Assembly: GCF_001005315.1 (NCBI RefSeq)
Contig: NZ_LBMG01000011.1
Coordinates: 1 to 64,000 of the forward strand
DNA from: Kordia jejudonensis
Lineage (GTDB): Bacteria > Bacteroidota > Bacteroidia > Flavobacteriales > Flavobacteriaceae
Length of the DNA stretch: 64,000 nt
Direction: 5' to 3'
Positions 1-64,000 of this stretch are shown one piece after another. Position numbers and translations under genes: made by a program. The notes under the pieces were generated by a model that was not told the origin of the DNA, made no database searches, and was given only the letters and a program-made list of their open reading frames with translations. Within the stretch, counting starts at the first letter, position 1; each line of letters begins with the position of its first letter.

Positions 1-20
1 AGTGTCAACGAATTACTTAA

Positions 21-158
21 CCTTTACAGAAACGACAAAATCAGCTTGAAAAATATGGCATCCAATGTATCCGTTTTATAAATGATAACATAAAACATCA
101 TATGCTTAGCGTTCTAATTGCTTTGGAAGAGAAAGTTGTAGAATTGACCTCTATATAA
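21..158 (+). pseudogene. Possible C-terminal remnant of a DUF559-type endonuclease
   Basis: One frame stays open from base 21 to a TAA at 156-158 and reads KRQNQLEKYGI, then IRFIND, then a helix ending in EEKVVEL. This resembles the C-terminal end of DUF559/VSR-like endonucleases (R...LE..GI..LRF). An in-frame TAA at 18-20 closes it upstream and the only ATG is at 102, so no intact gene can be read here. Either the upstream part was lost by frameshift, or this is a chance match. The left window edge prevents a decision. Confidence 0.3.
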
Positions 159-198
159 TTACAACCCATAAATCTCCTTAAAGAGATATACTAAAAAA

Positions 199-231
199 AG
201 CACTAAAAGTTAAAACTTCTAGTGCTTTTTT
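199..231. terminator. Bidirectional intrinsic terminator
   Basis: Arms AGCACTA and TAGTGCT pair around an A/T-rich loop, and T-runs follow in both directions. It lies just past the stop of the minus-strand lipoprotein gene and can also stop transcription arriving from the left. Confidence 0.7.
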
Positions 232-256
232 ATAAACTTTCAGGTAATATTATAGC

Positions 257-775
257 TTATTGTCTTGTATATACAACTCTAACATTTTCTTCAGTTACTA
301 CACTAAATCCGTCAGAAAAGATTTCGAATCCTTGTGGAATTACAAATGAAAACTGATTGTTTAGATCAAATGTAGCATTAACTATGTCTCCATATTCATC
401 TTGAAAAGTTACAGAACTTCCATTTGACGACCAATTTAGAAGAAAAATATCTGTTTCATTTACACAGTCTAATGTATATGTAAATTCATCTGTTGTCCCA
501 ACAACCAACTCTGCTGTTACGTCTAAATATGATGTTGATGTTGCAGTAGCTGTTCCGTTTGCGTTGATCAAAATAGTTTCGTTTTGGTAGCAATTGGTTT
601 CAGAAATAAGATCTCTACTTGCTGTTCCATCGCCATTGAAGTCATATGAGTTTTCAACTTCAAATGAAGTCATTCTCCAAGTTCCTGTAAGCGTAATTTC
701 TGCTGCGGCATCGTCATCTGACGAACACGAGATTAAAAAAATACTCAATACGGTAAGTAATACTAATTTTTTCAT
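257..775 (-). CDS. Lipocalin-like lipoprotein
   Basis: This is a 172-residue exported protein. The first 17 residues form a type II signal peptide ending in the lipobox LISC, so Cys17 should be lipidated. The SSDDD that follows is typical of Bacteroidota lipoproteins. The mature part has a GTWR motif near residue 31, as in lipocalin-like DUF families of this phylum, then beta-rich sequence with two Cys at about 62 and 104. No enzymatic residues are evident. The gene stands alone, with a terminator directly after it. The assignment to the lipocalin-like group rests on the GTW motif and size only; the function is unknown. Confidence 0.75.
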   Translation of the reverse strand: MKKLVLLTVLSIFLISCSSDDDAAAEITLTGTWRMTSFEVENSYDFNGDGTASRDLISETNCYQNETILINANGTATATSTSYLDVTAELVVGTTDEFTYTLDCVNETDIFLLNWSSNGSSVTFQDEYGDIVNATFDLNNQFSFVIPQGFEIFSDGFSVVTEENVRVVYTRQ

Positions 776-933
776 ACTATTTTTTAATAATGTTTAATGT
801 GTAATGGCATCTTTTTGTCAAAATGCGAGTCGAAATTAATATAAAAAAATTACCTAATCGCACCTTCTTCCAATTAAATATTAAAATTCAATAATAAATC
901 ATTTATTTACAAGCGTAAGTTATGAACATAGTG

Positions 934-958
934 GATTCCTGCCTTTGCAGGAATGACA
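934..958. repeat. Dispersed palindrome (REP-like element)
   Basis: ATTCCTGC and GCAGGAAT flank a 4-base loop and are followed by the tail TGACA. It is one solitary copy of the element family that forms the array at 17578-18747. It lies directly downstream of the DUF5916 gene and may double as its transcript end. Confidence 0.8.
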
Positions 959-969
959 AAAAATACTCA

Positions 970-3597
970 TCAAAGTACAAATCGATACGTAAACTTCATT
1001 AAAAAGATATTTTCAGGTTGTTGTCCCAAAATTTGATTGTCCAAACTGCGCAATAAATGATCACGCGTGTTTCCAAAACCTGTCGTTCCTTGCGACCATA
1101 CTAAGAATAATTCTGATCCAGGAATGTATTCCCAACGCAACACCAAATTAGATCGAAACTGCACAAAAGCAAAATCAGGATTTCCTATGGAATAATCTAT
1201 ATTTCCATCAGCATCTTCATCAATTGCGTAGGAATCAGAAGCCGCATCAAAGCTAATTTCATTGGGTTGATATTGATAAAAACGATCATTTAAATCATCC
1301 GCAATGGAATTCGTTACGTATTTAAAATCTTTATAACGGCCAATTGACACAAACGGCTGTCCATAATATTGAATCGACAAGTTTGGATTGATCGTATAAT
1401 TGAAACGAATTGCCGCACTTAATGTCTGATTGTCAATATCTCCCAAAATATAACGTGTAGTTCCGTTAGTATCGGCTTGTGTTACATATTGTGTTTTATT
1501 CGGATTGTAATTGTACTGCGGACTGATTGAAATTCGCATGGCATCCGTTGGTTGATAAGTAACATCGCCACTTACTTCAATGAACGTAAAATTGTCTTGT
1601 TTAGCTTTCGAATACACCATTCCCCAACTGGTTCGGAGTTTTTTACGTTCGTCAGTGCCAAAAAATGCATAGCCAAAGTTTTCTTGTGAAAATCGCCAAC
1701 GTGGTCCACCACGCAAAAATGTATTGATGTAAATTCGTGGTTTGTGTGCGCCGCCGATATCAATAAACCAGTTATTTAAAAATCGAAAATTGGTGTTAAA
1801 TTCGTATTGAATTCGATTAAAGTTTCCTTCAAAATCATAAGTTGTATATTGTGAAAATCGCGCAGAAATACCTCTAAAATTCCCAAAAGATTTTGTAGTT
1901 TGATATCTAATATTTGCATACTGACGAATTAAATCTGCCTGACGTAAAAATCCAATATCATTGAGTTCTAATTCTGGCGAACGCCATATAAGTCCTGCGT
2001 CATAACGCCACGTTCCGCTACCTGCTTTTCCAAATTCGAGCTTTCCTCCTGTTCCTGTTAAAGAGGTTCTATTTGGATCAACATTCACGTGACCTGCATC
2101 AATACGTTGAAATAAATGTGTCAATGAGTTTTGCGTACTCGCAATGGCTTCTTTGCTTCCTTGCACATGACTTGCCACAACGTTTCCTTGTAAATAATAC
2201 GTTCGGTCTTTCCAATTGTGCGTAAAATCTAATCCGCCTGTATATGCAGCTCTGTGCAGGAAATCTAAATTTGGTTCCAATCGACGATTGGTCGCTGTAA
2301 AAATTCCACCAATGAACGTATTTCGTTCGTTAAAATCTTTTTGCAAGCGTCCTACAAAATAATTGGTCAATGGTTCTACCAATTCTCGCCTGCGTGTTCC
2401 ATTGTTGTCTATTTCGGCAAATTCTCTTCCTGTAACACTTTCGAGCACACCAATAGACCATCCGTTTTTCGTCTTTCCACTAAATTTTGCAGCACCTAAA
2501 ATGGTAGAATTTTGAGGTTGATTTACAAATTCTTGTGAAGCTGTATTTGGAAAGCCTTGCGGATTACGTCCAATGCGTCGTGAGTAGAATACATTGTCTT
2601 GGTCGTTGGCAAATTGATAGTCAAATATATTTTTATTTTCCACAAAAAATGGTCGTTGTTCTCGGAAGAAAATCTGAAAACCATCCAATGCAATTGCTGC
2701 CGGATCTGCTTCTACTTGTCCAAAATCGGGATTAATAGTAAAATCTAATGTCAAATCGTTGGTCACGCCAATTTTTCCATCCAATCCACCATTCAATGTA
2801 AAATCATTTCCGTCACGAAACGGATTGCCAGCTTCCTCAGGATACGTATCTAATTGGGTGACTACATACGGCTGAATTTCAACTTGTTTTTGTGGTTTTA
2901 TATTTTTCAAACCGTGCAATTCGCCAAATTCACTTACCCAACCTGGTGCATCTAATGGAATTCGTTGCCAAGTGGAGCGTTCTTCTTTTCTAAAAAAACG
3001 ACGTTGTACTTGCAAGCCCCAAATTTGTTCTTCGCTTTTTCCAAAGCGTAATTGACTCAAAGGAATTTTCATTTCCGCTGTCCAACCTTCACTATCAATA
3101 GCTGTTTTGGTATACCAAATTGGGTTCCAGCTTCCGTCCCAATTGTTCCCATTATTTGAAATAAATTCGTCTCCTTTTACACCAGCTGCGGTTACCGTGA
3201 ATGAAAATCCTGTCCGTAAATCATGGTAACTATCGATATTAATTTCAACCCAATCGCCATCAAAACCATCTCTACGAGACAAGCGTTTTACAATTTGATC
3301 AGGATTTGCATCAATGGCACGAACTGCTACATATAAAAATTTCGCATCGTACATAATTTTAAACTTCGTTTGTTCTGTTGGTGGTGTATTTTCGTCTGGT
3401 CTATTCTCAATAAAATCTGTAGCCCAGTCAACTGCATTCCAACTCGCGTCATCTAACACTCCATCAATTTTGGGTGCTTCGCCTGTAAATGTATTCGTTG
3501 TGTATATTCGTTTGGGGATAGATTTTGTCGTTTCTTGAGCAAATCCGAGAAAAAAACAGCAAAAAAAGCCTATAATTGTGCATAGGGAAAGTTTCAT
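970..3597 (-). CDS. DUF5916 outer-membrane protein with CBM9-like N-domain
   Basis: The 875-residue protein starts with a signal peptide ending near FGFAQ (about residue 21). Residues about 30-230 form a carbohydrate-binding family 9-like beta-sandwich (APKIDGVLDDASW, then DGDWVEINIDS). The rest is DUF5916, predicted to be an outer-membrane beta-barrel, ending in the aromatic FTYRFVL expected of a barrel C-terminus. Members are common in Bacteroidota and often sit near carbohydrate or peptide uptake genes, but their substrate is unknown. The gene stands alone, and a palindromic repeat lies 11 bases after the stop. Family assignment is strong; the function is inferred only as outer-membrane. 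Confidence 0.88.
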   Translation of the reverse strand: MKLSLCTIIGFFCCFFLGFAQETTKSIPKRIYTTNTFTGEAPKIDGVLDDASWNAVDWATDFIENRPDENTPPTEQTKFKIMYDAKFLYVAVRAIDANPDQIVKRLSRRDGFDGDWVEINIDSYHDLRTGFSFTVTAAGVKGDEFISNNGNNWDGSWNPIWYTKTAIDSEGWTAEMKIPLSQLRFGKSEEQIWGLQVQRRFFRKEERSTWQRIPLDAPGWVSEFGELHGLKNIKPQKQVEIQPYVVTQLDTYPEEAGNPFRDGNDFTLNGGLDGKIGVTNDLTLDFTINPDFGQVEADPAAIALDGFQIFFREQRPFFVENKNIFDYQFANDQDNVFYSRRIGRNPQGFPNTASQEFVNQPQNSTILGAAKFSGKTKNGWSIGVLESVTGREFAEIDNNGTRRRELVEPLTNYFVGRLQKDFNERNTFIGGIFTATNRRLEPNLDFLHRAAYTGGLDFTHNWKDRTYYLQGNVVASHVQGSKEAIASTQNSLTHLFQRIDAGHVNVDPNRTSLTGTGGKLEFGKAGSGTWRYDAGLIWRSPELELNDIGFLRQADLIRQYANIRYQTTKSFGNFRGISARFSQYTTYDFEGNFNRIQYEFNTNFRFLNNWFIDIGGAHKPRIYINTFLRGGPRWRFSQENFGYAFFGTDERKKLRTSWGMVYSKAKQDNFTFIEVSGDVTYQPTDAMRISISPQYNYNPNKTQYVTQADTNGTTRYILGDIDNQTLSAAIRFNYTINPNLSIQYYGQPFVSIGRYKDFKYVTNSIADDLNDRFYQYQPNEISFDAASDSYAIDEDADGNIDYSIGNPDFAFVQFRSNLVLRWEYIPGSELFLVWSQGTTGFGNTRDHLLRSLDNQILGQQPENIFLMKFTYRFVL

Positions 3598-3779
3598 TAG
3601 TCGTTTTTTGATTGATTGATTGTTATAAAAGTAATAAACCTTGTAAAATTGCGCCTATTTTTGACAAAAATTAACACTTATTCAGAAAGAAAATAAATAG
3701 AAATACTTCCTTTTTTTATTGGATACACGTAGTTAGGAAACTATTATTTTAATTACATTTGGAATGAAAACAATAAATT

Positions 3780-4685
3780 GTGAGTGCCTTAAAAACCATA
3801 TTATATTTTTCCCTCTTTAAATATCCGTTGACCCGAACTGAAATTTTTCAATTTTCGGATAACACGAATCAAAAGGAGATTGATAGTGAAATTGATTTGC
3901 TATTGGAAAAAGGTGTCATTTATAATTTTGATGGTTTTTATATTGATGTAAATAATCCTGATCGTATAGAACGCAGGTTGAAAGGAAACGAAATGGCAAG
4001 AAACATTATGCCCAAAGCGGTAAAAGTTTCTAGAAAAATTGCCAAATTCCCATACGTAAAAGCGGTTTGTTTATCTGGTGCTTTGTCAAAAGGTTTTTAC
4101 GATGATGAGGGCGATTTTGACTTTTTCATCATTACAAAACCAAATCGTTTGTGGATCGCTAGAACCTTACTCGTTTTGTACAAAAAGATATTTTTACTAA
4201 ACTCTAAAAAATACTTTTGTGTCAACTATTTTATCAGCACAGATCAACTAGAAATTTCAGAACAAAACTTGTTTACTGCCACTGAGATTGCTACACTCAT
4301 TCCATTGTATGGAAAAGATACATTTAAAGATTTCTTGGTTAATAATCAATGGGCTACTCCATATTTTCCAAACAAACCAGCTCCTAAAATGAGTACGATT
4401 AGAGACACTGAAAAAAGTGGTTTCTCTAAGCTGATTCAAAACATATGTAATGGTGCTTTTGGATTAAAAATAGATCAATATCTACAAAAACTTACAATCA
4501 AAAAGTGGCGAAGTAAATTTAAACACTTAGCGCAAGAAGATTTTAATATTGCCATGAAATCAACAAGACATGTATCTAAACATCATCCGCAAAACTATCA
4601 AAACAAGGTAATTACACGACTGAACGAGCGTTACGATGAAGTTATAAAACAGTACAATTTGAAATATCCCGAAAAGCATGCTTGA
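3780..4685 (+). CDS. Nucleotidyltransferase-fold protein
   Basis: This 301-residue protein has a winged-helix-like N-terminus (residues 1-65: FKYPLTRTEIFQF, then a helix ending LLEKGVIY). Next comes a polymerase-beta-type nucleotidyltransferase signature at about 99-117, LSGALSKGFYDDEGDFDFFI, where the two acids of DFDFF take the place of the metal-binding DxD. The start codon is GTG; an ATG 16 bases earlier is out of frame. It opens an operon and overlaps the next gene by 8 bases, so translation is probably coupled to the radical SAM enzyme. Possible roles are nucleotidylation of a glycan precursor or of a partner protein; the substrate is unknown. Confidence 0.7.
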   Translation: MSALKTILYFSLFKYPLTRTEIFQFSDNTNQKEIDSEIDLLLEKGVIYNFDGFYIDVNNPDRIERRLKGNEMARNIMPKAVKVSRKIAKFPYVKAVCLSGALSKGFYDDEGDFDFFIITKPNRLWIARTLLVLYKKIFLLNSKKYFCVNYFISTDQLEISEQNLFTATEIATLIPLYGKDTFKDFLVNNQWATPYFPNKPAPKMSTIRDTEKSGFSKLIQNICNGAFGLKIDQYLQKLTIKKWRSKFKHLAQEDFNIAMKSTRHVSKHHPQNYQNKVITRLNERYDEVIKQYNLKYPEKHA

Positions 4686-6141
4686 TGTTGTTTTTTCACA
4701 CTCGTATTATTATAAGTTTGATGCCAAACAATGGAAAAATCAAACACCTTATCCGCCTTTAGGAACATTGTATGCCGCTTCTTATTTGCGTGAAAACGGA
4801 TATACTGTTGGTGTATTTGACGCCAATCTTTTGGATGATCCAAAAACTATTCAACCTTATTTGGAAGAAAAAAAGCCAAATACATTTGTAATTTACGATG
4901 ATGGCTTTAATTACTTGACAAAAATGTGCTTGACGACGATGCGTGAAGCCGCTTTTGAAATGATTAAAATTGCCAAAAATCTAGATTGTCATGTCATTAT
5001 TTGTAGCTCAGATTCTACAGATCATTATGAAAAATATTTGGCTGCTGGCGCTGATTTTGTCATTCAAGGAGAAGGCGAAATCTCTTTAAAAGAATTGGTA
5101 GATGCTTTATCCAACAATGAAGATACTTCAAAAATAAAAGGATTGGTTTTTGAAAAAGATGGCGAATTTGTCAAGAATCCAAAACATCCTGTATTGCGTA
5201 ATTTGGACGAATTGCCAATGCCAGCTTGGGATTTAATTGACATTGAACCCTATCGAAAAATTTGGGAAAATGGTGGCAATGAATTTACCCTAAATATGGC
5301 AACAACGCGTGGTTGTCCGTTTAAATGTAATTGGTGCGCAAAGCCAATTTATGGAAATCGCTACAACTCGCATTCGCCCGAATACATTACAAAACACATT
5401 AAATATTTGAGTGACACATATAATGTGAATCGTTTTTGGATGTGTGATGATATTTTTGGCTTAAAGCCAAATTGGGTTCAGAATTTTAACAAAGAACTCA
5501 AATCTGCACAACTTTCCATTTCCTATTACATACAAAGTCGCGTTGATTTGTTATTAAAAGAAGATACCATAGAAGCTTTAGCTGAAAGTGGATTGGAAGA
5601 AGTTTGGGTTGGTGCTGAAAGTGGTTCGCAAGCCATTTTGGATGCCATGGATAAAGAAACGAAAGTGGAACAAATTTATGAAGCGACACGCTTATTGAAA
5701 CAAAAAAATGTGCGTGTAGCGTTTTTTATTCAGTTTGGTTATTTGGAAGAAACGAAAGAAGACATTCAAAAAACAATTGACATGATTAAAGAGTTGGTTC
5801 CTGATAATATTGGAGTTTCTGTTTCGTATCCGCTTCCAGGAACTAAATTTTACGATAAAGTCAAAGATGACTTACAATTAAAAGCAAATTGGACAGATTC
5901 CGACGATTTGGCAATGATGTTTAAAGGTACGTACAACACACAATTTTACAGAAAACTACAACGCTACGTTCACAAAGAATTTCGGAAAAGTCAAGCAGTC
6001 CAGAACTTTAAAAAATTCTTTAAAAATCCGTTTTCAATTTCAAAATCAGAGTTACGCTCCATGATTTTGTTAGGATATTATATTCCTTCCGCGTTTGTAG
6101 ATAAGTTGCAATTAAAAAATATGGAGAATACCCATGCATAG
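4678..6141 (+). CDS. B12-domain radical SAM enzyme (1)
   Basis: The protein has 487 residues. Residues 1-150 form a cobalamin-binding-like Rossmann domain, with PPLGTLYAASYL near 25 and GEGE near 131. The radical SAM domain follows, with the 4Fe-4S cluster motif CPFKCNWC at 213-220. The C-terminal 100 residues are helical. The architecture matches BchE/HpnR-type class B enzymes, which methylate or rearrange unactivated carbons. The usual DxHxxG cobalamin ligand is absent: the equivalent site reads DAN. It overlaps its neighbours by 8 bases on each side, upstream with the nucleotidyltransferase and downstream with a methyltransferase, so all three probably act on one pathway. The substrate is unknown; the context suggests a surface glycan or lipid. 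Confidence 0.85.
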   Translation: MLDVVFSHSYYYKFDAKQWKNQTPYPPLGTLYAASYLRENGYTVGVFDANLLDDPKTIQPYLEEKKPNTFVIYDDGFNYLTKMCLTTMREAAFEMIKIAKNLDCHVIICSSDSTDHYEKYLAAGADFVIQGEGEISLKELVDALSNNEDTSKIKGLVFEKDGEFVKNPKHPVLRNLDELPMPAWDLIDIEPYRKIWENGGNEFTLNMATTRGCPFKCNWCAKPIYGNRYNSHSPEYITKHIKYLSDTYNVNRFWMCDDIFGLKPNWVQNFNKELKSAQLSISYYIQSRVDLLLKEDTIEALAESGLEEVWVGAESGSQAILDAMDKETKVEQIYEATRLLKQKNVRVAFFIQFGYLEETKEDIQKTIDMIKELVPDNIGVSVSYPLPGTKFYDKVKDDLQLKANWTDSDDLAMMFKGTYNTQFYRKLQRYVHKEFRKSQAVQNFKKFFKNPFSISKSELRSMILLGYYIPSAFVDKLQLKNMENTHA

Positions 6142-6919
6142 TGATTTTGATATAGCTGCACCACAATACGATGATATTTTCACGTATTCAAATATTGGAA
6201 AAGCACAACGAAAACTTGTCTTTAGGCATATAAATTCGATCATAAAACAAGGTAAAAACCTATCTATTTTAGAATTAAATTGTGGCACAGGCGCTGATGC
6301 AATTGAATTTGCAAAACTAAATCACGATGTAATTGCTACCGATATTTCTTCGGGAATGATTGAAGTTGCAAAAGCAAAACCACATTCGAAAAATTTACAG
6401 TTTAAAGTTCAAGATATTACAACCATTACAAAAGATACATTTGCTAAAAAGTTCGATTTTATTTTTTCAGACTTTGGTGGTATCAATTGTTTATCACAAG
6501 CGCAATTGAAAACATTTTTTCAAACCGCCGCTGATTTATTACAACCAAACGGAAAATTAGCCATTGTATTAATGCCAAAAAATTGTTTATGGGAACGTTT
6601 GTATTTCACCTTAAAAGGCGATAAAACAAAAGCTACCAGACGAAATACAACCGAAAGTGTAGTTGCCAATGTTGATGGCGTTGGTGTAGAAACTTGGTAT
6701 TACAATCCGAAAGATATTGCTGCTTTAGCAACTGATTTTTTTATCACTACTAAAGTAAAACCGATTGGTGTGACGATTCCGCCATCTTATTTAGAACAAT
6801 CGTTTCTAGCTAAATTTCCGATGTTGCCTATTTTCAAAGGATTCGATTCAATTTTGACAGCTTCTTCCTTAGCGAAGTACGCTGATCATTTTTTAATTAT
6901 TTTAGAAAAGAAAGGGTAG
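6134..6919 (+). CDS. Class I SAM-dependent methyltransferase (1)
   Basis: This 261-residue protein has the Rossmann motif I ELNCGTGADAIEFA at about 49-62 and motif II DVIATDIS near 69-76, followed by FSDFGG as the motif IV region. It starts within the last 8 bases of the radical SAM gene. Family members methylate O, N or C atoms of small molecules; the acceptor is not evident here. A heptamer array starts 5 bases after its TAG stop. The class is certain from the motifs; pathway membership is inferred from overlap with its neighbour. Confidence 0.85.
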   Translation: MHSDFDIAAPQYDDIFTYSNIGKAQRKLVFRHINSIIKQGKNLSILELNCGTGADAIEFAKLNHDVIATDISSGMIEVAKAKPHSKNLQFKVQDITTITKDTFAKKFDFIFSDFGGINCLSQAQLKTFFQTAADLLQPNGKLAIVLMPKNCLWERLYFTLKGDKTKATRRNTTESVVANVDGVGVETWYYNPKDIAALATDFFITTKVKPIGVTIPPSYLEQSFLAKFPMLPIFKGFDSILTASSLAKYADHFLIILEKKG

Positions 6920-6923
6920 TGTT

Positions 6924-6990
6924 GGTTTCTGGTTTCTGGTTTCTGGTTTCTGGTTTCTGGTTTCTGGTTTCTGGTTTCTGGTTTCTGGTT
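6924..6990. repeat. Heptamer tandem array (GGTTTCT x 9.5)
   Basis: There are nine perfect copies of GGTTTCT plus GGTT, starting 5 bases after the methyltransferase stop. Perfect copies suggest slippage-prone, recent expansion. Related 7-bp arrays occur at 51162, 55619, 55727 and 58061. Confidence 0.95.
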
Positions 6991-7091
6991 AAGTTGTATT
7001 TTTTTTTGCAAAACTTATAAATCGTAAAACTTTTGTATTCTAAATAAGCTATTTTCTTGTTTTTGGTTATTAGTTTGTCCTCTTTGGTTAG

Positions 7092-7099
7092 TATATTTG
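7092..7099 (+). promoter_or_regulatory. Candidate -7 box for the four-helix protein gene
   Basis: TATATTTG matches the Bacteroidota -7 consensus TAnnTTTG. A well-spaced upstream TTG is not clear (TTTG at 7074-7077 is too close). It would give a short leader of about 10 bases before the ATG at 7114. Confidence 0.35.
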
Positions 7100-7113
7100 A
7101 GATGTAAATTATT

Positions 7114-7494
7114 ATGGAGAAAAAAAGTTATCAAGACTTAGATATTTATAAAAAAGCTTTCAATTTAAGCTTACAAGTTCATGAAATTTCATTGTCATTG
7201 CCTAAATATGAATTATATGAACAAGGCAGTCAAGTAAGAAGGTCTTCTAAATCAATCACAGCAAATATTGTGGAAGGTTATGGCAGAAATAGATATAAAG
7301 CTGATTTTATTAAATTCTTGGTTTATGCACAGGCTTCTTGTGACGAAACCATAAATCATTTACATTGCATAGCAGAAATTCATAATAAAAAAAATGAACT
7401 GAATCCTATGTTGGAATCATACATAATTTTAGGTAAACAAATCAACAAGTTTATCACATATGTAGATAGAAGTTGGAATACTAAAATAACCTGA
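7114..7494 (+). CDS. Four-helix bundle protein (23S rRNA IVP family)
   Basis: This 126-residue, all-helical protein begins with SYQDLDIYKKAFNLSLQVHE. It continues with the family hallmark EQGSQVRRSSKSITANIVEGYGR at about 43-65, typical of the S23/IVP family. These proteins were first seen in insertions of 23S rRNA genes, but are mostly stand-alone small genes scattered near polysaccharide loci in Bacteroidota. Function is unknown; RNA or nucleic-acid binding has been suggested. It sits between two radical SAM/methyltransferase pairs and probably has its own promoter, so it looks inserted rather than part of the pathway. Confidence 0.88.
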   Translation: MEKKSYQDLDIYKKAFNLSLQVHEISLSLPKYELYEQGSQVRRSSKSITANIVEGYGRNRYKADFIKFLVYAQASCDETINHLHCIAEIHNKKNELNPMLESYIILGKQINKFITYVDRSWNTKIT

Positions 7495-7509
7495 AACCAG
7501 TAACAACCA

Positions 7510-8895
7510 ATGAGCATCATTCTCACACATACTTATTACCTTTTTGAAGATGTGAAAGAACAAAGCATCATGCGTCCATATGCGCCGTTGGGTTTGTTGT
7601 ATATTTCTGCCTATTTGAATGAACATAAAGTAGAAAATCATGTGTACGATGCTACATTTTATTCCAAAGAAGCGCAGTTGCGATTTATTGAAGAAAAACA
7701 ACCAAAAGCGGTTGCTATTTACACCAATTTGATGACAAAAATTAATGTTGTCAAACTGATTGAAATTTTAAAAAATGACGCGCTTTATGGTTTTCCAAAG
7801 ATAATTTTGGGCGGACCCGATATTACTTATAATCTAGAAAATTACCTCAATATTGGTGCCGATTTTTTAATTATTGGCGAAGGCGAACAAACTACCTTAG
7901 AACTCTACAAAGCAATTGTAAACAAAGATGATTTTACCGAAATCCATGGAATTGCATATCTGGAAAATGATGAAGTGGTTAAAACGCCACCGCGAATGCG
8001 CATGAAAAGTCTCAAAGAATTGCCGTTGCCAAACAGAGCTGCAATTCCTGTAGAGAAATACTTGGAAACATGGAAAACACATCACGGCCAAAGTTCTATG
8101 ACGGTAAGTACGCAGCGCGGTTGCCCGTATACATGCAAATGGTGTAGTACGGCTGTTTATGGACAAAGTTATAGAAGACGTCCGCCAAATATGGTTGCCG
8201 AAGAGTTAAAAATGTTGAAGGAAACCTACAATCCTGATAGTATTTGGTTTGTAGACGATGTATTTAGTGTAAGTCACAAATGGATTGAACTTTTTCATGA
8301 AGAAGTTATAAAGCAAGATGCGATAATTCCGTTTGAATGCATTACACGCGCTGAACGCTTGAACGATCATATTTTGCAATTACTAAAGGAAGCAGGTTGT
8401 TATCGCATTTGGATTGGCGCCGAAAGTGGTTCACAAAAAATAATTGACGCTATGGATCGTCGTGTAGATGTAGATGTCGTTAAAACTGCCATTCAAAAAA
8501 CCAATGAACTTGGCATGGAAACGGGAACATTTATCATGGTGGGTTATCCTGGCGAAGACGAACAAGACATCAGCGAAACCATTCAATATCTAAAAGCGGC
8601 AAATCCGACACATTTTACCATTACTGTTGCGTATCCAATTAAGGGAACATCTTTGTACAATGAAATTGAAGACAAAATTACGGTACAACCAGCATGGAAT
8701 ACGTCAACAGATCGTGAAATTGATTTTAAACGTACATATTCTCGCAAATTTTATGATTTTGCAGTGCGTCATATTGTGAATGAAGTAAATTATAATAAGG
8801 AAAAACTTAAAGGAAAAAATCGTAGCTTGCTGGCATCTGTAAAACTAAAAACAAAATCAATTCTAGCTCAAACTGGAATGAAAATTTACAAATGA
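7510..8895 (+). CDS. B12-domain radical SAM enzyme (2)
   Basis: The 461-residue protein is built like the enzyme at 4678. An N-terminal cobalamin-like domain contains YAPLGLLYISAYL near residue 25 and GEGE near 124. The radical SAM domain has the cluster motif CPYTCKWC at 205-212. The site where DxHxxG is expected reads DAT, so the lower cobalamin ligand seems to be missing. It overlaps the next methyltransferase gene by 4 bases (ATGA). It is clearly a paralogue of the first enzyme, sharing sequence features such as WVGAESGSQ versus WIGAESGSQ. It probably carries out a second, related modification of the same product; the substrate is unknown. Confidence 0.85.
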   Translation: MSIILTHTYYLFEDVKEQSIMRPYAPLGLLYISAYLNEHKVENHVYDATFYSKEAQLRFIEEKQPKAVAIYTNLMTKINVVKLIEILKNDALYGFPKIILGGPDITYNLENYLNIGADFLIIGEGEQTTLELYKAIVNKDDFTEIHGIAYLENDEVVKTPPRMRMKSLKELPLPNRAAIPVEKYLETWKTHHGQSSMTVSTQRGCPYTCKWCSTAVYGQSYRRRPPNMVAEELKMLKETYNPDSIWFVDDVFSVSHKWIELFHEEVIKQDAIIPFECITRAERLNDHILQLLKEAGCYRIWIGAESGSQKIIDAMDRRVDVDVVKTAIQKTNELGMETGTFIMVGYPGEDEQDISETIQYLKAANPTHFTITVAYPIKGTSLYNEIEDKITVQPAWNTSTDREIDFKRTYSRKFYDFAVRHIVNEVNYNKEKLKGKNRSLLASVKLKTKSILAQTGMKIYK

Positions 8896-9644
8896 GATTA
8901 GATTTTAGCCGCATTACCCAACAACAAAATGTATATTATTTAACGCCCGAAGATGCTGGTTTTTCTCAGTATTATCTCGCTGTGCGCGAAAAAGAACAAC
9001 GAATTTTAACAGATCCAGAAGTTCGAAAATTACCTTATTTGGAACGTGATGAATGGCCATATCGTATCAAATCTACCGAACGTTTTTTATCCTATATAAG
9101 TAAAAAAACTGAAACGTTACATATGTTGACAATCGGTTGTGGAAATGGCTGGTTTTCTAATAAAATTGCAGAAGTTTCTTCTAAAAACGAAGTTATTGGT
9201 TTAGATGTAAATCGTGATGAATTGGAACAAGCCGCGCGTATTTTTAAAACTAAAAATCTTCATTTTGTGTATGCTGATATTTTCAACGTTTCCGATATGT
9301 TTGAAGCCAAATTTGACATCATTACACTCAATGGCGCGATTCAATATTTTAAAGATTTTAAAGAGTTAATGACACTTTTAACCTCTTTTTTAACACCAAA
9401 TGGCGAAATTCATATTATTGACAGTCCTTTTTATGCAACAGATGAAATTCCTGCAGCCAAACAACGGACACAGGAATATTATGAATCAATTGGAGTTCCT
9501 GAAATGACTAAAAATTATGTACATCATGATAAAAAATTAGTCGCAGATTTTGACATCTTATACACATACAAACGAAATATTATTCACAAGATTTTAGGTA
9601 AAAAAGAGTCTCCTTTTTCTTGGTATCGATTTATAAAAAAGTAA
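8892..9644 (+). CDS. Class I SAM-dependent methyltransferase (2)
   Basis: The 250-residue protein has motif I LTIGCGNGWFSNKIAE near 77-92, motif II EVIGLDVN near 97-104, and a motif IV region FDIITLNGAIQYF near 137-149. The long N-terminal segment before the Rossmann fold (about 75 residues) may recognise the substrate. It is translationally coupled to the radical SAM gene before it, and the SGNH gene follows 3 bases after its stop. It is only loosely similar to methyltransferase 1, so the two pairs are not a simple tandem duplication. Confidence 0.83.
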   Translation: MRLDFSRITQQQNVYYLTPEDAGFSQYYLAVREKEQRILTDPEVRKLPYLERDEWPYRIKSTERFLSYISKKTETLHMLTIGCGNGWFSNKIAEVSSKNEVIGLDVNRDELEQAARIFKTKNLHFVYADIFNVSDMFEAKFDIITLNGAIQYFKDFKELMTLLTSFLTPNGEIHIIDSPFYATDEIPAAKQRTQEYYESIGVPEMTKNYVHHDKKLVADFDILYTYKRNIIHKILGKKESPFSWYRFIKK

Positions 9645-9647
9645 CCA

Positions 9648-10748
9648 ATGGCACGTAAAAGCTTCGTTAAAAAATTAAAATATTACAGCATTTTTACAAT
9701 CATCCTATTGATTATTGCTGAAATTATATTGTCACTACTTGAAGTGGTGCCAACCAATTACTATGTAAATACACCAAACTCAGGATTTACTTGGAAAATC
9801 AATCCAGATGAAATCACAGGAATTCAACAAGATTCAGAAGTTTCTTTTGACGAATTGGGCGCGCGTTCTATTTCTAATTACGAAGATGCCAATCATAAAA
9901 TTGTTGTCTTTGGTGGAAGTACGACGGCATGTTTTGCGCTGACACAAGAAAAAACCTGGCCAGCATTGCTGGAAAAGGAATTGGGCGATTCCTATTGGGT
10001 TGGAAATTTTGGAAGACCTGGAAACAATAGCAGTCATCATGCATTACAGTTTAAGTATACGCTTGACAAACCGCAATTGAGTGATGCAAAAACGGTAGTA
10101 GTGATGTTAGGTGTGAATGATTTTGTTGGATATCTAATTTCTCCAGATCGCTATTTGCATCTTCCTGAAAACAACTTGAAACGCTTTGCTTTTCAGCATG
10201 TTCCAAATGATCATCTGCCATTTTACAAACGACTGACTTTATATCAGTTAGCATCAAGGGCCAAACAAAATATTACGTTTTATTTTAAACATAAAGATTA
10301 CTTAACGCAAACATCTTTAGATATCAGAGCGTTAAAAAAGAAGTCAAAAATTGTATCCGAATTGCCAAATTTAGAAGCTGGTTTAGCTCACTATGAGAAA
10401 AATATTCTTGATCTTATTGAACAAGCAAAAGCTAAAAATATTAGACTCGTTTTTGTGACGCAAGCAACTATGTGGCGACCAGATTTAGAACCAAAATATG
10501 AGGAATTAATGATTACAAGCGGATTTGAGAATAACGAAGCATTTTACAGTACACCAGCACTTTACGAAGGTATGGAAGTATTTAATGAACGTTTAAAAGA
10601 AATTTGCAAACAACAAAATATTGCTTGTATCGATTTACAATTGCCAAAAACTACAGAATCTTTTTATGATGATTTTCATTTTAATGAATCTGGAGCTAAA
10701 TTGACTGCGGAACAACTTTCAGAAGCATTGCGCAAAGTATTGGAATAG
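9648..10748 (+). CDS. Membrane-anchored SGNH hydrolase-like protein (1)
   Basis: The protein has 366 residues. One membrane helix lies at about 13-30 and the rest is predicted periplasmic. All SGNH blocks are visible: GGSTT (Ser, about 86-90), the Gly block GRPGNNS near 123, GVND (Asn, near 151) and DDFH near 342. The family includes esterases and the acyl- or acetyltransferases AlgJ, AlgX and PatB-like proteins that decorate exopolysaccharides. The anchor plus the glycan context favours O-acetylation or deacetylation of the product made here. It is the last gene of the 3780-10748 operon, with a palindrome and a minisatellite after it. Confidence 0.82.
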   Translation: MARKSFVKKLKYYSIFTIILLIIAEIILSLLEVVPTNYYVNTPNSGFTWKINPDEITGIQQDSEVSFDELGARSISNYEDANHKIVVFGGSTTACFALTQEKTWPALLEKELGDSYWVGNFGRPGNNSSHHALQFKYTLDKPQLSDAKTVVVMLGVNDFVGYLISPDRYLHLPENNLKRFAFQHVPNDHLPFYKRLTLYQLASRAKQNITFYFKHKDYLTQTSLDIRALKKKSKIVSELPNLEAGLAHYEKNILDLIEQAKAKNIRLVFVTQATMWRPDLEPKYEELMITSGFENNEAFYSTPALYEGMEVFNERLKEICKQQNIACIDLQLPKTTESFYDDFHFNESGAKLTAEQLSEALRKVLE

Positions 10749-10774
10749 TTTTGAAATAAAATGATTTATCTGTG

Positions 10775-10799
10775 GATTCCTGCCTGCGCAGGAATGACA
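10775..10799. repeat. Dispersed palindrome (REP-like element)
   Basis: ATTCCTGC and GCAGGAAT pair around CTGC and are followed by TGACA. It is the same family as at 934 and 17578-18747, placed between convergent genes. Confidence 0.85.
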
Positions 10800-10814
10800 A
10801 AAGTCTATCTAACT

Positions 10815-11018
10815 AGCAAAGCAACCCAAAAGCAAAGCGTTCCAAAAGCAAAGCATTCCAAAAGCAAAGCAACCCAAAAGTAAAACGAGCCAAAAGCAAA
10901 GCGTTCCAAGAGCGAAGCAACCCAAAAGCAAAGCAATCCAAAAGCGAAGCGTTCCAAAAGCAAAGCGACCCAAAAGCAAAGCAATCCAAAAGCAAAGCAA
11001 TCCAAAAGCAAAGCGTAT
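10815..11018. repeat. 16-bp minisatellite between convergent genes
   Basis: Twelve full 16-base units run from 10827 to 11018, after a 12-base partial unit. The consensus is CAAAAGCAAAGCrwyC. The first 12 bases are almost constant, while bases 13-15 change from unit to unit (GTT, ATT, AAC, GAG, GTT, AAC, AAT, GTT, GAC, AAT, AAT, GTA). The long minus-strand open frames across it follow from the repeat and are not genes. It ends 5 bases before the stop codon of the minus-strand radical SAM gene. Confidence 0.95.
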
Positions 11019-11023
11019 CCGAA

Positions 11024-12451
11024 TTACGCTAACTGTTGTTTCTTAAAGAAGGTATCTACAATTTTCTTTTCAACTGGCGCTTTAAAATATTTTCGCTTGC
11101 AACGCCATCTTGCAATCAGTTGTAATGGTTTGTATATCCACTTTTGATTCGAATAGGCGAATTTTAGGTAGAATTTAAATTTTTCAAAGAAATCGTACTT
11201 TTCTTTACTCACCCAAGGTCCTGACGAACCTACAAAGTCAAAATCTGACCATTCATGAACGGTTTCAGGCAATTTATAACCTTCTTTCACTACATTATCT
11301 GTAATGGTCGTTCCTGGATAGGGTTTAAAGTAAAAAATTGGTGTGTGAAAATTTGGATGCATGCTATTCAAATCGAGCGCAACTTTTACCGTTTCTTCAA
11401 TACTTTTGTCCGTTTCTTCTGGGAAACCAACAATAAACGGAAACTGTACAGCAATCCCTAAATCTTTACAACGTTCGGCACACATGTACACTTGCTCAAC
11501 TTTGATATCTTTTTTGAGCCAATTCATCATTTCTTGCGAACCAGATTCGACTCCAATTAACAAACGACGCAATCCTGATTTTGCACAAATTTTAAAATCT
11601 TCCACGGACATTCTAGAACCTTGATCGGCACGCATCGTAGCTGCCCACGTAATATTTAGTCCTTTTTCAATCATGCGTTCAGAAATTTCAATCACACGAT
11701 CTCGATACGTGAAATAGGTTTCGTCTTGCAAATTCAAATCGGTAAACTGATATTTTTCATGAAGTTCCGCCAGTTTATTTACCATAATTTCTGGCGAAAT
11801 TGCCGTCCATTTTCTATTATATACAAAAGGATCTGCACAAAAAGTACATCTAAAATAGCAACCTGTCGATGAAATATAATCAAGTTGTCTTCTTCCTTTC
11901 TTTTCAAAGTATTTTTCTACATCAATCAACTCATAATTAATGTCTGCAAAGGTATCCATGGCAACAATGACACGTGGCGGATTTTTAATTATTTCGCCTT
12001 CTTCATTTCTGTAACAAATTCCTTTTACAGCAGAAACATCTCCAGTAGTAGCATACGCTTCCACCAATTCTTTAAATGTATCTTCTCCTTGTCCTTGTGC
12101 CGTCACATCAATACAAATTTCGTCTTTCAAGGTTTGTTTTGGAAATAATGAAGTATGCCATCCGCCCCAAATTATAGGAATATCTTGACGCATCTTTTTT
12201 ACAGCCTGCGTTACGTTTAGCGCATCTTTTATAGGTCTTCCCGTTAACACCGTTGTTCCAAAACACAAAGCTTCATCAATGTGTTTTTCAATAGTTTCCA
12301 ACGGTTTTTCATCAATTCGACCATCTACAATAATGACTTCGTATTTTTCAGGGTCTAACACAGAACCAATGGCAAGCAAAGCAAGTGGCATGTCAAAAAA
12401 CACGGCTATTGGATTGTATAATAAGATTTTATGCTTTTTCAAAACGGGCAA
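11024..12451 (-). CDS. B12-domain radical SAM enzyme (3)
   Basis: The 475-residue protein has an N-terminal cobalamin-like domain (PLALLAIGSVL near 22, QGQGED near 126) and a radical SAM domain with the cluster motif CYFRCTFC at 198-205. The DxHxxG position reads DGR. The C-terminal part is basic and helical, as in enzymes 1 and 2. Unlike those, it has no methyltransferase neighbour; it is paired on the minus strand with a GT2 glycosyltransferase 21 bases upstream. It is a member of the B12-rSAM class that modifies lipids and glycans; the substrate is unknown. Its 3' end touches the minisatellite. Confidence 0.83.
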   Translation of the reverse strand: MPVLKKHKILLYNPIAVFFDMPLALLAIGSVLDPEKYEVIIVDGRIDEKPLETIEKHIDEALCFGTTVLTGRPIKDALNVTQAVKKMRQDIPIIWGGWHTSLFPKQTLKDEICIDVTAQGQGEDTFKELVEAYATTGDVSAVKGICYRNEEGEIIKNPPRVIVAMDTFADINYELIDVEKYFEKKGRRQLDYISSTGCYFRCTFCADPFVYNRKWTAISPEIMVNKLAELHEKYQFTDLNLQDETYFTYRDRVIEISERMIEKGLNITWAATMRADQGSRMSVEDFKICAKSGLRRLLIGVESGSQEMMNWLKKDIKVEQVYMCAERCKDLGIAVQFPFIVGFPEETDKSIEETVKVALDLNSMHPNFHTPIFYFKPYPGTTITDNVVKEGYKLPETVHEWSDFDFVGSSGPWVSKEKYDFFEKFKFYLKFAYSNQKWIYKPLQLIARWRCKRKYFKAPVEKKIVDTFFKKQQLA

Positions 12452-12472
12452 TTTTAGTTATAAATATACTGA

Positions 12473-13213
12473 CTATTTAAATATTTGAAATGACTTTAGT
12501 TTCTTTTTATGCAAATAATACTGAATTGATACCTTCAAAACACCCAAACCATACGTTACGCTTCGTTGAAAATTGATTGATGAACTTTCGCTTGAATAGG
12601 TTGTGGGACAAGTAATTTCGGCAATTTCAAAACCTTTATTGAAAATTTGACAAATCATTTGATTATCAAAAATAAAATCATCTGAATTGTGTTCCAAATG
12701 CAACGAATTTAATACTTCCGCAGAAAAAGCTCTGAAACCTGTATGGTATTCGGATAACTTTTGACCAATTACAATATTTTGAAATAATGTCAAAAAACGA
12801 TTCGCAATGTACTTATACATAGGCATGCCGCCGCGCAACGCACCTTTGCCCAAAATTCTTGATCCCATCACAACAGGATACACATCATTTGCAATCAAAT
12901 ATGCCATAGAATGTATCAATTTGGGCGTGTATTGATAATCAGGATGCAACATTACTACAATATCGCCATCTAACGATAATGCTTTTTGATAACAGCTTTT
13001 TTGATTCGCACCATATCCTTTATTTTTATCATGCTTTATCACATATTTAATCCCTAATGATTTAGCAACTGCTAAGGTTTCATCTGTACTATTATCGTCT
13101 ACCAAAACCACTTCATCTACAATATCGAACGGAATTTCGTTGTACGTTTTTTGCAACGTTTCCGAAGCATTATAGGCAGGAAGTACAATAATTATTTTCT
13201 TAGAATTGATCAT
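12473..13213 (-). CDS. Family 2 glycosyltransferase (DPM1/DPG-synthase-like)
   Basis: This 246-residue GT-A enzyme has VLPAYNASETL near 10-20, the nucleotide-binding VLVDDNSTDET near 36-46, MLHPDYQYTP near 88-97 and a MGSRILGKG loop near 118. These match the polyprenyl-phosphate glycosyltransferase group (dolichyl-phosphate mannose/glucose synthase-like). No C-terminal membrane helices are seen. Polyprenyl-phosphate sugars made by such enzymes feed GT39 membrane transferases, two of which are in this locus (13314 and 23008). It is the first gene of a two-gene minus-strand operon with the radical SAM enzyme, and diverges from 13314. Confidence 0.87.
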   Translation of the reverse strand: MINSKKIIIVLPAYNASETLQKTYNEIPFDIVDEVVLVDDNSTDETLAVAKSLGIKYVIKHDKNKGYGANQKSCYQKALSLDGDIVVMLHPDYQYTPKLIHSMAYLIANDVYPVVMGSRILGKGALRGGMPMYKYIANRFLTLFQNIVIGQKLSEYHTGFRAFSAEVLNSLHLEHNSDDFIFDNQMICQIFNKGFEIAEITCPTTYSSESSSINFQRSVTYGLGVLKVSIQYYLHKKKLKSFQIFK

Positions 13214-13313
13214 GGATTTATCGCTTAATTTGGTAAAAAATGTAAAAAAGAATCCTATTTTTTTACGAACGACAATTTAACAACTATATTTAGATACGCA
13301 AAACAAAACTATA

Positions 13314-14747
13314 TTGAAACCTTCTAAATTAACGCCCTTTTTTTACAAGAACTTGACGGTTTTTTCCATACCACTTCTCTTTGTATTCATATTGAGACTT
13401 GTTGGTTTTGACGGTTTATATGGACAAGATTCTTATGAATATTTGCGCTATACAAATGCAATTCAAGCATATTTTTCAAATGGTGTACATCCTGGAAATT
13501 ATTTTTGGCCAGTTTTATACCCGACATTAGGTAGCATTGTCGGTTTTATTTTTGGAACTGCGCTTGCGTTACAACTGATTAGTTGCTTGAGTTTTTCTGT
13601 AGCATGTCTGTATATTTTGAAAGCAATTCGACTGTTGTATCCAAAAGCACCATTTCGATTTTTTTATGTACTACTTTTTGCCACTTTTTGTCCGTTTTTG
13701 TTAAAGATGGGCATACTTGTCATGTCGGACGCACTAGCGCTGGTTTTTGTCGTATTGTCATTTTATTTCTTTTTTAAATCGTATCAAAAAAATACAAGCC
13801 TCGCTCCTATTTTCATATTTGCAACGTGTGCATTGATGACACGCTATGCTTCATTATTCATCACTTTTCCGATAATAACCTATGCGTTATATTTGATTTG
13901 GAAACGCAAAAAATTCACACAGTTTATCATTGCAAGTATCGTAAGTATGCTCGTATCAATTCCGTTTCTTACTTTTCAATGGGGCGCATTGTTTGAAGCA
14001 ACATCGAATCCTTTTTTGAAAGTTTGGTCAGTTGGAAATTATTTCAAAATGAGTTTCACCACAGGAGATGGTACTACGAGTTACACCTTTCCCAACTTGA
14101 TCTATACATTGTATGTGTTTTTTCATCCAGGATTTATCTTTTTGGGAAGTGTTCTGAGTGTAATTGCACTTAAAAATTACAAATCGCTTTTTAGCTTTCA
14201 TCAAAAAATACTTCTTACGTGTAGTGGTTTGTATATTTTATTTTTGGCTGGAATTCCGTTTCAAAATCCACGTATTCTAGGATTGGTATTTCCGTTAATT
14301 TTAATTTTCTTGTTTCCTTCTTTTGTAAAATTGATGCAACTCAAACGCATCAAACGTTTCTATATTCCAATCGGAATAGCTTGTGTGGTGTTGCAATTGG
14401 TATTTTTTACCATGACTTTCAAACGCATATATGAACGTACGATTGTTGAAAAAGAACTGGCAACAATGATAAAAACCTATGAAGGCAACACCTTATATAG
14501 TTTTGATGTAGATTTGGCAATGCAAGGTCGCGGTTTGAATTTTGAGTATAAAAATATGTTTTTAGAACGTTACGAAAACTTTCAAGTAAACGATTTAATT
14601 TTGTTTGATCCAGCGCGTTATGAAGTACAATGGAAAGATAAAACACCGATGCAAAACTGGGAATTCATTGATCAGAATTATAGTTTAAAAATACTAGAAA
14701 CGCATCCTGAAGGTTGGAAGTTATATCAAATTCAGGATAAAAAATAA
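13314..14747 (+). CDS. GT39-like membrane glycosyltransferase (1)
   Basis: This 477-residue integral membrane protein has about ten or more hydrophobic helices. The first periplasmic loop carries GQDSYEY (about 37-43), the acidic motif position of PMT/ArnT-type transferases. The start codon is TTG, with no in-frame ATG near the first helix, and a soluble tail follows the last helix. GT-C enzymes of this type move a sugar from a polyprenyl phosphate to a lipid, glycan or protein on the outer face of the inner membrane. It is divergent from the GT2 gene, a likely supplier of its donor. Confidence 0.75.
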   Translation: MKPSKLTPFFYKNLTVFSIPLLFVFILRLVGFDGLYGQDSYEYLRYTNAIQAYFSNGVHPGNYFWPVLYPTLGSIVGFIFGTALALQLISCLSFSVACLYILKAIRLLYPKAPFRFFYVLLFATFCPFLLKMGILVMSDALALVFVVLSFYFFFKSYQKNTSLAPIFIFATCALMTRYASLFITFPIITYALYLIWKRKKFTQFIIASIVSMLVSIPFLTFQWGALFEATSNPFLKVWSVGNYFKMSFTTGDGTTSYTFPNLIYTLYVFFHPGFIFLGSVLSVIALKNYKSLFSFHQKILLTCSGLYILFLAGIPFQNPRILGLVFPLILIFLFPSFVKLMQLKRIKRFYIPIGIACVVLQLVFFTMTFKRIYERTIVEKELATMIKTYEGNTLYSFDVDLAMQGRGLNFEYKNMFLERYENFQVNDLILFDPARYEVQWKDKTPMQNWEFIDQNYSLKILETHPEGWKLYQIQDKK

Positions 14748-14754
14748 CAAAAAT

Positions 14755-14780
14755 GGATCTCGACTGCGCTCAATATGACA
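14755..14780. repeat. Element ending in the common ATGACA tail
   Basis: The segment reads GGATCTCGACTGCGCTC followed by AATATGACA. The head (GGAT) and tail (ATGACA) match the palindrome family in this window, but the stem is a different sequence and weakly self-complementary. It fills the 56-base gap between two genes. Confidence 0.45.
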
Positions 14781-14803
14781 TCATTAACAAATAAAGAAGA
14801 AGT

Positions 14804-15790
14804 ATGCTTTGGATGCGTATTAAATATCGATTAGGATTACTCTACAAAACGGTTCTGTTCAAACTTGGATTTGGGAAATTGTTGTTGAAAGATCGCTATG
14901 GCGAACGCATTTTGGTGTATCATGGAATTGATGAAGTTGGCGAAACCAAATACAATAGCCGATTTATCTCAAAAGCTTTCTTTGAAGAATTCATCAAGTA
15001 CATTACCACACATTATAATGTGATTTCTTTGGATGATTTCTATCAGAAGAAATTCAAAAAAGGCACACTCAATATTGCCTTAACATTTGACGATGGCTAT
15101 TTGAATAATTACAAATATGCTGTTCCAATTTTAGAAAAATACAACGTTCCTGCATGTTTTTACATTACAACCATTCATGAAAAAGCACCGTATTTATGGG
15201 CAGATTTTCTTGATTTAGTTTCGTATCATACAGATAAAGAAGAAGTCATTTTAGAACGAAATTTGTATCAAAAAAATGATCGAAATGAATTTATTTGGAA
15301 TGGAATTTCCATGAAAAATGTTGCCAAAGCACTACCATACGATGTTTTAAAAATGATCTATGAAATTTTCAAAGAAGACTGGGAAGCCTTACCACCACTA
15401 AAACACGAAGATTATTGGATGTTGATGAATGCCAAACAAATCAAAGAAATTGCAGACAATCCGTTATTTACCATTGGCGCTCATAGCGAAACACACGCAA
15501 GTTTGGTTGATATTCCGCTAGAAGAAGCTAAAAAAGAAATTTTACACAGTAAAGAAACCCTTGAAAAAATTTGCCAACAACCAATTACAGAGTTTGCATT
15601 TCCATTTGGCTATTACAATCAGGAATTGGTAGATTATTGCTTAGCAATAGGTTTTAAACGCTTATTATTGGTTGATTACAATACAAAAGAAGATGTTAAA
15701 AACGAAGCATCTCAACCTCGTTTTGTCATGAATCCGTACATTTCTATGGAGCAACAATTGGCATGTTTGTTAAAAGGTTCTTACTTTTAG
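14804..15790 (+). CDS. Polysaccharide deacetylase (NodB domain)
   Basis: The 328-residue protein has the NodB metal and catalytic motifs LTFDDGYL near 97-104 (the Asp pair) and the metal-binding HSETH near 229-233. It opens with ILVYHGID near 34, as in the PgaB/IcaB branch. No signal peptide is obvious, though residues 1-30 are basic and amphipathic. Such enzymes remove N-acetyl groups from glycan amino sugars. It heads a tight run with the GNAT (7-base gap) and FkbM (abutting) genes, so the deacetylated amine may be re-acylated or methylated by them; that is inference. Confidence 0.87.
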   Translation: MLWMRIKYRLGLLYKTVLFKLGFGKLLLKDRYGERILVYHGIDEVGETKYNSRFISKAFFEEFIKYITTHYNVISLDDFYQKKFKKGTLNIALTFDDGYLNNYKYAVPILEKYNVPACFYITTIHEKAPYLWADFLDLVSYHTDKEEVILERNLYQKNDRNEFIWNGISMKNVAKALPYDVLKMIYEIFKEDWEALPPLKHEDYWMLMNAKQIKEIADNPLFTIGAHSETHASLVDIPLEEAKKEILHSKETLEKICQQPITEFAFPFGYYNQELVDYCLAIGFKRLLLVDYNTKEDVKNEASQPRFVMNPYISMEQQLACLLKGSYF

Positions 15791-15797
15791 AAAATAT

Positions 15798-16724
15798 ATG
15801 CTATACAAAGAAATTTATCGTCTCAAACGTGTGGACAATAATGATTTTCCTGCAATTAAAGAATTGTTTTGGAAAGTCTTCAAAAAGAAAGTCACACTTA
15901 AGTATTTACAGAATAAATATAATACTTCGTATGTAGGTGTCAATTACATTTGCAGCATTGCCTATTGTGATGAAATTCCTGTGGCGTTTTATGGCGCCGT
16001 TCCACAAAAATTCAAGAACAACGATCGTGAAATATTTGTTGCACATGCGTGCGATTCGTATACATTGCCAAGTCATCAACGAAAAGGATTGCATAATGCA
16101 TTGGCAACATTTGCATATGAAATTATGAAAGAGCACGACATGAAATATGTATATGCTTTTCACAGTGCAAATACGTATCGAAGCACTAAAAAATTAGGTT
16201 GGAAAGAACACAAACATTTGCAAAGATTTCACATCAAAGTCAATACACTTCCGATTGGAAAAGTGTTGAATAAATTGCGTTGGACAAATATATACAATGT
16301 GTTTTTCAACCAAGAAGTTTCGCAAGAAGCGATTGACAAACTGACTTCTGAGCACAAAGAAAAGTTCCGATTGAAGTTTGATGAAAAGTTTATCGATTAT
16401 AAAAATAGTTTCACAAGTCATTACTGTATTGAAATTGAAGGTTGTGTGTTTTGGCTGAAGATTCAAGCCATTATTCATGTTGGAATGTTCTATGCTCCAT
16501 CTGCGGAAGCGTTACAAAAAGCCATCAAAAAACTGAAGCGAAAAGCATTTTTCTTAGGAATTACAGAGTTTCTTTTTCAAGTAGATGCCACTTCAACAAT
16601 GGCGACACAATTACAAACCATTACCGAACCAAAAGAATCGTGGTTGGTTGGTTATTTGGATTTTGATCCAGAAATCGATTTAAAAGATTTTATATTTACC
16701 TATTCAGATTTAGATACATTTTAG
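15798..16724 (+). CDS. GNAT-family N-acyltransferase
   Basis: The 308-residue protein has an acetyl-CoA fold in its N-terminal half. LPSHQRKGLHNALATFAYE near 93-112 carries the R/Q-x-x-G/A pyrophosphate-binding loop, and KYVYAFHSANTYRSTKKLGW near 118-137 completes the fold. The C-terminal half is a second beta-rich domain, so the protein may be a tandem GNAT with one degenerate copy. It lies between the deacetylase and FkbM genes, with FkbM starting immediately after its stop. N-acylation of an amino sugar is the most economical guess. Confidence 0.78.
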   Translation: MLYKEIYRLKRVDNNDFPAIKELFWKVFKKKVTLKYLQNKYNTSYVGVNYICSIAYCDEIPVAFYGAVPQKFKNNDREIFVAHACDSYTLPSHQRKGLHNALATFAYEIMKEHDMKYVYAFHSANTYRSTKKLGWKEHKHLQRFHIKVNTLPIGKVLNKLRWTNIYNVFFNQEVSQEAIDKLTSEHKEKFRLKFDEKFIDYKNSFTSHYCIEIEGCVFWLKIQAIIHVGMFYAPSAEALQKAIKKLKRKAFFLGITEFLFQVDATSTMATQLQTITEPKESWLVGYLDFDPEIDLKDFIFTYSDLDTF

Positions 16725-17558
16725 ATGCAAATTCAGCTTAAAAATCATACGTTTCAGATTGATCCTGGACAAAACAAACATTATTGGAGCTATATCAATT
16801 CCGTTGATTGGGAACCGCATACATTTGCTATTTTTGACAAATTCGTCAATGAAAATTCAGTTGTGTTAGATATTGGTTCGTGGAGTGGCGTATTAACCTT
16901 ATATGCTGCAAAAACTGCCAAAGAAGTACATGCGCTTGATCCTGATCCTGTGTGTTTTAGTGAGTTGAATACAAATGTAGAATTGAATCCAGCTGTAGCT
17001 GAAAAAATAAAAACGTACAAAACTGCCATTTCTGCTCACAAAGAAACGGTTCGTTTGTCTGCTCGTGAAACCTATGGAGCTTCATCGAGTAGTATTTTGG
17101 AACGCAAACGTGATACAGAAAATTCGTTGGAATTGGAAACAATTTCCTTAGCTGATTTTTTAGAACAAGAAGCTATACAGCAGGTAGATTTTATCAAAAT
17201 GGACGTGGAAGGTGCCGAATTTAAAATTTTACCAACTATTGGAAAAGCGTTGGAAAAAGTAAACTATCCTACGTTGTATGTTTCGTTTCATTATAGTTTT
17301 TTGAATGAGCATATGTATCACAAAAACATTCCATCTGTATTTTTGAATAAGCTCTTGATGCGATTGGAAAACACGTTTGGATTTTCATTGTATAAGCGTA
17401 AAATTCGAAAAGAAATTACCAACTTATATGATAGTTTGAAAACCTATACATACATTTATAAAAGTGATGGCACAGTCATTACTTTTGATGATTTAGCACA
17501 AAAACCTGAGTTGATTAAGGAAACGGATTTGGTGTTTACGAATATGGAGTGGAAATAA
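16725..17558 (+). CDS. FkbM-family methyltransferase
   Basis: The 277-residue protein has VLDIGSWSGVLTLYAA near 46-61 (motif I), VHALDPDP near 67-74 (motif II) and the FkbM signature VDFIKMDVEGAEFKIL near 159-174. FkbM enzymes are O-methyltransferases of sugars and polyketides, and are common in capsule and S-layer glycan loci. It abuts the GNAT gene without a gap and ends the 13314-17558 operon, just before the palindrome array. Confidence 0.9.
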   Translation: MQIQLKNHTFQIDPGQNKHYWSYINSVDWEPHTFAIFDKFVNENSVVLDIGSWSGVLTLYAAKTAKEVHALDPDPVCFSELNTNVELNPAVAEKIKTYKTAISAHKETVRLSARETYGASSSSILERKRDTENSLELETISLADFLEQEAIQQVDFIKMDVEGAEFKILPTIGKALEKVNYPTLYVSFHYSFLNEHMYHKNIPSVFLNKLLMRLENTFGFSLYKRKIRKEITNLYDSLKTYTYIYKSDGTVITFDDLAQKPELIKETDLVFTNMEWK

Positions 17559-17577
17559 AAAATAAAATCAGAAAGTA

Positions 17578-18747
17578 GATTCCGCAACAAGTGCGGAATG
17601 ACAAATAAGAAACTAAATGTCATTCCTGCGAAGGCAGGAATCTAAATTTCAGTCTGGAAGTGAAAACAAAAAATAATAAGCTGAAAATGGATTCCGCAAT
17701 AAATGCGGAATGACAAATGAGAAACTAGATGTCATTCCTGCGAAGGCAGGAATCCACAAGTAAACATATGTACAAAACAATTCATCAATATTATGTGTAT
17801 ATTCTTTCTAACAAAAAGAACGGAACATTATACATTGGTATTTCTAACAATTTAGAAAGAAGAATATTTGAACATAAGTATAAATTAGTTGAAGGGTTTT
17901 CTAAAAAGTATAATTTGACAAAACTCGTATATTTTGAAATATTTCAATTTGTGGATGAGGCAATAGCAAGAGAGAAAAAATTGAAGAAATGGAAACGACA
18001 ATGGAAAATAAATTTAATTGAAGAAAAAAATCCTGACTGGAATGATTTAGCTTTGGATTGGTCAATAGACATGGATTCCGCAACAAGTGCGGAATGACAA
18101 ATGAGAAACTGAATGTCATTCCTGTGAAGGCAGAAATCTAAATCCTAGCATAAAAGAGGAAGTATAACTCAAATAATAACAAGCAGAAAATGGATTCCGC
18201 AACAAGTGCGGAATGACAGAAGAGAAACTGAATGTCATTCCTGCGATGGCAGGAATCTAAATCCTAGCATAAAAGAGGAAGTATAACTCAAATAATAATA
18301 AGCTGAAAATAGATTCCGCAATAAATGCGGAATGACAAATGAGAAACTAGATGTCATTCCTGCGAAGGCAAGAATCTAAATATTAATATGGAAGTGAAAT
18401 CATAAAAAAAATAACAACAATTATAGAAATGGATTCCGCAACAGGTGCGGAATGACAAATGAAAAACTGAATGTCATTCCTGCGAAGGTAGGAATCTAAA
18501 TCCTAGCATAAAAGAGGAAGTATAACTCAAATAATAACAAACAGAAAATAGATTCCGCAACAAGTGCGGAATGACAGAAGAGAAACTGAATGTCATTCCT
18601 GCGAAAGCTGAAATCCAAAATAAAAAATAAAACCAGAAAATAGATTCCGCAACAAGTGCGGAATGACAAATGATAAACTGAATGTCATTCCTACGAAGGC
18701 AGGAATCTAAAATAACAAAACAGATTCCCGCCTACGCGGGAATTACA
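17578..18747. repeat. Array of paired REP-like palindromes
   Basis: Eight pairs of palindromes are present. Element A is ATTCCGCA-loop-TGCGGAAT followed by TGACA. About 15 bases later comes element B, TGTC then ATTCCTGC-loop-GCAGGAAT, in inverted orientation. Pairs begin at about 17578, 17690, 18074, 18192, 18312, 18432, 18551 and 18643, with 45-60 base spacers that are also repeated (TCCTAGCATAAAAGAGGAAG recurs). A last single palindrome (ATTCCCGC/GCGGGAAT, 18723-18747) ends 1 base before the ATG of the next gene. The layout resembles bacterial interspersed mosaic elements. A GIY-YIG gene lies inside. Confidence 0.95.
17768..18097 (+). CDS. GIY-YIG nuclease embedded in the palindrome array
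   Basis: This 109-residue, single-domain nuclease has YYVYILSNKKNGTLYIGIS near 8-26 (the GIY and YIG strands), NNLERRIFEHK with the catalytic Arg near 27-37, and KNPDWNDLALDW near the end, typical of the UPF0213/GIY-YIG group. The start is placed at the ATG at 17768; a longer open frame starts inside the palindrome upstream. The last codons (MDSATSAE, stop) are read from palindrome A of the third pair, so the repeat supplies the C-terminus. These proteins are usually of unknown biological role; here the tight link suggests it cuts or spreads the repeat. Confidence 0.85.
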   Translation: MYKTIHQYYVYILSNKKNGTLYIGISNNLERRIFEHKYKLVEGFSKKYNLTKLVYFEIFQFVDEAIAREKKLKKWKRQWKINLIEEKNPDWNDLALDWSIDMDSATSAE

Positions 18748-18748
18748 G

Positions 18749-19798
18749 ATGAAAAAAACAAGGAAACATATCGTATTTTTAACACCAGGTTTTGCAGCGT
18801 CAGAAAATGATTCTACTACAATTCCTGCGTTGCAAGTGTTTCTCAAAAATATACGAAAAGCATTGCCGCATGCAAAGCTGACACTACTTTCGTTTCAGTT
18901 TCCTTTTACAGAGAAAAGTTACGATTGGCACGGCATAGAAATAATTCCGCTAAACGGGCAAAATAAACGTTTGAAGAAATTGTGGACTTGGAAAAAAGCC
19001 GCAAAAACACTGCAAAAACTTCACGCAAAACAGAAAATTGATACGATTCATAGTTTTTGGATTGGCGAATGCGCACGAATTGGACAGCAATTTGCAGACA
19101 AATACAATAGCAATCATATAGTGACTGTTATGGGACAAGATGCTGTTGTAAAAAATACATTTGCTAATTATTTGATGCATTCGAAAGCAACAATTGTAAC
19201 GCTTTCAGAGAATCACAAAGTAGCTTTGAAAAAAACGTACGGTTTAAATGCTACTATTATTCCTTGGCATTTGGACGTTACCGAATTTCCAGCTTTACAA
19301 GAAAATACCATTGATATTTTGGGTGTCGGTTCGCTAAATACGATTAAGAATTACGAAGATTTCATCGATGTTATTTCTTCTTTAACAAAAACGTATAAAA
19401 ACCTCAACGTTGCTATTATTGGCGATGGCGCATTGCAAAAAGAACTCAAAACTAAGATTCAGAATTTACAGTTAGAAAATACAATTTCACTTCTTGGAAA
19501 GCTACCGCGAACGGATGTTTTTCAAAAAATGGCAACATCAAAAATCTTATTGCATACAAGCTTGTACGAATCGTTTGGATTTGTATTTTTAGAAGCATTA
19601 TACTCAGGAATGCACATTGTATCGTACAACGTAGGCTTGGCAAAAGCCTCCAAACATTGGTCTGTATGTAATCAGAAAGCTGAATTGATTGAAGCTTGTG
19701 AAATAGTGTTTTCTCGTGAAAACGAACAGAAAGAACGCATAACATTGAGTACAGAAACTGAAACCATCAACGCATATTTATCTTTGTATCATGCGTAA
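18749..19798 (+). CDS. Family 4 glycosyltransferase (GT-B)
   Basis: The 349-residue protein is a two-domain GT-B enzyme. The N-terminal domain runs from VFLTPGFAASENDST. The C-terminal domain has ILGVGSLNTIKNYEDFI near 190, IIGDGALQKEL near 224 and the nucleotide-sugar motif ESFGFVFLE (E-x7-E) near 274-282. It is a retaining transferase for cytosolic glycan assembly. Its ATG follows the last palindrome of the array by 1 base, so the leader, if transcribed from the left, would fold directly against the start. It overlaps the flippase gene by 8 bases. Confidence 0.87.
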   Translation: MKKTRKHIVFLTPGFAASENDSTTIPALQVFLKNIRKALPHAKLTLLSFQFPFTEKSYDWHGIEIIPLNGQNKRLKKLWTWKKAAKTLQKLHAKQKIDTIHSFWIGECARIGQQFADKYNSNHIVTVMGQDAVVKNTFANYLMHSKATIVTLSENHKVALKKTYGLNATIIPWHLDVTEFPALQENTIDILGVGSLNTIKNYEDFIDVISSLTKTYKNLNVAIIGDGALQKELKTKIQNLQLENTISLLGKLPRTDVFQKMATSKILLHTSLYESFGFVFLEALYSGMHIVSYNVGLAKASKHWSVCNQKAELIEACEIVFSRENEQKERITLSTETETINAYLSLYHA

Positions 19799-20939
19799 AT
19801 TGATTACTATAGGTGTAAACACAATTCAAGGATTTGCAAGTCCTGCTTTCAACTTTTTGATTGTCGTATTTGGTGTAAAAATTTTCGGGAAATCAGATTG
19901 GGCAAGTTTGATCAACGTGATGATTTGGGTATTTTTTATTTGCTTCCTTTTTGGCTGGGGAAATCGTGATTATTTGCTTCGAAAGTATAGTGAAGCACCC
20001 TCAAAAATGTATCATGCTTTTTTTAGCAACTTCTTTTCACGTTGTTTGCTACTGCCTTTTTCTTTACTATTATTTGTATTTTTTCCTGTACAAATAGCCA
20101 TTTGGACAATTGCACTGATTGTACTAATTTTTATGTACGCATCGTTGAGCACATTAGTGGTATATCATCAAAAGTTTGGCGCACAATTGATCGCGGAAAT
20201 TATCGGTTTTACCATTATCTTTGGAAGTATTTTTTATGTTGAAACGTTTCATCTTGAGACTTTTTTACAACTGTATGTCGTTTCAGTTTTGGTAAAATTA
20301 ATTGTACTTAGCAGCAAACTAAAACTTTGGAATGCACCTTTTTCTATAAAAATTTCTATCCAAGAATTTAAAGCCGGATTGCCATTTTTTATTCTTGGAC
20401 TGAGTGGCTGGCTACTTTCAAAAGTAGATATTTATGCTGTAGATTTCTACTTAGAAAAATCACAGTTAGCCGAATATCAATTATTGATTACTGCTTTTTT
20501 AATGTTACAAGCATTAGCGGCTTATATTACCATTCCGTTTACAAAACATGTGTATCGCGTTTCCGACACAGTCGTTCGCAAAATAAAATACAAACTCTAT
20601 GCAGTTTCGTTACCACTTACCATTTTTGGCGGATTCTTCATTTGGTGGATCATGGAAAATTTTGTCGAATTAGGATTTAGCTATGAACACTATATTCTTG
20701 GCGGATTGATTGCTTTGCCTTGTTATTTTTACACCTTAAATATCATGGAACTTATGAAAAGTCATCAAGAACGTACCGTTATTTATATTGCCTTTTTAGG
20801 TTTTTTGGTGTGTGTAAGCTTTATTTTACTTCTTATTGAAACGTACGAACTTTTTGGTGTGTTACTTAGCGTATGCATTACGCAATGGGTTGTACTGATT
20901 GTATATAAGTTGCACTGGAAATTTTCAAACAAACGTTAA
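19791..20939 (+). CDS. Polysaccharide flippase-like membrane protein
   Basis: The 382-residue protein has about ten to twelve hydrophobic helices and very few acidic residues in them. FNFLIVVFGVKIFGKSDWASL at the start and YAVDFYLEKSQLAEYQLLIT near 220-240 are typical of the Wzx/oligosaccharide flippase (MATE-MVF) superfamily. It is slightly shorter than the usual 420-480 residues. Its overlap with the GT4 gene supports a role in moving the lipid-linked glycan across the inner membrane. No Wzy polymerase or Wzz chain-length protein is seen in this window. Confidence 0.75.
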   Translation: MRKLITIGVNTIQGFASPAFNFLIVVFGVKIFGKSDWASLINVMIWVFFICFLFGWGNRDYLLRKYSEAPSKMYHAFFSNFFSRCLLLPFSLLLFVFFPVQIAIWTIALIVLIFMYASLSTLVVYHQKFGAQLIAEIIGFTIIFGSIFYVETFHLETFLQLYVVSVLVKLIVLSSKLKLWNAPFSIKISIQEFKAGLPFFILGLSGWLLSKVDIYAVDFYLEKSQLAEYQLLITAFLMLQALAAYITIPFTKHVYRVSDTVVRKIKYKLYAVSLPLTIFGGFFIWWIMENFVELGFSYEHYILGGLIALPCYFYTLNIMELMKSHQERTVIYIAFLGFLVCVSFILLLIETYELFGVLLSVCITQWVVLIVYKLHWKFSNKR

Positions 20940-20983
20940 CTATTGATTGTACTTTGCTTCTATTAGTGTAAAATGAAAGCATA

Positions 20984-21817
20984 CTATTTTTTTCTTCTAA
21001 AGAAATTCAACACTTTACTAATAAAGTCATCATTGATACCAAACGTACCTTTAATCCATGTGTAAATAGCAATGAGTTTTTTATCTAACCAAATTAAAAC
21101 CGACTTGAATCCATCATTTGGACGCGCACGATAATTGGTGGATCGTCGTTTGAACGAACCTGTTTTTTCTTCTGTAAAATAATACAAAGCAATTGATTTT
21201 CGAGTTGTATCTGCTGGACAAGTTATCGGATCGGGAAAGCCGTGATACGAATCTTCATCGGTGTTAAATATGACAATTCGATTAAAAATTGGCGCGATTT
21301 TTACCGCACATTTCGACATATCTTTTTCCCATAATTCTAAATCGCCACCATAAGAAGTTTGCCAGTTTTTATTGAGATATACCAATACATTTACACGACG
21401 TCGCCATGTTTTTTTGTGTGGATGCACGGTAAAGTCAGCATGAATATTCAAATATCCGCCATTTTCACTTTGATGAATTCCGCCACCTTCAATGGTAGTA
21501 TCAGGCAAAAGGTTAGAAATTCCTGTCAATTGTTCCAAATAGCGAATAAATTCGGGCGAATTCAACTCTTTGATAACGCCATCGCGAATAAATTCAGGAA
21601 TCAATTCTAGCTTATTCAGTCCGTGTTTTTTTTCATTTACATGTACATAATGAATCCAACCTTCATCTTTAATTTTAGGAAAAACTGCCAATGCTTTTTC
21701 GGCTGCTTCCGACGTTAAACAATCGTCTAAAATAATATGTGGATACGGCGCCGCGGATTGATAACTTTGTATATCGTCAGTTAAAGTGGCTTTTCTTTTT
21801 GAATAATCAAAAATCAT
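20984..21817 (-). CDS. 2-oxoglutarate/Fe(II) oxygenase (prolyl-4-hydroxylase-like)
   Basis: The 277-residue protein shows the full double-stranded beta-helix set. The first Fe ligands are HAD in YLNIHADF near 123-130, the distal His is in DSYHGF near 187-192, and the 2-oxoglutarate-binding Arg is in TRKSIALYYF near 203-212. Family members hydroxylate protein side chains or small molecules. In surface-glycan loci they are found as hydroxylases of sugars or acyl chains, but the target is unknown. It is transcribed alone, opposite to the flanking genes, converging on the flippase gene and diverging from the SGNH gene. Confidence 0.87.
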   Translation of the reverse strand: MIFDYSKRKATLTDDIQSYQSAAPYPHIILDDCLTSEAAEKALAVFPKIKDEGWIHYVHVNEKKHGLNKLELIPEFIRDGVIKELNSPEFIRYLEQLTGISNLLPDTTIEGGGIHQSENGGYLNIHADFTVHPHKKTWRRRVNVLVYLNKNWQTSYGGDLELWEKDMSKCAVKIAPIFNRIVIFNTDEDSYHGFPDPITCPADTTRKSIALYYFTEEKTGSFKRRSTNYRARPNDGFKSVLIWLDKKLIAIYTWIKGTFGINDDFISKVLNFFRRKK

Positions 21818-21926
21818 GGGTTGGTTTTCGTATTTGCACGCTAAATGTACTGAAAATATTGAAACATCAAAATGGATTTTTGTGTGCTTTTTTTATTTTT
21901 TGTTCCTTTGTACGAAATGGAATTTT

Positions 21927-22979
21927 ATGAAATATAAACGCCTTATTGGAATCAATTTACTTGTATTGTGTGGATTGTTGTTTATCTTATCCGTGATTTT
22001 ATATTTTGTACAATACAATCGAATTACTACCTTTTTTAAGTTTACAAGCGAATTTCAGGCACAATATTACATTCCAGATTCTACAGCGCTTTTTATTCAT
22101 AAACCCAATATTCACATTTACGATAATTGGGGAACACCAGAACAAAAAATATCTACGGAACGACGCACAAATAATTTAGGTTTCCGAGATGATGATGATG
22201 TCTTGGCCAAGAAACAAAATGAACTTCGTGTCCTTGTAACAGGCGATTCGCATACGGACGGCGTTTTGAAACACAATACAGAATCTTTTATCAATGTCTG
22301 GGAAACACAGCTCAATGCAAAAGATACAACGACTTATTATAATTGTATCAATGGTGGCGTTGGATATTATACGTTTCGTAATTACCACGGTTTTTTAAAG
22401 AAGTATGCCTATTTACAACCTGACGTATTTGTCATTAATGTTTTTACAGGAAATGATTTTCGCGAATGTGCTCTTTACGAAGACGACCGCACGAGCTTTT
22501 CGAATATTTATAAAAGTATGCGAATGAGCGTTCGCAGAAAGTTTCAATCTTCCGCAGCACAAGAATTCCCGTATATACAAGGTATAGAACAATTGCTATA
22601 TTATGAATCGTTTCCTAGTGAAAAAGAGCGTACGATGACTATTGCTCAGAAATATCTTTTGGAAATTATAGCGTTGTGCAAACAGGAAAATATTCGACTT
22701 ATTGTTACTTTATTACCTTCAAGAGCAGAAGTAAAACCTGCGTTTTATGACAAAATTCAAACCCTATTCAATCTTGATACAGAAACCATGGATACCAATA
22801 AAGAATTGACAGCAATGTTGATTGATTTCCTTCAAAAACAACAGATTGAATATCACGATTTGACACCTGCATTGCTTGACTCAACTGAGAAGTTATATTG
22901 GGATGAAGATTTACACATCAATCCAAAAGCACATGAACTGATTGGTAATTTTTTGTTTGATAAAATTGATTTGAAGTAA
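21927..22979 (+). CDS. Membrane-anchored SGNH hydrolase-like protein (2)
   Basis: The protein begins at the ATG at 21927 (MKYKRLIG), directly before one membrane helix (about residues 9-27). The open frame extends upstream to 21816, but that stretch overlaps the divergent oxygenase start and is not signal-like. The blocks are GDSHTDG (Ser), INGGVGYYT (Gly), FTGNDF (Asn) and DLHINPKAH (Asp/His). The catalytic domain should face the periplasm. The length is about 350 residues, like SGNH 1. It probably adds or removes acyl groups on the glycan. It converges on the GT39 gene at 23008 with a 28-base gap. Confidence 0.8.
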   Translation: MKYKRLIGINLLVLCGLLFILSVILYFVQYNRITTFFKFTSEFQAQYYIPDSTALFIHKPNIHIYDNWGTPEQKISTERRTNNLGFRDDDDVLAKKQNELRVLVTGDSHTDGVLKHNTESFINVWETQLNAKDTTTYYNCINGGVGYYTFRNYHGFLKKYAYLQPDVFVINVFTGNDFRECALYEDDRTSFSNIYKSMRMSVRRKFQSSAAQEFPYIQGIEQLLYYESFPSEKERTMTIAQKYLLEIIALCKQENIRLIVTLLPSRAEVKPAFYDKIQTLFNLDTETMDTNKELTAMLIDFLQKQQIEYHDLTPALLDSTEKLYWDEDLHINPKAHELIGNFLFDKIDLK

Positions 22980-23007
22980 CTTACGTTTGTACATCTAATT
23001 AAAACTG

Positions 23008-24603
23008 TTAATTTGTTACCAAATACATTACACCTTTTCCTGGCAACCAACGAGAATATGTATATTCTTGAAGCACTTTTTGATCTTCCGCAGGTTTAAA
23101 AACTAAGGTGTAGACAGGTGTCACGTTTTCCCACCATTTTTCTTGATCTTCTGAAAAGAAATTCCATGTAACATATTCTACGCCTCCTTGTATTTGATTT
23201 TTAGGAATGGTTTCGGTCAATTCGTTTAATACATTCCAACGCAGACGATTCCAAGATAAATGATCGTGTACTGCGCAGACTGAAAATAAAGTAAATATTC
23301 CGATACAGGTATACGTAAGATATTGATATACCTTTTTGGGCACTTTTACAGCTGCATTTGTTCCTAAAAACACAATTATTATTGGAAACAATGGCAGTAA
23401 ATATCTATCATAGACACCCACAATTAAAAATGGCGTGAGATAGACTACTGAAAATACAAATGCAAACACTACGATGGAAGATACATTTTTCCTTTTCAAT
23501 ACCGAAAAAATCAATCTTTTTATGTGAAACATCAACGTTACACTAGAAAAAACTCCGATCGCTGTAATAATTTGCCAAAGTAATTTTGGCGCTCTCGGAT
23601 CAGGACTTGTGGTAAAGTTTCCTGCATGATCTGCTAATGTTGTTGGTCCTACTCCGAAATCGATCCAAATATTATCTAAACTTGGAATTTCTCTTCCTGT
23701 TCTTATTAAAAAATACGTCACCAATACTGTCCAAATAATCGCGGATATTTTATAGCCTTTAAATGTGTATCGATTGAAATATAGCAAGTGTATTGGCACT
23801 AATAAAAATCCTATATACGCCATTGATCTAAAGAAATACGAAACGGAATTTAGAAAGATTCCCGTATCTACATGAATGATGGTATCTAACATCAAATTGA
23901 ACTTGGTGTTGTACCGATCTTGTAACAAATCATTCGCTTCCATTATGTAGGAGAATAGTAATGAAAACATCAATAACGCGAGTAATGGAAAAACAGCTTT
24001 TATCAAATGTACACGTGTGCGCTTTTTGACTATTATGATTGTAATGAACCAAACTACGGGGAAAATCCAAGCCAATTGCCGAATGAGAAACATCCAATAA
24101 CAAAAAACGACGGCTAACAGTAAAGGTTGCCATTTGTCTGTTTGTAACGCTTTCGCGAAGAAATAAAACGCCCAAATGGTGACACAATAAAAAGGCACAT
24201 CGGTCATGAACGAAAATGATAAGGATAAGAATATCGGATTCATCATACATAACAATACACCAATTAAGGTGATCCAACGTGAAATATTTGCGAGTTTACA
24301 GAGTTCGTAAATTCCGATGAGTGTAGCAAATCCCATGACTAAGGTTGACCAACGCAAAACTGTAAAGGAAAAACCAAAGATTTTAGTGAATACATAGCCC
24401 CAATACACATGTCCCACCAACGTCATTTCGCCCCAATTGTACAATTTCAAATAGCCTTCTTCCACCAAGGTTTTGACTGATTTCCCGTAACACCAATCGT
24501 CATTCAATGGGAAATCTCCAGCAGGATTAATGATTGCAATGATAAGCAACCACAACACCAATAATCCTAAATGGTCTTTATATTCTTTGAGGAAACTATT
24601 CAT
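23008..24603 (-). CDS. GT39-like membrane glycosyltransferase (2)
   Basis: The 531-residue protein has about eleven membrane helices and a soluble C-terminal domain. The first periplasmic loop carries FPLNDDW near 31-37, the acidic pair expected for the catalytic site of ArnT/PMT-type (GT-C) enzymes. It overlaps the upstream 144-residue gene by 8 bases, which in turn lies 2 bases after the SGNH gene, giving a three-gene minus-strand operon. It presumably transfers a sugar from a polyprenyl-phosphate carrier at the outer face of the inner membrane. Confidence 0.82.
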   Translation of the reverse strand: MNSFLKEYKDHLGLLVLWLLIIAIINPAGDFPLNDDWCYGKSVKTLVEEGYLKLYNWGEMTLVGHVYWGYVFTKIFGFSFTVLRWSTLVMGFATLIGIYELCKLANISRWITLIGVLLCMMNPIFLSLSFSFMTDVPFYCVTIWAFYFFAKALQTDKWQPLLLAVVFCYWMFLIRQLAWIFPVVWFITIIIVKKRTRVHLIKAVFPLLALLMFSLLFSYIMEANDLLQDRYNTKFNLMLDTIIHVDTGIFLNSVSYFFRSMAYIGFLLVPIHLLYFNRYTFKGYKISAIIWTVLVTYFLIRTGREIPSLDNIWIDFGVGPTTLADHAGNFTTSPDPRAPKLLWQIITAIGVFSSVTLMFHIKRLIFSVLKRKNVSSIVVFAFVFSVVYLTPFLIVGVYDRYLLPLFPIIIVFLGTNAAVKVPKKVYQYLTYTCIGIFTLFSVCAVHDHLSWNRLRWNVLNELTETIPKNQIQGGVEYVTWNFFSEDQEKWWENVTPVYTLVFKPAEDQKVLQEYTYSRWLPGKGVMYLVTN

Positions 24604-25030
24604 CTATCGTAAAATTTTCATTAAAGCCAAAACCAACATACTTGATGCCTTTTTCAGCAAAGTACGCCTTATATATTTCAACTTCTTTCTTTGCTTCTTT
24701 TAGATCTCCTTCAATACTTTTACGATCAAACCGATAAATTTTGTCATGATCTAACAGATTCCACACAATTATATCTTCTTCATGAATTACTTCTACTCCT
24801 TGTTCCCAACCGCTACATTGAGGCGAGCCACAAAGACATGAAAAAAGAAAATATGTTCCTGCTTTTTCGATACTTTCTAATAGTAAATTAGCATCTACCA
24901 TATCTCCTTCTTCGTAGACTCTTCCTGAATTAACACGGATTTCTAGTTTGCCTTCCATCCAAATGTCTTCACGACTCATTTGTTGCGCCATTACAAGTAA
25001 TTCTGTGTATATAGTATCTAATCTGGTCAT
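24596..25030 (-). CDS. Uncharacterised 144-residue protein with Cys cluster
   Basis: I do not recognise this family. The protein is acidic, with no signal peptide or membrane helix. A central segment SCLCGSPQCSGWEQG near 69-83 contains three closely spaced Cys with Gly and could bind a metal. The C-terminal half is a charged helix (GDLKEAKKEVEIYKAYFAEK). The segment TYFLFSCLCG..CSGWEQGVEV recalls small immunity-like or SMI1-adjacent proteins, but this is not enough for a call. It is coupled to the GT39 gene by an 8-base overlap and lies 2 bases after the SGNH gene. Confidence 0.6.
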   Translation of the reverse strand: MTRLDTIYTELLVMAQQMSREDIWMEGKLEIRVNSGRVYEEGDMVDANLLLESIEKAGTYFLFSCLCGSPQCSGWEQGVEVIHEEDIIVWNLLDHDKIYRFDRKSIEGDLKEAKKEVEIYKAYFAEKGIKYVGFGFNENFTIDE

Positions 25031-25032
25031 TT

Positions 25033-26154
25033 TTATGGTTTGTAATATGTAAAAAATGATTCAATTTCCTTTTTTGCGAATGCATTTCCTGCTTCACTCC
25101 AATGTCCGTCACAGGATAGAAATAAAGCTTTGTATTCTGCTTCTGAAAAAACTGCTGTTTTGGGTAATAAGTCTAAGTATTCTACCTCAATATTGTCACA
25201 AACCGCTTGCAATCGTTTTGCCAACGGGTTTTTTCCGTGTTCGCGATAGGCTTTGATTTCTTTTTCAATAGGAATGCTATAAACCATTACAGGACGATCG
25301 CCCGCCAAGCGTTTGATTTCTTCTATAGAAAAACGCATGCGGTTGAATTGTTTTTCAGTGTAATTGAAATAGCTTGGTACTTTTGAAGCATCCAACAATT
25401 TGTCTTCTGGAATAGCTTTTACTCGCTGCAATACACTCAAATATCGATACATATTGTAAGCATGCGTAAAGTTCTTTAAAAACTTGTAGATAAAACTAGG
25501 TTGTATGGGTTTTGCTCTTGATTTGTGCAAACTATCTGCATGATATACCAATTCATAATTTGGATATGCGCCTTTTAAAAACGGCTGATATCTGTCGCCA
25601 CCAACTTTCAAGCCTACTTCATAATCATCATCTATAAAATCATTTGATGGTAAAATACCAATCAAAACGGCTTCATGCGAATGTTTACTTGCCAATGATT
25701 TGTACATCATCATGTATTGTGTGGGACCAAAATTACCTGCCAAACCAAAATTTAAATGTGGAATATTTGTTTCTTTTTCTAACAAATTGGTCAAACGATC
25801 TTGCATATGTACACCAATTCCTTCTGTAAAGGAATCGCCCAAAGCAACTACGCGTTTGGTTGTAGCATTTTCTTCGCGTTCTACATCACGAAGTCCTTTT
25901 GAATTGGATTGATACACGACATCAAAGCAATATTTTTTCTGTCGATATTCATCATTCGGTAAATGTAATGTGCCAAAATTTTCATCCAAATCGTACCAAA
26001 AACGATGTGTATTTTGAAATGTATAGGTAGGAATTTCTATTTTCACTTCAGCTGTACGAATATAAATTGCCAAAATTACTTCAAGCAAAATAAACGTAAT
26101 CCCGAAAATAATGATCAGGTTTTTTAAGGGTTTAAAGAGGTATTTTTTAAGCAA
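25033..26154 (-). CDS. Membrane-anchored SGNH hydrolase-like protein (3)
   Basis: The start is taken as TTG at 26154 (LLKKYLFKPLKN), just before the membrane helix; this gives 373 residues. The frame stays open to an ATG at 26349, but that extension is Cys- and Asn-rich, unlike an anchor region, and lies opposite another coding-like fragment. The blocks are GDSFTEG (Ser), LAGNFGPTQ (Gly), LPSNDF (Asn) and DGHWSEAGN (Asp/His). It heads a three-gene operon with the Cys-cluster protein and a GT39 enzyme. A periplasmic acyl-group esterase or transferase is likely. Confidence 0.78.
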   Translation of the reverse strand: MLKKYLFKPLKNLIIIFGITFILLEVILAIYIRTAEVKIEIPTYTFQNTHRFWYDLDENFGTLHLPNDEYRQKKYCFDVVYQSNSKGLRDVEREENATTKRVVALGDSFTEGIGVHMQDRLTNLLEKETNIPHLNFGLAGNFGPTQYMMMYKSLASKHSHEAVLIGILPSNDFIDDDYEVGLKVGGDRYQPFLKGAYPNYELVYHADSLHKSRAKPIQPSFIYKFLKNFTHAYNMYRYLSVLQRVKAIPEDKLLDASKVPSYFNYTEKQFNRMRFSIEEIKRLAGDRPVMVYSIPIEKEIKAYREHGKNPLAKRLQAVCDNIEVEYLDLLPKTAVFSEAEYKALFLSCDGHWSEAGNAFAKKEIESFFTYYKP

Positions 26155-26272
26155 AACTGTTTCTTTGGTCGTTGGTGTGATTTCAACAAATATACAGTCT
26201 CTTCGAAAAGAATTTATACGAAATATGAAAAAATAAGCCATGCTAACATTTCTTTTGCTATTACATTTATAG

Positions 26273-26398
26273 TTCACAACAAAATTTATATTGCATGAAA
26301 AATTAAGAATCATAAAAGTAGCTGCAGCGCATCGTGAACGAGTTGCCAATGCGAATTTTAGTGCTGTTTATCAATATTTTACGCCCAAAGTAAAATAA
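26273..26398 (+). pseudogene. Short coding-like fragment, probably a gene remnant
   Basis: After a TAG at 26270-26272 the frame reads to TAA at 26396-26398. The last part (AAAHRERVANANFSAVYQYF) looks like a real protein C-terminus rather than random translation. There is no ATG. A TTG at 26291 could give 35 residues. It lies antisense to the doubtful N-terminal extension of the SGNH gene. I do not recognise the parent family. The rest of the interval up to 26717 is A/T-rich and shows no gene; it must hold the promoter of the radical SAM gene at 26718. Confidence 0.25.
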
Positions 26399-26717
26399 AA
26401 GTAGACCGATAGAAACATTTGTAAGAAGCTGTAAAATAGTAAAAATTCACATTCAAAAGTTAGCAAACTAAGTCACTTAACTTCTTTATACAGTATTAAA
26501 AAAAATGAATTTTATTGAATTGTTGTTTTACATACAAGAGTAAATCTTCAACAAAGTATTCAATTTAGATTCACTTCAGATAGATGTCGTGTTTTTTACA
26601 CTTAAATTGCAAATTTGATCATGTATTTCCCGTTTAGATTTGTAGATTTACAACATTTTAAAGTGCGTTTTGTCAAAACTTCAAATTGACTCGTAAAAAT
26701 TGAAGCATATTTAATTC

Positions 26718-28238
26718 ATGGGAAATAAAATCATCATATTCAATCCGAGAAGCGCGAATGCAAAGCATCGTTTGCCAAATACCATTATTCAGGTTGGCGC
26801 GGCAATTCACGGAAAGTATGACTACGTTTTTGTAGATGGAAACATGGAAACCGATCCTTGGGAAAAGATTTCAGGATATTTTGCTACTGGCGAATTCAAG
26901 TATTTCTGTCTCACAGTAATGCCTGGACCGCAATTGAAACAAGCGATTCCGTATGCAAGAAAGATTAAAGAATTGTATCCTGATGCGATCAATATTTGGG
27001 GCGGATATTTTGCATCCAACCAATATAAAGTATGCTTAAATTCAGGTTATGTTGATTACATTATCAATGGTCCTGGCGATAATACATTTCCAAAATTATT
27101 AGATTATATAGAAGGAAAAAGTGATGAGAAATTAACACTCATCCGCAATTTGATTTTTAAAGATGAAGAAGGTAAGATTGTGCAAACCGTAAAAGAAGCA
27201 CTACTCGATCAAGATTCATTACCACCATATCCATACGAATATTTTAATACGTTTTATCCGCTAGAAAATTATTTGGCAAAGACATTTATGGGACAACGAA
27301 CTTTTGCGTATCATTCTAGTATGGGTTGCCCGTTTAGTTGTTCTTTTTGTGCCGTGGTGCCGATTTACAATGCAAAATGGAAGGCAAAAGCTGCTTCCAC
27401 TATTTATAAAGATTTAAAGTATTTTAAAGAAAAGTATAATATTGATGCCGTAGAGTTTCATGACAATAACTTTTTTACCTCTCGTAAACGAGTGATGGAA
27501 TTTTCCAAGCTCGTCATGGATGATAATATTGAATGGTGGGGCGAAGGACGAATTGATACAATTAATAAATATTCTGACGAAGAACTGCATTATATGCGAA
27601 AAGCAGGTTGTCGCATGATGTTTTTAGGTGCTGAAACGGGAAATGACGAAGTGTTGAAGCAAATGAACAAAGGTGGCACACAATCGGGTCAAATGATTAA
27701 GGATTTTGTAAAACGCATGAAAGATGTAGACATTATTCCTGAACTGTCGTTTGTATTAGGATTGCCAGGACCAAACGAGAAGAAAGTATACGAGCAAATT
27801 TTATGGGATATCAATTTTATTCGTGAAATTAAATCGATCAACGCTGACGCAGAAATTATCATTTACTTATACAGTCCTGTTCCAACGGAAGGTTCTGAGT
27901 TGTACCAACAAATTGTAGACGCAGGATTTTCTTTTCCATCAAAATTAGAAGAATGGATTGAACCAAGTTGGGAAAAGTTCGATTTGCGAAGAAATCCGTT
28001 AACGCCTTGGTTGAAACCGTATATGATTGACAAAATTCAAAATTTTGAAACGGTATTGAATGGATATTATCCAACTGCTTCCGATTTTAGAATCAAAGGC
28101 TACAAAAAAGCATTGCTAAAATTAGTTTCAGGCTATCGTTTTAAATATGGCTGGTATAAATTTCCGTATGAAATCAAGGTTTTACACAAAATTTGGAAAT
28201 ATCGTCAACCAGAAATTGAAGGCTTCTACTCAGAATAA
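26718..28238 (+). CDS. B12-domain radical SAM enzyme (4)
   Basis: The 506-residue protein has an N-terminal cobalamin-like domain (FVDGNMETDP near 37, where DxHxxG would be, reads DGN) and a radical SAM domain with CPFSCSFC at 204-211. Later come FLGAETGNDEVL near 311 and the conserved ELSFVLGLPGPN near 343. It is more distant from enzymes 1-3 in the N-terminal domain, which lacks the PLGLLY helix. A methyltransferase gene follows after 11 bases, repeating the radical SAM/methyltransferase arrangement seen at 4678 and 7510. The substrate is unknown. Confidence 0.83.
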   Translation: MGNKIIIFNPRSANAKHRLPNTIIQVGAAIHGKYDYVFVDGNMETDPWEKISGYFATGEFKYFCLTVMPGPQLKQAIPYARKIKELYPDAINIWGGYFASNQYKVCLNSGYVDYIINGPGDNTFPKLLDYIEGKSDEKLTLIRNLIFKDEEGKIVQTVKEALLDQDSLPPYPYEYFNTFYPLENYLAKTFMGQRTFAYHSSMGCPFSCSFCAVVPIYNAKWKAKAASTIYKDLKYFKEKYNIDAVEFHDNNFFTSRKRVMEFSKLVMDDNIEWWGEGRIDTINKYSDEELHYMRKAGCRMMFLGAETGNDEVLKQMNKGGTQSGQMIKDFVKRMKDVDIIPELSFVLGLPGPNEKKVYEQILWDINFIREIKSINADAEIIIYLYSPVPTEGSELYQQIVDAGFSFPSKLEEWIEPSWEKFDLRRNPLTPWLKPYMIDKIQNFETVLNGYYPTASDFRIKGYKKALLKLVSGYRFKYGWYKFPYEIKVLHKIWKYRQPEIEGFYSE

Positions 28239-28249
28239 TTCGTAGCAAT

Positions 28250-28906
28250 ATGTTTAAGAAACTTAAAAAGATCATATTTCCAGTTGCGAAATTTTTCTTT
28301 GATAAATACACGCTAAAGCAACGAAGTTACACGTACGAAGATATTACGGTACAAATTAGTGCAGAAGTATTTCCACCACATTTTACGATAAGCACCAAAA
28401 TCCTTTTAGAATATATAAAACCATTAAATTTAACCAATAAGCACTTTTTAGAACTCGGTTGTGGCTCTGGAATCATTTCATTGTTTGCGGCTTCCAAAGG
28501 TGCCAATGTAACTGCTTCCGACATCAATCATGTGGCAATTCATGAACTTGAAAAAGCGGCTGTTGCAAATGCTATTTCTTTACAAGTTGTGTATTCTGAT
28601 TTGTTTGAAAATCTAGCAGAGCAGACATTTGACTACATCATCATCAATCCACCATATTATCCAAAAGCACCAAAAAATACCAAAGAGCGCGCATGGTTTT
28701 GCGGAGAAAATTTTGAGTATTTTGAAAAATTATTTACACAACTTCCACAACACATTGCGCCCAATACGTGGATGATTTTATCCGAAGATTGCGAAATAGA
28801 ACATATAAAAAAGTTAGCTGCAAAAAATGGACTTTCTTTTGAAGTGATTTTAGAAAAAAGCGTCGTAAAGGAGAAAAACTATATCTTTAAGATTCAAAAA
28901 TCATAA
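28250..28906 (+). CDS. Class I methyltransferase with NPPY motif (3)
   Basis: The 218-residue protein has motif I FLELGCGSGIISLFAASKG near 65-83, TASDINHVAI as motif II, and IINPPYYP near 126-133. The NPPY motif is typical of N-methyltransferases acting on amides or bases (PrmC/HemK and related). The first 60 residues are basic. It lacks the HemK N-terminal bundle and is too short for PrmC, so a small-molecule amine or amide in the pathway is more likely. It follows the fourth radical SAM gene by 11 bases and is followed after 5 bases by the acyltransferase. Confidence 0.83.
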   Translation: MFKKLKKIIFPVAKFFFDKYTLKQRSYTYEDITVQISAEVFPPHFTISTKILLEYIKPLNLTNKHFLELGCGSGIISLFAASKGANVTASDINHVAIHELEKAAVANAISLQVVYSDLFENLAEQTFDYIIINPPYYPKAPKNTKERAWFCGENFEYFEKLFTQLPQHIAPNTWMILSEDCEIEHIKKLAAKNGLSFEVILEKSVVKEKNYIFKIQKS

Positions 28907-28911
28907 AAGAG

Positions 28912-29877
28912 TTGCAAACTACTTCGCGAAACATACTATTGGATATTTTTAAAGTTATTGCTGCACTATTTGTAATTGGCACACATTGTGGCTTTTTGTT
29001 TGAATATAGCGAAGTGGCATCTCAAATTGTTACAAACGGAATTTTCAGGATTGCCGTTCCCTTTTTTTTCTGTGTCAATGGCTTTTTTTTATTTACTGTA
29101 TTTAAAAATAATCGCATACAAACTTGGTTGAAACGCGTTGGTATTTTATATGTAATTTGGATGTTGATATACACTTATTTTTGGGTACATTTAGACGATT
29201 TCAATTTACTGAAAATGATTTCAACATTTGTATTTGGCTTTAATCATTTATGGTATTTAGCCGCGCTTTTTGTTGGCGGATTGATACTCTATCTACTTCG
29301 GGATACTTCAAATACACTATTAATTATAACGACATCTGTTTTATTCTTGATAGGAATTGCTATTCAATATGTGGGCGAATTGCATGTGTTTTCACATCAA
29401 CCGACAGTAGACAAGTTGATGAATTATCCACCTTTACATCGAAATTTTCTATTGTTTGCCTTACCTCTTTTAAGTATTGGTTATGTAATTAAACGCACAA
29501 ATATTCACAACAATCTCAGCAAATCATTTGTAATAAAATTACTTGTGATTAGTTTGATACTGTTAGTTGCAGAAAATTTGGTTACCTATTATTTCATTAC
29601 AGGAGAAGCCATTCTCAATACGTATGTTTCGTATGTATTTTTGGCGCCCGCATTACTCATTACTGCGTTTACTTTCAAAAGTATATCCAATCTTAATAGC
29701 AAGTTGTTATCATCCTATTCGATAGCGCTCTATTTAATACATCCATTAATTATTTTTTTAATTCTTCGTTTTTTTAAATTAGATTCGACACCTTTAACCT
29801 TTATTACAATTATGCTAGCTGGAGTTGCAAGTTATTTGCTGATGCTGCTCAATAAAAAAGTAAAGTATATTTTATAA
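28912..29877 (+). CDS. Acyltransferase-3 family membrane protein
   Basis: This 321-residue membrane protein has about ten helices. ILLDIFKVIAALFVIGTHCG carries the catalytic-type His near residue 26, and FRIAVPFFFCVNGFFLF near 45-61 is the R...PFFF..SG motif of the family. Such proteins (OafA/WecH/NolL type) transfer acetyl or longer acyl groups to sugars, often passing them across the inner membrane. The start is TTG. The pair acyltransferase-3 plus SGNH protein, found here as 28912 and 29890, is the usual split version of an O-acetylation system. Confidence 0.85.
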   Translation: MQTTSRNILLDIFKVIAALFVIGTHCGFLFEYSEVASQIVTNGIFRIAVPFFFCVNGFFLFTVFKNNRIQTWLKRVGILYVIWMLIYTYFWVHLDDFNLLKMISTFVFGFNHLWYLAALFVGGLILYLLRDTSNTLLIITTSVLFLIGIAIQYVGELHVFSHQPTVDKLMNYPPLHRNFLLFALPLLSIGYVIKRTNIHNNLSKSFVIKLLVISLILLVAENLVTYYFITGEAILNTYVSYVFLAPALLITAFTFKSISNLNSKLLSSYSIALYLIHPLIIFLILRFFKLDSTPLTFITIMLAGVASYLLMLLNKKVKYIL

Positions 29878-29889
29878 ACCTTTGTATTC

Positions 29890-31089
29890 GTGAAAAGTAA
29901 ACTCAAATTTGCCTATATATTATTCAGAAATGTACTCATCACTTTTCTTTTATTAGAAATTGGACTCGGTATTTTTTATAGTTACCATGATGAAAGTGGT
30001 ATTGATGGAAACACTGAATATATTATTGCTTCAGGTTTGTATGATGATAGTGATTTGGACGATGAAGCCATCAAAGAAATTTACCGAGAACTTCGTCAAC
30101 AAGACATGCAATGGGAACCATATTTGCATTATCGTTTTAAACCGATGAAAGGCAAACACAATACAATTTATGAAAATGGACTTCGAAAAACAGCCAATCC
30201 GAGTTTAAAAGATTCGGCTACAGCCTTAAAAATATTTTGCTTTGGCGGTTCTACCATGTATAGTTCTGGTGCGCGTGACGAACATACAATTCCATCCGAA
30301 TTATCACGATTAATCCACGAATATTTCCCTGAGCAGAATGTAGAAGTTACCAACTTTGGTTGTCATGGCTACACACGCGCCACAGAGAACATTCAGCTAC
30401 AGCGAGAATTGGTAAAAAAGAACATTCCTGACATTGTTATTTTTTATGATGGCGTCAACGAAGTGATTTCTGGACATCAAAATAACGAAGCTGGATCGCC
30501 AACAAATGCGTACAATAGAAAGAAAGAATTTAAAATTGCACATAGCTACAAGAAACGTATTGCTTTAATGGTATATTCGAGCAACTTGTATCGTTTTATC
30601 ACTACGATGCAACGCAAACTCTTTACAAATTCAGCATACATTCAATTAGAATCGCGTTCGGATGCGCTAGCGATAGACATTGCAGACAATTATATCGGTT
30701 TGGTTAAACTCTCAAAAAGTTTGGAAAATGAATACGGTTTTAAAGTATACAACTTTATGCAACCTAATATTTATTCGAAGAAATTCTTAACCGAAGCTGA
30801 GAAACGTTACTATGACTCGCAACAATATTATGAAAACCTATACAGATTATCTTATGACATGGTTCGTAAAGATTCACTCATGATCAACGATCCTACTTTT
30901 TTAGATATCAGTAATGCATTTGACAACACTGAGAAAACTATTTATTTCGATTTTTGCCATACGGGAGAACTTGGAAATGAATTGATTGCTACTAAAATAT
31001 TAGCAAACATACAATGGCACTTTGCCCCAAAAACACAAGATCCTGTAACAAACCCTGAAACTGAACAACTAACAGAGGTCAATAAATAA
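29890..31089 (+). CDS. Membrane-anchored SGNH hydrolase-like protein (4)
   Basis: The 399-residue protein uses a GTG start, directly before a membrane helix at about 12-29. The blocks are FGGSTMYSSG (Ser, near 117), NFGCHGYTRAT (Gly), YDGVNEV (Asn) and FDFCHTGELGNE (Asp/His, near 353). It lies 12 bases after the acyltransferase-3 gene, with which it probably forms an O-acetylation couple: the membrane protein exports the acyl group and the SGNH domain passes it to the glycan. This is the longest of the five SGNH proteins in the locus. Confidence 0.82.
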   Translation: MKSKLKFAYILFRNVLITFLLLEIGLGIFYSYHDESGIDGNTEYIIASGLYDDSDLDDEAIKEIYRELRQQDMQWEPYLHYRFKPMKGKHNTIYENGLRKTANPSLKDSATALKIFCFGGSTMYSSGARDEHTIPSELSRLIHEYFPEQNVEVTNFGCHGYTRATENIQLQRELVKKNIPDIVIFYDGVNEVISGHQNNEAGSPTNAYNRKKEFKIAHSYKKRIALMVYSSNLYRFITTMQRKLFTNSAYIQLESRSDALAIDIADNYIGLVKLSKSLENEYGFKVYNFMQPNIYSKKFLTEAEKRYYDSQQYYENLYRLSYDMVRKDSLMINDPTFLDISNAFDNTEKTIYFDFCHTGELGNELIATKILANIQWHFAPKTQDPVTNPETEQLTEVNK

Positions 31090-31106
31090 TTATACCAATA
31101 AAAAAC

Positions 31107-31931
31107 ATGGAACAACTTTTAACTTTAGATAGTCTTTTTACCTTATTTATGCTTGTCTTATTGCAAGCTGTATTAGGATTCGACAACTTATTATACATTT
31201 CTTTAGAATCTCAAAAAGCACCGAAAGACAAACAATCATATGTGCGTAAATTAGGTGTTGGTTTGGCAATTATTCTACGTGTTGTATTGCTGTTTATTTT
31301 GGTAAAACTGATTCAATTTTTCCAAGAACCTTTTTTAACAATGCACAATAATTCAATCTTAGAATTTGATTTTAATGGACATAGTTTAATTGTGTTAGCC
31401 GGTGGTATTTTCATCATATATACAGCTGTGAAGGAAATTTGGCATATGATGTTGATGAAAGAACACGAAAGCAATGAAAAAGTAAAGAAGAAATCTGTAA
31501 AAAGTGTCATCACTTGGATTGTAATAATGAACTTGGTGTTCTCGTTTGATTCTATCTTGAGCGCTATGGCACTCACAAGCGACATGGAAGAAACGCCGCA
31601 ATTAATATTAATGACAATTGCTATTGTTTTAGGTGGATTGTTAATGATTGTGATGGCAGATAAAGTATCTAACTTCTTGCAGAAAAACAAAATGTATGAA
31701 GTACTAGGATTATTTATCCTTTTCATTGTGGGAATCATGTTACTATCAGAAGGTGGACACATTGCACATTTACAATTGTTTGGAAACTATGTCACGCCAA
31801 TGAGCAAAACAACATTCTACTTTGTCATTATTACGTTAGTCATCATTGATATTGTACAAGGTCGTTACCAAAAGAATTTATTAGCGAAGAAAGAAGCTAT
31901 AAATAATGCGGCTGAGGAAAAAGATAGTTGA
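31107..31931 (+). CDS. TerC-family membrane protein
   Basis: The 274-residue protein has about seven to eight helices. QAVLGFDNLLYISLES near 20-35 and NLVFSFDSILSAMALT near 143-158 are the two Asp-containing TerC signatures. A cytosolic charged loop (MKEHESNEKVKKKSVKS) separates the halves. TerC/Alx proteins export Mn(II) or support metal loading of exported enzymes; a role near the glycan genes is not obvious. It lies 17 bases after the SGNH gene and could be cotranscribed. A cluster of palindromes follows its stop. Confidence 0.88.
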   Translation: MEQLLTLDSLFTLFMLVLLQAVLGFDNLLYISLESQKAPKDKQSYVRKLGVGLAIILRVVLLFILVKLIQFFQEPFLTMHNNSILEFDFNGHSLIVLAGGIFIIYTAVKEIWHMMLMKEHESNEKVKKKSVKSVITWIVIMNLVFSFDSILSAMALTSDMEETPQLILMTIAIVLGGLLMIVMADKVSNFLQKNKMYEVLGLFILFIVGIMLLSEGGHIAHLQLFGNYVTPMSKTTFYFVIITLVIIDIVQGRYQKNLLAKKEAINNAAEEKDS

Positions 31932-31963
31932 TTTACGATTTTTGATTTGCTCACTGTTATGGG

Positions 31964-32112
31964 AAGCTGAATCAAGTTCAGCTTGACGGTTTAAATTCTC
32001 CTTTGTCATTCCTGCGCAGGCAGGAATCCGTATTTTTTTTAAAGTGGATTTCGCATCAAGTGCGAAATGACAATTCAAAGACCGAATGTCATTCCTGCGC
32101 AGGCAGGAATCT
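31964..32112. repeat. Cluster of four palindromic elements
   Basis: Element 31964-31988 has arms AGCTGAA/TTCAGCT and the tail TGACGG. Element 32005-32028 and element 32089-32112 are of the ATTCCTGC/GCAGGAAT type in inverted orientation. Element 32047-32072 has arms ATTTCGCA/TGCGAAAT with tail TGACA; relative to the main type both arms changed together (C to T, G to A), which keeps the stem. They lie between the convergent TerC and SGNH genes. Confidence 0.88.
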
Positions 32113-32120
32113 ATAGGAAA

Positions 32121-33122
32121 TCATTCAAAAGTGATCTTAGTTTGTAAAAAATCACTCAATACCACATTTCCACGATCATTAATATGTGGATCGTTGGCAA
32201 AATACAAACGATAACCAGAAGTATCGTTCGCTTGAAAAGTCTGTAAAGGATTTAATAGTGTCACATTTGTGTATGCTGTTAAATCCTTTGTTGCTTGCGC
32301 AAAGAATGGATAATTTACTTCTTTAATATTTTTATCAATATCAAAAGTAGCGCCCAACCTTTCAAAATTAGTTACATAATACTCATTGACTTGTGTACAA
32401 TGTGGAATCCAAACCAAATACACAGGAATATCTGCTGGAATCGTTTCTAAAAAATAGTGCATTTCAGAAAGCCAATCATCATAACGTTTCGCAAACGGCT
32501 CTTGTAACGTAAATGTTTTGGTCAAATACGAACTGTCAAAATTTAAAAACCGTTTTGTACGCGCATCATAATAATCTACCTTAAACGTATCTGTCGCCAT
32601 TGTATACGTTCTACTATTCATACGCGAACTAAACACAGAAGCTTTATGATTCAGGTAAGAAATACTCATAAAATAATCGGAAGCTTCCCAATACAAATTT
32701 CGAGCAAGGGAAAACTTTTCCCAACTCCATAAATGATTCACATCAATCAAATCGTTTCCAACATAAATTTGATAAATAATTGATTTCGGTTGGTGTTTTT
32801 TAATTTTTGCTTTCGCGAAGGTATTCACTTGCTTAATTCCAATTCCTGGTACACTTACATTGACAATAGTAGTTGTTGGATGCGCTTGTTTTATCTTTTC
32901 TATATAATTAATGTCTTTCGCTGTTGCTGAAAACGAATCGCCAAATACTAAAAAATCTACGGAAGGTGTTACCAAATCATCTTCACTATTCAAATGCGAA
33001 GTTTCAGCTTTATAAAAGTCAATCACAGAATTTCGATACAAAATTTCAAACAATACAAAAGTGACCAACACTATAATCGCGGTATTGATACAAAACTTCT
33101 TTATTTTTGGTAAAAATTTCAT
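32121..33122 (-). CDS. Membrane-anchored SGNH hydrolase-like protein (5)
   Basis: The 333-residue protein has a short basic start and one membrane helix at about 11-28. The blocks are LVFGDSFSATA (Ser, near 61), VSVPGIG (Gly), IYVGNDL (Asn) and NDPHINDRGN (Asp/His) near the C-terminus. It is the most compact of the five and is transcribed alone at the right border of the glycan island, with repeats downstream and the ribosomal-protein promoter region on its 5' side. It is probably another acyl esterase or transferase of the same system. Confidence 0.8.
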   Translation of the reverse strand: MKFLPKIKKFCINTAIIVLVTFVLFEILYRNSVIDFYKAETSHLNSEDDLVTPSVDFLVFGDSFSATAKDINYIEKIKQAHPTTTIVNVSVPGIGIKQVNTFAKAKIKKHQPKSIIYQIYVGNDLIDVNHLWSWEKFSLARNLYWEASDYFMSISYLNHKASVFSSRMNSRTYTMATDTFKVDYYDARTKRFLNFDSSYLTKTFTLQEPFAKRYDDWLSEMHYFLETIPADIPVYLVWIPHCTQVNEYYVTNFERLGATFDIDKNIKEVNYPFFAQATKDLTAYTNVTLLNPLQTFQANDTSGYRLYFANDPHINDRGNVVLSDFLQTKITFE

Positions 33123-33310
33123 CTACAAAACTTTCGCTAAAGATAGTTTTAAAATTACGTTTTTGAATTATTTTTTGTGCGATTGAAATCTGACCAGACG
33201 ATCAACAGAAAATTATATCGATACAACTAGGAATACAAAGCTACAAACTGAAAAAGTAAGCTAATGAAAATCAATACATTTAACTATTTTCAGTATTCTT
33301 TGCAATGTAT

Positions 33311-33340
33311 TTGTTATCTACAGAATAAATCTTACCTTTG
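33311..33340 (+). promoter_or_regulatory. Promoter of the rplM operon
   Basis: TTG at 33311-33313 and TACCTTTG at 33333-33340 are 19 bases apart, matching the Bacteroidota consensus (TTG, about 20, TAnnTTTG) closely. Transcription should start near 33347, giving a leader of about 43 bases that ends in a purine- and A-rich stretch before the GTG start. Confidence 0.7.
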
Positions 33341-33389
33341 CAGACTCTTTTTAAGAGATAGGAATGTTTAATTATTAAAAAAAATTAGT

Positions 33390-33845
33390 GTGGACACATT
33401 AAGCTACAAAACAATTTCAGCCAACAAAGCAACTGCAGACAAGCAGTGGGTTTTGATTGATGCTGAAGGACAGACGCTAGGGCGTATGGCTTCTAAGGTA
33501 GCAAAATTACTTAGAGGTAAGTACAAGCCTAGCTTTACACCACATGCTGATTGCGGAGATAATGTTGTAATTATCAATGCAGAAAAAATCAACTTAACTG
33601 GAAACAAATGGACGGACAAATCTTATATTCGTCACACAGGTTATCCAGGTGGACAAAGATCACTAACTGCATCGGAACTTTTCGAAAAAGATCCAGCAAA
33701 AATAGTGGAAAAATCAGTGAAAGGAATGTTACCAAAAAACAAATTAGGTAGCGCATTATTCCGTAACCTAAAAGTTTATGTTGGTTCTGAGCACGGACAA
33801 GAAGCTCAAAAACCAAAACTTATTAACTTAAATGATTTAATGTAA
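33390..33845 (+). CDS. rplM: 50S ribosomal protein L13
   Basis: The 151-residue protein opens [20 protein letters not shown], the Flavobacteriia form of L13, and contains [18 protein letters not shown] and [12 protein letters not shown]. It binds 23S rRNA early in 50S assembly. The start codon is GTG. It forms the usual pair with rpsI, which follows after 1 base. Confidence 0.97.
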
Positions 33846-33846
33846 C

Positions 33847-34233
33847 ATGGAAGTTATTCACAAAATTGGTCGTAGAAAGACCGCTGTTGCTCGTGTATAT
33901 GTTACTCCAGGAACTGGAAACATTACCGTAAACAAGAAAGCGTTTGAAACGTATTTCCCAACACCAACACTACAGTACAAAGTAAAGCAACCATTTGCTT
34001 TAACAGAAACTGTTGACACATATGACGTAAACGTAAACGTATATGGTGGTGGAGCTACTGGACAAGCTGAAGCTGTTCGTTTGGCAATCTCAAGAGTATT
34101 ATGTGAGATCGATGCTGAAAACAGATTAGCACTAAAACCAGAAGGATTATTAACAAGAGATCCTAGAATGGTTGAACGTAAGAAATTTGGACAGAAGAAA
34201 GCTCGTAAGAAATTCCAGTTCTCGAAACGTTAA
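33847..34233 (+). CDS. rpsI: 30S ribosomal protein S9
   Basis: The 128-residue protein carries [13 protein letters not shown] at the start, [17 protein letters not shown] in the middle and the very basic tail ending KKFQFSKR, whose last Arg contacts the P-site tRNA. It is coupled to rplM. A 177-base gap follows before rpsB. Confidence 0.97.
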
Positions 34234-34410
34234 TCTATCTCGTTTTTTCACAAAACGTATAGTTCATTTATTATTGAAATTAAAAAACATGTTGTCGTTG
34301 TTTCGCATACAGCGAAATTTAGTTTAGCATCTAAATAGAGAAGACCAATTACAAAATACAATTGCTACTTACCTATTGCTAATTCAACGGAACGTAAACT
34401 ATTTACAAAA

Positions 34411-35199
34411 ATGGCAAATAACATAGAAGTAAAAGACTTACTTGATGCAGGTGTACACTTTGGTCACTTGACAAGAAAATGGGATCCAAACATGGCGCCG
34501 TATATCTACATGGAGCGCAATGGAATCCACATCATTAACTTATATAAAACTGCAGCAAAAATCAGCGAAGCTAACGAAGCTTTAAAGAAAATTGCAGCAT
34601 CTGGTAGAAAAATACTTTTCGTAGCTACCAAAAAACAAGCAAAAGACATCGTTGCTGAAAAAGCAGGGAATGCTAACATGCCGTACATCACTGAAAGATG
34701 GCCAGGTGGAATGTTAACAAACTTTGTAACGATCAGAAAAGCCGTTAAAAAAATGGCTTCTATTGATAGAATGAAGAAAGATGGAACGTTCATGACTTTA
34801 TCTAAGAAAGAACGTTTACAAGTTGATCGTTTAAGAGCAAAATTAGAGAAAAACTTAGGTTCTATCTCTGATATGACACGTCTTCCAGGTGCATTGTTCG
34901 TAGTAGACATCAAACGTGAACACATCGCGATTAAAGAAGCTCAAAAATTAAACATTCCAATTTTTGCAATGGTTGATACAAATTCTGACCCAAGAGAGGT
35001 TGATTATGTAATTCCTGCAAATGATGATGCTTCTAAATCAATCGAGAATATCTTAACTCACGTTACAGATGCTGTAATCGAAGGATTATCTGAGAGAAAA
35101 GCTGAAAAGGAAGCTAAAAAAGCTGAGAAAGAAGCTACTGCTCCAAAAGCAGAAGCTCCTGCAAAAGCGGAAGCTCCAGCAAAAGAAGAAACAAAATAA
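34411..35199 (+). CDS. rpsB: 30S ribosomal protein S2
   Basis: The 262-residue protein contains LLDAGVHFGHLTRKWDPNM near 10-28 and MVDTNSDPREVDYVIPANDD near 190-209. The tail is an Ala/Lys/Glu repeat (KAEAPAKAEAPAKEE), common in this phylum. The 177-base region before it contains a short hairpin (TTTCGC/GCGAAA near 34301-34318) and may carry an S2-responsive leader, as rpsB is often autoregulated; that is inference. Confidence 0.97.
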   Translation: MANNIEVKDLLDAGVHFGHLTRKWDPNMAPYIYMERNGIHIINLYKTAAKISEANEALKKIAASGRKILFVATKKQAKDIVAEKAGNANMPYITERWPGGMLTNFVTIRKAVKKMASIDRMKKDGTFMTLSKKERLQVDRLRAKLEKNLGSISDMTRLPGALFVVDIKREHIAIKEAQKLNIPIFAMVDTNSDPREVDYVIPANDDASKSIENILTHVTDAVIEGLSERKAEKEAKKAEKEATAPKAEAPAKAEAPAKEETK

Positions 35200-35215
35200 T
35201 TATTATTTAACGTTG

Positions 35216-35283
35216 ATGCGTTAATTTGCCATATGAAGAATCGTAGTTTTGCTGCCTCTTTAAAAAATGTCGAATTAACGCAT
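35216..35283 (+). promoter_or_regulatory. Inverted repeat in the rpsB-tsf spacer
   Basis: ATGCGTTAATT at 35216-35226 pairs perfectly with AATTAACGCAT at 35273-35283, enclosing 46 bases. It has no following T-run, so it is not a simple terminator. It ends 21 bases before the tsf start and could regulate tsf relative to rpsB or be a processing site. Confidence 0.5.
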
Positions 35284-35304
35284 AAACATTAAAACAAAAA
35301 TAAA

Positions 35305-36270
35305 ATGGCAAAAATTACAGCCGCAGAAGTAGGTAAATTAAGAAAAGCTACAGGTGCAGGAATGATGGACTGCAAAAAAGCATTAGTTGAAGCAGAAGGT
35401 GACTTCGATAAAGCAATTGATATTCTTCGTAAGAAAGGTCAGAAAGTTGCTGCTAAAAGAGCAGATCGTGACTCTTCAGAAGGTGTTGCTGCTGCAAAAG
35501 TAAATGCAGACAATACTGCTGGTGTAGCAATCGTTTTAGGATGTGAAACTGATTTCGTTGGTAAAAACGAAAGCTTCGTTTCTTTAGCGAAAGATTTTGC
35601 TGAGCTAGCAATTAACTACAATTCAAAAGAAGAATTTTTAGCTGCTGATTTCGGTGGAATGACAGTTGCTGAAAAGTTAACAGAGCAAACAGGTGTTATT
35701 GGAGAAAAAATTGACATTAATGCATTCGAAAAAATCGAAGCTGCTTATGTTGGTTCTTACGTTCATATTAACAAAATTGCCGCTGTTGTTGGATTAAGTG
35801 CAAAAGTTGACAACGCTGACACATTAGCGAAAGACTTAGCAATGCAAATTGCTTCTATGGGAGCAACTACATTATCTTACAAAGATTTTGATCCTGCATT
35901 CGTTGCCTCTGAAACAGAAGCAAGAATTGCTGCTATTGAAAAAGAAAACGAAGAATTAGTACGTTTAGGAAAAACATTGAAAAATGTTCCTCAGTACATT
36001 TCTATGTCTCAGTTATCAGAAGAAGTTTTAGCAAAAGCTGAAGAAGATGCAAAAGCTCAATTAGCTGCTGAAGGAAAACCAGAAAAAATCTGGGATCGTA
36101 TCTTACCAGGAAAAATGGAAAGATTCATTTCTGACAATACTACGTTAGACAAAGAACAATGTTTATTAGACCAAGACTTTATCAAAGATGAAAAGTCTAC
36201 CGTTGCAAAATACGTTTCTTCTTTTGGAGATGTTGAAGTAACAGGTTTCAAACGTGTATCTTTAGGATAA
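35305..36270 (+). CDS. tsf: Elongation factor Ts
   Basis: The 321-residue protein has the N-terminal UBA-like domain (VGKLRKATGAGMMDCKKAL) and the EF-Tu contact TDFVGKNESF near 86-95, followed by two core domains. It catalyses nucleotide exchange on EF-Tu. It is longer than the E. coli protein (283 residues), as is usual for Bacteroidota. It follows rpsB in the classic order and ends at a strong terminator. Confidence 0.97.
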   Translation: MAKITAAEVGKLRKATGAGMMDCKKALVEAEGDFDKAIDILRKKGQKVAAKRADRDSSEGVAAAKVNADNTAGVAIVLGCETDFVGKNESFVSLAKDFAELAINYNSKEEFLAADFGGMTVAEKLTEQTGVIGEKIDINAFEKIEAAYVGSYVHINKIAAVVGLSAKVDNADTLAKDLAMQIASMGATTLSYKDFDPAFVASETEARIAAIEKENEELVRLGKTLKNVPQYISMSQLSEEVLAKAEEDAKAQLAAEGKPEKIWDRILPGKMERFISDNTTLDKEQCLLDQDFIKDEKSTVAKYVSSFGDVEVTGFKRVSLG

Positions 36271-36294
36271 GCTATCTTATTCAAATATAATAAA

Positions 36295-36329
36295 AGAGGT
36301 CATTTATTAAAATGACCTCTTTTTGTTTT
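36295..36329. terminator. Bidirectional terminator between tsf and lanthipeptide gene
   Basis: AGAGGTCATTT and AAATGACCTCT form an 11-bp perfect stem with an ATTA loop, followed by TTTTTGTTTT on the plus strand and a T-rich stretch on the minus strand. It separates the convergent tsf and precursor genes. Confidence 0.88.
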
Positions 36330-36346
36330 AAAAATTGACTATGTCA

Positions 36347-36598
36347 TTAGCATCCAATCCCTACTACGGTTATTGTTGCCGTACAGTGTAAAGATGGGTC
36401 TGGATCCTGACATCCTGGGTGACCTGACCAACAAGTAGTTTCCTGTGTATTTGGACATTCTTCCGATCCTAAAACTGGACAACACATGTTTCCTACTTGT
36501 GTAATTGTATAGGCTTGTTTTGGTCCTCCTCCATGAATATTGGACAAGTTAGAGATGTCAATCTTGTTTAAGCCTAATTTTAATTTTTGTTTTTTCAT
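36347..36598 (-). CDS. Class I lanthipeptide-like precursor (1)
   Basis: The 83-residue precursor has the leader MKKQKLKLGLNKIDISNLSN, matching the Bacteroidota class I lanthipeptide leader (LxLxK..ISNL). It is followed by a Gly-Gly-type end (IHGGG) near residue 25. The core has eight Cys and many Thr/Ser, with ECPNT, TTCWSG and DPDP blocks. Dehydration of Ser/Thr by a LanB and ring closure by a LanC, then cleavage at the GG site during export, are expected for the family, but none of those genes lies in the window. It shares its core pattern with the precursor at 37408. Confidence 0.75.
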   Translation of the reverse strand: MKKQKLKLGLNKIDISNLSNIHGGGPKQAYTITQVGNMCCPVLGSEECPNTQETTCWSGHPGCQDPDPSLHCTATITVVGIGC

Positions 36599-36627
36599 AA
36601 TTTTAATTTTTAAATAATTAATACTTT

Positions 36628-36662
36628 GAAAAATTGTGCACCTTTTTCATATTTCAAAACTA
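36628..36662 (-). promoter_or_regulatory. Candidate promoter and shared box of lanthipeptide gene 1
   Basis: On the minus strand TAGTTTTG (36662-36655) fits TAnnTTTG. Just downstream is AAGGTGCACAATTTTTC (36644-36628). A very similar arrangement, TAGTTTTG and AAGGTGCTAGTTTTTC, occurs before the fourth precursor gene (46921-46843). No good -33 TTG is seen. Confidence 0.4.
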
Positions 36663-36781
36663 TGGAAAACGATACTAAAGAACACTACAGATTTTATAAG
36701 CGTCGAACACTTTTTGTAAACGTTGATTATTTACTTAAAATTTTAACTTTTGTACGTATATACACTACAAAATAGTAGTAT

Positions 36782-36811
36782 AAAAAAAAGTTGTCAAACT
36801 AATGACAACTT
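36782..36811 (-). terminator. Terminator of lanthipeptide gene 2
   Basis: On the minus strand AAGTTGTCA and TGACAACTT pair around a 6-base loop and are followed by a run of eight T. It lies 27 bases past the stop of the gene at 36839. Confidence 0.85.
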
Positions 36812-36838
36812 CTATATGGTAACGATTTATACGATATG

Positions 36839-37078
36839 CTAACAATATTGATTGTATGTGAATATAGTACAATCAGTATTCATATGCGAATTAAACCCAC
36901 AATCTGACGCCAACGTTTCGCCGCATTCAAAACCGCCTTGTGTTTCACAATATGCAGTTTCTCCACAATTATTGTCACTACATAGTCTAATACTTCCAGC
37001 TCCTTTTATTGTGTGCAAGTTTTGCAAATTTGAAATATTCAATTTTTTCAATCCTAGTGTTATTTTTTTTCTTTTCAT
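36839..37078 (-). CDS. Class I lanthipeptide-like precursor (2)
   Basis: The start is placed at the ATG at 37078, because the leader MKRKKITLGLKKLNISNLQN begins there; the open frame runs 69 bases further as a hydrophobic stretch with no family match. The 79-residue peptide has a leader ending near TIKGAG and a core with seven Cys and Ser/Thr (LCSDNNCGE, YCETQGGFECGE, DCGFNSH, ending QYC). The core differs from precursors 1 and 3. It has its own terminator and lies between the other two precursor genes on the same strand. Confidence 0.72.
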   Translation of the reverse strand: MKRKKITLGLKKLNISNLQNLHTIKGAGSIRLCSDNNCGETAYCETQGGFECGETLASDCGFNSHMNTDCTIFTYNQYC

Positions 37079-37113
37079 GGTAAGTTGATTTAAAATTAGT
37101 AGCAGTAATGAAA

Positions 37114-37199
37114 AAATGAGGCTGACTAAAAATATAGATTTCGTCAAACCGAACTGGATTTAAATGACGTTGTAACCACTTTTTCAGAAAGCCTCATTT
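37114..37199 (-). promoter_or_regulatory. Long terminator-like hairpin upstream of lanthipeptide gene 2
   Basis: On the minus strand AAATGAGGCT (37199-37190) pairs with AGCCTCATTT (37123-37114), and the second arm runs into TTTTTT. It may terminate transcripts coming from gene 3 or act as an attenuator for gene 2, whose ATG is 36 bases downstream. Confidence 0.5.
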
Positions 37200-37407
37200 C
37201 TCTTGAGTCTATAAAAACACTTCTTACTTTAAATTGTCGTTATTAGTAAACTTTATATTTCGATCTTATTTTCTTTTTCATAGCAGTAAGTAAAATATAA
37301 AGACATAAACTTATTACAGTACTAATATTTCAAAATAAAAAGTGTTTTTTAATTTGGATAAATGTGTGTTGCTTGCGTATTACATACTTAAAATATGTTA
37401 CAAAAGT

Positions 37408-37668
37408 TTAGCAAGGTACTCCTTCAGTGTAAAAACATACGCAAGTTGCTTCGTGCGTTTGACAATTTCCTGTTGGATCTGGATCACATTTTGGTATTCC
37501 TGAATGGCAAGTTGTCAATTCTGTATTTGGACATTCATTAGTATTACCCGTAGTATCAATGAATGGACAAGTACAACTTCCAATTCTCGTATCATTTCCT
37601 CCTTTTAAAGAATTTAAATTTGAAATACTTCTTTTGTTCAATCCTAATTTAAAATTTTGCTTTTTCAT
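37408..37668 (-). CDS. Class I lanthipeptide-like precursor (3)
   Basis: The start is placed at the ATG at 37668 (MKKQNFKLGLNKRSISNLNS); the frame extends to 37743, but that part overlaps the predicted promoter. The 86-residue peptide has a leader ending SLKGG near residue 24. The core has nine Cys, with NECPNTELTTCHSG and KCDPDPTGNC blocks matching precursor 1 (ECPNTQETTCWSG, DPDP). It presumably yields a multi-ring peptide if enzymes elsewhere in the genome act on it. No LanB, LanC or transporter is present here. Confidence 0.75.
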   Translation of the reverse strand: MKKQNFKLGLNKRSISNLNSLKGGNDTRIGSCTCPFIDTTGNTNECPNTELTTCHSGIPKCDPDPTGNCQTHEATCVCFYTEGVPC

Positions 37669-37699
37669 AATAATTTTTATTTGTTGATCTTTTTCAAAA

Positions 37700-37727
37700 C
37701 AAAGATATCTAGACTCATTCTCACAAA
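37700..37727 (-). promoter_or_regulatory. Promoter of lanthipeptide gene 3
   Basis: On the minus strand TTTG (37727-37724) and TATCTTTG (37707-37700) are 16 bases apart, slightly short but otherwise matching the consensus. The transcript would start near 37693, 25 bases before the chosen ATG, which supports that start. Confidence 0.5.
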
Positions 37728-37888
37728 TTGTTAATATTTTCATAAGAAATTACTTATAAATATTTAAAGATTTTATCAAATACATAAGCTTTATTAATGC
37801 TTTCACACTTTAACATTAGTAATTACTTTGGTTTGTACTAAATTGAATCTTCTCTTTTAAAAACATTTTTACACGCTTCATTATTTAT

Positions 37889-37896
37889 TATATTTG
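37889..37896 (+). promoter_or_regulatory. -7 box of pyrH
   Basis: TATATTTG followed by C fits the Bacteroidota -7 consensus. Transcription would start close to 37903. This rules out the longer open frame beginning at 37894 and supports the ATG at 37918. Confidence 0.55.
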
Positions 37897-37917
37897 CAAA
37901 ACTCATCATTAGAAGCA

Positions 37918-38625
37918 ATGCAATACAAAAGAATTTTACTCAAATTATCAGGCGAAGCGCTCATGGGCGAAAGAAACTATGGAATAGATCCGAAACGTTT
38001 AGCCGAATATGCCGAAGAGATTAAACAAGTAGTCAATTTAGGAATACAAGTAGCCATCGTTATTGGCGGAGGAAATATTTTTAGAGGTGTTGCTGGTGCC
38101 AGCAATGGTATGGACAGAGTACAAGGCGATCATATGGGAATGCTAGCTACTGTAATCAACGGATTGGCACTACAAAGTGCTTTGGAAGATGCAGATGTAC
38201 ACACGCGTTTACTAACTGCATTGGAAATTAAAGAAGTTGCCGAACCGTACATCAAACGAAAAGCCATTCGTCATTTAGAAAAAGGACGTGTTGTTATTTT
38301 TGGTGCAGGAACAGGAAATCCATACTTCACAACCGATTCAGCAGCCGTTTTACGTGCTATTGAAGTACATGCAGATGTCATTTTGAAAGGAACGCGTGTA
38401 GACGGTATTTACAATGAAGATCCTGAAAAAAATACGTCTGCCGTAAAGTTTGATCATATTTCATTTGATGAAGTATTAAAACAAGGATTGAAAGTAATGG
38501 ATACAACTGCTTTTACGCTAAGTCAAGAAAACGAATTGCCCATCATTGTATTTGATATGAACACGCAAGGAAACCTTCTCAAAGTCGTTTCAGGTGAAAA
38601 TATTGGAACAAAAGTGAACTTGTAA
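37918..38625 (+). CDS. pyrH: UMP kinase
   Basis: The 235-residue protein begins [17 protein letters not shown], the standard start of PyrH, and carries [10 protein letters not shown] near 50-59, then [15 protein letters not shown] and [11 protein letters not shown]. It phosphorylates UMP to UDP for nucleic-acid and nucleotide-sugar synthesis. The order pyrH-frr is conserved in many bacteria; here frr follows after 112 bases. Confidence 0.96.
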
Positions 38626-38737
38626 AATAGAATATGGCGTAGTTTTTGATTTTAATCGAACAATAACAAAAAATATTTTTAAATTAGTAATGATATAGAA
38701 AGTACCATGACTACTTTCATTAATAATTTTTCACAAT

Positions 38738-39292
38738 ATGAACGAAGACATAAAATTTATTATAGATTCCACAAAAGAAGCAATGGATAATGCCATTACA
38801 CACTTAAACAAGCAATTATTAGGAATTAGAGCTGGTAAAGCTTCGCCTGCAATGCTATCAAGTGTTATGGTTGACTATTACGGTTCGCAAACACCGTTAT
38901 CACAAGTTGCCAATGTAAACAGTACAGATGCACGTACAATTACCATTCAACCTTGGGAAAAAAGTATGATTCAAGAAATTGAAAAAGGTATTATGGTTGC
39001 CAATCTTGGATTTAATCCAATGAATAATGGTGAGTCTGTAATTATCAATGTTCCTGCATTAACGGAAGAACGCCGTAGAGAATTAGCAAAACAATCAAAA
39101 AGTGAAGCTGATCATGCAAAAGTTGGAGTGCGTAATGCGCGACAAGATGCTAACAAAGAAATTAAAAGTTTGGATGTTTCTGATGACGTTAAAAAGAACG
39201 CAGAAATAGATGTGCAATCACTAACAGATTCATACGTAAAGAAGATTGACGACATTTACGTGTTGAAAGAAAAAGAAATTATGACGGTTTAA
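38738..39292 (+). CDS. frr: Ribosome recycling factor
   Basis: This 184-residue, two-domain protein has GIRAGKASPAML near 30, ITIQPWEKS near 68, and VRNARQDANKEIKSL near 130, the hallmark of the long three-helix bundle. It releases ribosomes after termination together with EF-G. The length is the family norm. A strong terminator follows. Confidence 0.97.
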   Translation: MNEDIKFIIDSTKEAMDNAITHLNKQLLGIRAGKASPAMLSSVMVDYYGSQTPLSQVANVNSTDARTITIQPWEKSMIQEIEKGIMVANLGFNPMNNGESVIINVPALTEERRRELAKQSKSEADHAKVGVRNARQDANKEIKSLDVSDDVKKNAEIDVQSLTDSYVKKIDDIYVLKEKEIMTV

Positions 39293-39322
39293 AAAACGTT
39301 AAACTTATAATAAACTAATAAT

Positions 39323-39350
39323 AAAGCGACATTCAGTCGCTTTATTTTTT
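39323..39350 (+). terminator. Terminator of frr
   Basis: AAAGCGAC and GTCGCTTT pair around ATTCA and are followed by ATTTTTT. Confidence 0.9.
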
Positions 39351-39477
39351 GTAACATTATACCAAAGTATTCGTTATACCTTAAAGCATGTTGGGAATTT
39401 GCGTAAATTAAGAAGTTATCACGACTATTCTAATGACAAATACATTCCTAATTGACATCTAAAAATTAACTCAACAG

Positions 39478-42000
39478 ATGAAAAAATCTTTACTGATTTT
39501 TATTTTATTGTTTTCCACTATTTCTATGTTTGCACAACAAACAGTTTCAGGAATTGTAATTGATAAGAAAACAAAAGAATCACTTCCTTTTGCAAACGTA
39601 TTAACTTCCGCATCAAAAGGAACAATTACAGATGCCGAAGGTAAGTTTACGCTCAACCTGAAAAAAGGAACAACCACTATTCGTGTTTCGTACATTGGCT
39701 ATAAAACACAAACGGTTCCGATTAATGAAAATACTTCTTTCCTTAAAATAAGCTTAGAACCTTCTCAAGAATCATTAGACGCTGTTGTATTATACAATAA
39801 GGAAAATCCTGCATTACAGATTATTCGAGATGCCATTAAACGCAAAAATGATAACGATCCAGAACGGAAACTAAATACCTTTAAACTCAACTCATACAAC
39901 AAACTTTTAGTAACTGCCAATCCTGATTCTATTAACGGACAAATAGATTCTATCTACACCAAAAAAGATGGAAAACTTGTTTTTAAAGAAGTTGATTCTT
40001 CAAATTATAGTTTCAAGAAAGACATGACGCGAAGTCATATTTACATGACCGAAAAAGTGAGTGAAGTATCGTTTAGTTCCTCCAAAGGGAAACGCGAAAA
40101 AATTCTAGCTACGCGCATGGCAGGTTTCAAAGAACCTATTTATGAAGTATTAGGACTCAAAATTCAGTCATTTTCTTTCTACAAAAACGAATATGATTTA
40201 TTTGGAACTTCGTATGCAGGTCCGTTAGCAAACAATGCGTTGGCAACGTACAATTACAAAATATTAGATACGGTTACCAATAACAACCGAGATGCATACA
40301 TGATTTACTACAGTCCAAAAAAGAAAGGAAAAACATCTGGCTTGGAAGGTATTTTATATGTTGACCAACAATCATACGCGTTGCAAAAAGCAATTGCAGA
40401 AATAAAAGGTGTTATTGATATCAAAGCCGTTCAAAATTTTGAGTACAATCAAACCTTTGAAGTTTGGTTTCCAACCGATAAAGAAATCAATATCCGCAAA
40501 GGAAAAACAGACGATTCCGTTTCTATCTTAGGAAGTACGGTAAAAGTTCAACGTGGCAATCCGCAAGACAGTACAAAAGTAGTCCGCACAAACAAACAAG
40601 ATGCCAGCGACTTTGTTTATCTCAGTTCAAAAACAAAGAATTTTGACTTAGCCATCAACACAGAAGTTTCCATAAAAGGACGTGGTTTGGCTATTGAAAT
40701 TGACGAGCAAGCACATGATAGAACAGAAGAATTTTGGAATCAGTACCGAACGGACAGCATTTCCAAACGTGGGAAAGAAACCTATGTTGTGTTGGACAGT
40801 ATTATTGCCGAAGACGGCGTTGAAAAAGATATCTATTTGGCTAGAAAACTTCTAAAAGGCTACTATCCAACAAAGTACATCGATTTAGACTTGCGCTATC
40901 TGGTAAAATACAACAACTACGAAGCCTTTCGTTTAGGACTTGGTGGTGTAACCAATGCAAACTTTTCTACCAAATATCGTTTAAATGGTTACGGAGTATA
41001 CGGAACACGTGATAAAGATTTTAAATTTGGAGTTGGCGGCGCAGCACGATTGGACAAGCGTACGCAAACTTGGTTTGGAATATCGTATACAGATGATTTA
41101 GTGGAAACAGGAAGTTCGCGATTCATCACAGACAGACGTGCATTTTCACTATTTGAACCGCGTTTATTCAATATTGATTTATTTTATGAAGTAAAACGTT
41201 TAACGACCAATATAGAACATCAAATTACCGCAAAAACACATGCCAATTTGATGCTTTCCAGAAGCAATGTAGAATCGACCTATGATTATGGTTTTGTAAA
41301 CAACGGCGAAATATTTAACGCATACGACATCGTAGAAGCTACTTTTTCGGTACAATGGAATCCGTTTAGCGAATATATGCAAACGCGTCACGGACGTACA
41401 GAAATAAAACGTGGTTTTCCACAATTCGCTTTTCAAGCAACGCAAAGTTTTGATGGTTTTCTTGGTGGCGATTTCAACTATACAAAACTAGATGCCCGAA
41501 TTGTGCATGAAATTCGTCCAATTGACAAAGGTGTCACTTCATTTTTGGTAAAAGGTGGTTTGGGAATTGGAGACATTCCAATTTCACATTTATACCATAC
41601 TTCGCCAAACAATCCTAACAAAGATGTGCTTTTACAGCGTTTTTCAATTGCTGGAAGAAACAGTTTTGAAACCATGTATTTCAATGAGTTTTTCTCTGAT
41701 AAATATGCGATGTTTCAAGCAAAACATCAGTTTAAACCGTTTAAAATCACGAAAAATTTCCGTCCTGAAATGACGTTAATTACACGTTTTGCAATTGGTG
41801 ACGCTGAAAATATTGAACGTCACTTAGGGCAAGAGTTTAATTCACTAAAACACGGATATTCGGAATCTGGTTTTGAAATCAACAAACTTTTTGCTGGTTT
41901 CGGATTGAGTTTTATGTACAGATATGGCGCCTACAATTTGCCAAAATTTGAAGATAACGTATCATTTAAATTCACGTATTATTTTAGTTTAGGATTTTAA
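39478..42000 (+). CDS. DUF5686 outer-membrane protein with CarboxypepD_reg domain
   Basis: The 840-residue protein has a signal peptide to about residue 20 (SMFAQ). A carboxypeptidase regulatory-like beta-sandwich follows at 22-100 (VSGIVIDKKTKESLPFANV, then GTITDAEGKFTL). DUF5686 begins near LQIIRDAIKRKNDNDPE and continues to a C-terminal barrel ending KFTYYFSLGF. The terminal Phe is the barrel-insertion signal. The family is widespread in Bacteroidota with no settled function. It is 31 bases upstream of the RND exporter and may be cotranscribed. Confidence 0.88.
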   Translation: MKKSLLIFILLFSTISMFAQQTVSGIVIDKKTKESLPFANVLTSASKGTITDAEGKFTLNLKKGTTTIRVSYIGYKTQTVPINENTSFLKISLEPSQESLDAVVLYNKENPALQIIRDAIKRKNDNDPERKLNTFKLNSYNKLLVTANPDSINGQIDSIYTKKDGKLVFKEVDSSNYSFKKDMTRSHIYMTEKVSEVSFSSSKGKREKILATRMAGFKEPIYEVLGLKIQSFSFYKNEYDLFGTSYAGPLANNALATYNYKILDTVTNNNRDAYMIYYSPKKKGKTSGLEGILYVDQQSYALQKAIAEIKGVIDIKAVQNFEYNQTFEVWFPTDKEINIRKGKTDDSVSILGSTVKVQRGNPQDSTKVVRTNKQDASDFVYLSSKTKNFDLAINTEVSIKGRGLAIEIDEQAHDRTEEFWNQYRTDSISKRGKETYVVLDSIIAEDGVEKDIYLARKLLKGYYPTKYIDLDLRYLVKYNNYEAFRLGLGGVTNANFSTKYRLNGYGVYGTRDKDFKFGVGGAARLDKRTQTWFGISYTDDLVETGSSRFITDRRAFSLFEPRLFNIDLFYEVKRLTTNIEHQITAKTHANLMLSRSNVESTYDYGFVNNGEIFNAYDIVEATFSVQWNPFSEYMQTRHGRTEIKRGFPQFAFQATQSFDGFLGGDFNYTKLDARIVHEIRPIDKGVTSFLVKGGLGIGDIPISHLYHTSPNNPNKDVLLQRFSIAGRNSFETMYFNEFFSDKYAMFQAKHQFKPFKITKNFRPEMTLITRFAIGDAENIERHLGQEFNSLKHGYSESGFEINKLFAGFGLSFMYRYGAYNLPKFEDNVSFKFTYYFSLGF

Positions 42001-42031
42001 GCACGACTTCATTCGTTTTTGCTAAATTTGC

Positions 42032-44479
42032 ATGAGCAAAAATGATACAATGATTAAATGGATAAATACGCGGTTTTGGGCAAGTGTTGCTAGATTGATT
42101 CTTAGAAACAGAATTATCATCTTATCACTTGTAGTTGCCATGACCATTTTCTTAGGAAGTCAATGGGAAAACATGCGATTTTCCTACACAGAAGCCAATT
42201 TACTTCCTGATAATCATCCTGTTAATATAGAATACAACAAATTTCTTGATATTTTTGGCGAAGAAGGAAATCTTATCATTCTTGCTGTAAAAGACAGTTC
42301 TGTATTTACTCCCGAAAAATTTAACGCCTGGAATCGACTTAGTAAACAATTTAATGCAAAACCTGAAGTTTCTGCGGTAATCTCTACCGAAAATCTAAAA
42401 AAACTTATCAAAGATGACAAAAATGAAAGCTTTACGCTGAAAGATTTAGTCTCAGGAGAAGTAAAAACACAAGCCGAAGTTGACGAAATAAAAAACGAAC
42501 TCTTTAACAATCTTCCATTCTACGAAAGTTTACTGTTTAATGATGAACAAACCATTCGTACGGCGGTTTATCTTGACAAAGAAATTGTAAATACCATTGT
42601 CCGTAAAGACTTTATTTATGATGAAGTGTTGCCACTCATTGAAAACTTTGAAAACGAAACAGGACTCGATTTACGGGTTTCAGGAATGCCGTACATCAGG
42701 ACACTAAATTCGCAAAATATTGTGGATGAAATTGGCTTGTTTATTGGCGCTGCATTGCTCATTACAAGTTTAATATTCTTCTTCTTTTTCCGTTCGTTCC
42801 GCGCTACGTTTATTTCCATGGTTGTGGTCATTATTGGTGTCATGTGGGCATTCGGAATCTTAGGATTATTGCATTACGAAATCACAGTATTAACGGCATT
42901 AATTCCTCCGTTGATCATCGTTATTGGAATTCCAAACTGTATTTTCTTCATCAATAAATATCAGCAAGAAATAAAAAAACACGGAAACCAAGCCAAATCA
43001 TTGCAACGTGTTATTTCTAAAATTGGAAACGCTACGTTGATGACTAACGTAACTACGGCAGCTGGTTTTGCAACCTTTATCATCACAGAAAGTAAGTTAT
43101 TGAAAGAATTTGGTATTGTAGCGTCTATCAATATAATTGCCATTTTTATACTATCGCTATTAATCATTCCAACCATTTATAGCTTTATGGCATTGCCAAA
43201 ACAAAAACACCTAAATCACTTAAACAAACGTTGGATCAGTGGTTTTGTCGGTTGGATGGAAAACATGGTACGCAACCACAGAGTTGCTGTATATATGACT
43301 TCTGTATTGTTACTGACTTTAAGTATTATAGGAATATATCAAATTCGTATTTCAGGAAGTTTGATTGAAGATATGCCACAGCGCGCTGATTTCTTTCAAG
43401 ACATTCGATTTTTTGAAGAAGAATTTGACGGAATCATGCCGTTGGAAATTATGATTGATACAGATCGTAAAAATGGCGTTACTAAACTTCCGACCTTAAA
43501 ACGTATGGAAAAGCTTGAAAAAATCATCTTAGAAACACCCGAACTTTCAAAACCTATGTCTATTGTAAGTTTGGCAAAATATTCAAGACAAGCATTCTTT
43601 GGTGGATTAGCCAAAAATTATAGCTTACCTTCAACTTTGGAAAATAATATTATTTCGGCATATGCAGTAAAATCAAAATCGAATACGAACTTGCTCAACA
43701 GTTTTGTCGACTCTACAGGTCAATATGCACGTATTACAACGTTTATGAAAGATATTGGCACGGACAAAATGGAGCGTATTGAAGAAAATTTACAAAAGCA
43801 AATAGACAAAACGTTTAAAGGAGATTACAAAGTGACCATGACAGGAAAAGCGCTTGTTTTCCTAAAAGGAACCAAATATTTAGTCGATAACTTAATCATG
43901 TCATTATCGCTAGCTATTTTCCTAATTTCGTTATTTATGGCGTATTTATTCCGTTCATTCCGAATGATTTTAATTTCGTTGGTACCAAACTTACTTCCAT
44001 TACTCATTACCGCAGGAATGATGGGCTTTTTAGGCGTTCCTATCAAACCTTCAACCATTTTGGTGTTTAGTATTGCTTTTGGTATTTCTGTGGATGATAC
44101 GATACATTTCTTAGCAAAATATCGACAAGAATTACGCAGTAACAACTGGAAGATTCGCAAATCAGTATATGCGGCATTGCGCGAAACGGGCGTAAGTATG
44201 TTTTATACGTCTATTGTATTATTCTTTGGATTCTCAGTATTTATGATCTCTAGTTTTGGTGGAACGGTTGCTTTGGGCGGATTGGTTTCAGCGACATTAC
44301 TCTTTGCAATGTTAGCTAACTTATTATTACTGCCTTCATTATTGCTTTCGCTAGAACGAAGCATTGCCAATAAACGTGTTTTAAAAGAGCCAAATTTTAG
44401 AATAATTCCTGAAAAGGAAAACAGAAAGCTTTCTAAACATACACAAAAAAAAGACGAAGATACTACGGAAAGTATATAA
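42032..44479 (+). CDS. RND-superfamily exporter (MMPL/HpnN-like)
   Basis: The 815-residue protein is built of two homologous halves. Each has one helix, a large periplasmic loop and five more helices: the first at about 27-45, a cluster at 235-390, another helix near 420, and the last cluster at 630-770. FGISVDDTIHFLAKYR near 690 is the charged helix motif of RND proton relays. It lacks the size of AcrB-type pumps and matches the MMPL/HpnN group that moves lipids. Residues 780-815 form a charged cytosolic tail. The substrate is unknown; a lipid or lipid-linked compound is most likely. Confidence 0.85.
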   Translation: MSKNDTMIKWINTRFWASVARLILRNRIIILSLVVAMTIFLGSQWENMRFSYTEANLLPDNHPVNIEYNKFLDIFGEEGNLIILAVKDSSVFTPEKFNAWNRLSKQFNAKPEVSAVISTENLKKLIKDDKNESFTLKDLVSGEVKTQAEVDEIKNELFNNLPFYESLLFNDEQTIRTAVYLDKEIVNTIVRKDFIYDEVLPLIENFENETGLDLRVSGMPYIRTLNSQNIVDEIGLFIGAALLITSLIFFFFFRSFRATFISMVVVIIGVMWAFGILGLLHYEITVLTALIPPLIIVIGIPNCIFFINKYQQEIKKHGNQAKSLQRVISKIGNATLMTNVTTAAGFATFIITESKLLKEFGIVASINIIAIFILSLLIIPTIYSFMALPKQKHLNHLNKRWISGFVGWMENMVRNHRVAVYMTSVLLLTLSIIGIYQIRISGSLIEDMPQRADFFQDIRFFEEEFDGIMPLEIMIDTDRKNGVTKLPTLKRMEKLEKIILETPELSKPMSIVSLAKYSRQAFFGGLAKNYSLPSTLENNIISAYAVKSKSNTNLLNSFVDSTGQYARITTFMKDIGTDKMERIEENLQKQIDKTFKGDYKVTMTGKALVFLKGTKYLVDNLIMSLSLAIFLISLFMAYLFRSFRMILISLVPNLLPLLITAGMMGFLGVPIKPSTILVFSIAFGISVDDTIHFLAKYRQELRSNNWKIRKSVYAALRETGVSMFYTSIVLFFGFSVFMISSFGGTVALGGLVSATLLFAMLANLLLLPSLLLSLERSIANKRVLKEPNFRIIPEKENRKLSKHTQKKDEDTTESI

Positions 44480-44595
44480 AAAAATAAAGCCTGAAGCTGT
44501 TGTTACAGCATTCAGACTCTATTAGGTTCCCCCAAACCTACCTTAATTTACTTAATCATTGAAGACAAATTAAGATTACAATTGATTAATAGCCA
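44480..44595 (-). ncRNA. Candidate small RNA gene, about 115 nt
   Basis: On the minus strand a promoter (TTG, 21 bases, TATATTTG at 44606-44599) is followed by about 115 bases without a reading frame. They end in a strong intrinsic terminator: AGTCTGAA with TTCAGGCT and GCTGT with ACAGC pair around AACA, then comes TTATTTTTTT. A second stem, AGGTT/AACCT with a G-rich loop (TGGGGG), lies just before it. The hairpin has no T-run in the plus direction, so it does not serve the RND gene. I do not match it to a named RNA family. Confidence 0.6.
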
Positions 44596-44598
44596 TGA

Positions 44599-44630
44599 CA
44601 AATATAGGTTAAGTACAAGCTCTTAGACAA
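44599..44630 (-). promoter_or_regulatory. Promoter of the candidate small RNA
   Basis: TTG at 44630-44628 and TATATTTG at 44606-44599 (minus strand) are 21 bases apart, an almost ideal Bacteroidota promoter. The start is expected near 44593. Confidence 0.6.
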
Positions 44631-44649
44631 GGGGAAAATTCCCCTTTTT
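44631..44649 (+). terminator. Short terminator upstream of asnS
   Basis: GGGGAA and TTCCCC pair around AA and are followed by TTTTT. On the plus strand it may end RND read-through. It overlaps the upstream edge of the small RNA promoter on the other strand. Confidence 0.5.
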
Positions 44650-44780
44650 GGTAGGTAAATCCCTTTTATTTTCAGGTATTTCTACGTTTTTACGAATTAT
44701 TCCACAAAAATAACACACACTTCTTACAAACACTTGCTCATTTTTATCCGTTCACTTTTCATTAGTTTTAGGTAATGAAC

Positions 44781-44788
44781 TATATTTG
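44781..44788 (+). promoter_or_regulatory. -7 box of asnS
   Basis: TATATTTG followed by T fits the consensus, 20 bases before the asnS ATG. The -33 region is A/T-rich without a clear TTG. Confidence 0.5.
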
Positions 44789-44808
44789 TCGCCTAAATTA
44801 TTATTGAG

Positions 44809-46251
44809 ATGAAATCATACACAGTAGCTGAGTTATTGAGCTCAGAAACATTAGTACAAGAAGTTATTGTAAAAGGTTGGGTACGAACGTTTAGAGCAAA
44901 TCGTTTTATTGCTTTAAATGATGGTTCTACAATTAATAATATTCAATGTGTTGTTGATTTTGAGAATACCAATGAAGAAACCTTAAAACGTATCAATACT
45001 GGTGCAGCAGTTGCTATTAAAGGAGAATTGATTGAAAGTCAAGGAAAAGGACAAAAAGTAGAAGTTGCTGTAACTGACATTACAATTTTAGGAGATGCAG
45101 ATCCAGAAGAAGTATCAAAAACGATTCTTCAGCAAAAAAGGCACACGTTAGAAAAATTAAGAGAACAAGCACATTTACGCACACGTACCAATACATTTAG
45201 TGCCGTTATGCGTTTGCGATCTTCCTTATCGTTTGCAGTACACAAATATTTCATAGAAAACGGTTTTTACCACGTACATACGCCAATTGTAACGGGAAGT
45301 GATGCAGAAGGTGCGGGAGAAATGTTTAGAGTAACTACATTAGATCCTAAAAATCCGCCATTGGATGAAGAAGGAAATGTAGATTATTCACAAGATTTCT
45401 TCGGAAAGGAAACCAACTTAACGGTTTCTGGACAGTTAGAAGCAGAAACCTACGCAATGTCGTTAGGAAAAGTATATACATTTGGACCAACATTTAGAGC
45501 TGAAAACTCAAATACGTCACGTCATTTGGCAGAATTTTGGATGATTGAACCAGAAGTTGCCTTCATGGATTTGGCTGGAAACATGGACTTGGCAGAAGAT
45601 TTTATGAAATCAGTGCTTACGTATGTGTTAGAAAACAATACAGATGATTTAGCGTTTCTAGAAAATCGTTTGATTCAAGAAGACAAGTCAAAACCACAAG
45701 CTGAACGTAGCGAAATGACATTGACAGAGAAATTGCGTTTTGTAGTTGATAATAATTTTAAACGTGTAAGTTATACGGAAGCAATTGATATTTTACGCAA
45801 CTCGAAACCAAATAAGAAGAAGAAATTTAAATACCTAATCAACGAATGGGGCGCAGATTTACAAAGTGAACACGAGCGTTTCTTAGTAGAAAAGCACTTT
45901 AAATGTCCTGTAATTTTATTTGATTATCCAGCAAATATCAAAGCATTTTACATGCGTTTGAACGAAGATGAAAAAACAGTTCGTGCTATGGATATTTTAT
46001 TCCCTGGCATTGGAGAAATTGTTGGTGGATCGCAACGTGAAGAGCGTTTGGATGTATTGAAAGAAAAAATGGCAGCGTTAGATATTCCTGAGGAAGAACT
46101 TTGGTGGTATTTAGATTTACGTAAATACGGAACAGCTGTACATTCAGGTTTCGGATTAGGTTTTGAACGTTTGGTTATGTTTGCTACAGGAATGAGCAAT
46201 ATTAGAGACGTAATTCCTTATCCAAGAACACCATTAAACGCAGAATTTTAA
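44809..46251 (+). CDS. asnS: Asparaginyl-tRNA synthetase
   Basis: The 480-residue class II enzyme has an OB-fold anticodon domain at 1-115 (VKGWVRTFRANRFIALNDGS), motif 2 near TFGPTFRAENSNTSRHLAEFW, and motif 3 GFGLGFERLVMFATG near the end. The ENSNTSRHLAEFWM segment is typical of AsnRS rather than AspRS. It charges tRNA-Asn. A 162-base inverted-repeat element begins 3 bases after its stop. Confidence 0.97.
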   Translation: MKSYTVAELLSSETLVQEVIVKGWVRTFRANRFIALNDGSTINNIQCVVDFENTNEETLKRINTGAAVAIKGELIESQGKGQKVEVAVTDITILGDADPEEVSKTILQQKRHTLEKLREQAHLRTRTNTFSAVMRLRSSLSFAVHKYFIENGFYHVHTPIVTGSDAEGAGEMFRVTTLDPKNPPLDEEGNVDYSQDFFGKETNLTVSGQLEAETYAMSLGKVYTFGPTFRAENSNTSRHLAEFWMIEPEVAFMDLAGNMDLAEDFMKSVLTYVLENNTDDLAFLENRLIQEDKSKPQAERSEMTLTEKLRFVVDNNFKRVSYTEAIDILRNSKPNKKKKFKYLINEWGADLQSEHERFLVEKHFKCPVILFDYPANIKAFYMRLNEDEKTVRAMDILFPGIGEIVGGSQREERLDVLKEKMAALDIPEEELWWYLDLRKYGTAVHSGFGLGFERLVMFATGMSNIRDVIPYPRTPLNAEF

Positions 46252-46253
46252 AA

Positions 46254-46415
46254 TGAACTCGTTTAAACTTTTTTAATTTGCTAAAAAATTGCTCTTTTCA
46301 GCCCTGTTTTTACCTTTTTTTCGTTCCGTAGCGCTGCTATGAAACTCAAAAAAGCTGTCAACAGAACTTAAAACTGCTAATTTTCGCCTAAATCTGAAAA
46401 GCTTAAACGAGTTCA
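46254..46415. repeat. 162-bp element with 19-bp inverted ends
   Basis: The left arm TGAACTCGTTTAAACTTTT and the right arm AAAAGCTTAAACGAGTTCA pair in 18 of 19 positions. Inside, CTTTTCAG and CTGAAAAG allow an alternative fold. No reading frame or target-site duplication is evident. It could be a miniature mobile element or a large structured 3' region of asnS. Confidence 0.75.
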
Positions 46416-46438
46416 ATGTAAAAAGTGATATAAAAATT

Positions 46439-46470
46439 AAAAACCGTCAAGATTTTCTTGACGGTTTTTT
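46439..46470. terminator. Bidirectional terminator between asnS and lanthipeptide gene 4
   Basis: AAAACCGTCAAGA and TCTTGACGGTTTT form a perfect stem with a TTT loop and T-runs on both strands. Confidence 0.9.
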
Positions 46471-46484
46471 AGTAAGGTTAAATG

Positions 46485-46766
46485 CTAACAAAATACCGTT
46501 TTATTTGGGTCAAATGGACATGCACATGTTACTAAATCCCTACTAAGACACACAAAACCTTCGCACGAGATGCATTTTGTCTTTTGTTCTGAAATTATCG
46601 GAGGATTTGTAGTTGTAGCAGTGATTGTCAATATATCTGTATTGATCAATGTGTTACAAATCACAATAATTTGTGTTTGCTGCGCTCCACCGTGTGCAAT
46701 TTCCAAATTAGAAATGGTTCGTTTTTGAAGTGTTAGTTTCTTCAAATTCATTTTGCGTTTTTTCAT
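46485..46766 (-). CDS. Class I lanthipeptide-like precursor (4)
   Basis: The 93-residue precursor has a leader MKKRKMNLKKLTLQKRTISN with the LxLxKxxISNL pattern, ending AHGG near residue 27. The core begins with a long Thr/Ile-rich stretch (TLINTDILTITATTT) and ends in a Cys cluster (KCISCEGFVCLSRDLVTCAC, final C). It lies 10 kb from the other three precursors. The transcript ends at the terminator shared with asnS. A TPR/LuxR regulator gene lies upstream on the same strand, but no modification enzyme is near. Confidence 0.75.
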   Translation of the reverse strand: MKKRKMNLKKLTLQKRTISNLEIAHGGAQQTQIIVICNTLINTDILTITATTTNPPIISEQKTKCISCEGFVCLSRDLVTCACPFDPNKTVFC

Positions 46767-46842
46767 ACCTGTTCTGTTTTAATTAGGTTTATAATTTGTA
46801 AATCACGAAGTAGTTGTAAAATCCGTTTTCACGTGTTTGTAT

Positions 46843-46921
46843 CGAAAAACTAGCACCTTTATTTCTAGAAATAGTCTATTGAAAATGAATTTTAACAACC
46901 TACTTTCGTTTCTCAAAACTA
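46843..46921 (-). promoter_or_regulatory. Candidate promoter and shared box of lanthipeptide gene 4
   Basis: On the minus strand TAGTTTTG (46921-46914) and, further down, AAGGTGCTAGTTTTTC (46858-46843) resemble the pair before precursor 1. The spacing between the two parts differs (about 10 bases versus 55), so they may be independent signals. Confidence 0.35.
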
Positions 46922-47023
46922 GAAAACTTCGCTTTTTGTAACATCATTTTTACAATGACAAAACTGGGACAATCCTAATAAGAGTAAGGATTTTCCAATA
47001 AAACGAGACAAAAACGTGACACA

Positions 47024-48712
47024 CTATAAGCTATGAATGAATTTTTGCAATTCTTTTTCAGAAGTCAAGGTCATTTTTTTACGCAATCGGTATTTTCCTT
47101 TGCGGACACTTTCAGGTGAAATGGCTAATATGTTTGCAATTTCTTTGGTGTTAAAGTTGAGTCGAATTAAAGTGGCAAGTTTTAAATCGCCCATAGAATA
47201 TGAACGCACACTTATTTTGAAGCTTTTAAAAAAGTGAGGATATATGTGTTGAAAAAGTGATTTAAAAGTCAACCAATCATCTTCGGTTAAGATTTTAAAG
47301 TTGTATAATTTCTGAATTGTACTTTGAAATGTTTCTTGATCTTTTTCTGTGAATAATTCTTCCGATTGCAATCGAACATACGCATCTAATTCATTTTGAA
47401 TTTGCACCGTTTTTTTACGCTCTTTGGTAAGTTTATGCTGGATTTTCTTATTGACCAATGTACTTTGTGCAATTCGATTTAATAAAAATTGTTTTCTCCG
47501 CTTGTAAAGAAAAAACACAACGCCAAATAACACAACAGCTAAAATGATTACTAAAATTGTCTGTAATTTTTTGATTTTGGCTTCTTGCTGTACAATTTTA
47601 ATTTTTTCATCTTTCGCTTGAATTTCGCTGATGTATTTTTCTTTCAGAAATTCCTTCTGAGCTTTCATTAGCAACGCTTCTTCTTTTAACTGTTGGTATT
47701 TTTTTGAGAACGATAATGCCTTTGGATAGTCATGCAGTTGTTCATAAATCTTAGAAATTAGATACGTACAATTCATCTTATTACTAGAATACATGCTTTT
47801 TTGCAACTTATCATATGATTTTTGGGCATATTGCAACGCGACTTCATATTGTTTTAATTCAAAGTAAATTTGCCCAAGCAATAAATGAAGTCCCGCAATT
47901 TTCTTTTTTTTCTTAAATTTTTCAACCCATTCGGCACAAATCAATGCTGTTTGTAACGCTTCATTGTATCTTCCCGTATAATAATATACTTTTGCAATTT
48001 CTGTATTTGTCAATACCAAATGAAATTGTTGTTTTAGCGTTGGCACTCTTTCAGTAACAATTTTTAAGGCTTCCAACAAGTAAAGTTCCGCTTCTCCGTA
48101 TGCTTTCAATTTTGTATAATATGCAGACATTTTACGGTATACAAATGCTTTGTCCAACTTGGGATTTTTCTCTGTTAAATCGAGTGCCTTTTTAAAGTAA
48201 ATAATTGCTTCTTCATGCAATCCAAGTTCTACCAAAGCGCTTGCCAACTTTACATGGCTGTTTATTGAAACACGATCATTGTCATAAATTTTCACAATTT
48301 CGATGGCTTTCTTATAATTTTTGATAGCTTCTTTTAAGTGTCCTTGCAGCCGTAATACAAAACCTCTGCGGTTACAAATACGAGCTTCGTACAAACCGTC
48401 ACTGAGTTGCGGAAGTAACTTATCGCCTTCAACTAAATAGTACAAGCTTTTCTCTAGGTCTTCTTTTACAAAAGCATAAAAATCACTCAATTTCAAATAC
48501 ACGGTTATCAAATGATCTGGTTTTTCAATTGATACCAGTCTTGCTTGTTCTAAATAGTACAAAGCAGAATCTTGCTTTACATATGCTATTTCAGCAAATC
48601 GCTGTAAATATTTTTCATAAAGCTCTTGTGATGAACTCATCATTTTTGAGCATCCTAAAAAGAAAAATACAAATAAAAGAATGCGCCTTTGATAGAAAAG
48701 AAGTAGTTGCAT
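47024..48712 (-). CDS. TPR-repeat sensor/regulator with LuxR-type HTH
   Basis: The 562-residue protein starts with a hydrophobic signal ending near FFLGCSK, a possible lipobox. About seven TPR units follow (residues 30-345; for example AIKNYKKAIEIVKIYDNDR). A coiled coil rich in Lys/Glu precedes a membrane helix at about 383-402 (TILVIILAVVLFGVVFFLYK). The C-terminus is a LuxR/GerE-type helix-turn-helix (LATLIRLNFNTKEIANILAI). Such TPR-TM-HTH proteins are common one-piece regulators in Flavobacteriia. It is upstream of the lanthipeptide gene on the same strand; control of it is only a guess. Confidence 0.83.
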   Translation of the reverse strand: MQLLLFYQRRILLFVFFFLGCSKMMSSSQELYEKYLQRFAEIAYVKQDSALYYLEQARLVSIEKPDHLITVYLKLSDFYAFVKEDLEKSLYYLVEGDKLLPQLSDGLYEARICNRRGFVLRLQGHLKEAIKNYKKAIEIVKIYDNDRVSINSHVKLASALVELGLHEEAIIYFKKALDLTEKNPKLDKAFVYRKMSAYYTKLKAYGEAELYLLEALKIVTERVPTLKQQFHLVLTNTEIAKVYYYTGRYNEALQTALICAEWVEKFKKKKKIAGLHLLLGQIYFELKQYEVALQYAQKSYDKLQKSMYSSNKMNCTYLISKIYEQLHDYPKALSFSKKYQQLKEEALLMKAQKEFLKEKYISEIQAKDEKIKIVQQEAKIKKLQTILVIILAVVLFGVVFFLYKRRKQFLLNRIAQSTLVNKKIQHKLTKERKKTVQIQNELDAYVRLQSEELFTEKDQETFQSTIQKLYNFKILTEDDWLTFKSLFQHIYPHFFKSFKISVRSYSMGDLKLATLIRLNFNTKEIANILAISPESVRKGKYRLRKKMTLTSEKELQKFIHSL

Positions 48713-49103
48713 GCAATACGATTTTTAATACTATTTAAAATAACTTTTTTTTCAAAAGTTAAAAAAGGGTGTTATTCCCCAAAAGTGTATTTTTTTTTGC
48801 GAGAACTAAAGTAATCTCAAATTCATGCTAAATAGACTTTCACAGTATATTTTCAATAATTTTCATCATCTTTACAATTAAAACAGCACCAATTTTTTCC
48901 GCTTGAGCTTCCATTACGATGCAAGGTTTTTTATATTTGTGTAATCACAGAAGTCTGATTTATGCAAAAACGGTATCGTTTTTGATTGATTGGAAAATTA
49001 AAACCATCAACAAGAGAGATTTCGTTTATAGATTACGTGTAGAAACAGTACACTAAAAACGTTAGTCAAAATCGGTTCTTTTTGAGGAAACCAACCAATT
49101 CAT
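48713..49103. other. Intergenic region between divergent regulator and rpoN
   Basis: No convincing gene lies in these 391 bases. TATATTTG at 48932-48939 is a possible -7 box for rpoN with a long leader (about 160 bases). A 45-codon open frame (48919-49056) overlaps it and shows no protein-like features. Confidence 0.45.
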
Positions 49104-50561
49104 ATGCTTAAACAACAACTCAATTTTAGATTATCTCAAAAATTATCTCCACAACAAATCCAGTTGATGAAGTTGATTCAGTTGCCTACACAGGCTTTTG
49201 AACAACGCTTAAAGCAAGAATTAGAAGAAAATCCTGCGCTCGATAACGGAAAAGAACAGCTTGAAGAATATGATAGTGACTTGTCTAACGAATATGAAGA
49301 CGATTATGGCAATGAAACGATTGCTGCCGAAGATATTAATGTTGACGATTATTTGAGCGATGACGAAATTCCGAGTTACCGTTTGCAAGCAAATAATTAC
49401 AGTGCGGATGATGATGAAAAGAGTGTTCCGTATGCTTCAGGAACTTCGTTTAATCAATATTTAAAAACACAATTAAACACCTTCAGGCTTTCTGACGAAG
49501 ACAGAGAAATTGCAGAGTTTTTAATTGGAAGTGTGGACGAAAGCGGTTATATCCGTAGACCTTTGGAAGATATTGTAGACGATTTAGCCTTCACGCAAAA
49601 TATATTTACAACGGACGAAAACGTTGAAAAAATACTAAATATTGTACACGATCTCGATCCTGCTGGAGTTGGCGCACGTGACTTACAAGAATGCTTGTTG
49701 ATTCAACTACGCAGAAAAGATCCGACGCCATCAATAGACTTGGCAATTGATATTTTAGACAAGTCTTTTGAGCATTTTACCAAGAAACATTATAAGAAGC
49801 TATTACAGAAATTTGATATCACAGAAGTAGATTTACGCGATGCAATTTTAGAAATTGAACGTTTAAATCCAAAACCTGGTGGATCGTATGGCGGAAATAC
49901 AAAAATTATAGAACACATTGTTCCAGATTTTACCATTCGTATTGTAGAAGGTATTTTAGAGTTGACGCTAAACGGACGAAATGCACCTGAATTACATGTT
50001 TCTAGAGAATACAATGACATGTTGAAAGGCTATAAAGACACGCGTGAAAAAACGAAATCACAGAAAGACGCCGTAATGTTCATTAAGCAAAAGTTAGATG
50101 CTGCAAAATGGTTCATAGACGCCATAAAACAACGTCAGCAGACACTTTTAGTGACGATGAATGCCATTCTTCATTATCAAGAGGAATATTTCCTTACGGG
50201 AGATGAGCGCAAGCTAAAACCAATGATTTTGAAAGATATTGCCGATATGATTAACATGGACGTTTCTACCGTGTCGCGTGTGGCAAATAGTAAATATGTT
50301 GATACACCTTACGGCACAAAATTGATTAAAGAATTTTTCTCTGAATCGATGAAAAATGAGCAAGGAGAAGATGTTTCTACACGAGAAATTAAAAAGATTC
50401 TGGAAACGGTTATTGAAGATGAGAGCAAGAAAAAACCGTTAACAGACGAAAAGTTGGCCACTATTTTAAAAGAAAAAGGATATCCAATTGCGCGTAGAAC
50501 TGTTGCAAAATACAGAGAACAGCTCGATATTCCTGTGGCACGATTACGAAAGAAGATATAG
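49104..50561 (+). CDS. rpoN: RNA polymerase sigma-54 factor
   Basis: The 485-residue protein has the Gln/Leu-rich region I (QQIQLMKLIQLPTQAFEQRL), an acidic region II at 45-110, the core-binding domain, then an HTH (DVSTVSRVANSKY near 390). The RpoN box ARRTVAKYRE lies near the C-terminus and reads the -24 element. It needs AAA+ activators; none is in the window. The next gene starts at the base directly after its stop codon. Confidence 0.97.
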   Translation: MLKQQLNFRLSQKLSPQQIQLMKLIQLPTQAFEQRLKQELEENPALDNGKEQLEEYDSDLSNEYEDDYGNETIAAEDINVDDYLSDDEIPSYRLQANNYSADDDEKSVPYASGTSFNQYLKTQLNTFRLSDEDREIAEFLIGSVDESGYIRRPLEDIVDDLAFTQNIFTTDENVEKILNIVHDLDPAGVGARDLQECLLIQLRRKDPTPSIDLAIDILDKSFEHFTKKHYKKLLQKFDITEVDLRDAILEIERLNPKPGGSYGGNTKIIEHIVPDFTIRIVEGILELTLNGRNAPELHVSREYNDMLKGYKDTREKTKSQKDAVMFIKQKLDAAKWFIDAIKQRQQTLLVTMNAILHYQEEYFLTGDERKLKPMILKDIADMINMDVSTVSRVANSKYVDTPYGTKLIKEFFSESMKNEQGEDVSTREIKKILETVIEDESKKKPLTDEKLATILKEKGYPIARRTVAKYREQLDIPVARLRKKI

Positions 50562-51161
50562 ATGCGCACTTTTTTAAAGTTTATATCATACCTTTTTCAC
50601 CCTATTTTTATTCCAATTATGGCAACAGTTGGCTATTTTTTAGTCACGCCAAGGATGTATGATCTTAATTTTAAGATTGATGTTTCTATCACGACCGTTA
50701 TTTTTACTATTTGTATTCCGATGCTGATTTTTATCTTGTTGAGGCGTTTTAAAATGATTGATTCTATTTTTTTGAAAGAGGTTTCTCAGCGTAAAGTACC
50801 GCTATATATTTACATCCTGATTTTATTTTTAATCATTACCAAAGTGATTACAAAATCTATTTTTGCAGAGTTATTCGATTTTTATTTGGCCACATTAATT
50901 TCTTCTGTAATCTGTCTTATGTTAGTATTTTTTAGAATAAAGGCAAGCATGCACATGATGGGAATTTCAGGATTGGTCATGTTTTTAGTCGTCTTGAGTA
51001 TTTCGTATCAAGTGAATATTACCTTTGCATTGAGTATTTTAATCTTTATGATTGGACTTGTAGCAACTTCCCGATTATTTTTGAAAGCACACACTTTTAC
51101 TGAACTTGTTATTGGCTTTTTTATTGGCTGGATTCCGCAGTTGTTGGTTACGTATTGGTAA
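50562..51161 (+). CDS. Divergent PAP2-like membrane protein
   Basis: The 199-residue protein has six hydrophobic helices. FRIKASMHMMG near 128 takes the place of the PSGH motif of PAP2 phosphatases, and TSRLFLKAHTFTELV near 170 matches SRxxxxxHxxxD, with Glu in place of the final Asp. Lipid-phosphate phosphatase activity is therefore possible but not assured. The gene abuts rpoN. Its stop codon is followed at once by a heptamer array. Confidence 0.65.
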   Translation: MRTFLKFISYLFHPIFIPIMATVGYFLVTPRMYDLNFKIDVSITTVIFTICIPMLIFILLRRFKMIDSIFLKEVSQRKVPLYIYILILFLIITKVITKSIFAELFDFYLATLISSVICLMLVFFRIKASMHMMGISGLVMFLVVLSISYQVNITFALSILIFMIGLVATSRLFLKAHTFTELVIGFFIGWIPQLLVTYW

Positions 51162-51227
51162 TTTGGGTTTTGGGTTTTGGGTTTTGGGTCTTGGGTCTTG
51201 GGTCTTTAATCTTGGGTCTTGGGTCTT
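51162..51227. repeat. Heptamer array TTTGGGT/CTTGGGT
   Basis: Four copies of TTTGGGT, then CTTGGGT copies with one interruption, start directly after the PAP2-like stop. On the plus strand it gives at least five GGG runs with 4-base spacers, a canonical G-quadruplex pattern. Confidence 0.92.
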
Positions 51228-51250
51228 TGGTGTTGTGAGATTCGCTTGAA

Positions 51251-51976
51251 CTATAATATATAAAACATCAGTCCTACTTTGATGGCGTTCATGTCAAAAG
51301 ATTCGCCTTCTAAGGTTTTTGTTTCGTCCTTAAAAAGTTGGTTTAATCCATAATAGACATGAAAATTCCATGTATTGTATCCTGCGCTTAGCGTTAGTCC
51401 GTACTGAAATCGATTGAAGTCATCATTGGTAAATTTTAAATCTCCGCTGTCTCCCACAAATTTCGAAGTTGCCAACAAGACGTATCCTGCTTTAAATCCT
51501 GCATAAATACGCCAAAATTGATATGTCTCTGCCGTGGAAGTTCTCCAACGAAATTCAATAGGAAGTTCTACGATGTGCGTTCTGTATTTGTTTCGTTTGA
51601 AATTCTCATCGCTTTCAATTTCTTGATAGGTAATTCCGTTGTCGGTTTGTGTAGCTTTTAAGTTATGGAAGTAAGCATTGTATGAATATCCTAAACCGAT
51701 TCCTATAGCTTTGTTTCGCTTTTTATTGATTGGAAAATCTCTGATGACACCTAAATGCAATCCGTTTGATAAATTATTTTGTGAAATTCCGCTAGGTCTA
51801 TTTTGAAGAATATTATACGTAATACCAATATAAAACTGATCTTCACGGTAGTTTGCATCAGGAAGTGTATCCATGACAGGTATAGTATTTTCAACTTCTT
51901 CTTGCGCAGTTACATATTGAAAACCTATGATTATGAGCAGTATTCCGACACAGATTCGTTTTGTCATTTCGTTCAT
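51251..51976 (-). CDS. PorT-family outer-membrane beta-barrel
   Basis: The 241-residue protein has a signal peptide ending near YVTAQ (about residue 25). Alternating beta strands follow (LHLGVIRDFP, GIGLGYSYNAYF, IVELPIEFRWRTST, YAGFKAGYVLL, SAGYNTWNFHVYY), and the C-terminus is VGLMFYIL. The pattern fits PorT-type barrels, some of which belong to the type IX secretion and gliding machinery. Whether this copy does so is uncertain. It is separated by a terminator from the exbD genes on the same strand. Confidence 0.8.
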   Translation of the reverse strand: MNEMTKRICVGILLIIIGFQYVTAQEEVENTIPVMDTLPDANYREDQFYIGITYNILQNRPSGISQNNLSNGLHLGVIRDFPINKKRNKAIGIGLGYSYNAYFHNLKATQTDNGITYQEIESDENFKRNKYRTHIVELPIEFRWRTSTAETYQFWRIYAGFKAGYVLLATSKFVGDSGDLKFTNDDFNRFQYGLTLSAGYNTWNFHVYYGLNQLFKDETKTLEGESFDMNAIKVGLMFYIL

Positions 51977-52017
51977 TTCTAACGCTAGTTTGTAGATATT
52001 TACAACTAAGATACTAC

Positions 52018-52048
52018 AAAAAAAGCACTCTATGTAGAGTGCTTTTTT
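52018..52048. terminator. Terminator of the exb operon
   Basis: AAAAAAGCACTCTA and TAGAGTGCTTTTTT form a perfect 14-bp stem with a 2-base loop and T-runs both ways. Confidence 0.9.
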
Positions 52049-52075
52049 GATATAAAAATTTAAGATCTTCTATTA

Positions 52076-52555
52076 TTAATTCTGGCTTACATCACCTTTT
52101 CTAGTGGTGTAATTAATTTTTAAAGCATTAATTTCACGAAGTTGTTGTTTGATATCAGATATCAATCCCATATTCGTTTCTTTATCTACTTTTAAGGCAG
52201 TAATAGCAACGTTTTGATATTCTTGCCCTAGATCATTATTAATAGTATTAAACCAGTAATCTTTGATTTCAGAAACATCTGCAAATTTATCATTTAACTG
52301 AATTTTTGCCTGTGTTCCAAATTCTTTTTGATATCGCTCACTTGGTTTCCCAGCATAGATATAAATTACTTTGTCTGTCTTATCAAGTGTTTGTACTTGA
52401 TTTGCATACGGTAATTCTTGTTTTACCTTGTAATCGTCTTTCTTAAATGTTGTTACCGTCATAAAGAAGAATAATAACATAAATACGATATCTGGTAAAG
52501 CTGCTGTAGATACTGGTGGCAATTCACCACTTTTTTTCTTTTTAAATTTAGACAT
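52076..52555 (-). CDS. exbD: ExbD/TolR-type protein (2)
   Basis: The 159-residue protein has a basic start (SKFKKKKSGELPP), a single membrane helix with the essential Asp (LPDIVFMLLFFFMTVTTF near 24-41) and a periplasmic domain. With ExbB it forms the proton-driven motor for TonB- or Tol-type processes. It is the last gene of a four-gene operon, 13 bases after the first exbD. Having two different ExbD subunits is common in Flavobacteriia. Confidence 0.9.
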   Translation of the reverse strand: MSKFKKKKSGELPPVSTAALPDIVFMLLFFFMTVTTFKKDDYKVKQELPYANQVQTLDKTDKVIYIYAGKPSERYQKEFGTQAKIQLNDKFADVSEIKDYWFNTINNDLGQEYQNVAITALKVDKETNMGLISDIKQQLREINALKINYTTRKGDVSQN

Positions 52556-52568
52556 AGTAGCTACGTTT

Positions 52569-53186
52569 TTAATTACTAGTTTCTGCTTCCGATATTTTTA
52601 AAGGATACATATCCTTTATTACATCCATTTTCTTTTTTAAATCTTCTTTTAGCTTTTCGCTGGTTTGAGGATTTGTAGCAATGGAATCCATAGATGTGTA
52701 CTTCATCTGATATAATTTTTGCGCTTCTCTGTTACGCAAGAAATTATAAGCTCCTACAAGCTCGTTCTGTACTGAGATGAATGTTCCATACTCAGTTTCT
52801 CTATCATTTCTAACGGAGATAATAGCTTTATTAGGATGATCTGACGAATCTTCTTTTTTATCTCCTTGGCAATAATTACAAGGCTCTCCGTTTTCATTAG
52901 TTCCTCCACCGTTGTCTAAGAATGCAATTGCTGCTTCACGCAAATCGCTCAAAGCCATTACTTCCTCTTCAACAAGCAAATCGTTATTCTTGTTTACTAA
53001 AACAGTAAATAAGTTTTTCTGCTTAATAATTGGTGGTGTTACTCCTGGAGGTGGCATTGGTGGTAACTTTCTGTTAATACCTGAGTCCACTTCAAAAGTC
53101 GTAGTTACTAAGAAAAAGATAAGCAGTAAGAATGCAATATCTGCCATAGAACCTGCATTAACTTCTGGTATATTTCTTCTTCCCAT
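52569..53186 (-). CDS. exbD: ExbD/TolR-type protein (1)
   Basis: The 205-residue protein has the helix MADIAFLLLIFFLVTTTF near 14-31 with the conserved Asp. The periplasmic part is longer than usual (about 150 residues) because of an insert with NGEPCNYCQGDKKED near 98-112, a CxxC pair. The pair may form a disulfide or bind a metal. The gene lies 2 bases after the small membrane protein gene and 13 bases before the second exbD. Confidence 0.9.
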   Translation of the reverse strand: MGRRNIPEVNAGSMADIAFLLLIFFLVTTTFEVDSGINRKLPPMPPPGVTPPIIKQKNLFTVLVNKNNDLLVEEEVMALSDLREAAIAFLDNGGGTNENGEPCNYCQGDKKEDSSDHPNKAIISVRNDRETEYGTFISVQNELVGAYNFLRNREAQKLYQMKYTSMDSIATNPQTSEKLKEDLKKKMDVIKDMYPLKISEAETSN

Positions 53187-53188
53187 AA

Positions 53189-53596
53189 TTATTTATTAAG
53201 TGATTTTTTTATTCCAAATCCAACCATTGCTAAAATTGCAATTGCTGCTAAAAAGTAAAACATATAAATCCCCATTCCTACTAATTTGGAAGTACCTGGA
53301 TCTATTGAAATATCTCCTACTTGCACTGGAGACTCACCAGCTGACACGTACGACAGTATTGTTATGATTGCAAATACTGCTAAGAAAATTGCGGATTTCT
53401 TTAGTGCTTGTGGATTTGTTGCTAAATTTTTGAGTCCAAAAAATAGTGCTAATGCTGCGGTAATTATTACAAGTACTTCACCAGCATAGATCATTGCATT
53501 TCCTGTATCGCCACCAAGAATCAAGGCGTATAGTATAACACCAACAAGTGCTATGACTGCGATAAGGATTGTTAATATTAATTTTAATGATTTCAT
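53189..53596 (-). CDS. Small four-helix membrane protein of the exb operon
   Basis: The 135-residue protein has four hydrophobic helices (about 6-26, 37-59, 66-85 and 107-127). The periplasmic or linker segment after helix 3 reads VSAGESPVQVGDISIDPGTSK. It has no enzymatic motif. It is regularly found between exbB and exbD in Flavobacteriia and probably assists the complex. The name of the family is not known to me. Confidence 0.7.
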   Translation of the reverse strand: MKSLKLILTILIAVIALVGVILYALILGGDTGNAMIYAGEVLVIITAALALFFGLKNLATNPQALKKSAIFLAVFAIITILSYVSAGESPVQVGDISIDPGTSKLVGMGIYMFYFLAAIAILAMVGFGIKKSLNK

Positions 53597-53626
53597 ATTA
53601 TATGGTATTGTAAAAAGTTGACAGTA

Positions 53627-54337
53627 TTATTTTTTGTAACGAACTAATAAATCTATTAAAGAAATAGATGAATCTTCCATATCGTTTACAATACTATCAA
53701 TCTTAGCAATAATATAGTTGTAGAAAATCTGTAGAATAATACCTACGATAAGACCAAATACTGTTGTTAATAAGGCTACCTGAATAGAACTTGCAATTAA
53801 CGATGCATCTAACGATCCAACTGCTGCAATTTTATCAAAGGCTTGAATCATACCAATTACCGTTCCCATGAATCCTAACATCGGCGCAATTGCGATGAAT
53901 AATGAAATCCAAGATACGTTTCGTTCTAATTGTCCCATTTGAACTCCTCCATATGCTACAACTGCTTTTTCAGCATTGTCAACTCCTTCATCCATACGGT
54001 CTAAACCTTGGTAAAAAATAGAGGCAACAGGGCCTTTTGTGTTTCTAGCAACTTCTTTCGCTGCTTCTACTCCACCGTCGGCTAATGCGTTTTCAACGTT
54101 TGCTAATAACTTTTTATTATTAGTTGAAGCCATATTTAAATAAATGATTCTTTCGATACATATTGCTAATCCTAAGATAAGACATAACAATACAATTCCC
54201 ATGAATCCTGGACCACCTTTAATAAAGTAATCTTTTAATATTTGGTGAAAACCTTGTTCTGCATTTTGTGCATTTGCAACACCTACATTTAAAATCGTTA
54301 ACATGGCTACAGCCATAATAGAAAATCCTTTTTTCAT
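53627..54337 (-). CDS. exbB: MotA/TolQ/ExbB proton-channel protein
   Basis: The 236-residue protein begins with a signal-like helix (MKKGFSIMAVAMLTILNVGVANA). Three helices follow: GFMGIVLLCLILGLAICIERII near 43-64, then two helices with the conserved pair of segments SWISLFIAIAPMLGFMGTVIGM near 142-163 and VALLTTVFGLIVGIILQIF near 187-205. It heads the operon exbB, small membrane protein, exbD, exbD. No tonB gene is adjacent. Confidence 0.92.
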   Translation of the reverse strand: MKKGFSIMAVAMLTILNVGVANAQNAEQGFHQILKDYFIKGGPGFMGIVLLCLILGLAICIERIIYLNMASTNNKKLLANVENALADGGVEAAKEVARNTKGPVASIFYQGLDRMDEGVDNAEKAVVAYGGVQMGQLERNVSWISLFIAIAPMLGFMGTVIGMIQAFDKIAAVGSLDASLIASSIQVALLTTVFGLIVGIILQIFYNYIIAKIDSIVNDMEDSSISLIDLLVRYKK

Positions 54338-54414
54338 TTCTCTTGAACTTAAATTTTGTTAGTTAATCGGGTTAAAGATATAAAAAATTTATAATTATTT
54401 ACGATAAATTTATG

Positions 54415-54502
54415 CAGAGAGGAAGGGATTCGAACCCTCGATACGGTTGTGCCGTATACACACTTTCCAGGCGTGCGCCTTCGACCACTCGGCCACCTCT
54501 CT
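54415..54502 (-). tRNA. tRNA-Ser (anticodon GGA)
   Basis: On the minus strand the acceptor arms AGAGAGG and CCTCTCT enclose a D-arm (GCCGAGTGGTCGAAGGC), the anticodon arm CACGC-CTGGAAA-GTGTG with anticodon GGA, and a long variable arm (TATACGGCACAACCGTAT), the mark of a class II tRNA. The T-arm is GAGGG-TTCGAAT-CCCTT. The discriminator is G and the 3' CCA is not encoded. It reads UCC and UCU codons. Confidence 0.97.
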
Positions 54503-54559
54503 CTATCGTTGGGCAAATAACAAAAAATATTTTAGTTTTTGAAATATATCTCGCTATTT

Positions 54560-55588
54560 TTAAGTCATTTCACCTCTTATGGGTGTTTCGAACATTGTTT
54601 TGAATACAGAATGGTTTATTTTTCTCCCCAAAAGATACATTAATTTGGTCGTTGCAGCTTCCGTTGTAATGTCTTTACCGCTTATGATTCCTAGCTTTTT
54701 CAGCGCAATACTAGTTTCATATTGTCCCATGATTACTTTTCCTCCAGAACATTGTGTTACATTCACAACAATTATGCCTTTTTCCTTTATTTTTCTCAAA
54801 AACTCCAAAAACCAAGCTTCTGTAGGAGCATTTCCTGCTCCATACGTCTCTAAAATGATCGCTTTTATGGAATTTGATAACAGAAATCCTTCTAAACTTG
54901 CACATGAAATACCTGGAAATAGTTTTATTAAAGCAATATTTTCATCCAGTTTTTTCTGAACTTGAAATGTTTTTTTCTTCGTTTTTGGCAATAAATTTTC
55001 TTTAAAAACTTTTAAATGTACACCAGATTCTGCCAAAGGAGGATAATTTAGAGACGCAAATGCTTCAAAATGTTCTGCATTTATTTTTGTTGTACGGTTT
55101 GCTCGGTAAAGTTTATATTCAAAATAAAGTCCAACTTCTGTGAGTTGTGGATTGCCATTTTGATCTCGTAATGAAGCTATTTGAATGGATGTAATGAGAT
55201 TTTCTTTGGCGTCCGTTCGTAAATCTCCAATAGGTAATTGCGATCCTGTGAATATGACTGGTTTTGCCAAGTTTTCTAACATAAAGCTTAACGCAGATGC
55301 CGTATAACTCATGGTATCACTTCCGTGTAAAACCACAAAACCGTCGAATAGTGCATAGTTTTCTTCGATAATTGTTGCCAATTTTATCCAATAGCCAGTA
55401 TTCATGTCTGAAGAATCAATTGGTGTTTCGAAAGCAACCGTTTCAATATCACAGTCTAAGTGTGAAAGTTCTGGAATACGCTCTAACAGCTTGTCAAAGT
55501 CAAACGCTCGCAAAGCTCCCGTAGCGAAATCCTTGATCATTCCAATGGTTCCACCTGTGTATATGAGTAATATTTTGGGTTGTTGCAT
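54560..55588 (-). CDS. ansA: Type I L-asparaginase
   Basis: The 342-residue cytosolic enzyme has the first catalytic Thr in YTGGTIGM near 10-17 and the second motif LHGSDTMSYTASAL near 88-101. FTGSQLPIGDLRTDAKENL near 114-132 follows and carries a catalytic-site Asp and Lys. There is no signal peptide, which separates it from the periplasmic type II enzymes. It hydrolyses asparagine to aspartate. A tRNA-Ser gene lies downstream on the same strand. Confidence 0.93.
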   Translation of the reverse strand: MQQPKILLIYTGGTIGMIKDFATGALRAFDFDKLLERIPELSHLDCDIETVAFETPIDSSDMNTGYWIKLATIIEENYALFDGFVVLHGSDTMSYTASALSFMLENLAKPVIFTGSQLPIGDLRTDAKENLITSIQIASLRDQNGNPQLTEVGLYFEYKLYRANRTTKINAEHFEAFASLNYPPLAESGVHLKVFKENLLPKTKKKTFQVQKKLDENIALIKLFPGISCASLEGFLLSNSIKAIILETYGAGNAPTEAWFLEFLRKIKEKGIIVVNVTQCSGGKVIMGQYETSIALKKLGIISGKDITTEAATTKLMYLLGRKINHSVFKTMFETPIRGEMT

Positions 55589-55618
55589 GGTGGTTGGGTT
55601 TTGGATCTTAGGTGTTAG

Positions 55619-55653
55619 TTATTCGTTATTCGTTATTCGTTATTCGTTATTCG
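55619..55653. repeat. Heptamer array TTATTCG x 5
   Basis: Five perfect copies of TTATTCG lie 31 bases upstream of the asparaginase start. A second short array (CTTGGGT, about three copies, 55727-55747) lies between it and the TatD gene. Both share the 7-base period of the arrays at 6924, 51162 and 58061. Confidence 0.92.
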
Positions 55654-55769
55654 AAAATACTTTTATATTTATAATTTTGAGTCTAGCATTTATAATTAAA
55701 TATTTTTTGTCACGAATGATGGTTTTAGGTCTTGGGTCTTGGGTCTTTTTTTATTAAAAATTCAATGTT

Positions 55770-56537
55770 TTAGATTCCAAAGACGGCTTTTGAGTTTTCT
55801 GTTGTAATAGCAGCAATTTCGGCTTCAGATTTTTGATAGATCGTTGCAACTTTTTCCAGTACATTCATTACATAACTACTTTCATTTCGCTTTCCTCTGT
55901 AGGGAGTTGGTGCTAAATATGGCGCATCTGTTTCTAAAACAATGTGTTCTAACGGAATTTCATTGAGAAATTTGTCAATTTTACCATTTTTAAAGGTAAC
56001 CACGCCACCAATTCCAAGTTTCATATTGTAACCAATTGCTTTTTCCGCCTGTTCCTTAGTTCCTGTAAAGCAATGAAATATACCAAATAGATCGTCTGAC
56101 TTTTCTTTTTCTAATACTTCAAAAACTTCATCAAATGCATCTCTACAATGAATTACAATTGGAAGTTTGTATTTTTTTGCCAATTGAATTTGATATTGAA
56201 AGGCTTCTTGTTGTTGTGCCAAGAATGTTTTATCCCAATATAAATCGATTCCAATTTCGCCAACTGCATAGAATTTTCGTTTTGAAAGTAATTCTTCCAC
56301 ATGTGTCAATTCTTCTTTGTAGTTTTCTTTTACATGTGTTGGATGCAATCCTGACATTAAAAAAACTTCATTTGGATAGTCGTTTTCCAATTGAAACATA
56401 CGTGCTGTATACGTAGAATCGATTGCAGGTACAAAAAAACGTGTTACACCATTATCAATAGCGCGTTGCATCATTTCTTTCCGATCGTCATCAAAAGCTT
56501 CACTGTATAAGTGAGTATGTGTATCTGTAAGTATCAT
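55770..56537 (-). CDS. TatD-family metal-dependent nuclease
   Basis: The start is placed at the ATG at 56537 (MILTDTHTHLYSEAF); the frame runs 57 bases further as an unrelated basic stretch. The 255-residue protein has HTH as the first metal ligands near residue 7-9, then GEIGIDLYWD near 95, VIHCRDA near 130, GIFHCFTG near 155 and LETDAPYLAP near 205. These complete the metal-binding site of the TIM barrel. TatD enzymes are DNA/RNA exonucleases involved in repair and RNA quality control. Confidence 0.93.
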   Translation of the reverse strand: MILTDTHTHLYSEAFDDDRKEMMQRAIDNGVTRFFVPAIDSTYTARMFQLENDYPNEVFLMSGLHPTHVKENYKEELTHVEELLSKRKFYAVGEIGIDLYWDKTFLAQQQEAFQYQIQLAKKYKLPIVIHCRDAFDEVFEVLEKEKSDDLFGIFHCFTGTKEQAEKAIGYNMKLGIGGVVTFKNGKIDKFLNEIPLEHIVLETDAPYLAPTPYRGKRNESSYVMNVLEKVATIYQKSEAEIAAITTENSKAVFGI

Positions 56538-56658
56538 GTCGCAAAAATAGCATTTCAAGCTGAAGTTTTTAGTGCTTCTTTCAAAAAGTATCACAAATTA
56601 TGTGTTTGCATAGCTTACAACAACGATGCATTCATTTTTGTTGTTTTTCTACAAAAGT

Positions 56659-57087
56659 TTAGCTGAGCGCTTTGAATAAACAATAGGTTGTATGTCCTTT
56701 TGGGTAATCTGGCAATTCTCCAAAAACGGTATATCCCAATTTTTCATAGAAAGGCCGTGCCTGAAAGCTTACAGTTTCCGTTCGTATGTAGTTGAATCCT
56801 TTTTCTGAAGCAAATTTTTCAGTTGCTTCTATGAGTTTTTTACCAATACCCAAACCTCTTGTTTCTTCTGAGAGCCACAGCAATTCAATGATACAATAAT
56901 TCCAATAGGCATTTGCTCGGATACCGCCTACCGTTTTACCTTTGGCATTTTTTGCAAATACGGCAAACCGTGTATCTGGTTCAAAAACAACAGTATCTGG
57001 AATGTGCAATTGATTGTACGCTTTGATACCTTTACTGATAATTTCTAAGTCTTCTTTTTTTGGATCGGTTGTCGTTTCAATATTCAT
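56659..57087 (-). CDS. GNAT-family N-acetyltransferase
   Basis: The 142-residue single-domain protein has LLWLSEETRGLGIGKKLIEA near 71-90 with the RGLGIG acetyl-CoA loop. FNYIRTETVSFQARPFYEKL and GYTVFGELPDYPKGHTTY follow, as in the YkwB-like group. It stands alone and is unrelated to the GNAT in the glycan island. The acceptor is unknown. Confidence 0.88.
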   Translation of the reverse strand: MNIETTTDPKKEDLEIISKGIKAYNQLHIPDTVVFEPDTRFAVFAKNAKGKTVGGIRANAYWNYCIIELLWLSEETRGLGIGKKLIEATEKFASEKGFNYIRTETVSFQARPFYEKLGYTVFGELPDYPKGHTTYCLFKALS

Positions 57088-57616
57088 TTTTCTGGGAATG
57101 CTGTAGTTTTCGAAAATAACAGTACTGATTTTCTTGGTTTGACGTGAAATAAAGGTAGCTAAAAAGTTTTTATTCTGAAGAATCTATTTGTAAATAACGT
57201 CAGTTCGATATAAGTAATTCAATTTAAAATTATAATTAAGTTTGGAAACTCTCTGCTAATTACTACATTTTCTGTGTCTTATTTTCATTTTCTTTGCTTT
57301 CCCAAAGAAAAGAAACAAAAGAAAGGGAACTTTTAGTTCATATCATTTACATTTTAAATTAAAGTATTCATGAATGCACAGCATTTCCAGAGGTATTTTT
57401 AGTTTTTCTTTCTGAAAAAAACTAAAACCGCATGAATTTCCCTAAATTTTTTCCAAGGTTTCAAAAATTTTTAACGGAAAATCCCTGCTATACTGCGGAA
57501 AAGAAAAGGAGCGAACAAAATTTCCACGTTGAACTCAAGTTAAATAATAACACAAATGATGATAAGGCGTGCGTTTTGATTTGTATTTTAGCACAAATTG
57601 ATAGTACATTTTAGTT
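57088..57616. other. Gene-free region upstream of the retropepsin gene
   Basis: These 529 bases contain no convincing gene. A palindrome TTTTCTTTG/CAAAGAAAA (57288-57311) and purine-rich text after it look like a dispersed sequence. A 60-codon frame at 57432-57614 has unnatural composition (NNNTNDD) and is probably noise. Confidence 0.6.
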
Positions 57617-58057
57617 ATGAGCAAGAGTTTACGGAAGTTTTTATTAGATAAAGGATACCAACGTATTAAGTTGAACAGAATTAATACAAATCATTATGAA
57701 GTGAAAGCTCGTATTAATGATATTGAAGGAAGTTTTATTTTAGACACAGGCGCTTCTACTTCGTGTGTGGGTTTTGAAGCTATTGAAACGTTTAATTTGG
57801 TTGCAAAGGCTTCAAAAATTAAAGCTGCTGGCGCTGGTGCTATTAATATGGAAACACAGATTTCGAAACGAAATAAAGTTTCTATCGGAAAATGGTCGAA
57901 ACAACGCATTGCTCTGGTTTTGTTTAATTTAGATCATGTAAATACTGCGTTAACACAACATGAAGCGCAACCTGTACACGGTATTATTGGCGCAGATATT
58001 TTGAGAAAAGGCAAAGCCGTTATCGATTATGATAAGAATTGTTTGTATTTGAAGTGA
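57617..58057 (+). CDS. Retropepsin-like aspartic protease (clan AA)
   Basis: The 146-residue protein has the catalytic motif FILDTGASTSCV near 39-50 and HGIIGADIL near 123-131 as the second hydrophobic-hydrophobic-Gly element. This is the single-domain retropepsin layout, active as a dimer. There is no signal peptide. Such proteases are common in Bacteroidota without known targets. A short G-rich 7-base array (58061-58103) follows the stop. Confidence 0.85.
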   Translation: MSKSLRKFLLDKGYQRIKLNRINTNHYEVKARINDIEGSFILDTGASTSCVGFEAIETFNLVAKASKIKAAGAGAINMETQISKRNKVSIGKWSKQRIALVLFNLDHVNTALTQHEAQPVHGIIGADILRKGKAVIDYDKNCLYLK

Positions 58058-58060
58058 TGG

Positions 58061-58103
58061 TTTTTGGGGTTTTGGGTCTTGGGTCTTAGGTCTTGGGTTT
58101 TTG
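58061..58103. repeat. Degenerate heptamer array (TTTGGGG/CTTGGGT)
   Basis: About six imperfect 7-base units lie just after the retropepsin stop, of the same type as the array at 51162. The rest of the gap to 58342 holds a short hairpin (CCGTT/AACGG, 58177-58190) and two imperfect copies of a GGCTTnnnAAAGTTGAG block. Confidence 0.8.
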
Positions 58104-58342
58104 GTATGATAGCTTGCGAGAAATAGCTTTTCTAATGGCTTGTAAAGTTGAGTTATTAAACTTTTTAGAAGTGAAAAAACAGACGCCGTTCTGCAACGGA
58201 GTTAATTCAACTAACAACTTTTCATGCGCCTTTTAGGCTTTGCAAAGTTGAGTTTCATTAATAAACAGGTAATTTCACGCATATACAGTATTTCTTTTTT
58301 TTGGAATTTTACAGTATTAGAAAATCTAACACTGTTTTTATT

Positions 58343-58447
58343 ATGAATTCCCTAGCTCAAAATAACAAACGAACTACTATTTTATTTATTATTCAGGCCA
58401 TTTTATTGGTTGCTGGTCTTTGCATTAACGTGTATGCGCTGCTGTAA
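58343..58447 (+). CDS. 34-residue single-helix membrane peptide
   Basis: The frame reads MNSLAQNNKRTT followed by a hydrophobic segment of about 20 residues (ILFIIQAILLVAGLCINVYA) and ends LL. The polar, positively charged start and one clean helix are what a genuine small membrane protein looks like. It overlaps the 3' end of the minus-strand gene by 23 bases, tail to tail. No homologue is known to me and no promoter match is clear, so it could be chance. Confidence 0.45.
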   Translation: MNSLAQNNKRTTILFIIQAILLVAGLCINVYALL

Positions 58448-60440
58448 CTGGCTGATATTGTATTTTATCTAAGGTTACTTTTTGTTGTTGCTTGTATAGT
58501 TTTACCACTTTTATCATGCTTTCCTCATTTGGCTCGCCGTAGTTTCTGTATATCGTATACTTTAGATATGTAGGATTGAATGGTTTTTCGTTTTCCAATG
58601 TTTTTACATTAAATATCCATTCGCCCGCTTTTTCCACATCATCAATTATGAATTCTTTCATGTGATAGCCGTTTTTTACCTCTTCTAGCATGCGCTCTTT
58701 ATTCGCTGCTACCGTGTGTTCCCAATTGTAAAATTTGTTTTGAGGATTTACAAATTGTAATTCAAATTCGGTGTCAGCTTCATTCCATTCAACTACAATA
58801 CGCACATCATATTTAAATGTTGCTGTGAGCATGTTTGTTGGAATTTCATCATAATTTAACTCAATTCGATGTTTGCGGAGTAATTGTTGAATTTCAGCTA
58901 CCATTGGTTTGTCTAAACCTGAGCAATCGATATTTTTATATCCATTTGTCAACATTTTCACATATATATCTAATGATTCTTGATAGTTTCCTGTGCGTTT
59001 GTAAATTTGCGCCAAATCACGATACGATTGCGCCGAATTTGGCAATAGTGTTGCAATTTTTTGATAGATATACTTTGCTTTTTCAAACTCTTGCACTTCT
59101 TCTAGTTTGTATGCTACTGTTTTTAATGCTTTTGGATTGTTTCCTGCAATTTTTTCAATAGTTGAAACAATTTCCACCGCTTTTTCAACATTCCATTTTT
59201 TAAAGTAATCAGAAACATCTACATAATAAGGTACATGTTGATTTTTCGCTTGGCGTGATTGTACTTTGTATATTTCCAACGCTTCTTCATATGTTTTTGC
59301 CGTGTTCAACTCTGCAATGTAATCTTCTGTTGCCACTGTTTCTTTTAGCATAGAAATAGATTCTTTATAATCATTTCCAGTTGCCAACGCACTATTGCCA
59401 GCGTTTCCTTCGGTAGTAATGAATCTATTTTTTGAAGTAATTAATAAAGCTGGTCTTCCACCATATAATACAGTTCTTGACAGCGATCGTACTACTACAA
59501 TATTATCAACCGTATTTACATTGATATCATTTATATCGCCATAAAATGGATTTCCATCATAAAAAATAAGTACATTTTGTCCTCTTAGCCTCAATACTGT
59601 TTCTCCTGCTCGCACAGGACTCTTGCTTTTTGCTGTACCAAAACTATTACCAGTACCAACACTTGGTCCTGAATTTCCTTGTATGGAACTAATTTGCAAT
59701 CCGGCAATTCGTCCGCTTAAAACATTTGTAATGTTGATACGATGCCAACCAATATCTTCCGATTTTATTACAGAACCAAGTCCAAAATAACTCAAATCTG
59801 CTTTTCCAAATCCTGTGTCAACATACCTTTTTTTCTTTTTCTCTTTTTTACCTTCAAGCAAAACGGCATCAAGCAATTCGCCATTTGACGTTAATGTAAT
59901 GGCTATTGGTTTTTCATCTTTTACAATAACTACTTGCGGATTCATTCCTATGAAATTAATTTCTAACACATCTCCAACTTCGGCAGGTATTGTAAATGTT
60001 CCGTCTACATTGGTTTGTGCTTCCGTAAAGGTGTTTTTTACACGAATTACTGCATTTTGAACCGTTTGTTTTTCTTCGTTGTAAACAGTTCCCATAATTG
60101 TATGTTGAAAGGTTTCTTTTTGTTTTGGAGAGAGATATATTTTGTTTGTTTTGGAAAGGTATTTGTCCAACTTTGACACATCTATCGTAAAGGAATTGTA
60201 ATTTACTGTTTGAAATTGAAAGCTATCATTTGACGTTACCATTTCATCATCATATGTAATTGTAAATTGTCCGAGTTCATTGGTCACAGCTTTGATGTCT
60301 TTTCCAACACATTGAATATTTACATGCGGAATCGGTTGTTTGGTTTCCGCATCTAAAACATATGCATCAAGTGTAACTGTATATTGTGCAAACATGGTTG
60401 TGCTGTACAAAAATGATAGAAGTAGTAAAATGTTTTTCAT
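58425..60440 (-). CDS. CarboxypepD-regulatory/TonB-plug/TPR hybrid protein
   Basis: The start is placed at the ATG at 60440 (MKNILLLLSFLYSTTMFAQ), which begins the signal peptide. Two carboxypeptidase-regulatory beta-sandwiches follow (YVLDAETKQPIPHVNIQCVG near 25 and GTVYNEEKQTVQNAVIRV near 115). Next comes a TonB-plug-like segment (ITNVLSGRIAGLQISS, VLRLRGQNVLIFYDGNPFYG) near 235-310. A TPR domain lies near 385-520 (AQSYRDLAQIYKRTGNYQES). There is no room for a 22-strand barrel in its 671 residues, so it is not a normal TonB receptor. It may be a periplasmic or surface partner. Confidence 0.82.
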   Translation of the reverse strand: MKNILLLLSFLYSTTMFAQYTVTLDAYVLDAETKQPIPHVNIQCVGKDIKAVTNELGQFTITYDDEMVTSNDSFQFQTVNYNSFTIDVSKLDKYLSKTNKIYLSPKQKETFQHTIMGTVYNEEKQTVQNAVIRVKNTFTEAQTNVDGTFTIPAEVGDVLEINFIGMNPQVVIVKDEKPIAITLTSNGELLDAVLLEGKKEKKKKRYVDTGFGKADLSYFGLGSVIKSEDIGWHRINITNVLSGRIAGLQISSIQGNSGPSVGTGNSFGTAKSKSPVRAGETVLRLRGQNVLIFYDGNPFYGDINDINVNTVDNIVVVRSLSRTVLYGGRPALLITSKNRFITTEGNAGNSALATGNDYKESISMLKETVATEDYIAELNTAKTYEEALEIYKVQSRQAKNQHVPYYVDVSDYFKKWNVEKAVEIVSTIEKIAGNNPKALKTVAYKLEEVQEFEKAKYIYQKIATLLPNSAQSYRDLAQIYKRTGNYQESLDIYVKMLTNGYKNIDCSGLDKPMVAEIQQLLRKHRIELNYDEIPTNMLTATFKYDVRIVVEWNEADTEFELQFVNPQNKFYNWEHTVAANKERMLEEVKNGYHMKEFIIDDVEKAGEWIFNVKTLENEKPFNPTYLKYTIYRNYGEPNEESMIKVVKLYKQQQKVTLDKIQYQPVTAAHTR

Positions 60441-60574
60441 AATCGGTTGATTTAGCACTTTATACACATCAAAAATCGTGCTATTTTCTTTACAATTTAC
60501 AAAAAACTTTGCGCATTATCTTAAAAAAGTTCACGTTGATGTTTAACTTCAGATGCGCAAAACCTTCTATGACT

Positions 60575-60606
60575 AAAAAAGCCGCTACATAAAATGCAAC
60601 GGCTTT
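60575..60606 (-). terminator. Terminator of the odh operon
   Basis: On the minus strand AAAGCC with GGCTTT and the adjoining GTTGCAT with ATGTAGC (G-T pairs allowed) form a 13-bp stem followed by TTTTTT, 23 bases past the odhB stop. Confidence 0.85.
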
Positions 60607-60628
60607 GTAATATATAATTTTGATTGGA

Positions 60629-61849
60629 TTATAGTTCCAACGCTTTTTTCACATTGTTATCCATTAATAGTTCTTCTGGATTTTCCAAAGCTTCTTTTAC
60701 AGCCACTAAGAATCCTACAGACTCTTTTCCGTCAATGATTCTGTGATCGTATGATAAAGCTACATACATGATTGGTCTAATTACCACTTGTCCATCAACA
60801 GCTACAGGTCTTTCCACAATGTTGTGCATTCCTAAGATTCCAGATTGTGGCGGATTGATAATTGGTGTTGACAACATACTTCCGAAAACTCCACCATTTG
60901 ATATTGTGAATGTTCCGCCTGTCATTTCATCAACTGTAATTTGTCCGTCTCTTGCTCTGATAGCCAATCTTTTTACTTCAGACTCGACACCTCTAAATGA
61001 TAAGTTTTCCGCGTTTCTAATGACAGGAACCATCAATCCTTTTGGTCCAGAAACCGCAATACTGATGTCACAGAAATCATAACTAATCATTTCTTTACCA
61101 TCAATCATTGAGTTTACAGCTGGATATAATTTTAAAGCTCTTACCACAGCAAGCGTGAAGAAAGACATAAAGCCTAAACTTACGCCATGCTTTGCTTTGA
61201 ACGTTTCTTTGTATTCTTTACGCAAGGCAAAAATTGGCGACATATCAACTTCGTTAAACGTGGTTAACATTGCCGTTTCATTTTTGGCAGATACCAAACG
61301 TTCCGCAACTTTTCTACGCAACATTGATAATTTTTTACGCTCACTTCCGCGTGTTCCACCCGTTGGTGTTCCCATGCTTGGTTGTGCGTTTACAGCATCA
61401 TCTTTTGTGACACGACCGTCTTTTCCTGTTCCTTTTACTTCGCTGGCGCTCATTCCTTTTTCTGCTAACACCTTTTTTGCGGCTGGTGATGCAGTTCCTG
61501 ATGCGTATGTTTTTGCAGGTTCAGCAGCTTTTGGAGCTGTGGCTTTCGGAGCTTCTTCCTTTGGTGCTTCCGCTTTCTTTTCTTCTTTTGGAGCGTCTCC
61601 ACTTGGAGCTGCAGCGCTTGTATCAATCAAACAAACTACTTGTCCAACTTCTACTTCATCGCCTTCTTCTGCTTTTAAGGTGATTGTTCCACTAGCTTCT
61701 GCTGGCAATTCTAAGGTTGCCTTATCAGAATCGACCTCAGCAATTGCTTGGTCTTTTTCTACGTAATCGCCATCTTGTACTAACCATTCTGCAATTTCTA
61801 CTGTAGTGATGGATTCTCCTGGCGAAGGAACTTTCATTTCTAAAATCAT
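60629..61849 (-). CDS. odhB: 2-oxoglutarate dehydrogenase E2 (succinyltransferase)
   Basis: The 406-residue protein has an N-terminal lipoyl domain with the lipoylated Lys in [10 protein letters not shown] near 43-50. A Pro/Ala/Lys linker (80-115) follows, then the E3-binding domain ([20 protein letters not shown]). The catalytic domain ends with [15 protein letters not shown] near 370-384, whose His and Asp are catalytic. It transfers the succinyl group to CoA. odhA lies upstream on the same strand after a 115-base spacer. Confidence 0.96.
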
Positions 61850-61869
61850 CGTGTTCTATATTTTAGTTT

Positions 61870-61955
61870 TTATTTTACTTTTTTTTTGGCGTTTCCTCCG
61901 ATTTCTCTTCGGTCAGGCTTTCGGTAGTCGCTCTCTGCGAGGAGCTCCAACAAAA
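61870..61955 (-). other. G+C-rich structured spacer between odhA and odhB
   Basis: On the minus strand this stretch can form several short hairpins (TCGC/GCGA with loop AGAGA; CCGA/TCGG with loop AGAGAAA). It is richer in G+C than its surroundings. It has no frame. It may be a dispersed sequence or an mRNA-processing site setting E1/E2 ratios. Confidence 0.4.
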
Positions 61956-61964
61956 CCTCAATCC

Positions 61965-64000
61965 TTAACGCATGTTATCTTTAGTTTTGTCAAATACGTA
62001 TGCAATTACCTCTTCATGACGACGTTTTGAACGTACAGCACTTCCTGCTGCTGGTGCACCATAGAATCTTCTTGAAGCAACTCTAAAGCTTTTAGCTTCG
62101 TCTAAATGCATTAGTAAGTGACTGTATGCTCCCATGTTTCTTGGTTCTTCTTGTGCCCAAACTACATCGTCAGCATTTGTATATTTTACTAGTATTTCTT
62201 TGATTTTTGTTTTCGGTAACGGGAATAATTGTTCCAATCGAACTAACGCAACATCTTCTTCTCTTCCTTGTTTTTCGCGTTCTGCTAATAAATCGTAATA
62301 GAATTTACCCGTACAGAATACCAACGTTTTTACCTTGTTTGCTTTTACATTTTCATCGTCAATTAACGTTTGGAAACTTCCTGTAGCAAAGTCTTCTACT
62401 TTTGATACTGCTTTTGGATGACGTAATAAACTTTTTGGTGTAAATACAATTAACGGTTTTCTAAAGTTTGCTTTCATCTGACGACGGAGCAAGTGATAAA
62501 AATTGGCAGGTGTTGTACAATCGGCTACATACATATTGTCTTTCGCACAGAGTTGTAAATAACGTTCCATACGTGCGGAAGAGTGTTCTGCACCTTGTCC
62601 TTCATACCCATGCGGTAATAACATGACCAATCCGTTTTGAGTTTTCCACTTGTCTTCTGCTGAAGATATGTATTGGTCAATCATAATTTGTGCTCCATTG
62701 CTAAAGTCTCCAAATTGTGCTTCCCAAATGGTGAGTGTATTTGGACTTGCCATTGCGTATCCATAATCAAATCCTACAACTCCATATTCAGAAAGTAATG
62801 AGTTGTATATGTAGAAATTTCCTTGATCTTCAGCTACGTGATCTAATAGTTTTATTTCTTCTTCAGAGTCTTCTACTTTCACGACTGCATGACGGTGTGA
62901 GAATGTTCCTCTTTCTACATCTTGTCCTGTGATTCGCACATCAAATCCTTCGCGCAATAGCGAACCATATGCCAAAGTTTCTCCCATTCCCCAATCGATT
63001 TCATTCTTTTCAAAGAACATTTTGTGACGATCGGCAACAATACGTGTAATTTTACGTAAAAATTGTTTGTTTTCTGGAAGTTTGGAAACGACCTCTGCAA
63101 TTTCGGCTAGTTTTTCTTCAGGATATGTCGTGTCGATATCTTTTGCCATTTCTTCTTCGTCTACTCTTTCCAGACCTAAGTCTTTCCAAGCATCTTGCAT
63201 GAATGGCGTGATGACTGTTTTTTCTTCTTTACGAGAGTCTTCTAGTTTTACTTCTAGTGAGTCTTTGTATTTTTTTTCTAATTCTCGCACATAGTTTTCA
63301 TCAATGACACCTTGTTTGCGGAGTTTTTCTGCATAAATGTCTCTTGGATTACTATGTTTTGAGATTGTTTTGTATAGTTTTGGCTGTGTAAAACGTGGTT
63401 CATCGCCTTCATTGTGCCCGTATTTACGGTATCCTAATAAATCGATGAATACGTCTCTTTTGAACGTCATTCTGTATTCTAATGCAAATAAAGCTGCATG
63501 CACAACTGCTTCTGCTGCATCAGCATTTACGTGCAATACTGGAGAAAGTGTCACTTTTCCAACATCAGTACAGTAGGTAGACGAACGTGCATCAAGATAG
63601 TTTGTGGTAAATCCAACTTGATTGTTGATCACAATATGAATGGTTCCACCCGTTTTATAGCCATCTAGCTGTGACATTTGAACGATTTCGTACACCAAAC
63701 CTTGTCCAGCAATGGCAGCATCACCGTGAATGACAATTGGCAATACTTCTGAGAAGTTGTCTGCATGATCTCTGTCTTGCTTAGCTCTTGCAATTCCTTC
63801 CACAACGGCTCCAACCGTTTCTAAGTGTGAAGGATTTGGTGCAATATTCATGCTGATTTTTTTCCCTGAATCGGTTTTTCTATCAGCCGTAAGTCCTAGG
63901 TGGTATTTTACATCGCCATCAAAGATTGCTTCTTCATAGTCTTTTCCATCAAATTCACTAAAGATGTCCTTGGCAGATTTTCCAAAGATATTCGTAAGCA
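61965..64000 (-). CDS. sucA: 2-oxoglutarate dehydrogenase E1, 5' part outside window
   Basis: The frame is open to the right edge, so this is the C-terminal 678 residues of a protein of about 900. The part before the Met at 63851 reads NIFGKSAKDIFSEFDG and DVKYHLG, typical of OdhA. Further motifs are NPSHLETVGAVVEG, HGDAAIAGQG, HNEGDEPRFTQP, and LLPHGYEGQGAEHSSARMER. These belong to the thiamine-diphosphate-dependent E1 that decarboxylates 2-oxoglutarate. Internal ATGs are not the start. Confidence 0.95.
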   Translation of the reverse strand, partial: LTNIFGKSAKDIFSEFDGKDYEEAIFDGDVKYHLGLTADRKTDSGKKISMNIAPNPSHLETVGAVVEGIARAKQDRDHADNFSEVLPIVIHGDAAIAGQGLVYEIVQMSQLDGYKTGGTIHIVINNQVGFTTNYLDARSSTYCTDVGKVTLSPVLHVNADAAEAVVHAALFALEYRMTFKRDVFIDLLGYRKYGHNEGDEPRFTQPKLYKTISKHSNPRDIYAEKLRKQGVIDENYVRELEKKYKDSLEVKLEDSRKEEKTVITPFMQDAWKDLGLERVDEEEMAKDIDTTYPEEKLAEIAEVVSKLPENKQFLRKITRIVADRHKMFFEKNEIDWGMGETLAYGSLLREGFDVRITGQDVERGTFSHRHAVVKVEDSEEEIKLLDHVAEDQGNFYIYNSLLSEYGVVGFDYGYAMASPNTLTIWEAQFGDFSNGAQIMIDQYISSAEDKWKTQNGLVMLLPHGYEGQGAEHSSARMERYLQLCAKDNMYVADCTTPANFYHLLRRQMKANFRKPLIVFTPKSLLRHPKAVSKVEDFATGSFQTLIDDENVKANKVKTLVFCTGKFYYDLLAEREKQGREEDVALVRLEQLFPLPKTKIKEILVKYTNADDVVWAQEEPRNMGAYSHLLMHLDEAKSFRVASRRFYGAPAAGSAVRSKRRHEEVIAYVFDKTKDNMR

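Follow-up and report, generated by a model that had tools for sequence, protein, structure and literature searches.

Four B12-domain radical SAM genes (rSAM1 to rSAM4) lie in a glycan-type gene island of Kordia jejudonensis, within the 64,000-nucleotide stretch of contig NZ_LBMG01000011.1 that was analysed here (the window). Two of them belong to an operon core, NT-rSAM1-MT1-rSAM2, which is found in Bacteroidota and Ignavibacteriota with its gene order kept in many genera. The most constant partner of rSAM1 is NT, a putative nucleotidyltransferase gene absent from the preliminary description of the island, and the subtype of the methyltransferase MT1 follows the presence of rSAM2. The module probably makes an unusual cell-surface sugar. 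We give about even odds to an island that produces a surface glycan or glycolipid for export, with NT-rSAM1-MT1-rSAM2 as its core tailoring operon and rSAM4-MT4 and GT2-rSAM3 as accessory units.

Organization of the island

As the preliminary description had placed them, exactly to the base, in three cases a class I methyltransferase gene comes next after a radical SAM gene in the same orientation, and the fourth radical SAM gene lies behind a GT2 gene (Table 1). rSAM1 and MT1 overlap by 8 nucleotides and rSAM2 and MT2 by 4, with gaps of 11 between rSAM4 and MT4 and of 21 between GT2 and rSAM3; the fourth methyltransferase gene is the FkbM-type one. The island occurs throughout the genus: of 10 congeners, all have rSAM1 and rSAM2, and 9 have rSAM3 and rSAM4. 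The idea of a conserved glycan-type setting was upheld: a glycosyltransferase, flippase, exporter, deacetylase or capsule-family gene occurs in 56 of the 62 named and 17 of the 22 evenly drawn loci longer than 17 kb. Evidence on the other side comes from L138, L184, L191 and L195, in which no glycan gene of the family models lies nearby.

Table 1. Genes of the island, with positions in the window
Gene or product	Position	Strand	Basis or remark
NT, winged-helix + Pol-beta-type nucleotidyltransferase (putative), 301 aa	3780..4685	+	stop overlaps rSAM1 start by 8
rSAM1, B12-domain radical SAM	4678..6141	+	Pfam; predicted structure
MT1, class I methyltransferase, subfamily A	6134..6919	+	Pfam; family alignment; subfamily tree
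rSAM2, B12-domain radical SAM	7510..8895	+	Pfam; own clade
MT2, class I methyltransferase, variable partner	8892..9644	+	Pfam
SGNH/GDSL-family protein	9648..10748	+	Lipase_GDSL_2
rSAM3, B12-domain radical SAM, HpnJ-like	11024..12451	-	Pfam; best NCBIfam match HpnJ, under cut-off
GT2 glycosyltransferase, upstream of rSAM3	12473..13213	-	Pfam Glycos_transf_2; AglJ/PpgS-like matches under cut-off
PMT_2-type membrane glycosyltransferase	13314..14747	+	Pfam just under cut-off, 26.0 vs 26.1 bits
Polysaccharide deacetylase	14804..15790	+	Pfam
GNAT acetyltransferase	15798..16724	+	Pfam
FkbM-type methyltransferase	16725..17558	+	Pfam
GT4-type glycosyltransferase	18749..19798	+	Pfam Glycos_transf_1
Membrane protein, putatively flippase-like	19791..20939	+	sequence reading alone; no Pfam/NCBIfam family matched
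2OG-Fe(II) oxygenase	20984..21817	-	Pfam
PMT_2-type membrane glycosyltransferase	23008..24603	-	Pfam
rSAM4, B12-domain radical SAM	26718..28238	+	Pfam; own clade
MT4, class I methyltransferase with NPPY	28250..28906	+	Pfam MTS; HemK-like matches under cut-off
Acyltransferase 3	28912..29877	+	Pfam
SGNH-like protein, weak match	29890..31089	+	Pfam, under cut-off

Spread and order of the operon core

Among 395 evenly drawn genomes of the phylum, NT accompanies rSAM1 in all 27 that bear rSAM1, the first 4 or 5 candidates having been scored in many genomes. The named loci are the top 80 among 559 confirmed stretches and so are biased to near relatives; NT is the immediate upstream neighbour of rSAM1 in 76 of them, and MT1 the immediate downstream one in 75. 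Open reading frames were called mechanically, longest first, which in L180 and L194 hid rSAM1 behind another one.

Radical SAM and methyltransferase genes are truly coupled, as had been proposed. In 26 evenly drawn loci a same-strand methyltransferase-family gene comes next after 24 of 42 radical SAM genes and after 7 of 317 other genes, the genes being treated as independent and one locus (L175) lying on the same contig as L163; without the locus shared with the training set, the counts are 23 of 40 and 6 of 303. The 80 named loci gave 107 of 166 against 22 of 995, counts that are partly circular as the family models were built from these loci. On the background comparison and the gene-order counts, chance adjacency is rejected.

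The notion of a repeated unit, each radical SAM gene with its own methyltransferase, survives in part. MT1 comes before rSAM2 in 61 of 69 cases, whereas MT2 comes after it in just 20 of 65 non-edge cases, so that rSAM2-MT2 is rejected as an obligate pair. A methyltransferase gene follows rSAM4 in 18 of 24 non-edge cases, its family not being constant. Radical SAM homologues without a methyltransferase neighbour, which the preliminary description had named as evidence against its proposal, form a minority: rSAM1 and NT occur without MT1 in 6 of 104 loci, which counts against strict coupling.

MT1 subtype and rSAM2

Two subfamilies, A and B, are separated in the MT1 tree (support 0.965). Of the loci with type A, 70 of 74 have rSAM2, and of those with type B 0 of 25, L166 having been set by hand as rSAM2-absent (its match is a 25% relative in a type B locus). 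Of 12 independent pairs on the rSAM1 tree, with MT1 types assigned by tree clade, 11 were concordant, one was a tie and none was discordant; counting L166 as rSAM2-present gives 10 concordant pairs, two ties and again no discordant one. In this comparison L094 was counted as rSAM2-present, its rSAM2 lying about 25 kb away on the same contig, and L154, L171 and L190 were left out as short of downstream sequence; both trees were built with FastTree and have some weak forks. Moreover, in 11 new loci (15 later loci minus 4 repeating earlier ones), all 8 with rSAM2 carry type A, and the 3 without it have an MT2-family gene and no MT1. As type A tracks rSAM2, MT1 rather than MT2 is the likely partner of rSAM2.

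Class and lineages of the radical SAM enzymes

Pfam Radical_SAM is above cut-off in all four window enzymes, and the B12-binding family passes its cut-off of 32.1 bits in rSAM2 and rSAM3; in rSAM1 (30.3 bits) and rSAM4 (25.1 bits) its match is significant but falls short. The CxxxCxxC cluster motif is present in all four, and in 82 of 82 relatives of rSAM1, 66 of 66 of rSAM2, 8 of 8 of rSAM3 and 17 of 17 of rSAM4. With this motif and an N-terminal B12-binding region, the four enzymes are predicted to be cobalamin-dependent (class B) radical SAM enzymes and may act as methylases. The AlphaFold model of rSAM1 (pLDDT 86.7) has cobalamin-type radical SAM enzymes as its best structural matches and aligns with cobalamin-bound structures across most of its length, models and fold matches being statements about structure and no demonstration of activity.

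Among the NCBIfam matches listed, no family reaches its cut-off for the window proteins scanned. Rejected as identities were BchE (TIGR02026, cut-off 481.35; rSAM1 166.1, rSAM2 144.7, rSAM3 136.8 and rSAM4 109.6 bits), HpnJ for rSAM3 (TIGR03471, cut-off 577.6; 154.0 bits), a PhpK-type P-methylase for rSAM2 (TIGR04479, cut-off 600; 153.5 bits) and B12_rSAM_oligo (TIGR04295, cut-off 400; rSAM1 78.2 bits, the others lower). A search of plasmids with rSAM1 gave no match at E 1e-40.

In the radical SAM tree, rSAM1, rSAM2 and rSAM4 form separate old clades (rSAM4 clade support 99), in line with the earlier view that the island is no simple tandem duplication; this tree is a quick search with a long-branch warning, for rSAM3 most of all, and three rows lie outside the groups of their labels, one labelled rSAM1 and two labelled rSAM2 (L166, L173). 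The methyltransferases, likewise described before as not being close copies, share 29% identity over 120 residues (MT1/MT2) and 30% over 135 (MT2/MT4) in BLASTP, and MT1 and MT4 gave no match at E 1e-3.

The putative nucleotidyltransferase

NT matches Pfam NTP_transf_2 with 17.3 bits (E 0.0063), under the gathering score of 21. It carries a GS-x(n)-DxD motif whose pattern matches 69 of 78 sequences, and D112 and D114 are the same throughout two alignments, of 26 and 46 members. The strand beside the DxD, the presumed place of a third catalytic acid, holds invariant C147 and N149 and no acid. Structural matches are weak, none reaching a Foldseek E of 0.001 or lower, and nothing below E 0.39 was found among PDB sequences. 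From its motif NT would be a Pol-beta-type nucleotidyltransferase, with an activity that is putative because the fold match is weak and the strand beside the DxD has C147 and N149 and no acid.

Proposed pathway

From gene order, co-occurrence, the coupled switching of MT1 and rSAM2, and folds we infer a substrate, a chemistry and an order of steps. On our best reading a surface-glycan building block would be tailored, perhaps as a nucleotide-tagged substrate, by radical C-methylation or rearrangement and by ordinary methylation. NT would put a nucleotide on the building block or its carrier, and rSAM1 would remove hydrogen from one of the tagged substrate's unactivated carbons and, with cobalamin, add a methyl group or rearrange the carbon skeleton. 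A precedent for the tag is 2-HEP-CMP, which PMC8158854 describes as methylated by Fom3. MT1 would carry out an ordinary methylation on a group of that molecule or of its product, and rSAM2 would work on that molecule too, which may explain the joint presence and absence of MT1 type A and rSAM2. The substrate of rSAM3 could be a lipid-linked sugar that GT2 makes, for which PMC12583986 offers a precedent in HpnI, HpnK and HpnJ, and rSAM4-MT4 may modify another unit. Glycosyltransferases would then assemble the unit before export.

A bolder reading, which we regard as doubtful, is of an undescribed pathway widespread in Bacteroidota. In it a Pol-beta nucleotidyltransferase would tag an intermediate, either a sugar or a lipid-linked one, and so enable its carbon skeleton to be methylated or rebuilt by one or two cobalamin radical SAM enzymes; the subfamily of a class I methyltransferase would be matched to the second radical enzyme. 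Aerobes would then have a new way of making branched or rearranged surface sugars.

The module is a fixed gene set of Bacteroidota that are named and in part cultured. Its genetic logic is clear: NT always comes with rSAM1, and the MT1 subtype is matched to rSAM2. Since relatives across Bacteroidota hold the same module, its product can be hunted, and the locus provides defined genes to delete and narrows the search to one class of products, surface glycans or glycolipids. Nucleotide-tagged radical C-methylation would be added to bacterial surface-sugar biosynthesis if the proposed chemistry is true.

Alternative explanations

The same glycan setting is compatible with radical SAM enzymes that deoxygenate, epimerise, oxidise or contract sugars, in the manner of AprD4, BchE, OxsB or HpnJ, while the class I methyltransferases alone methylate. 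AprD4 and OxsB are among the structural and sequence neighbours of rSAM1, the best NCBIfam matches are BchE for rSAM1 and rSAM4 and HpnJ for rSAM3 (all under cut-off), and PMC13142503 and PMC8992657 describe non-methylase members of the class, the former giving BchE as a B12-domain radical SAM enzyme that need not methylate. However, the methylases MgmA, TsrM, TokK and CysS are equally close to rSAM1, MgmA being the best, so similarity cannot decide its reaction; we consider this alternative possible, if somewhat unlikely. A secreted or membrane secondary metabolite, borrowing glycosyltransferases and an exporter, would be a different kind of product from a structural glycan. The weak structural relatives of NT include aminoglycoside-modifying nucleotidyltransferases, the B12 radical SAM structures matching rSAM1 include antibiotic-pathway enzymes, and an ABC exporter family is present in 29 of the 80 named loci (the best 80 of 559). 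Such a product is nevertheless quite unlikely given that all ten congeners have the island, that Wzz and Wzy_C genes lie beside the core in two relatives' loci, and that no peptide- or polyketide-synthase family turned up in the window genes that were scanned with Pfam.

NT might regulate by nucleotidylating a protein, neither it nor the methyltransferases being biosynthetic and the order reflecting shared control only; this is very improbable, as a pathway better fits the perfect co-occurrence of NT with rSAM1 alone and the way in which the MT1 subtype switches with rSAM2. Chance, or the recent tandem duplication of one radical SAM-methyltransferase pair, has a negligible probability: rSAM1 and rSAM2 do lie side by side and are sisters in the tree, yet they share 32% identity and belong to separate clades across the phylum, and the trees and the gene-order counts refute it.

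Comparison with known systems

Cobalamin radical SAM enzymes form a large subclass with few known reactions. The earlier statement that no described pathway has this gene set agrees with literature searches, judged by titles and the beginnings of abstracts, in which neither a product nor a description of the locus was found. TIGR04295 (B12_rSAM_oligo) is a named, functionally open B12 radical SAM family whose name points to oligosaccharide operons, and we know of no NT-MT core in it. AprD4 and OxsB share the fold class of rSAM1, with 17-19% identity in structural alignment; they act on an aminoglycoside precursor and on a nucleotide, and their gene neighbours differ from those of rSAM1. MT4 is similar to HemK/PRK14968-type methyltransferases and has the NPPY motif, yet it falls below every cut-off listed and NPPY occurs in just 7 of 12 members of its family.

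Fom1 and Fom3 of the fosfomycin pathway resemble the core, by analogy only, in that a cobalamin radical SAM enzyme shares its pathway with a nucleotidyltransferase. They differ in belonging to a phosphonate pathway without glycan genes, and the Fom1 nucleotidyltransferase probably has another fold than the one predicted for NT. The HpnI-HpnK-HpnJ route to the hopanoid cyclitol ether is alike in using a glycosyltransferase, a deacetylase and a B12-type radical SAM enzyme on a lipid-linked amino sugar; HpnJ is the best match of rSAM3, yet with 154 of the 577.6 bits needed.

Gene content of the island

In the Kordia jejudonensis window, four B12-domain radical SAM genes (rSAM1 to rSAM4) lie among glycosyltransferase genes of GT2, GT4 and PMT_2 type, the gene coordinates and spacings of the preliminary description being exact on recheck. 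The class I methyltransferase genes behind rSAM1, rSAM2 and rSAM4 (MT1, MT2 and MT4), described there as not close copies of one another, are each of a different kind by Pfam and sequence comparison. Pfam also recognized a polysaccharide deacetylase, GNAT, acyltransferase 3, a 2OG oxygenase, an FkbM methyltransferase and SGNH proteins, and detected no sugar-nucleotide synthesis enzyme among the window proteins scanned. Genome-wide, the B12-binding family matches eight stretches, namely rSAM1 to rSAM4, one further radical SAM-type frame (contig 124) and three large proteins elsewhere. Two ORFs between island genes, of 23S-IVP and GIY-YIG type, have homologues in the islands of two and three of ten congeners, respectively, and look like small inserted genes with no tie to the pathway. 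An uncharacterised protein flanks the island in all ten.

Features of the island in the window
Feature	Position	Strand	Character
NT	3780-4685		Pol-beta-type nucleotidyltransferase
rSAM1	4678-6141		Radical_SAM (Pfam); weaker B12-binding match
IVP-type ORF	7114-7494		23S-IVP-type four-helix protein
rSAM2	7510-8895		Radical_SAM (Pfam); B12-binding above cut-off
rSAM3	11024-12451	-	Radical_SAM (Pfam); B12-binding above cut-off
GIY-YIG ORF	17729-18097		GIY-YIG
rSAM4	26718-28238		Radical_SAM (Pfam); weaker B12-binding match
Flanking gene	32121-33122		No Pfam match; SGNH-like on reading

A conserved core in Bacteroidota and beyond

The genes NT-rSAM1-MT1-rSAM2 form a recurrent module in a glycan context. 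Among 395 evenly drawn genomes of the phylum, the NT profile (E 1e-10) matched 30 and the rSAM1 profile (E 1e-60) 27, all 27 falling within the 30; the three NT matches lacking rSAM1 were the weakest or broken ones. The distribution is patchy, since only 19 of 299 genomes of the family carry rSAM1. In the best 80 of 559 confirmed stretches (the named loci, spanning Flavobacteriaceae, Saprospiraceae, Lewinellaceae, Chitinophagaceae, Cyclobacteriaceae and Ignavibacteria), NT is immediately upstream of rSAM1 76 times and MT1 immediately behind it 75 times, the neighbours most often overlapping by 8 or 11 bases. The evenly drawn loci (n=26) contain MT1 in 23 cases and NT in 25, and NT is directly upstream in all 15 additional family-sample loci, four of which repeat earlier ones. 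By gene models derived from the 80 named loci, glycan-type genes are present in 56 of the 62 named loci longer than 17 kb, and in 17 of 22 evenly drawn loci of such length. Moreover, Wzy_C (O-antigen-ligase-type) and Wzz genes adjoin the core in two order-level relatives (G054 and G071).

An rSAM gene without a methyltransferase neighbour, regarded in the preliminary description as evidence against coupling, occurs in six of 104 loci (L138, L156, L161, L184, L191 and L195), where rSAM1 and NT stand without MT1, which tells against a strict coupling. On reading of the sequences, glycan-type genes precede NT in L156 and L161, and none was seen near the other four. An additional 313-aa gene separates rSAM1 from MT1 in L107, L117 and L206, a crude SAM-motif pattern matching it in the first two. 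L136, a flavobacterial-type locus, comes from a MAG whose title names Bifidobacterium breve and which is likely mislabelled or contaminated.

Matching of methyltransferases and radical SAM genes

The proposed repeated unit of a radical SAM gene and a methyltransferase holds in part: MT2 follows rSAM2 in only 20 of 65 non-edge cases, and MT1 precedes rSAM2 in 61 of 69. Of 24 non-edge rSAM4 genes, 18 have a methyltransferase-family gene next on the same strand, 14 of these being MT4, three MT2-family and one weakly MT1-like. The glycosyltransferase GT2 is directly upstream of rSAM3 in 4 of 9 named cases. Directly after rSAM2, a lipoprotein-like family without Pfam match (L145:15132-16253 and relatives) was seen in 12 of 65 non-edge cases.

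MT1 comprises two subfamilies, A and B, and rSAM2 is present alongside 70 of the 74 type A genes versus none of the 25 type B genes (98 loci plus the window), a distant rSAM2-like gene in L166 (type B) being scored absent by hand. In L094, one of the four type A exceptions, rSAM2 lies ~25 kb off, behind an insertion. On the rSAM1 tree, 12 changes of MT1 type, 15 of rSAM2 presence and 16 of the joint state were counted, so that the majority of changes coincide. Pairs with separate paths gave 11 concordant cases, one tie and no discordance (10, two and none with L166 scored rSAM2-present). In the 11 new loci of the additional set, all eight with rSAM2 have type A MT1; the three without (two from one genus) lack MT1 and carry an MT2-family gene directly behind rSAM1. 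Because subtype and rSAM2 presence change together, also in new loci, MT1-A and rSAM2 are probably tied to one substrate or product.

Putative chemistry

The enzyme classes are already known individually; no description of the NT-rSAM1-MT1-rSAM2 set or its subtype matching was found in searches of an open-access library, which is not proof of absence. The best fold matches of the predicted rSAM1 model (pLDDT 86.7) are the cobalamin-type radical SAM enzymes MgmA, OxsB, TsrM, AprD4, TokK and CysS, a mixture of methylases and non-methylases, so the reaction could be either; two sources indicate that the class does more than methylation (PMC13142503, PMC8992657). In the inferred chemistry, a glycan unit would be tailored by radical and ordinary methylation, the substrate possibly being nucleotidylated, and PMC8158854 and PMC12583986 offer precedents for a nucleotide tag and a lipid-linked sugar, respectively.

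Origin and conservation within Kordia

Judging from a quick tree of 85 proteins, rSAM1 to rSAM4 are old paralogues: rSAM4 forms one clade (support 99), single clades hold 42 of 43 rSAM1 rows (99) and 19 of 21 rSAM2 rows (100), rSAM1 and rSAM2 are sister groups (97), and rSAM3 groups with rSAM4 under a long-branch warning. The four-rSAM profile (E 1e-20) matched 20 of 80 genomes (source genome and relatives). Within the genus, rSAM1 and rSAM2 occur in 10/10 genomes and rSAM3 and rSAM4 in 9/10; in G008, rSAM3, rSAM4, MT4, FkbM and 2OG are all missing together. Congeners' islands keep the same gene order with differing insert genes. The radical SAM genes and GT2 are the best-conserved island genes (median identity 92.8, 87.6, 94.9 and 94.1% for rSAM1 to rSAM4, 90.7% for GT2), the methyltransferases being less conserved (MT1 81.5, MT2 73.7, MT4 78.4%). 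In K. algicida (L050-L051), and in no other congener species, ~25 kb separates rSAM2 from MT1, with an IVP-type gene adjoining the insertion.
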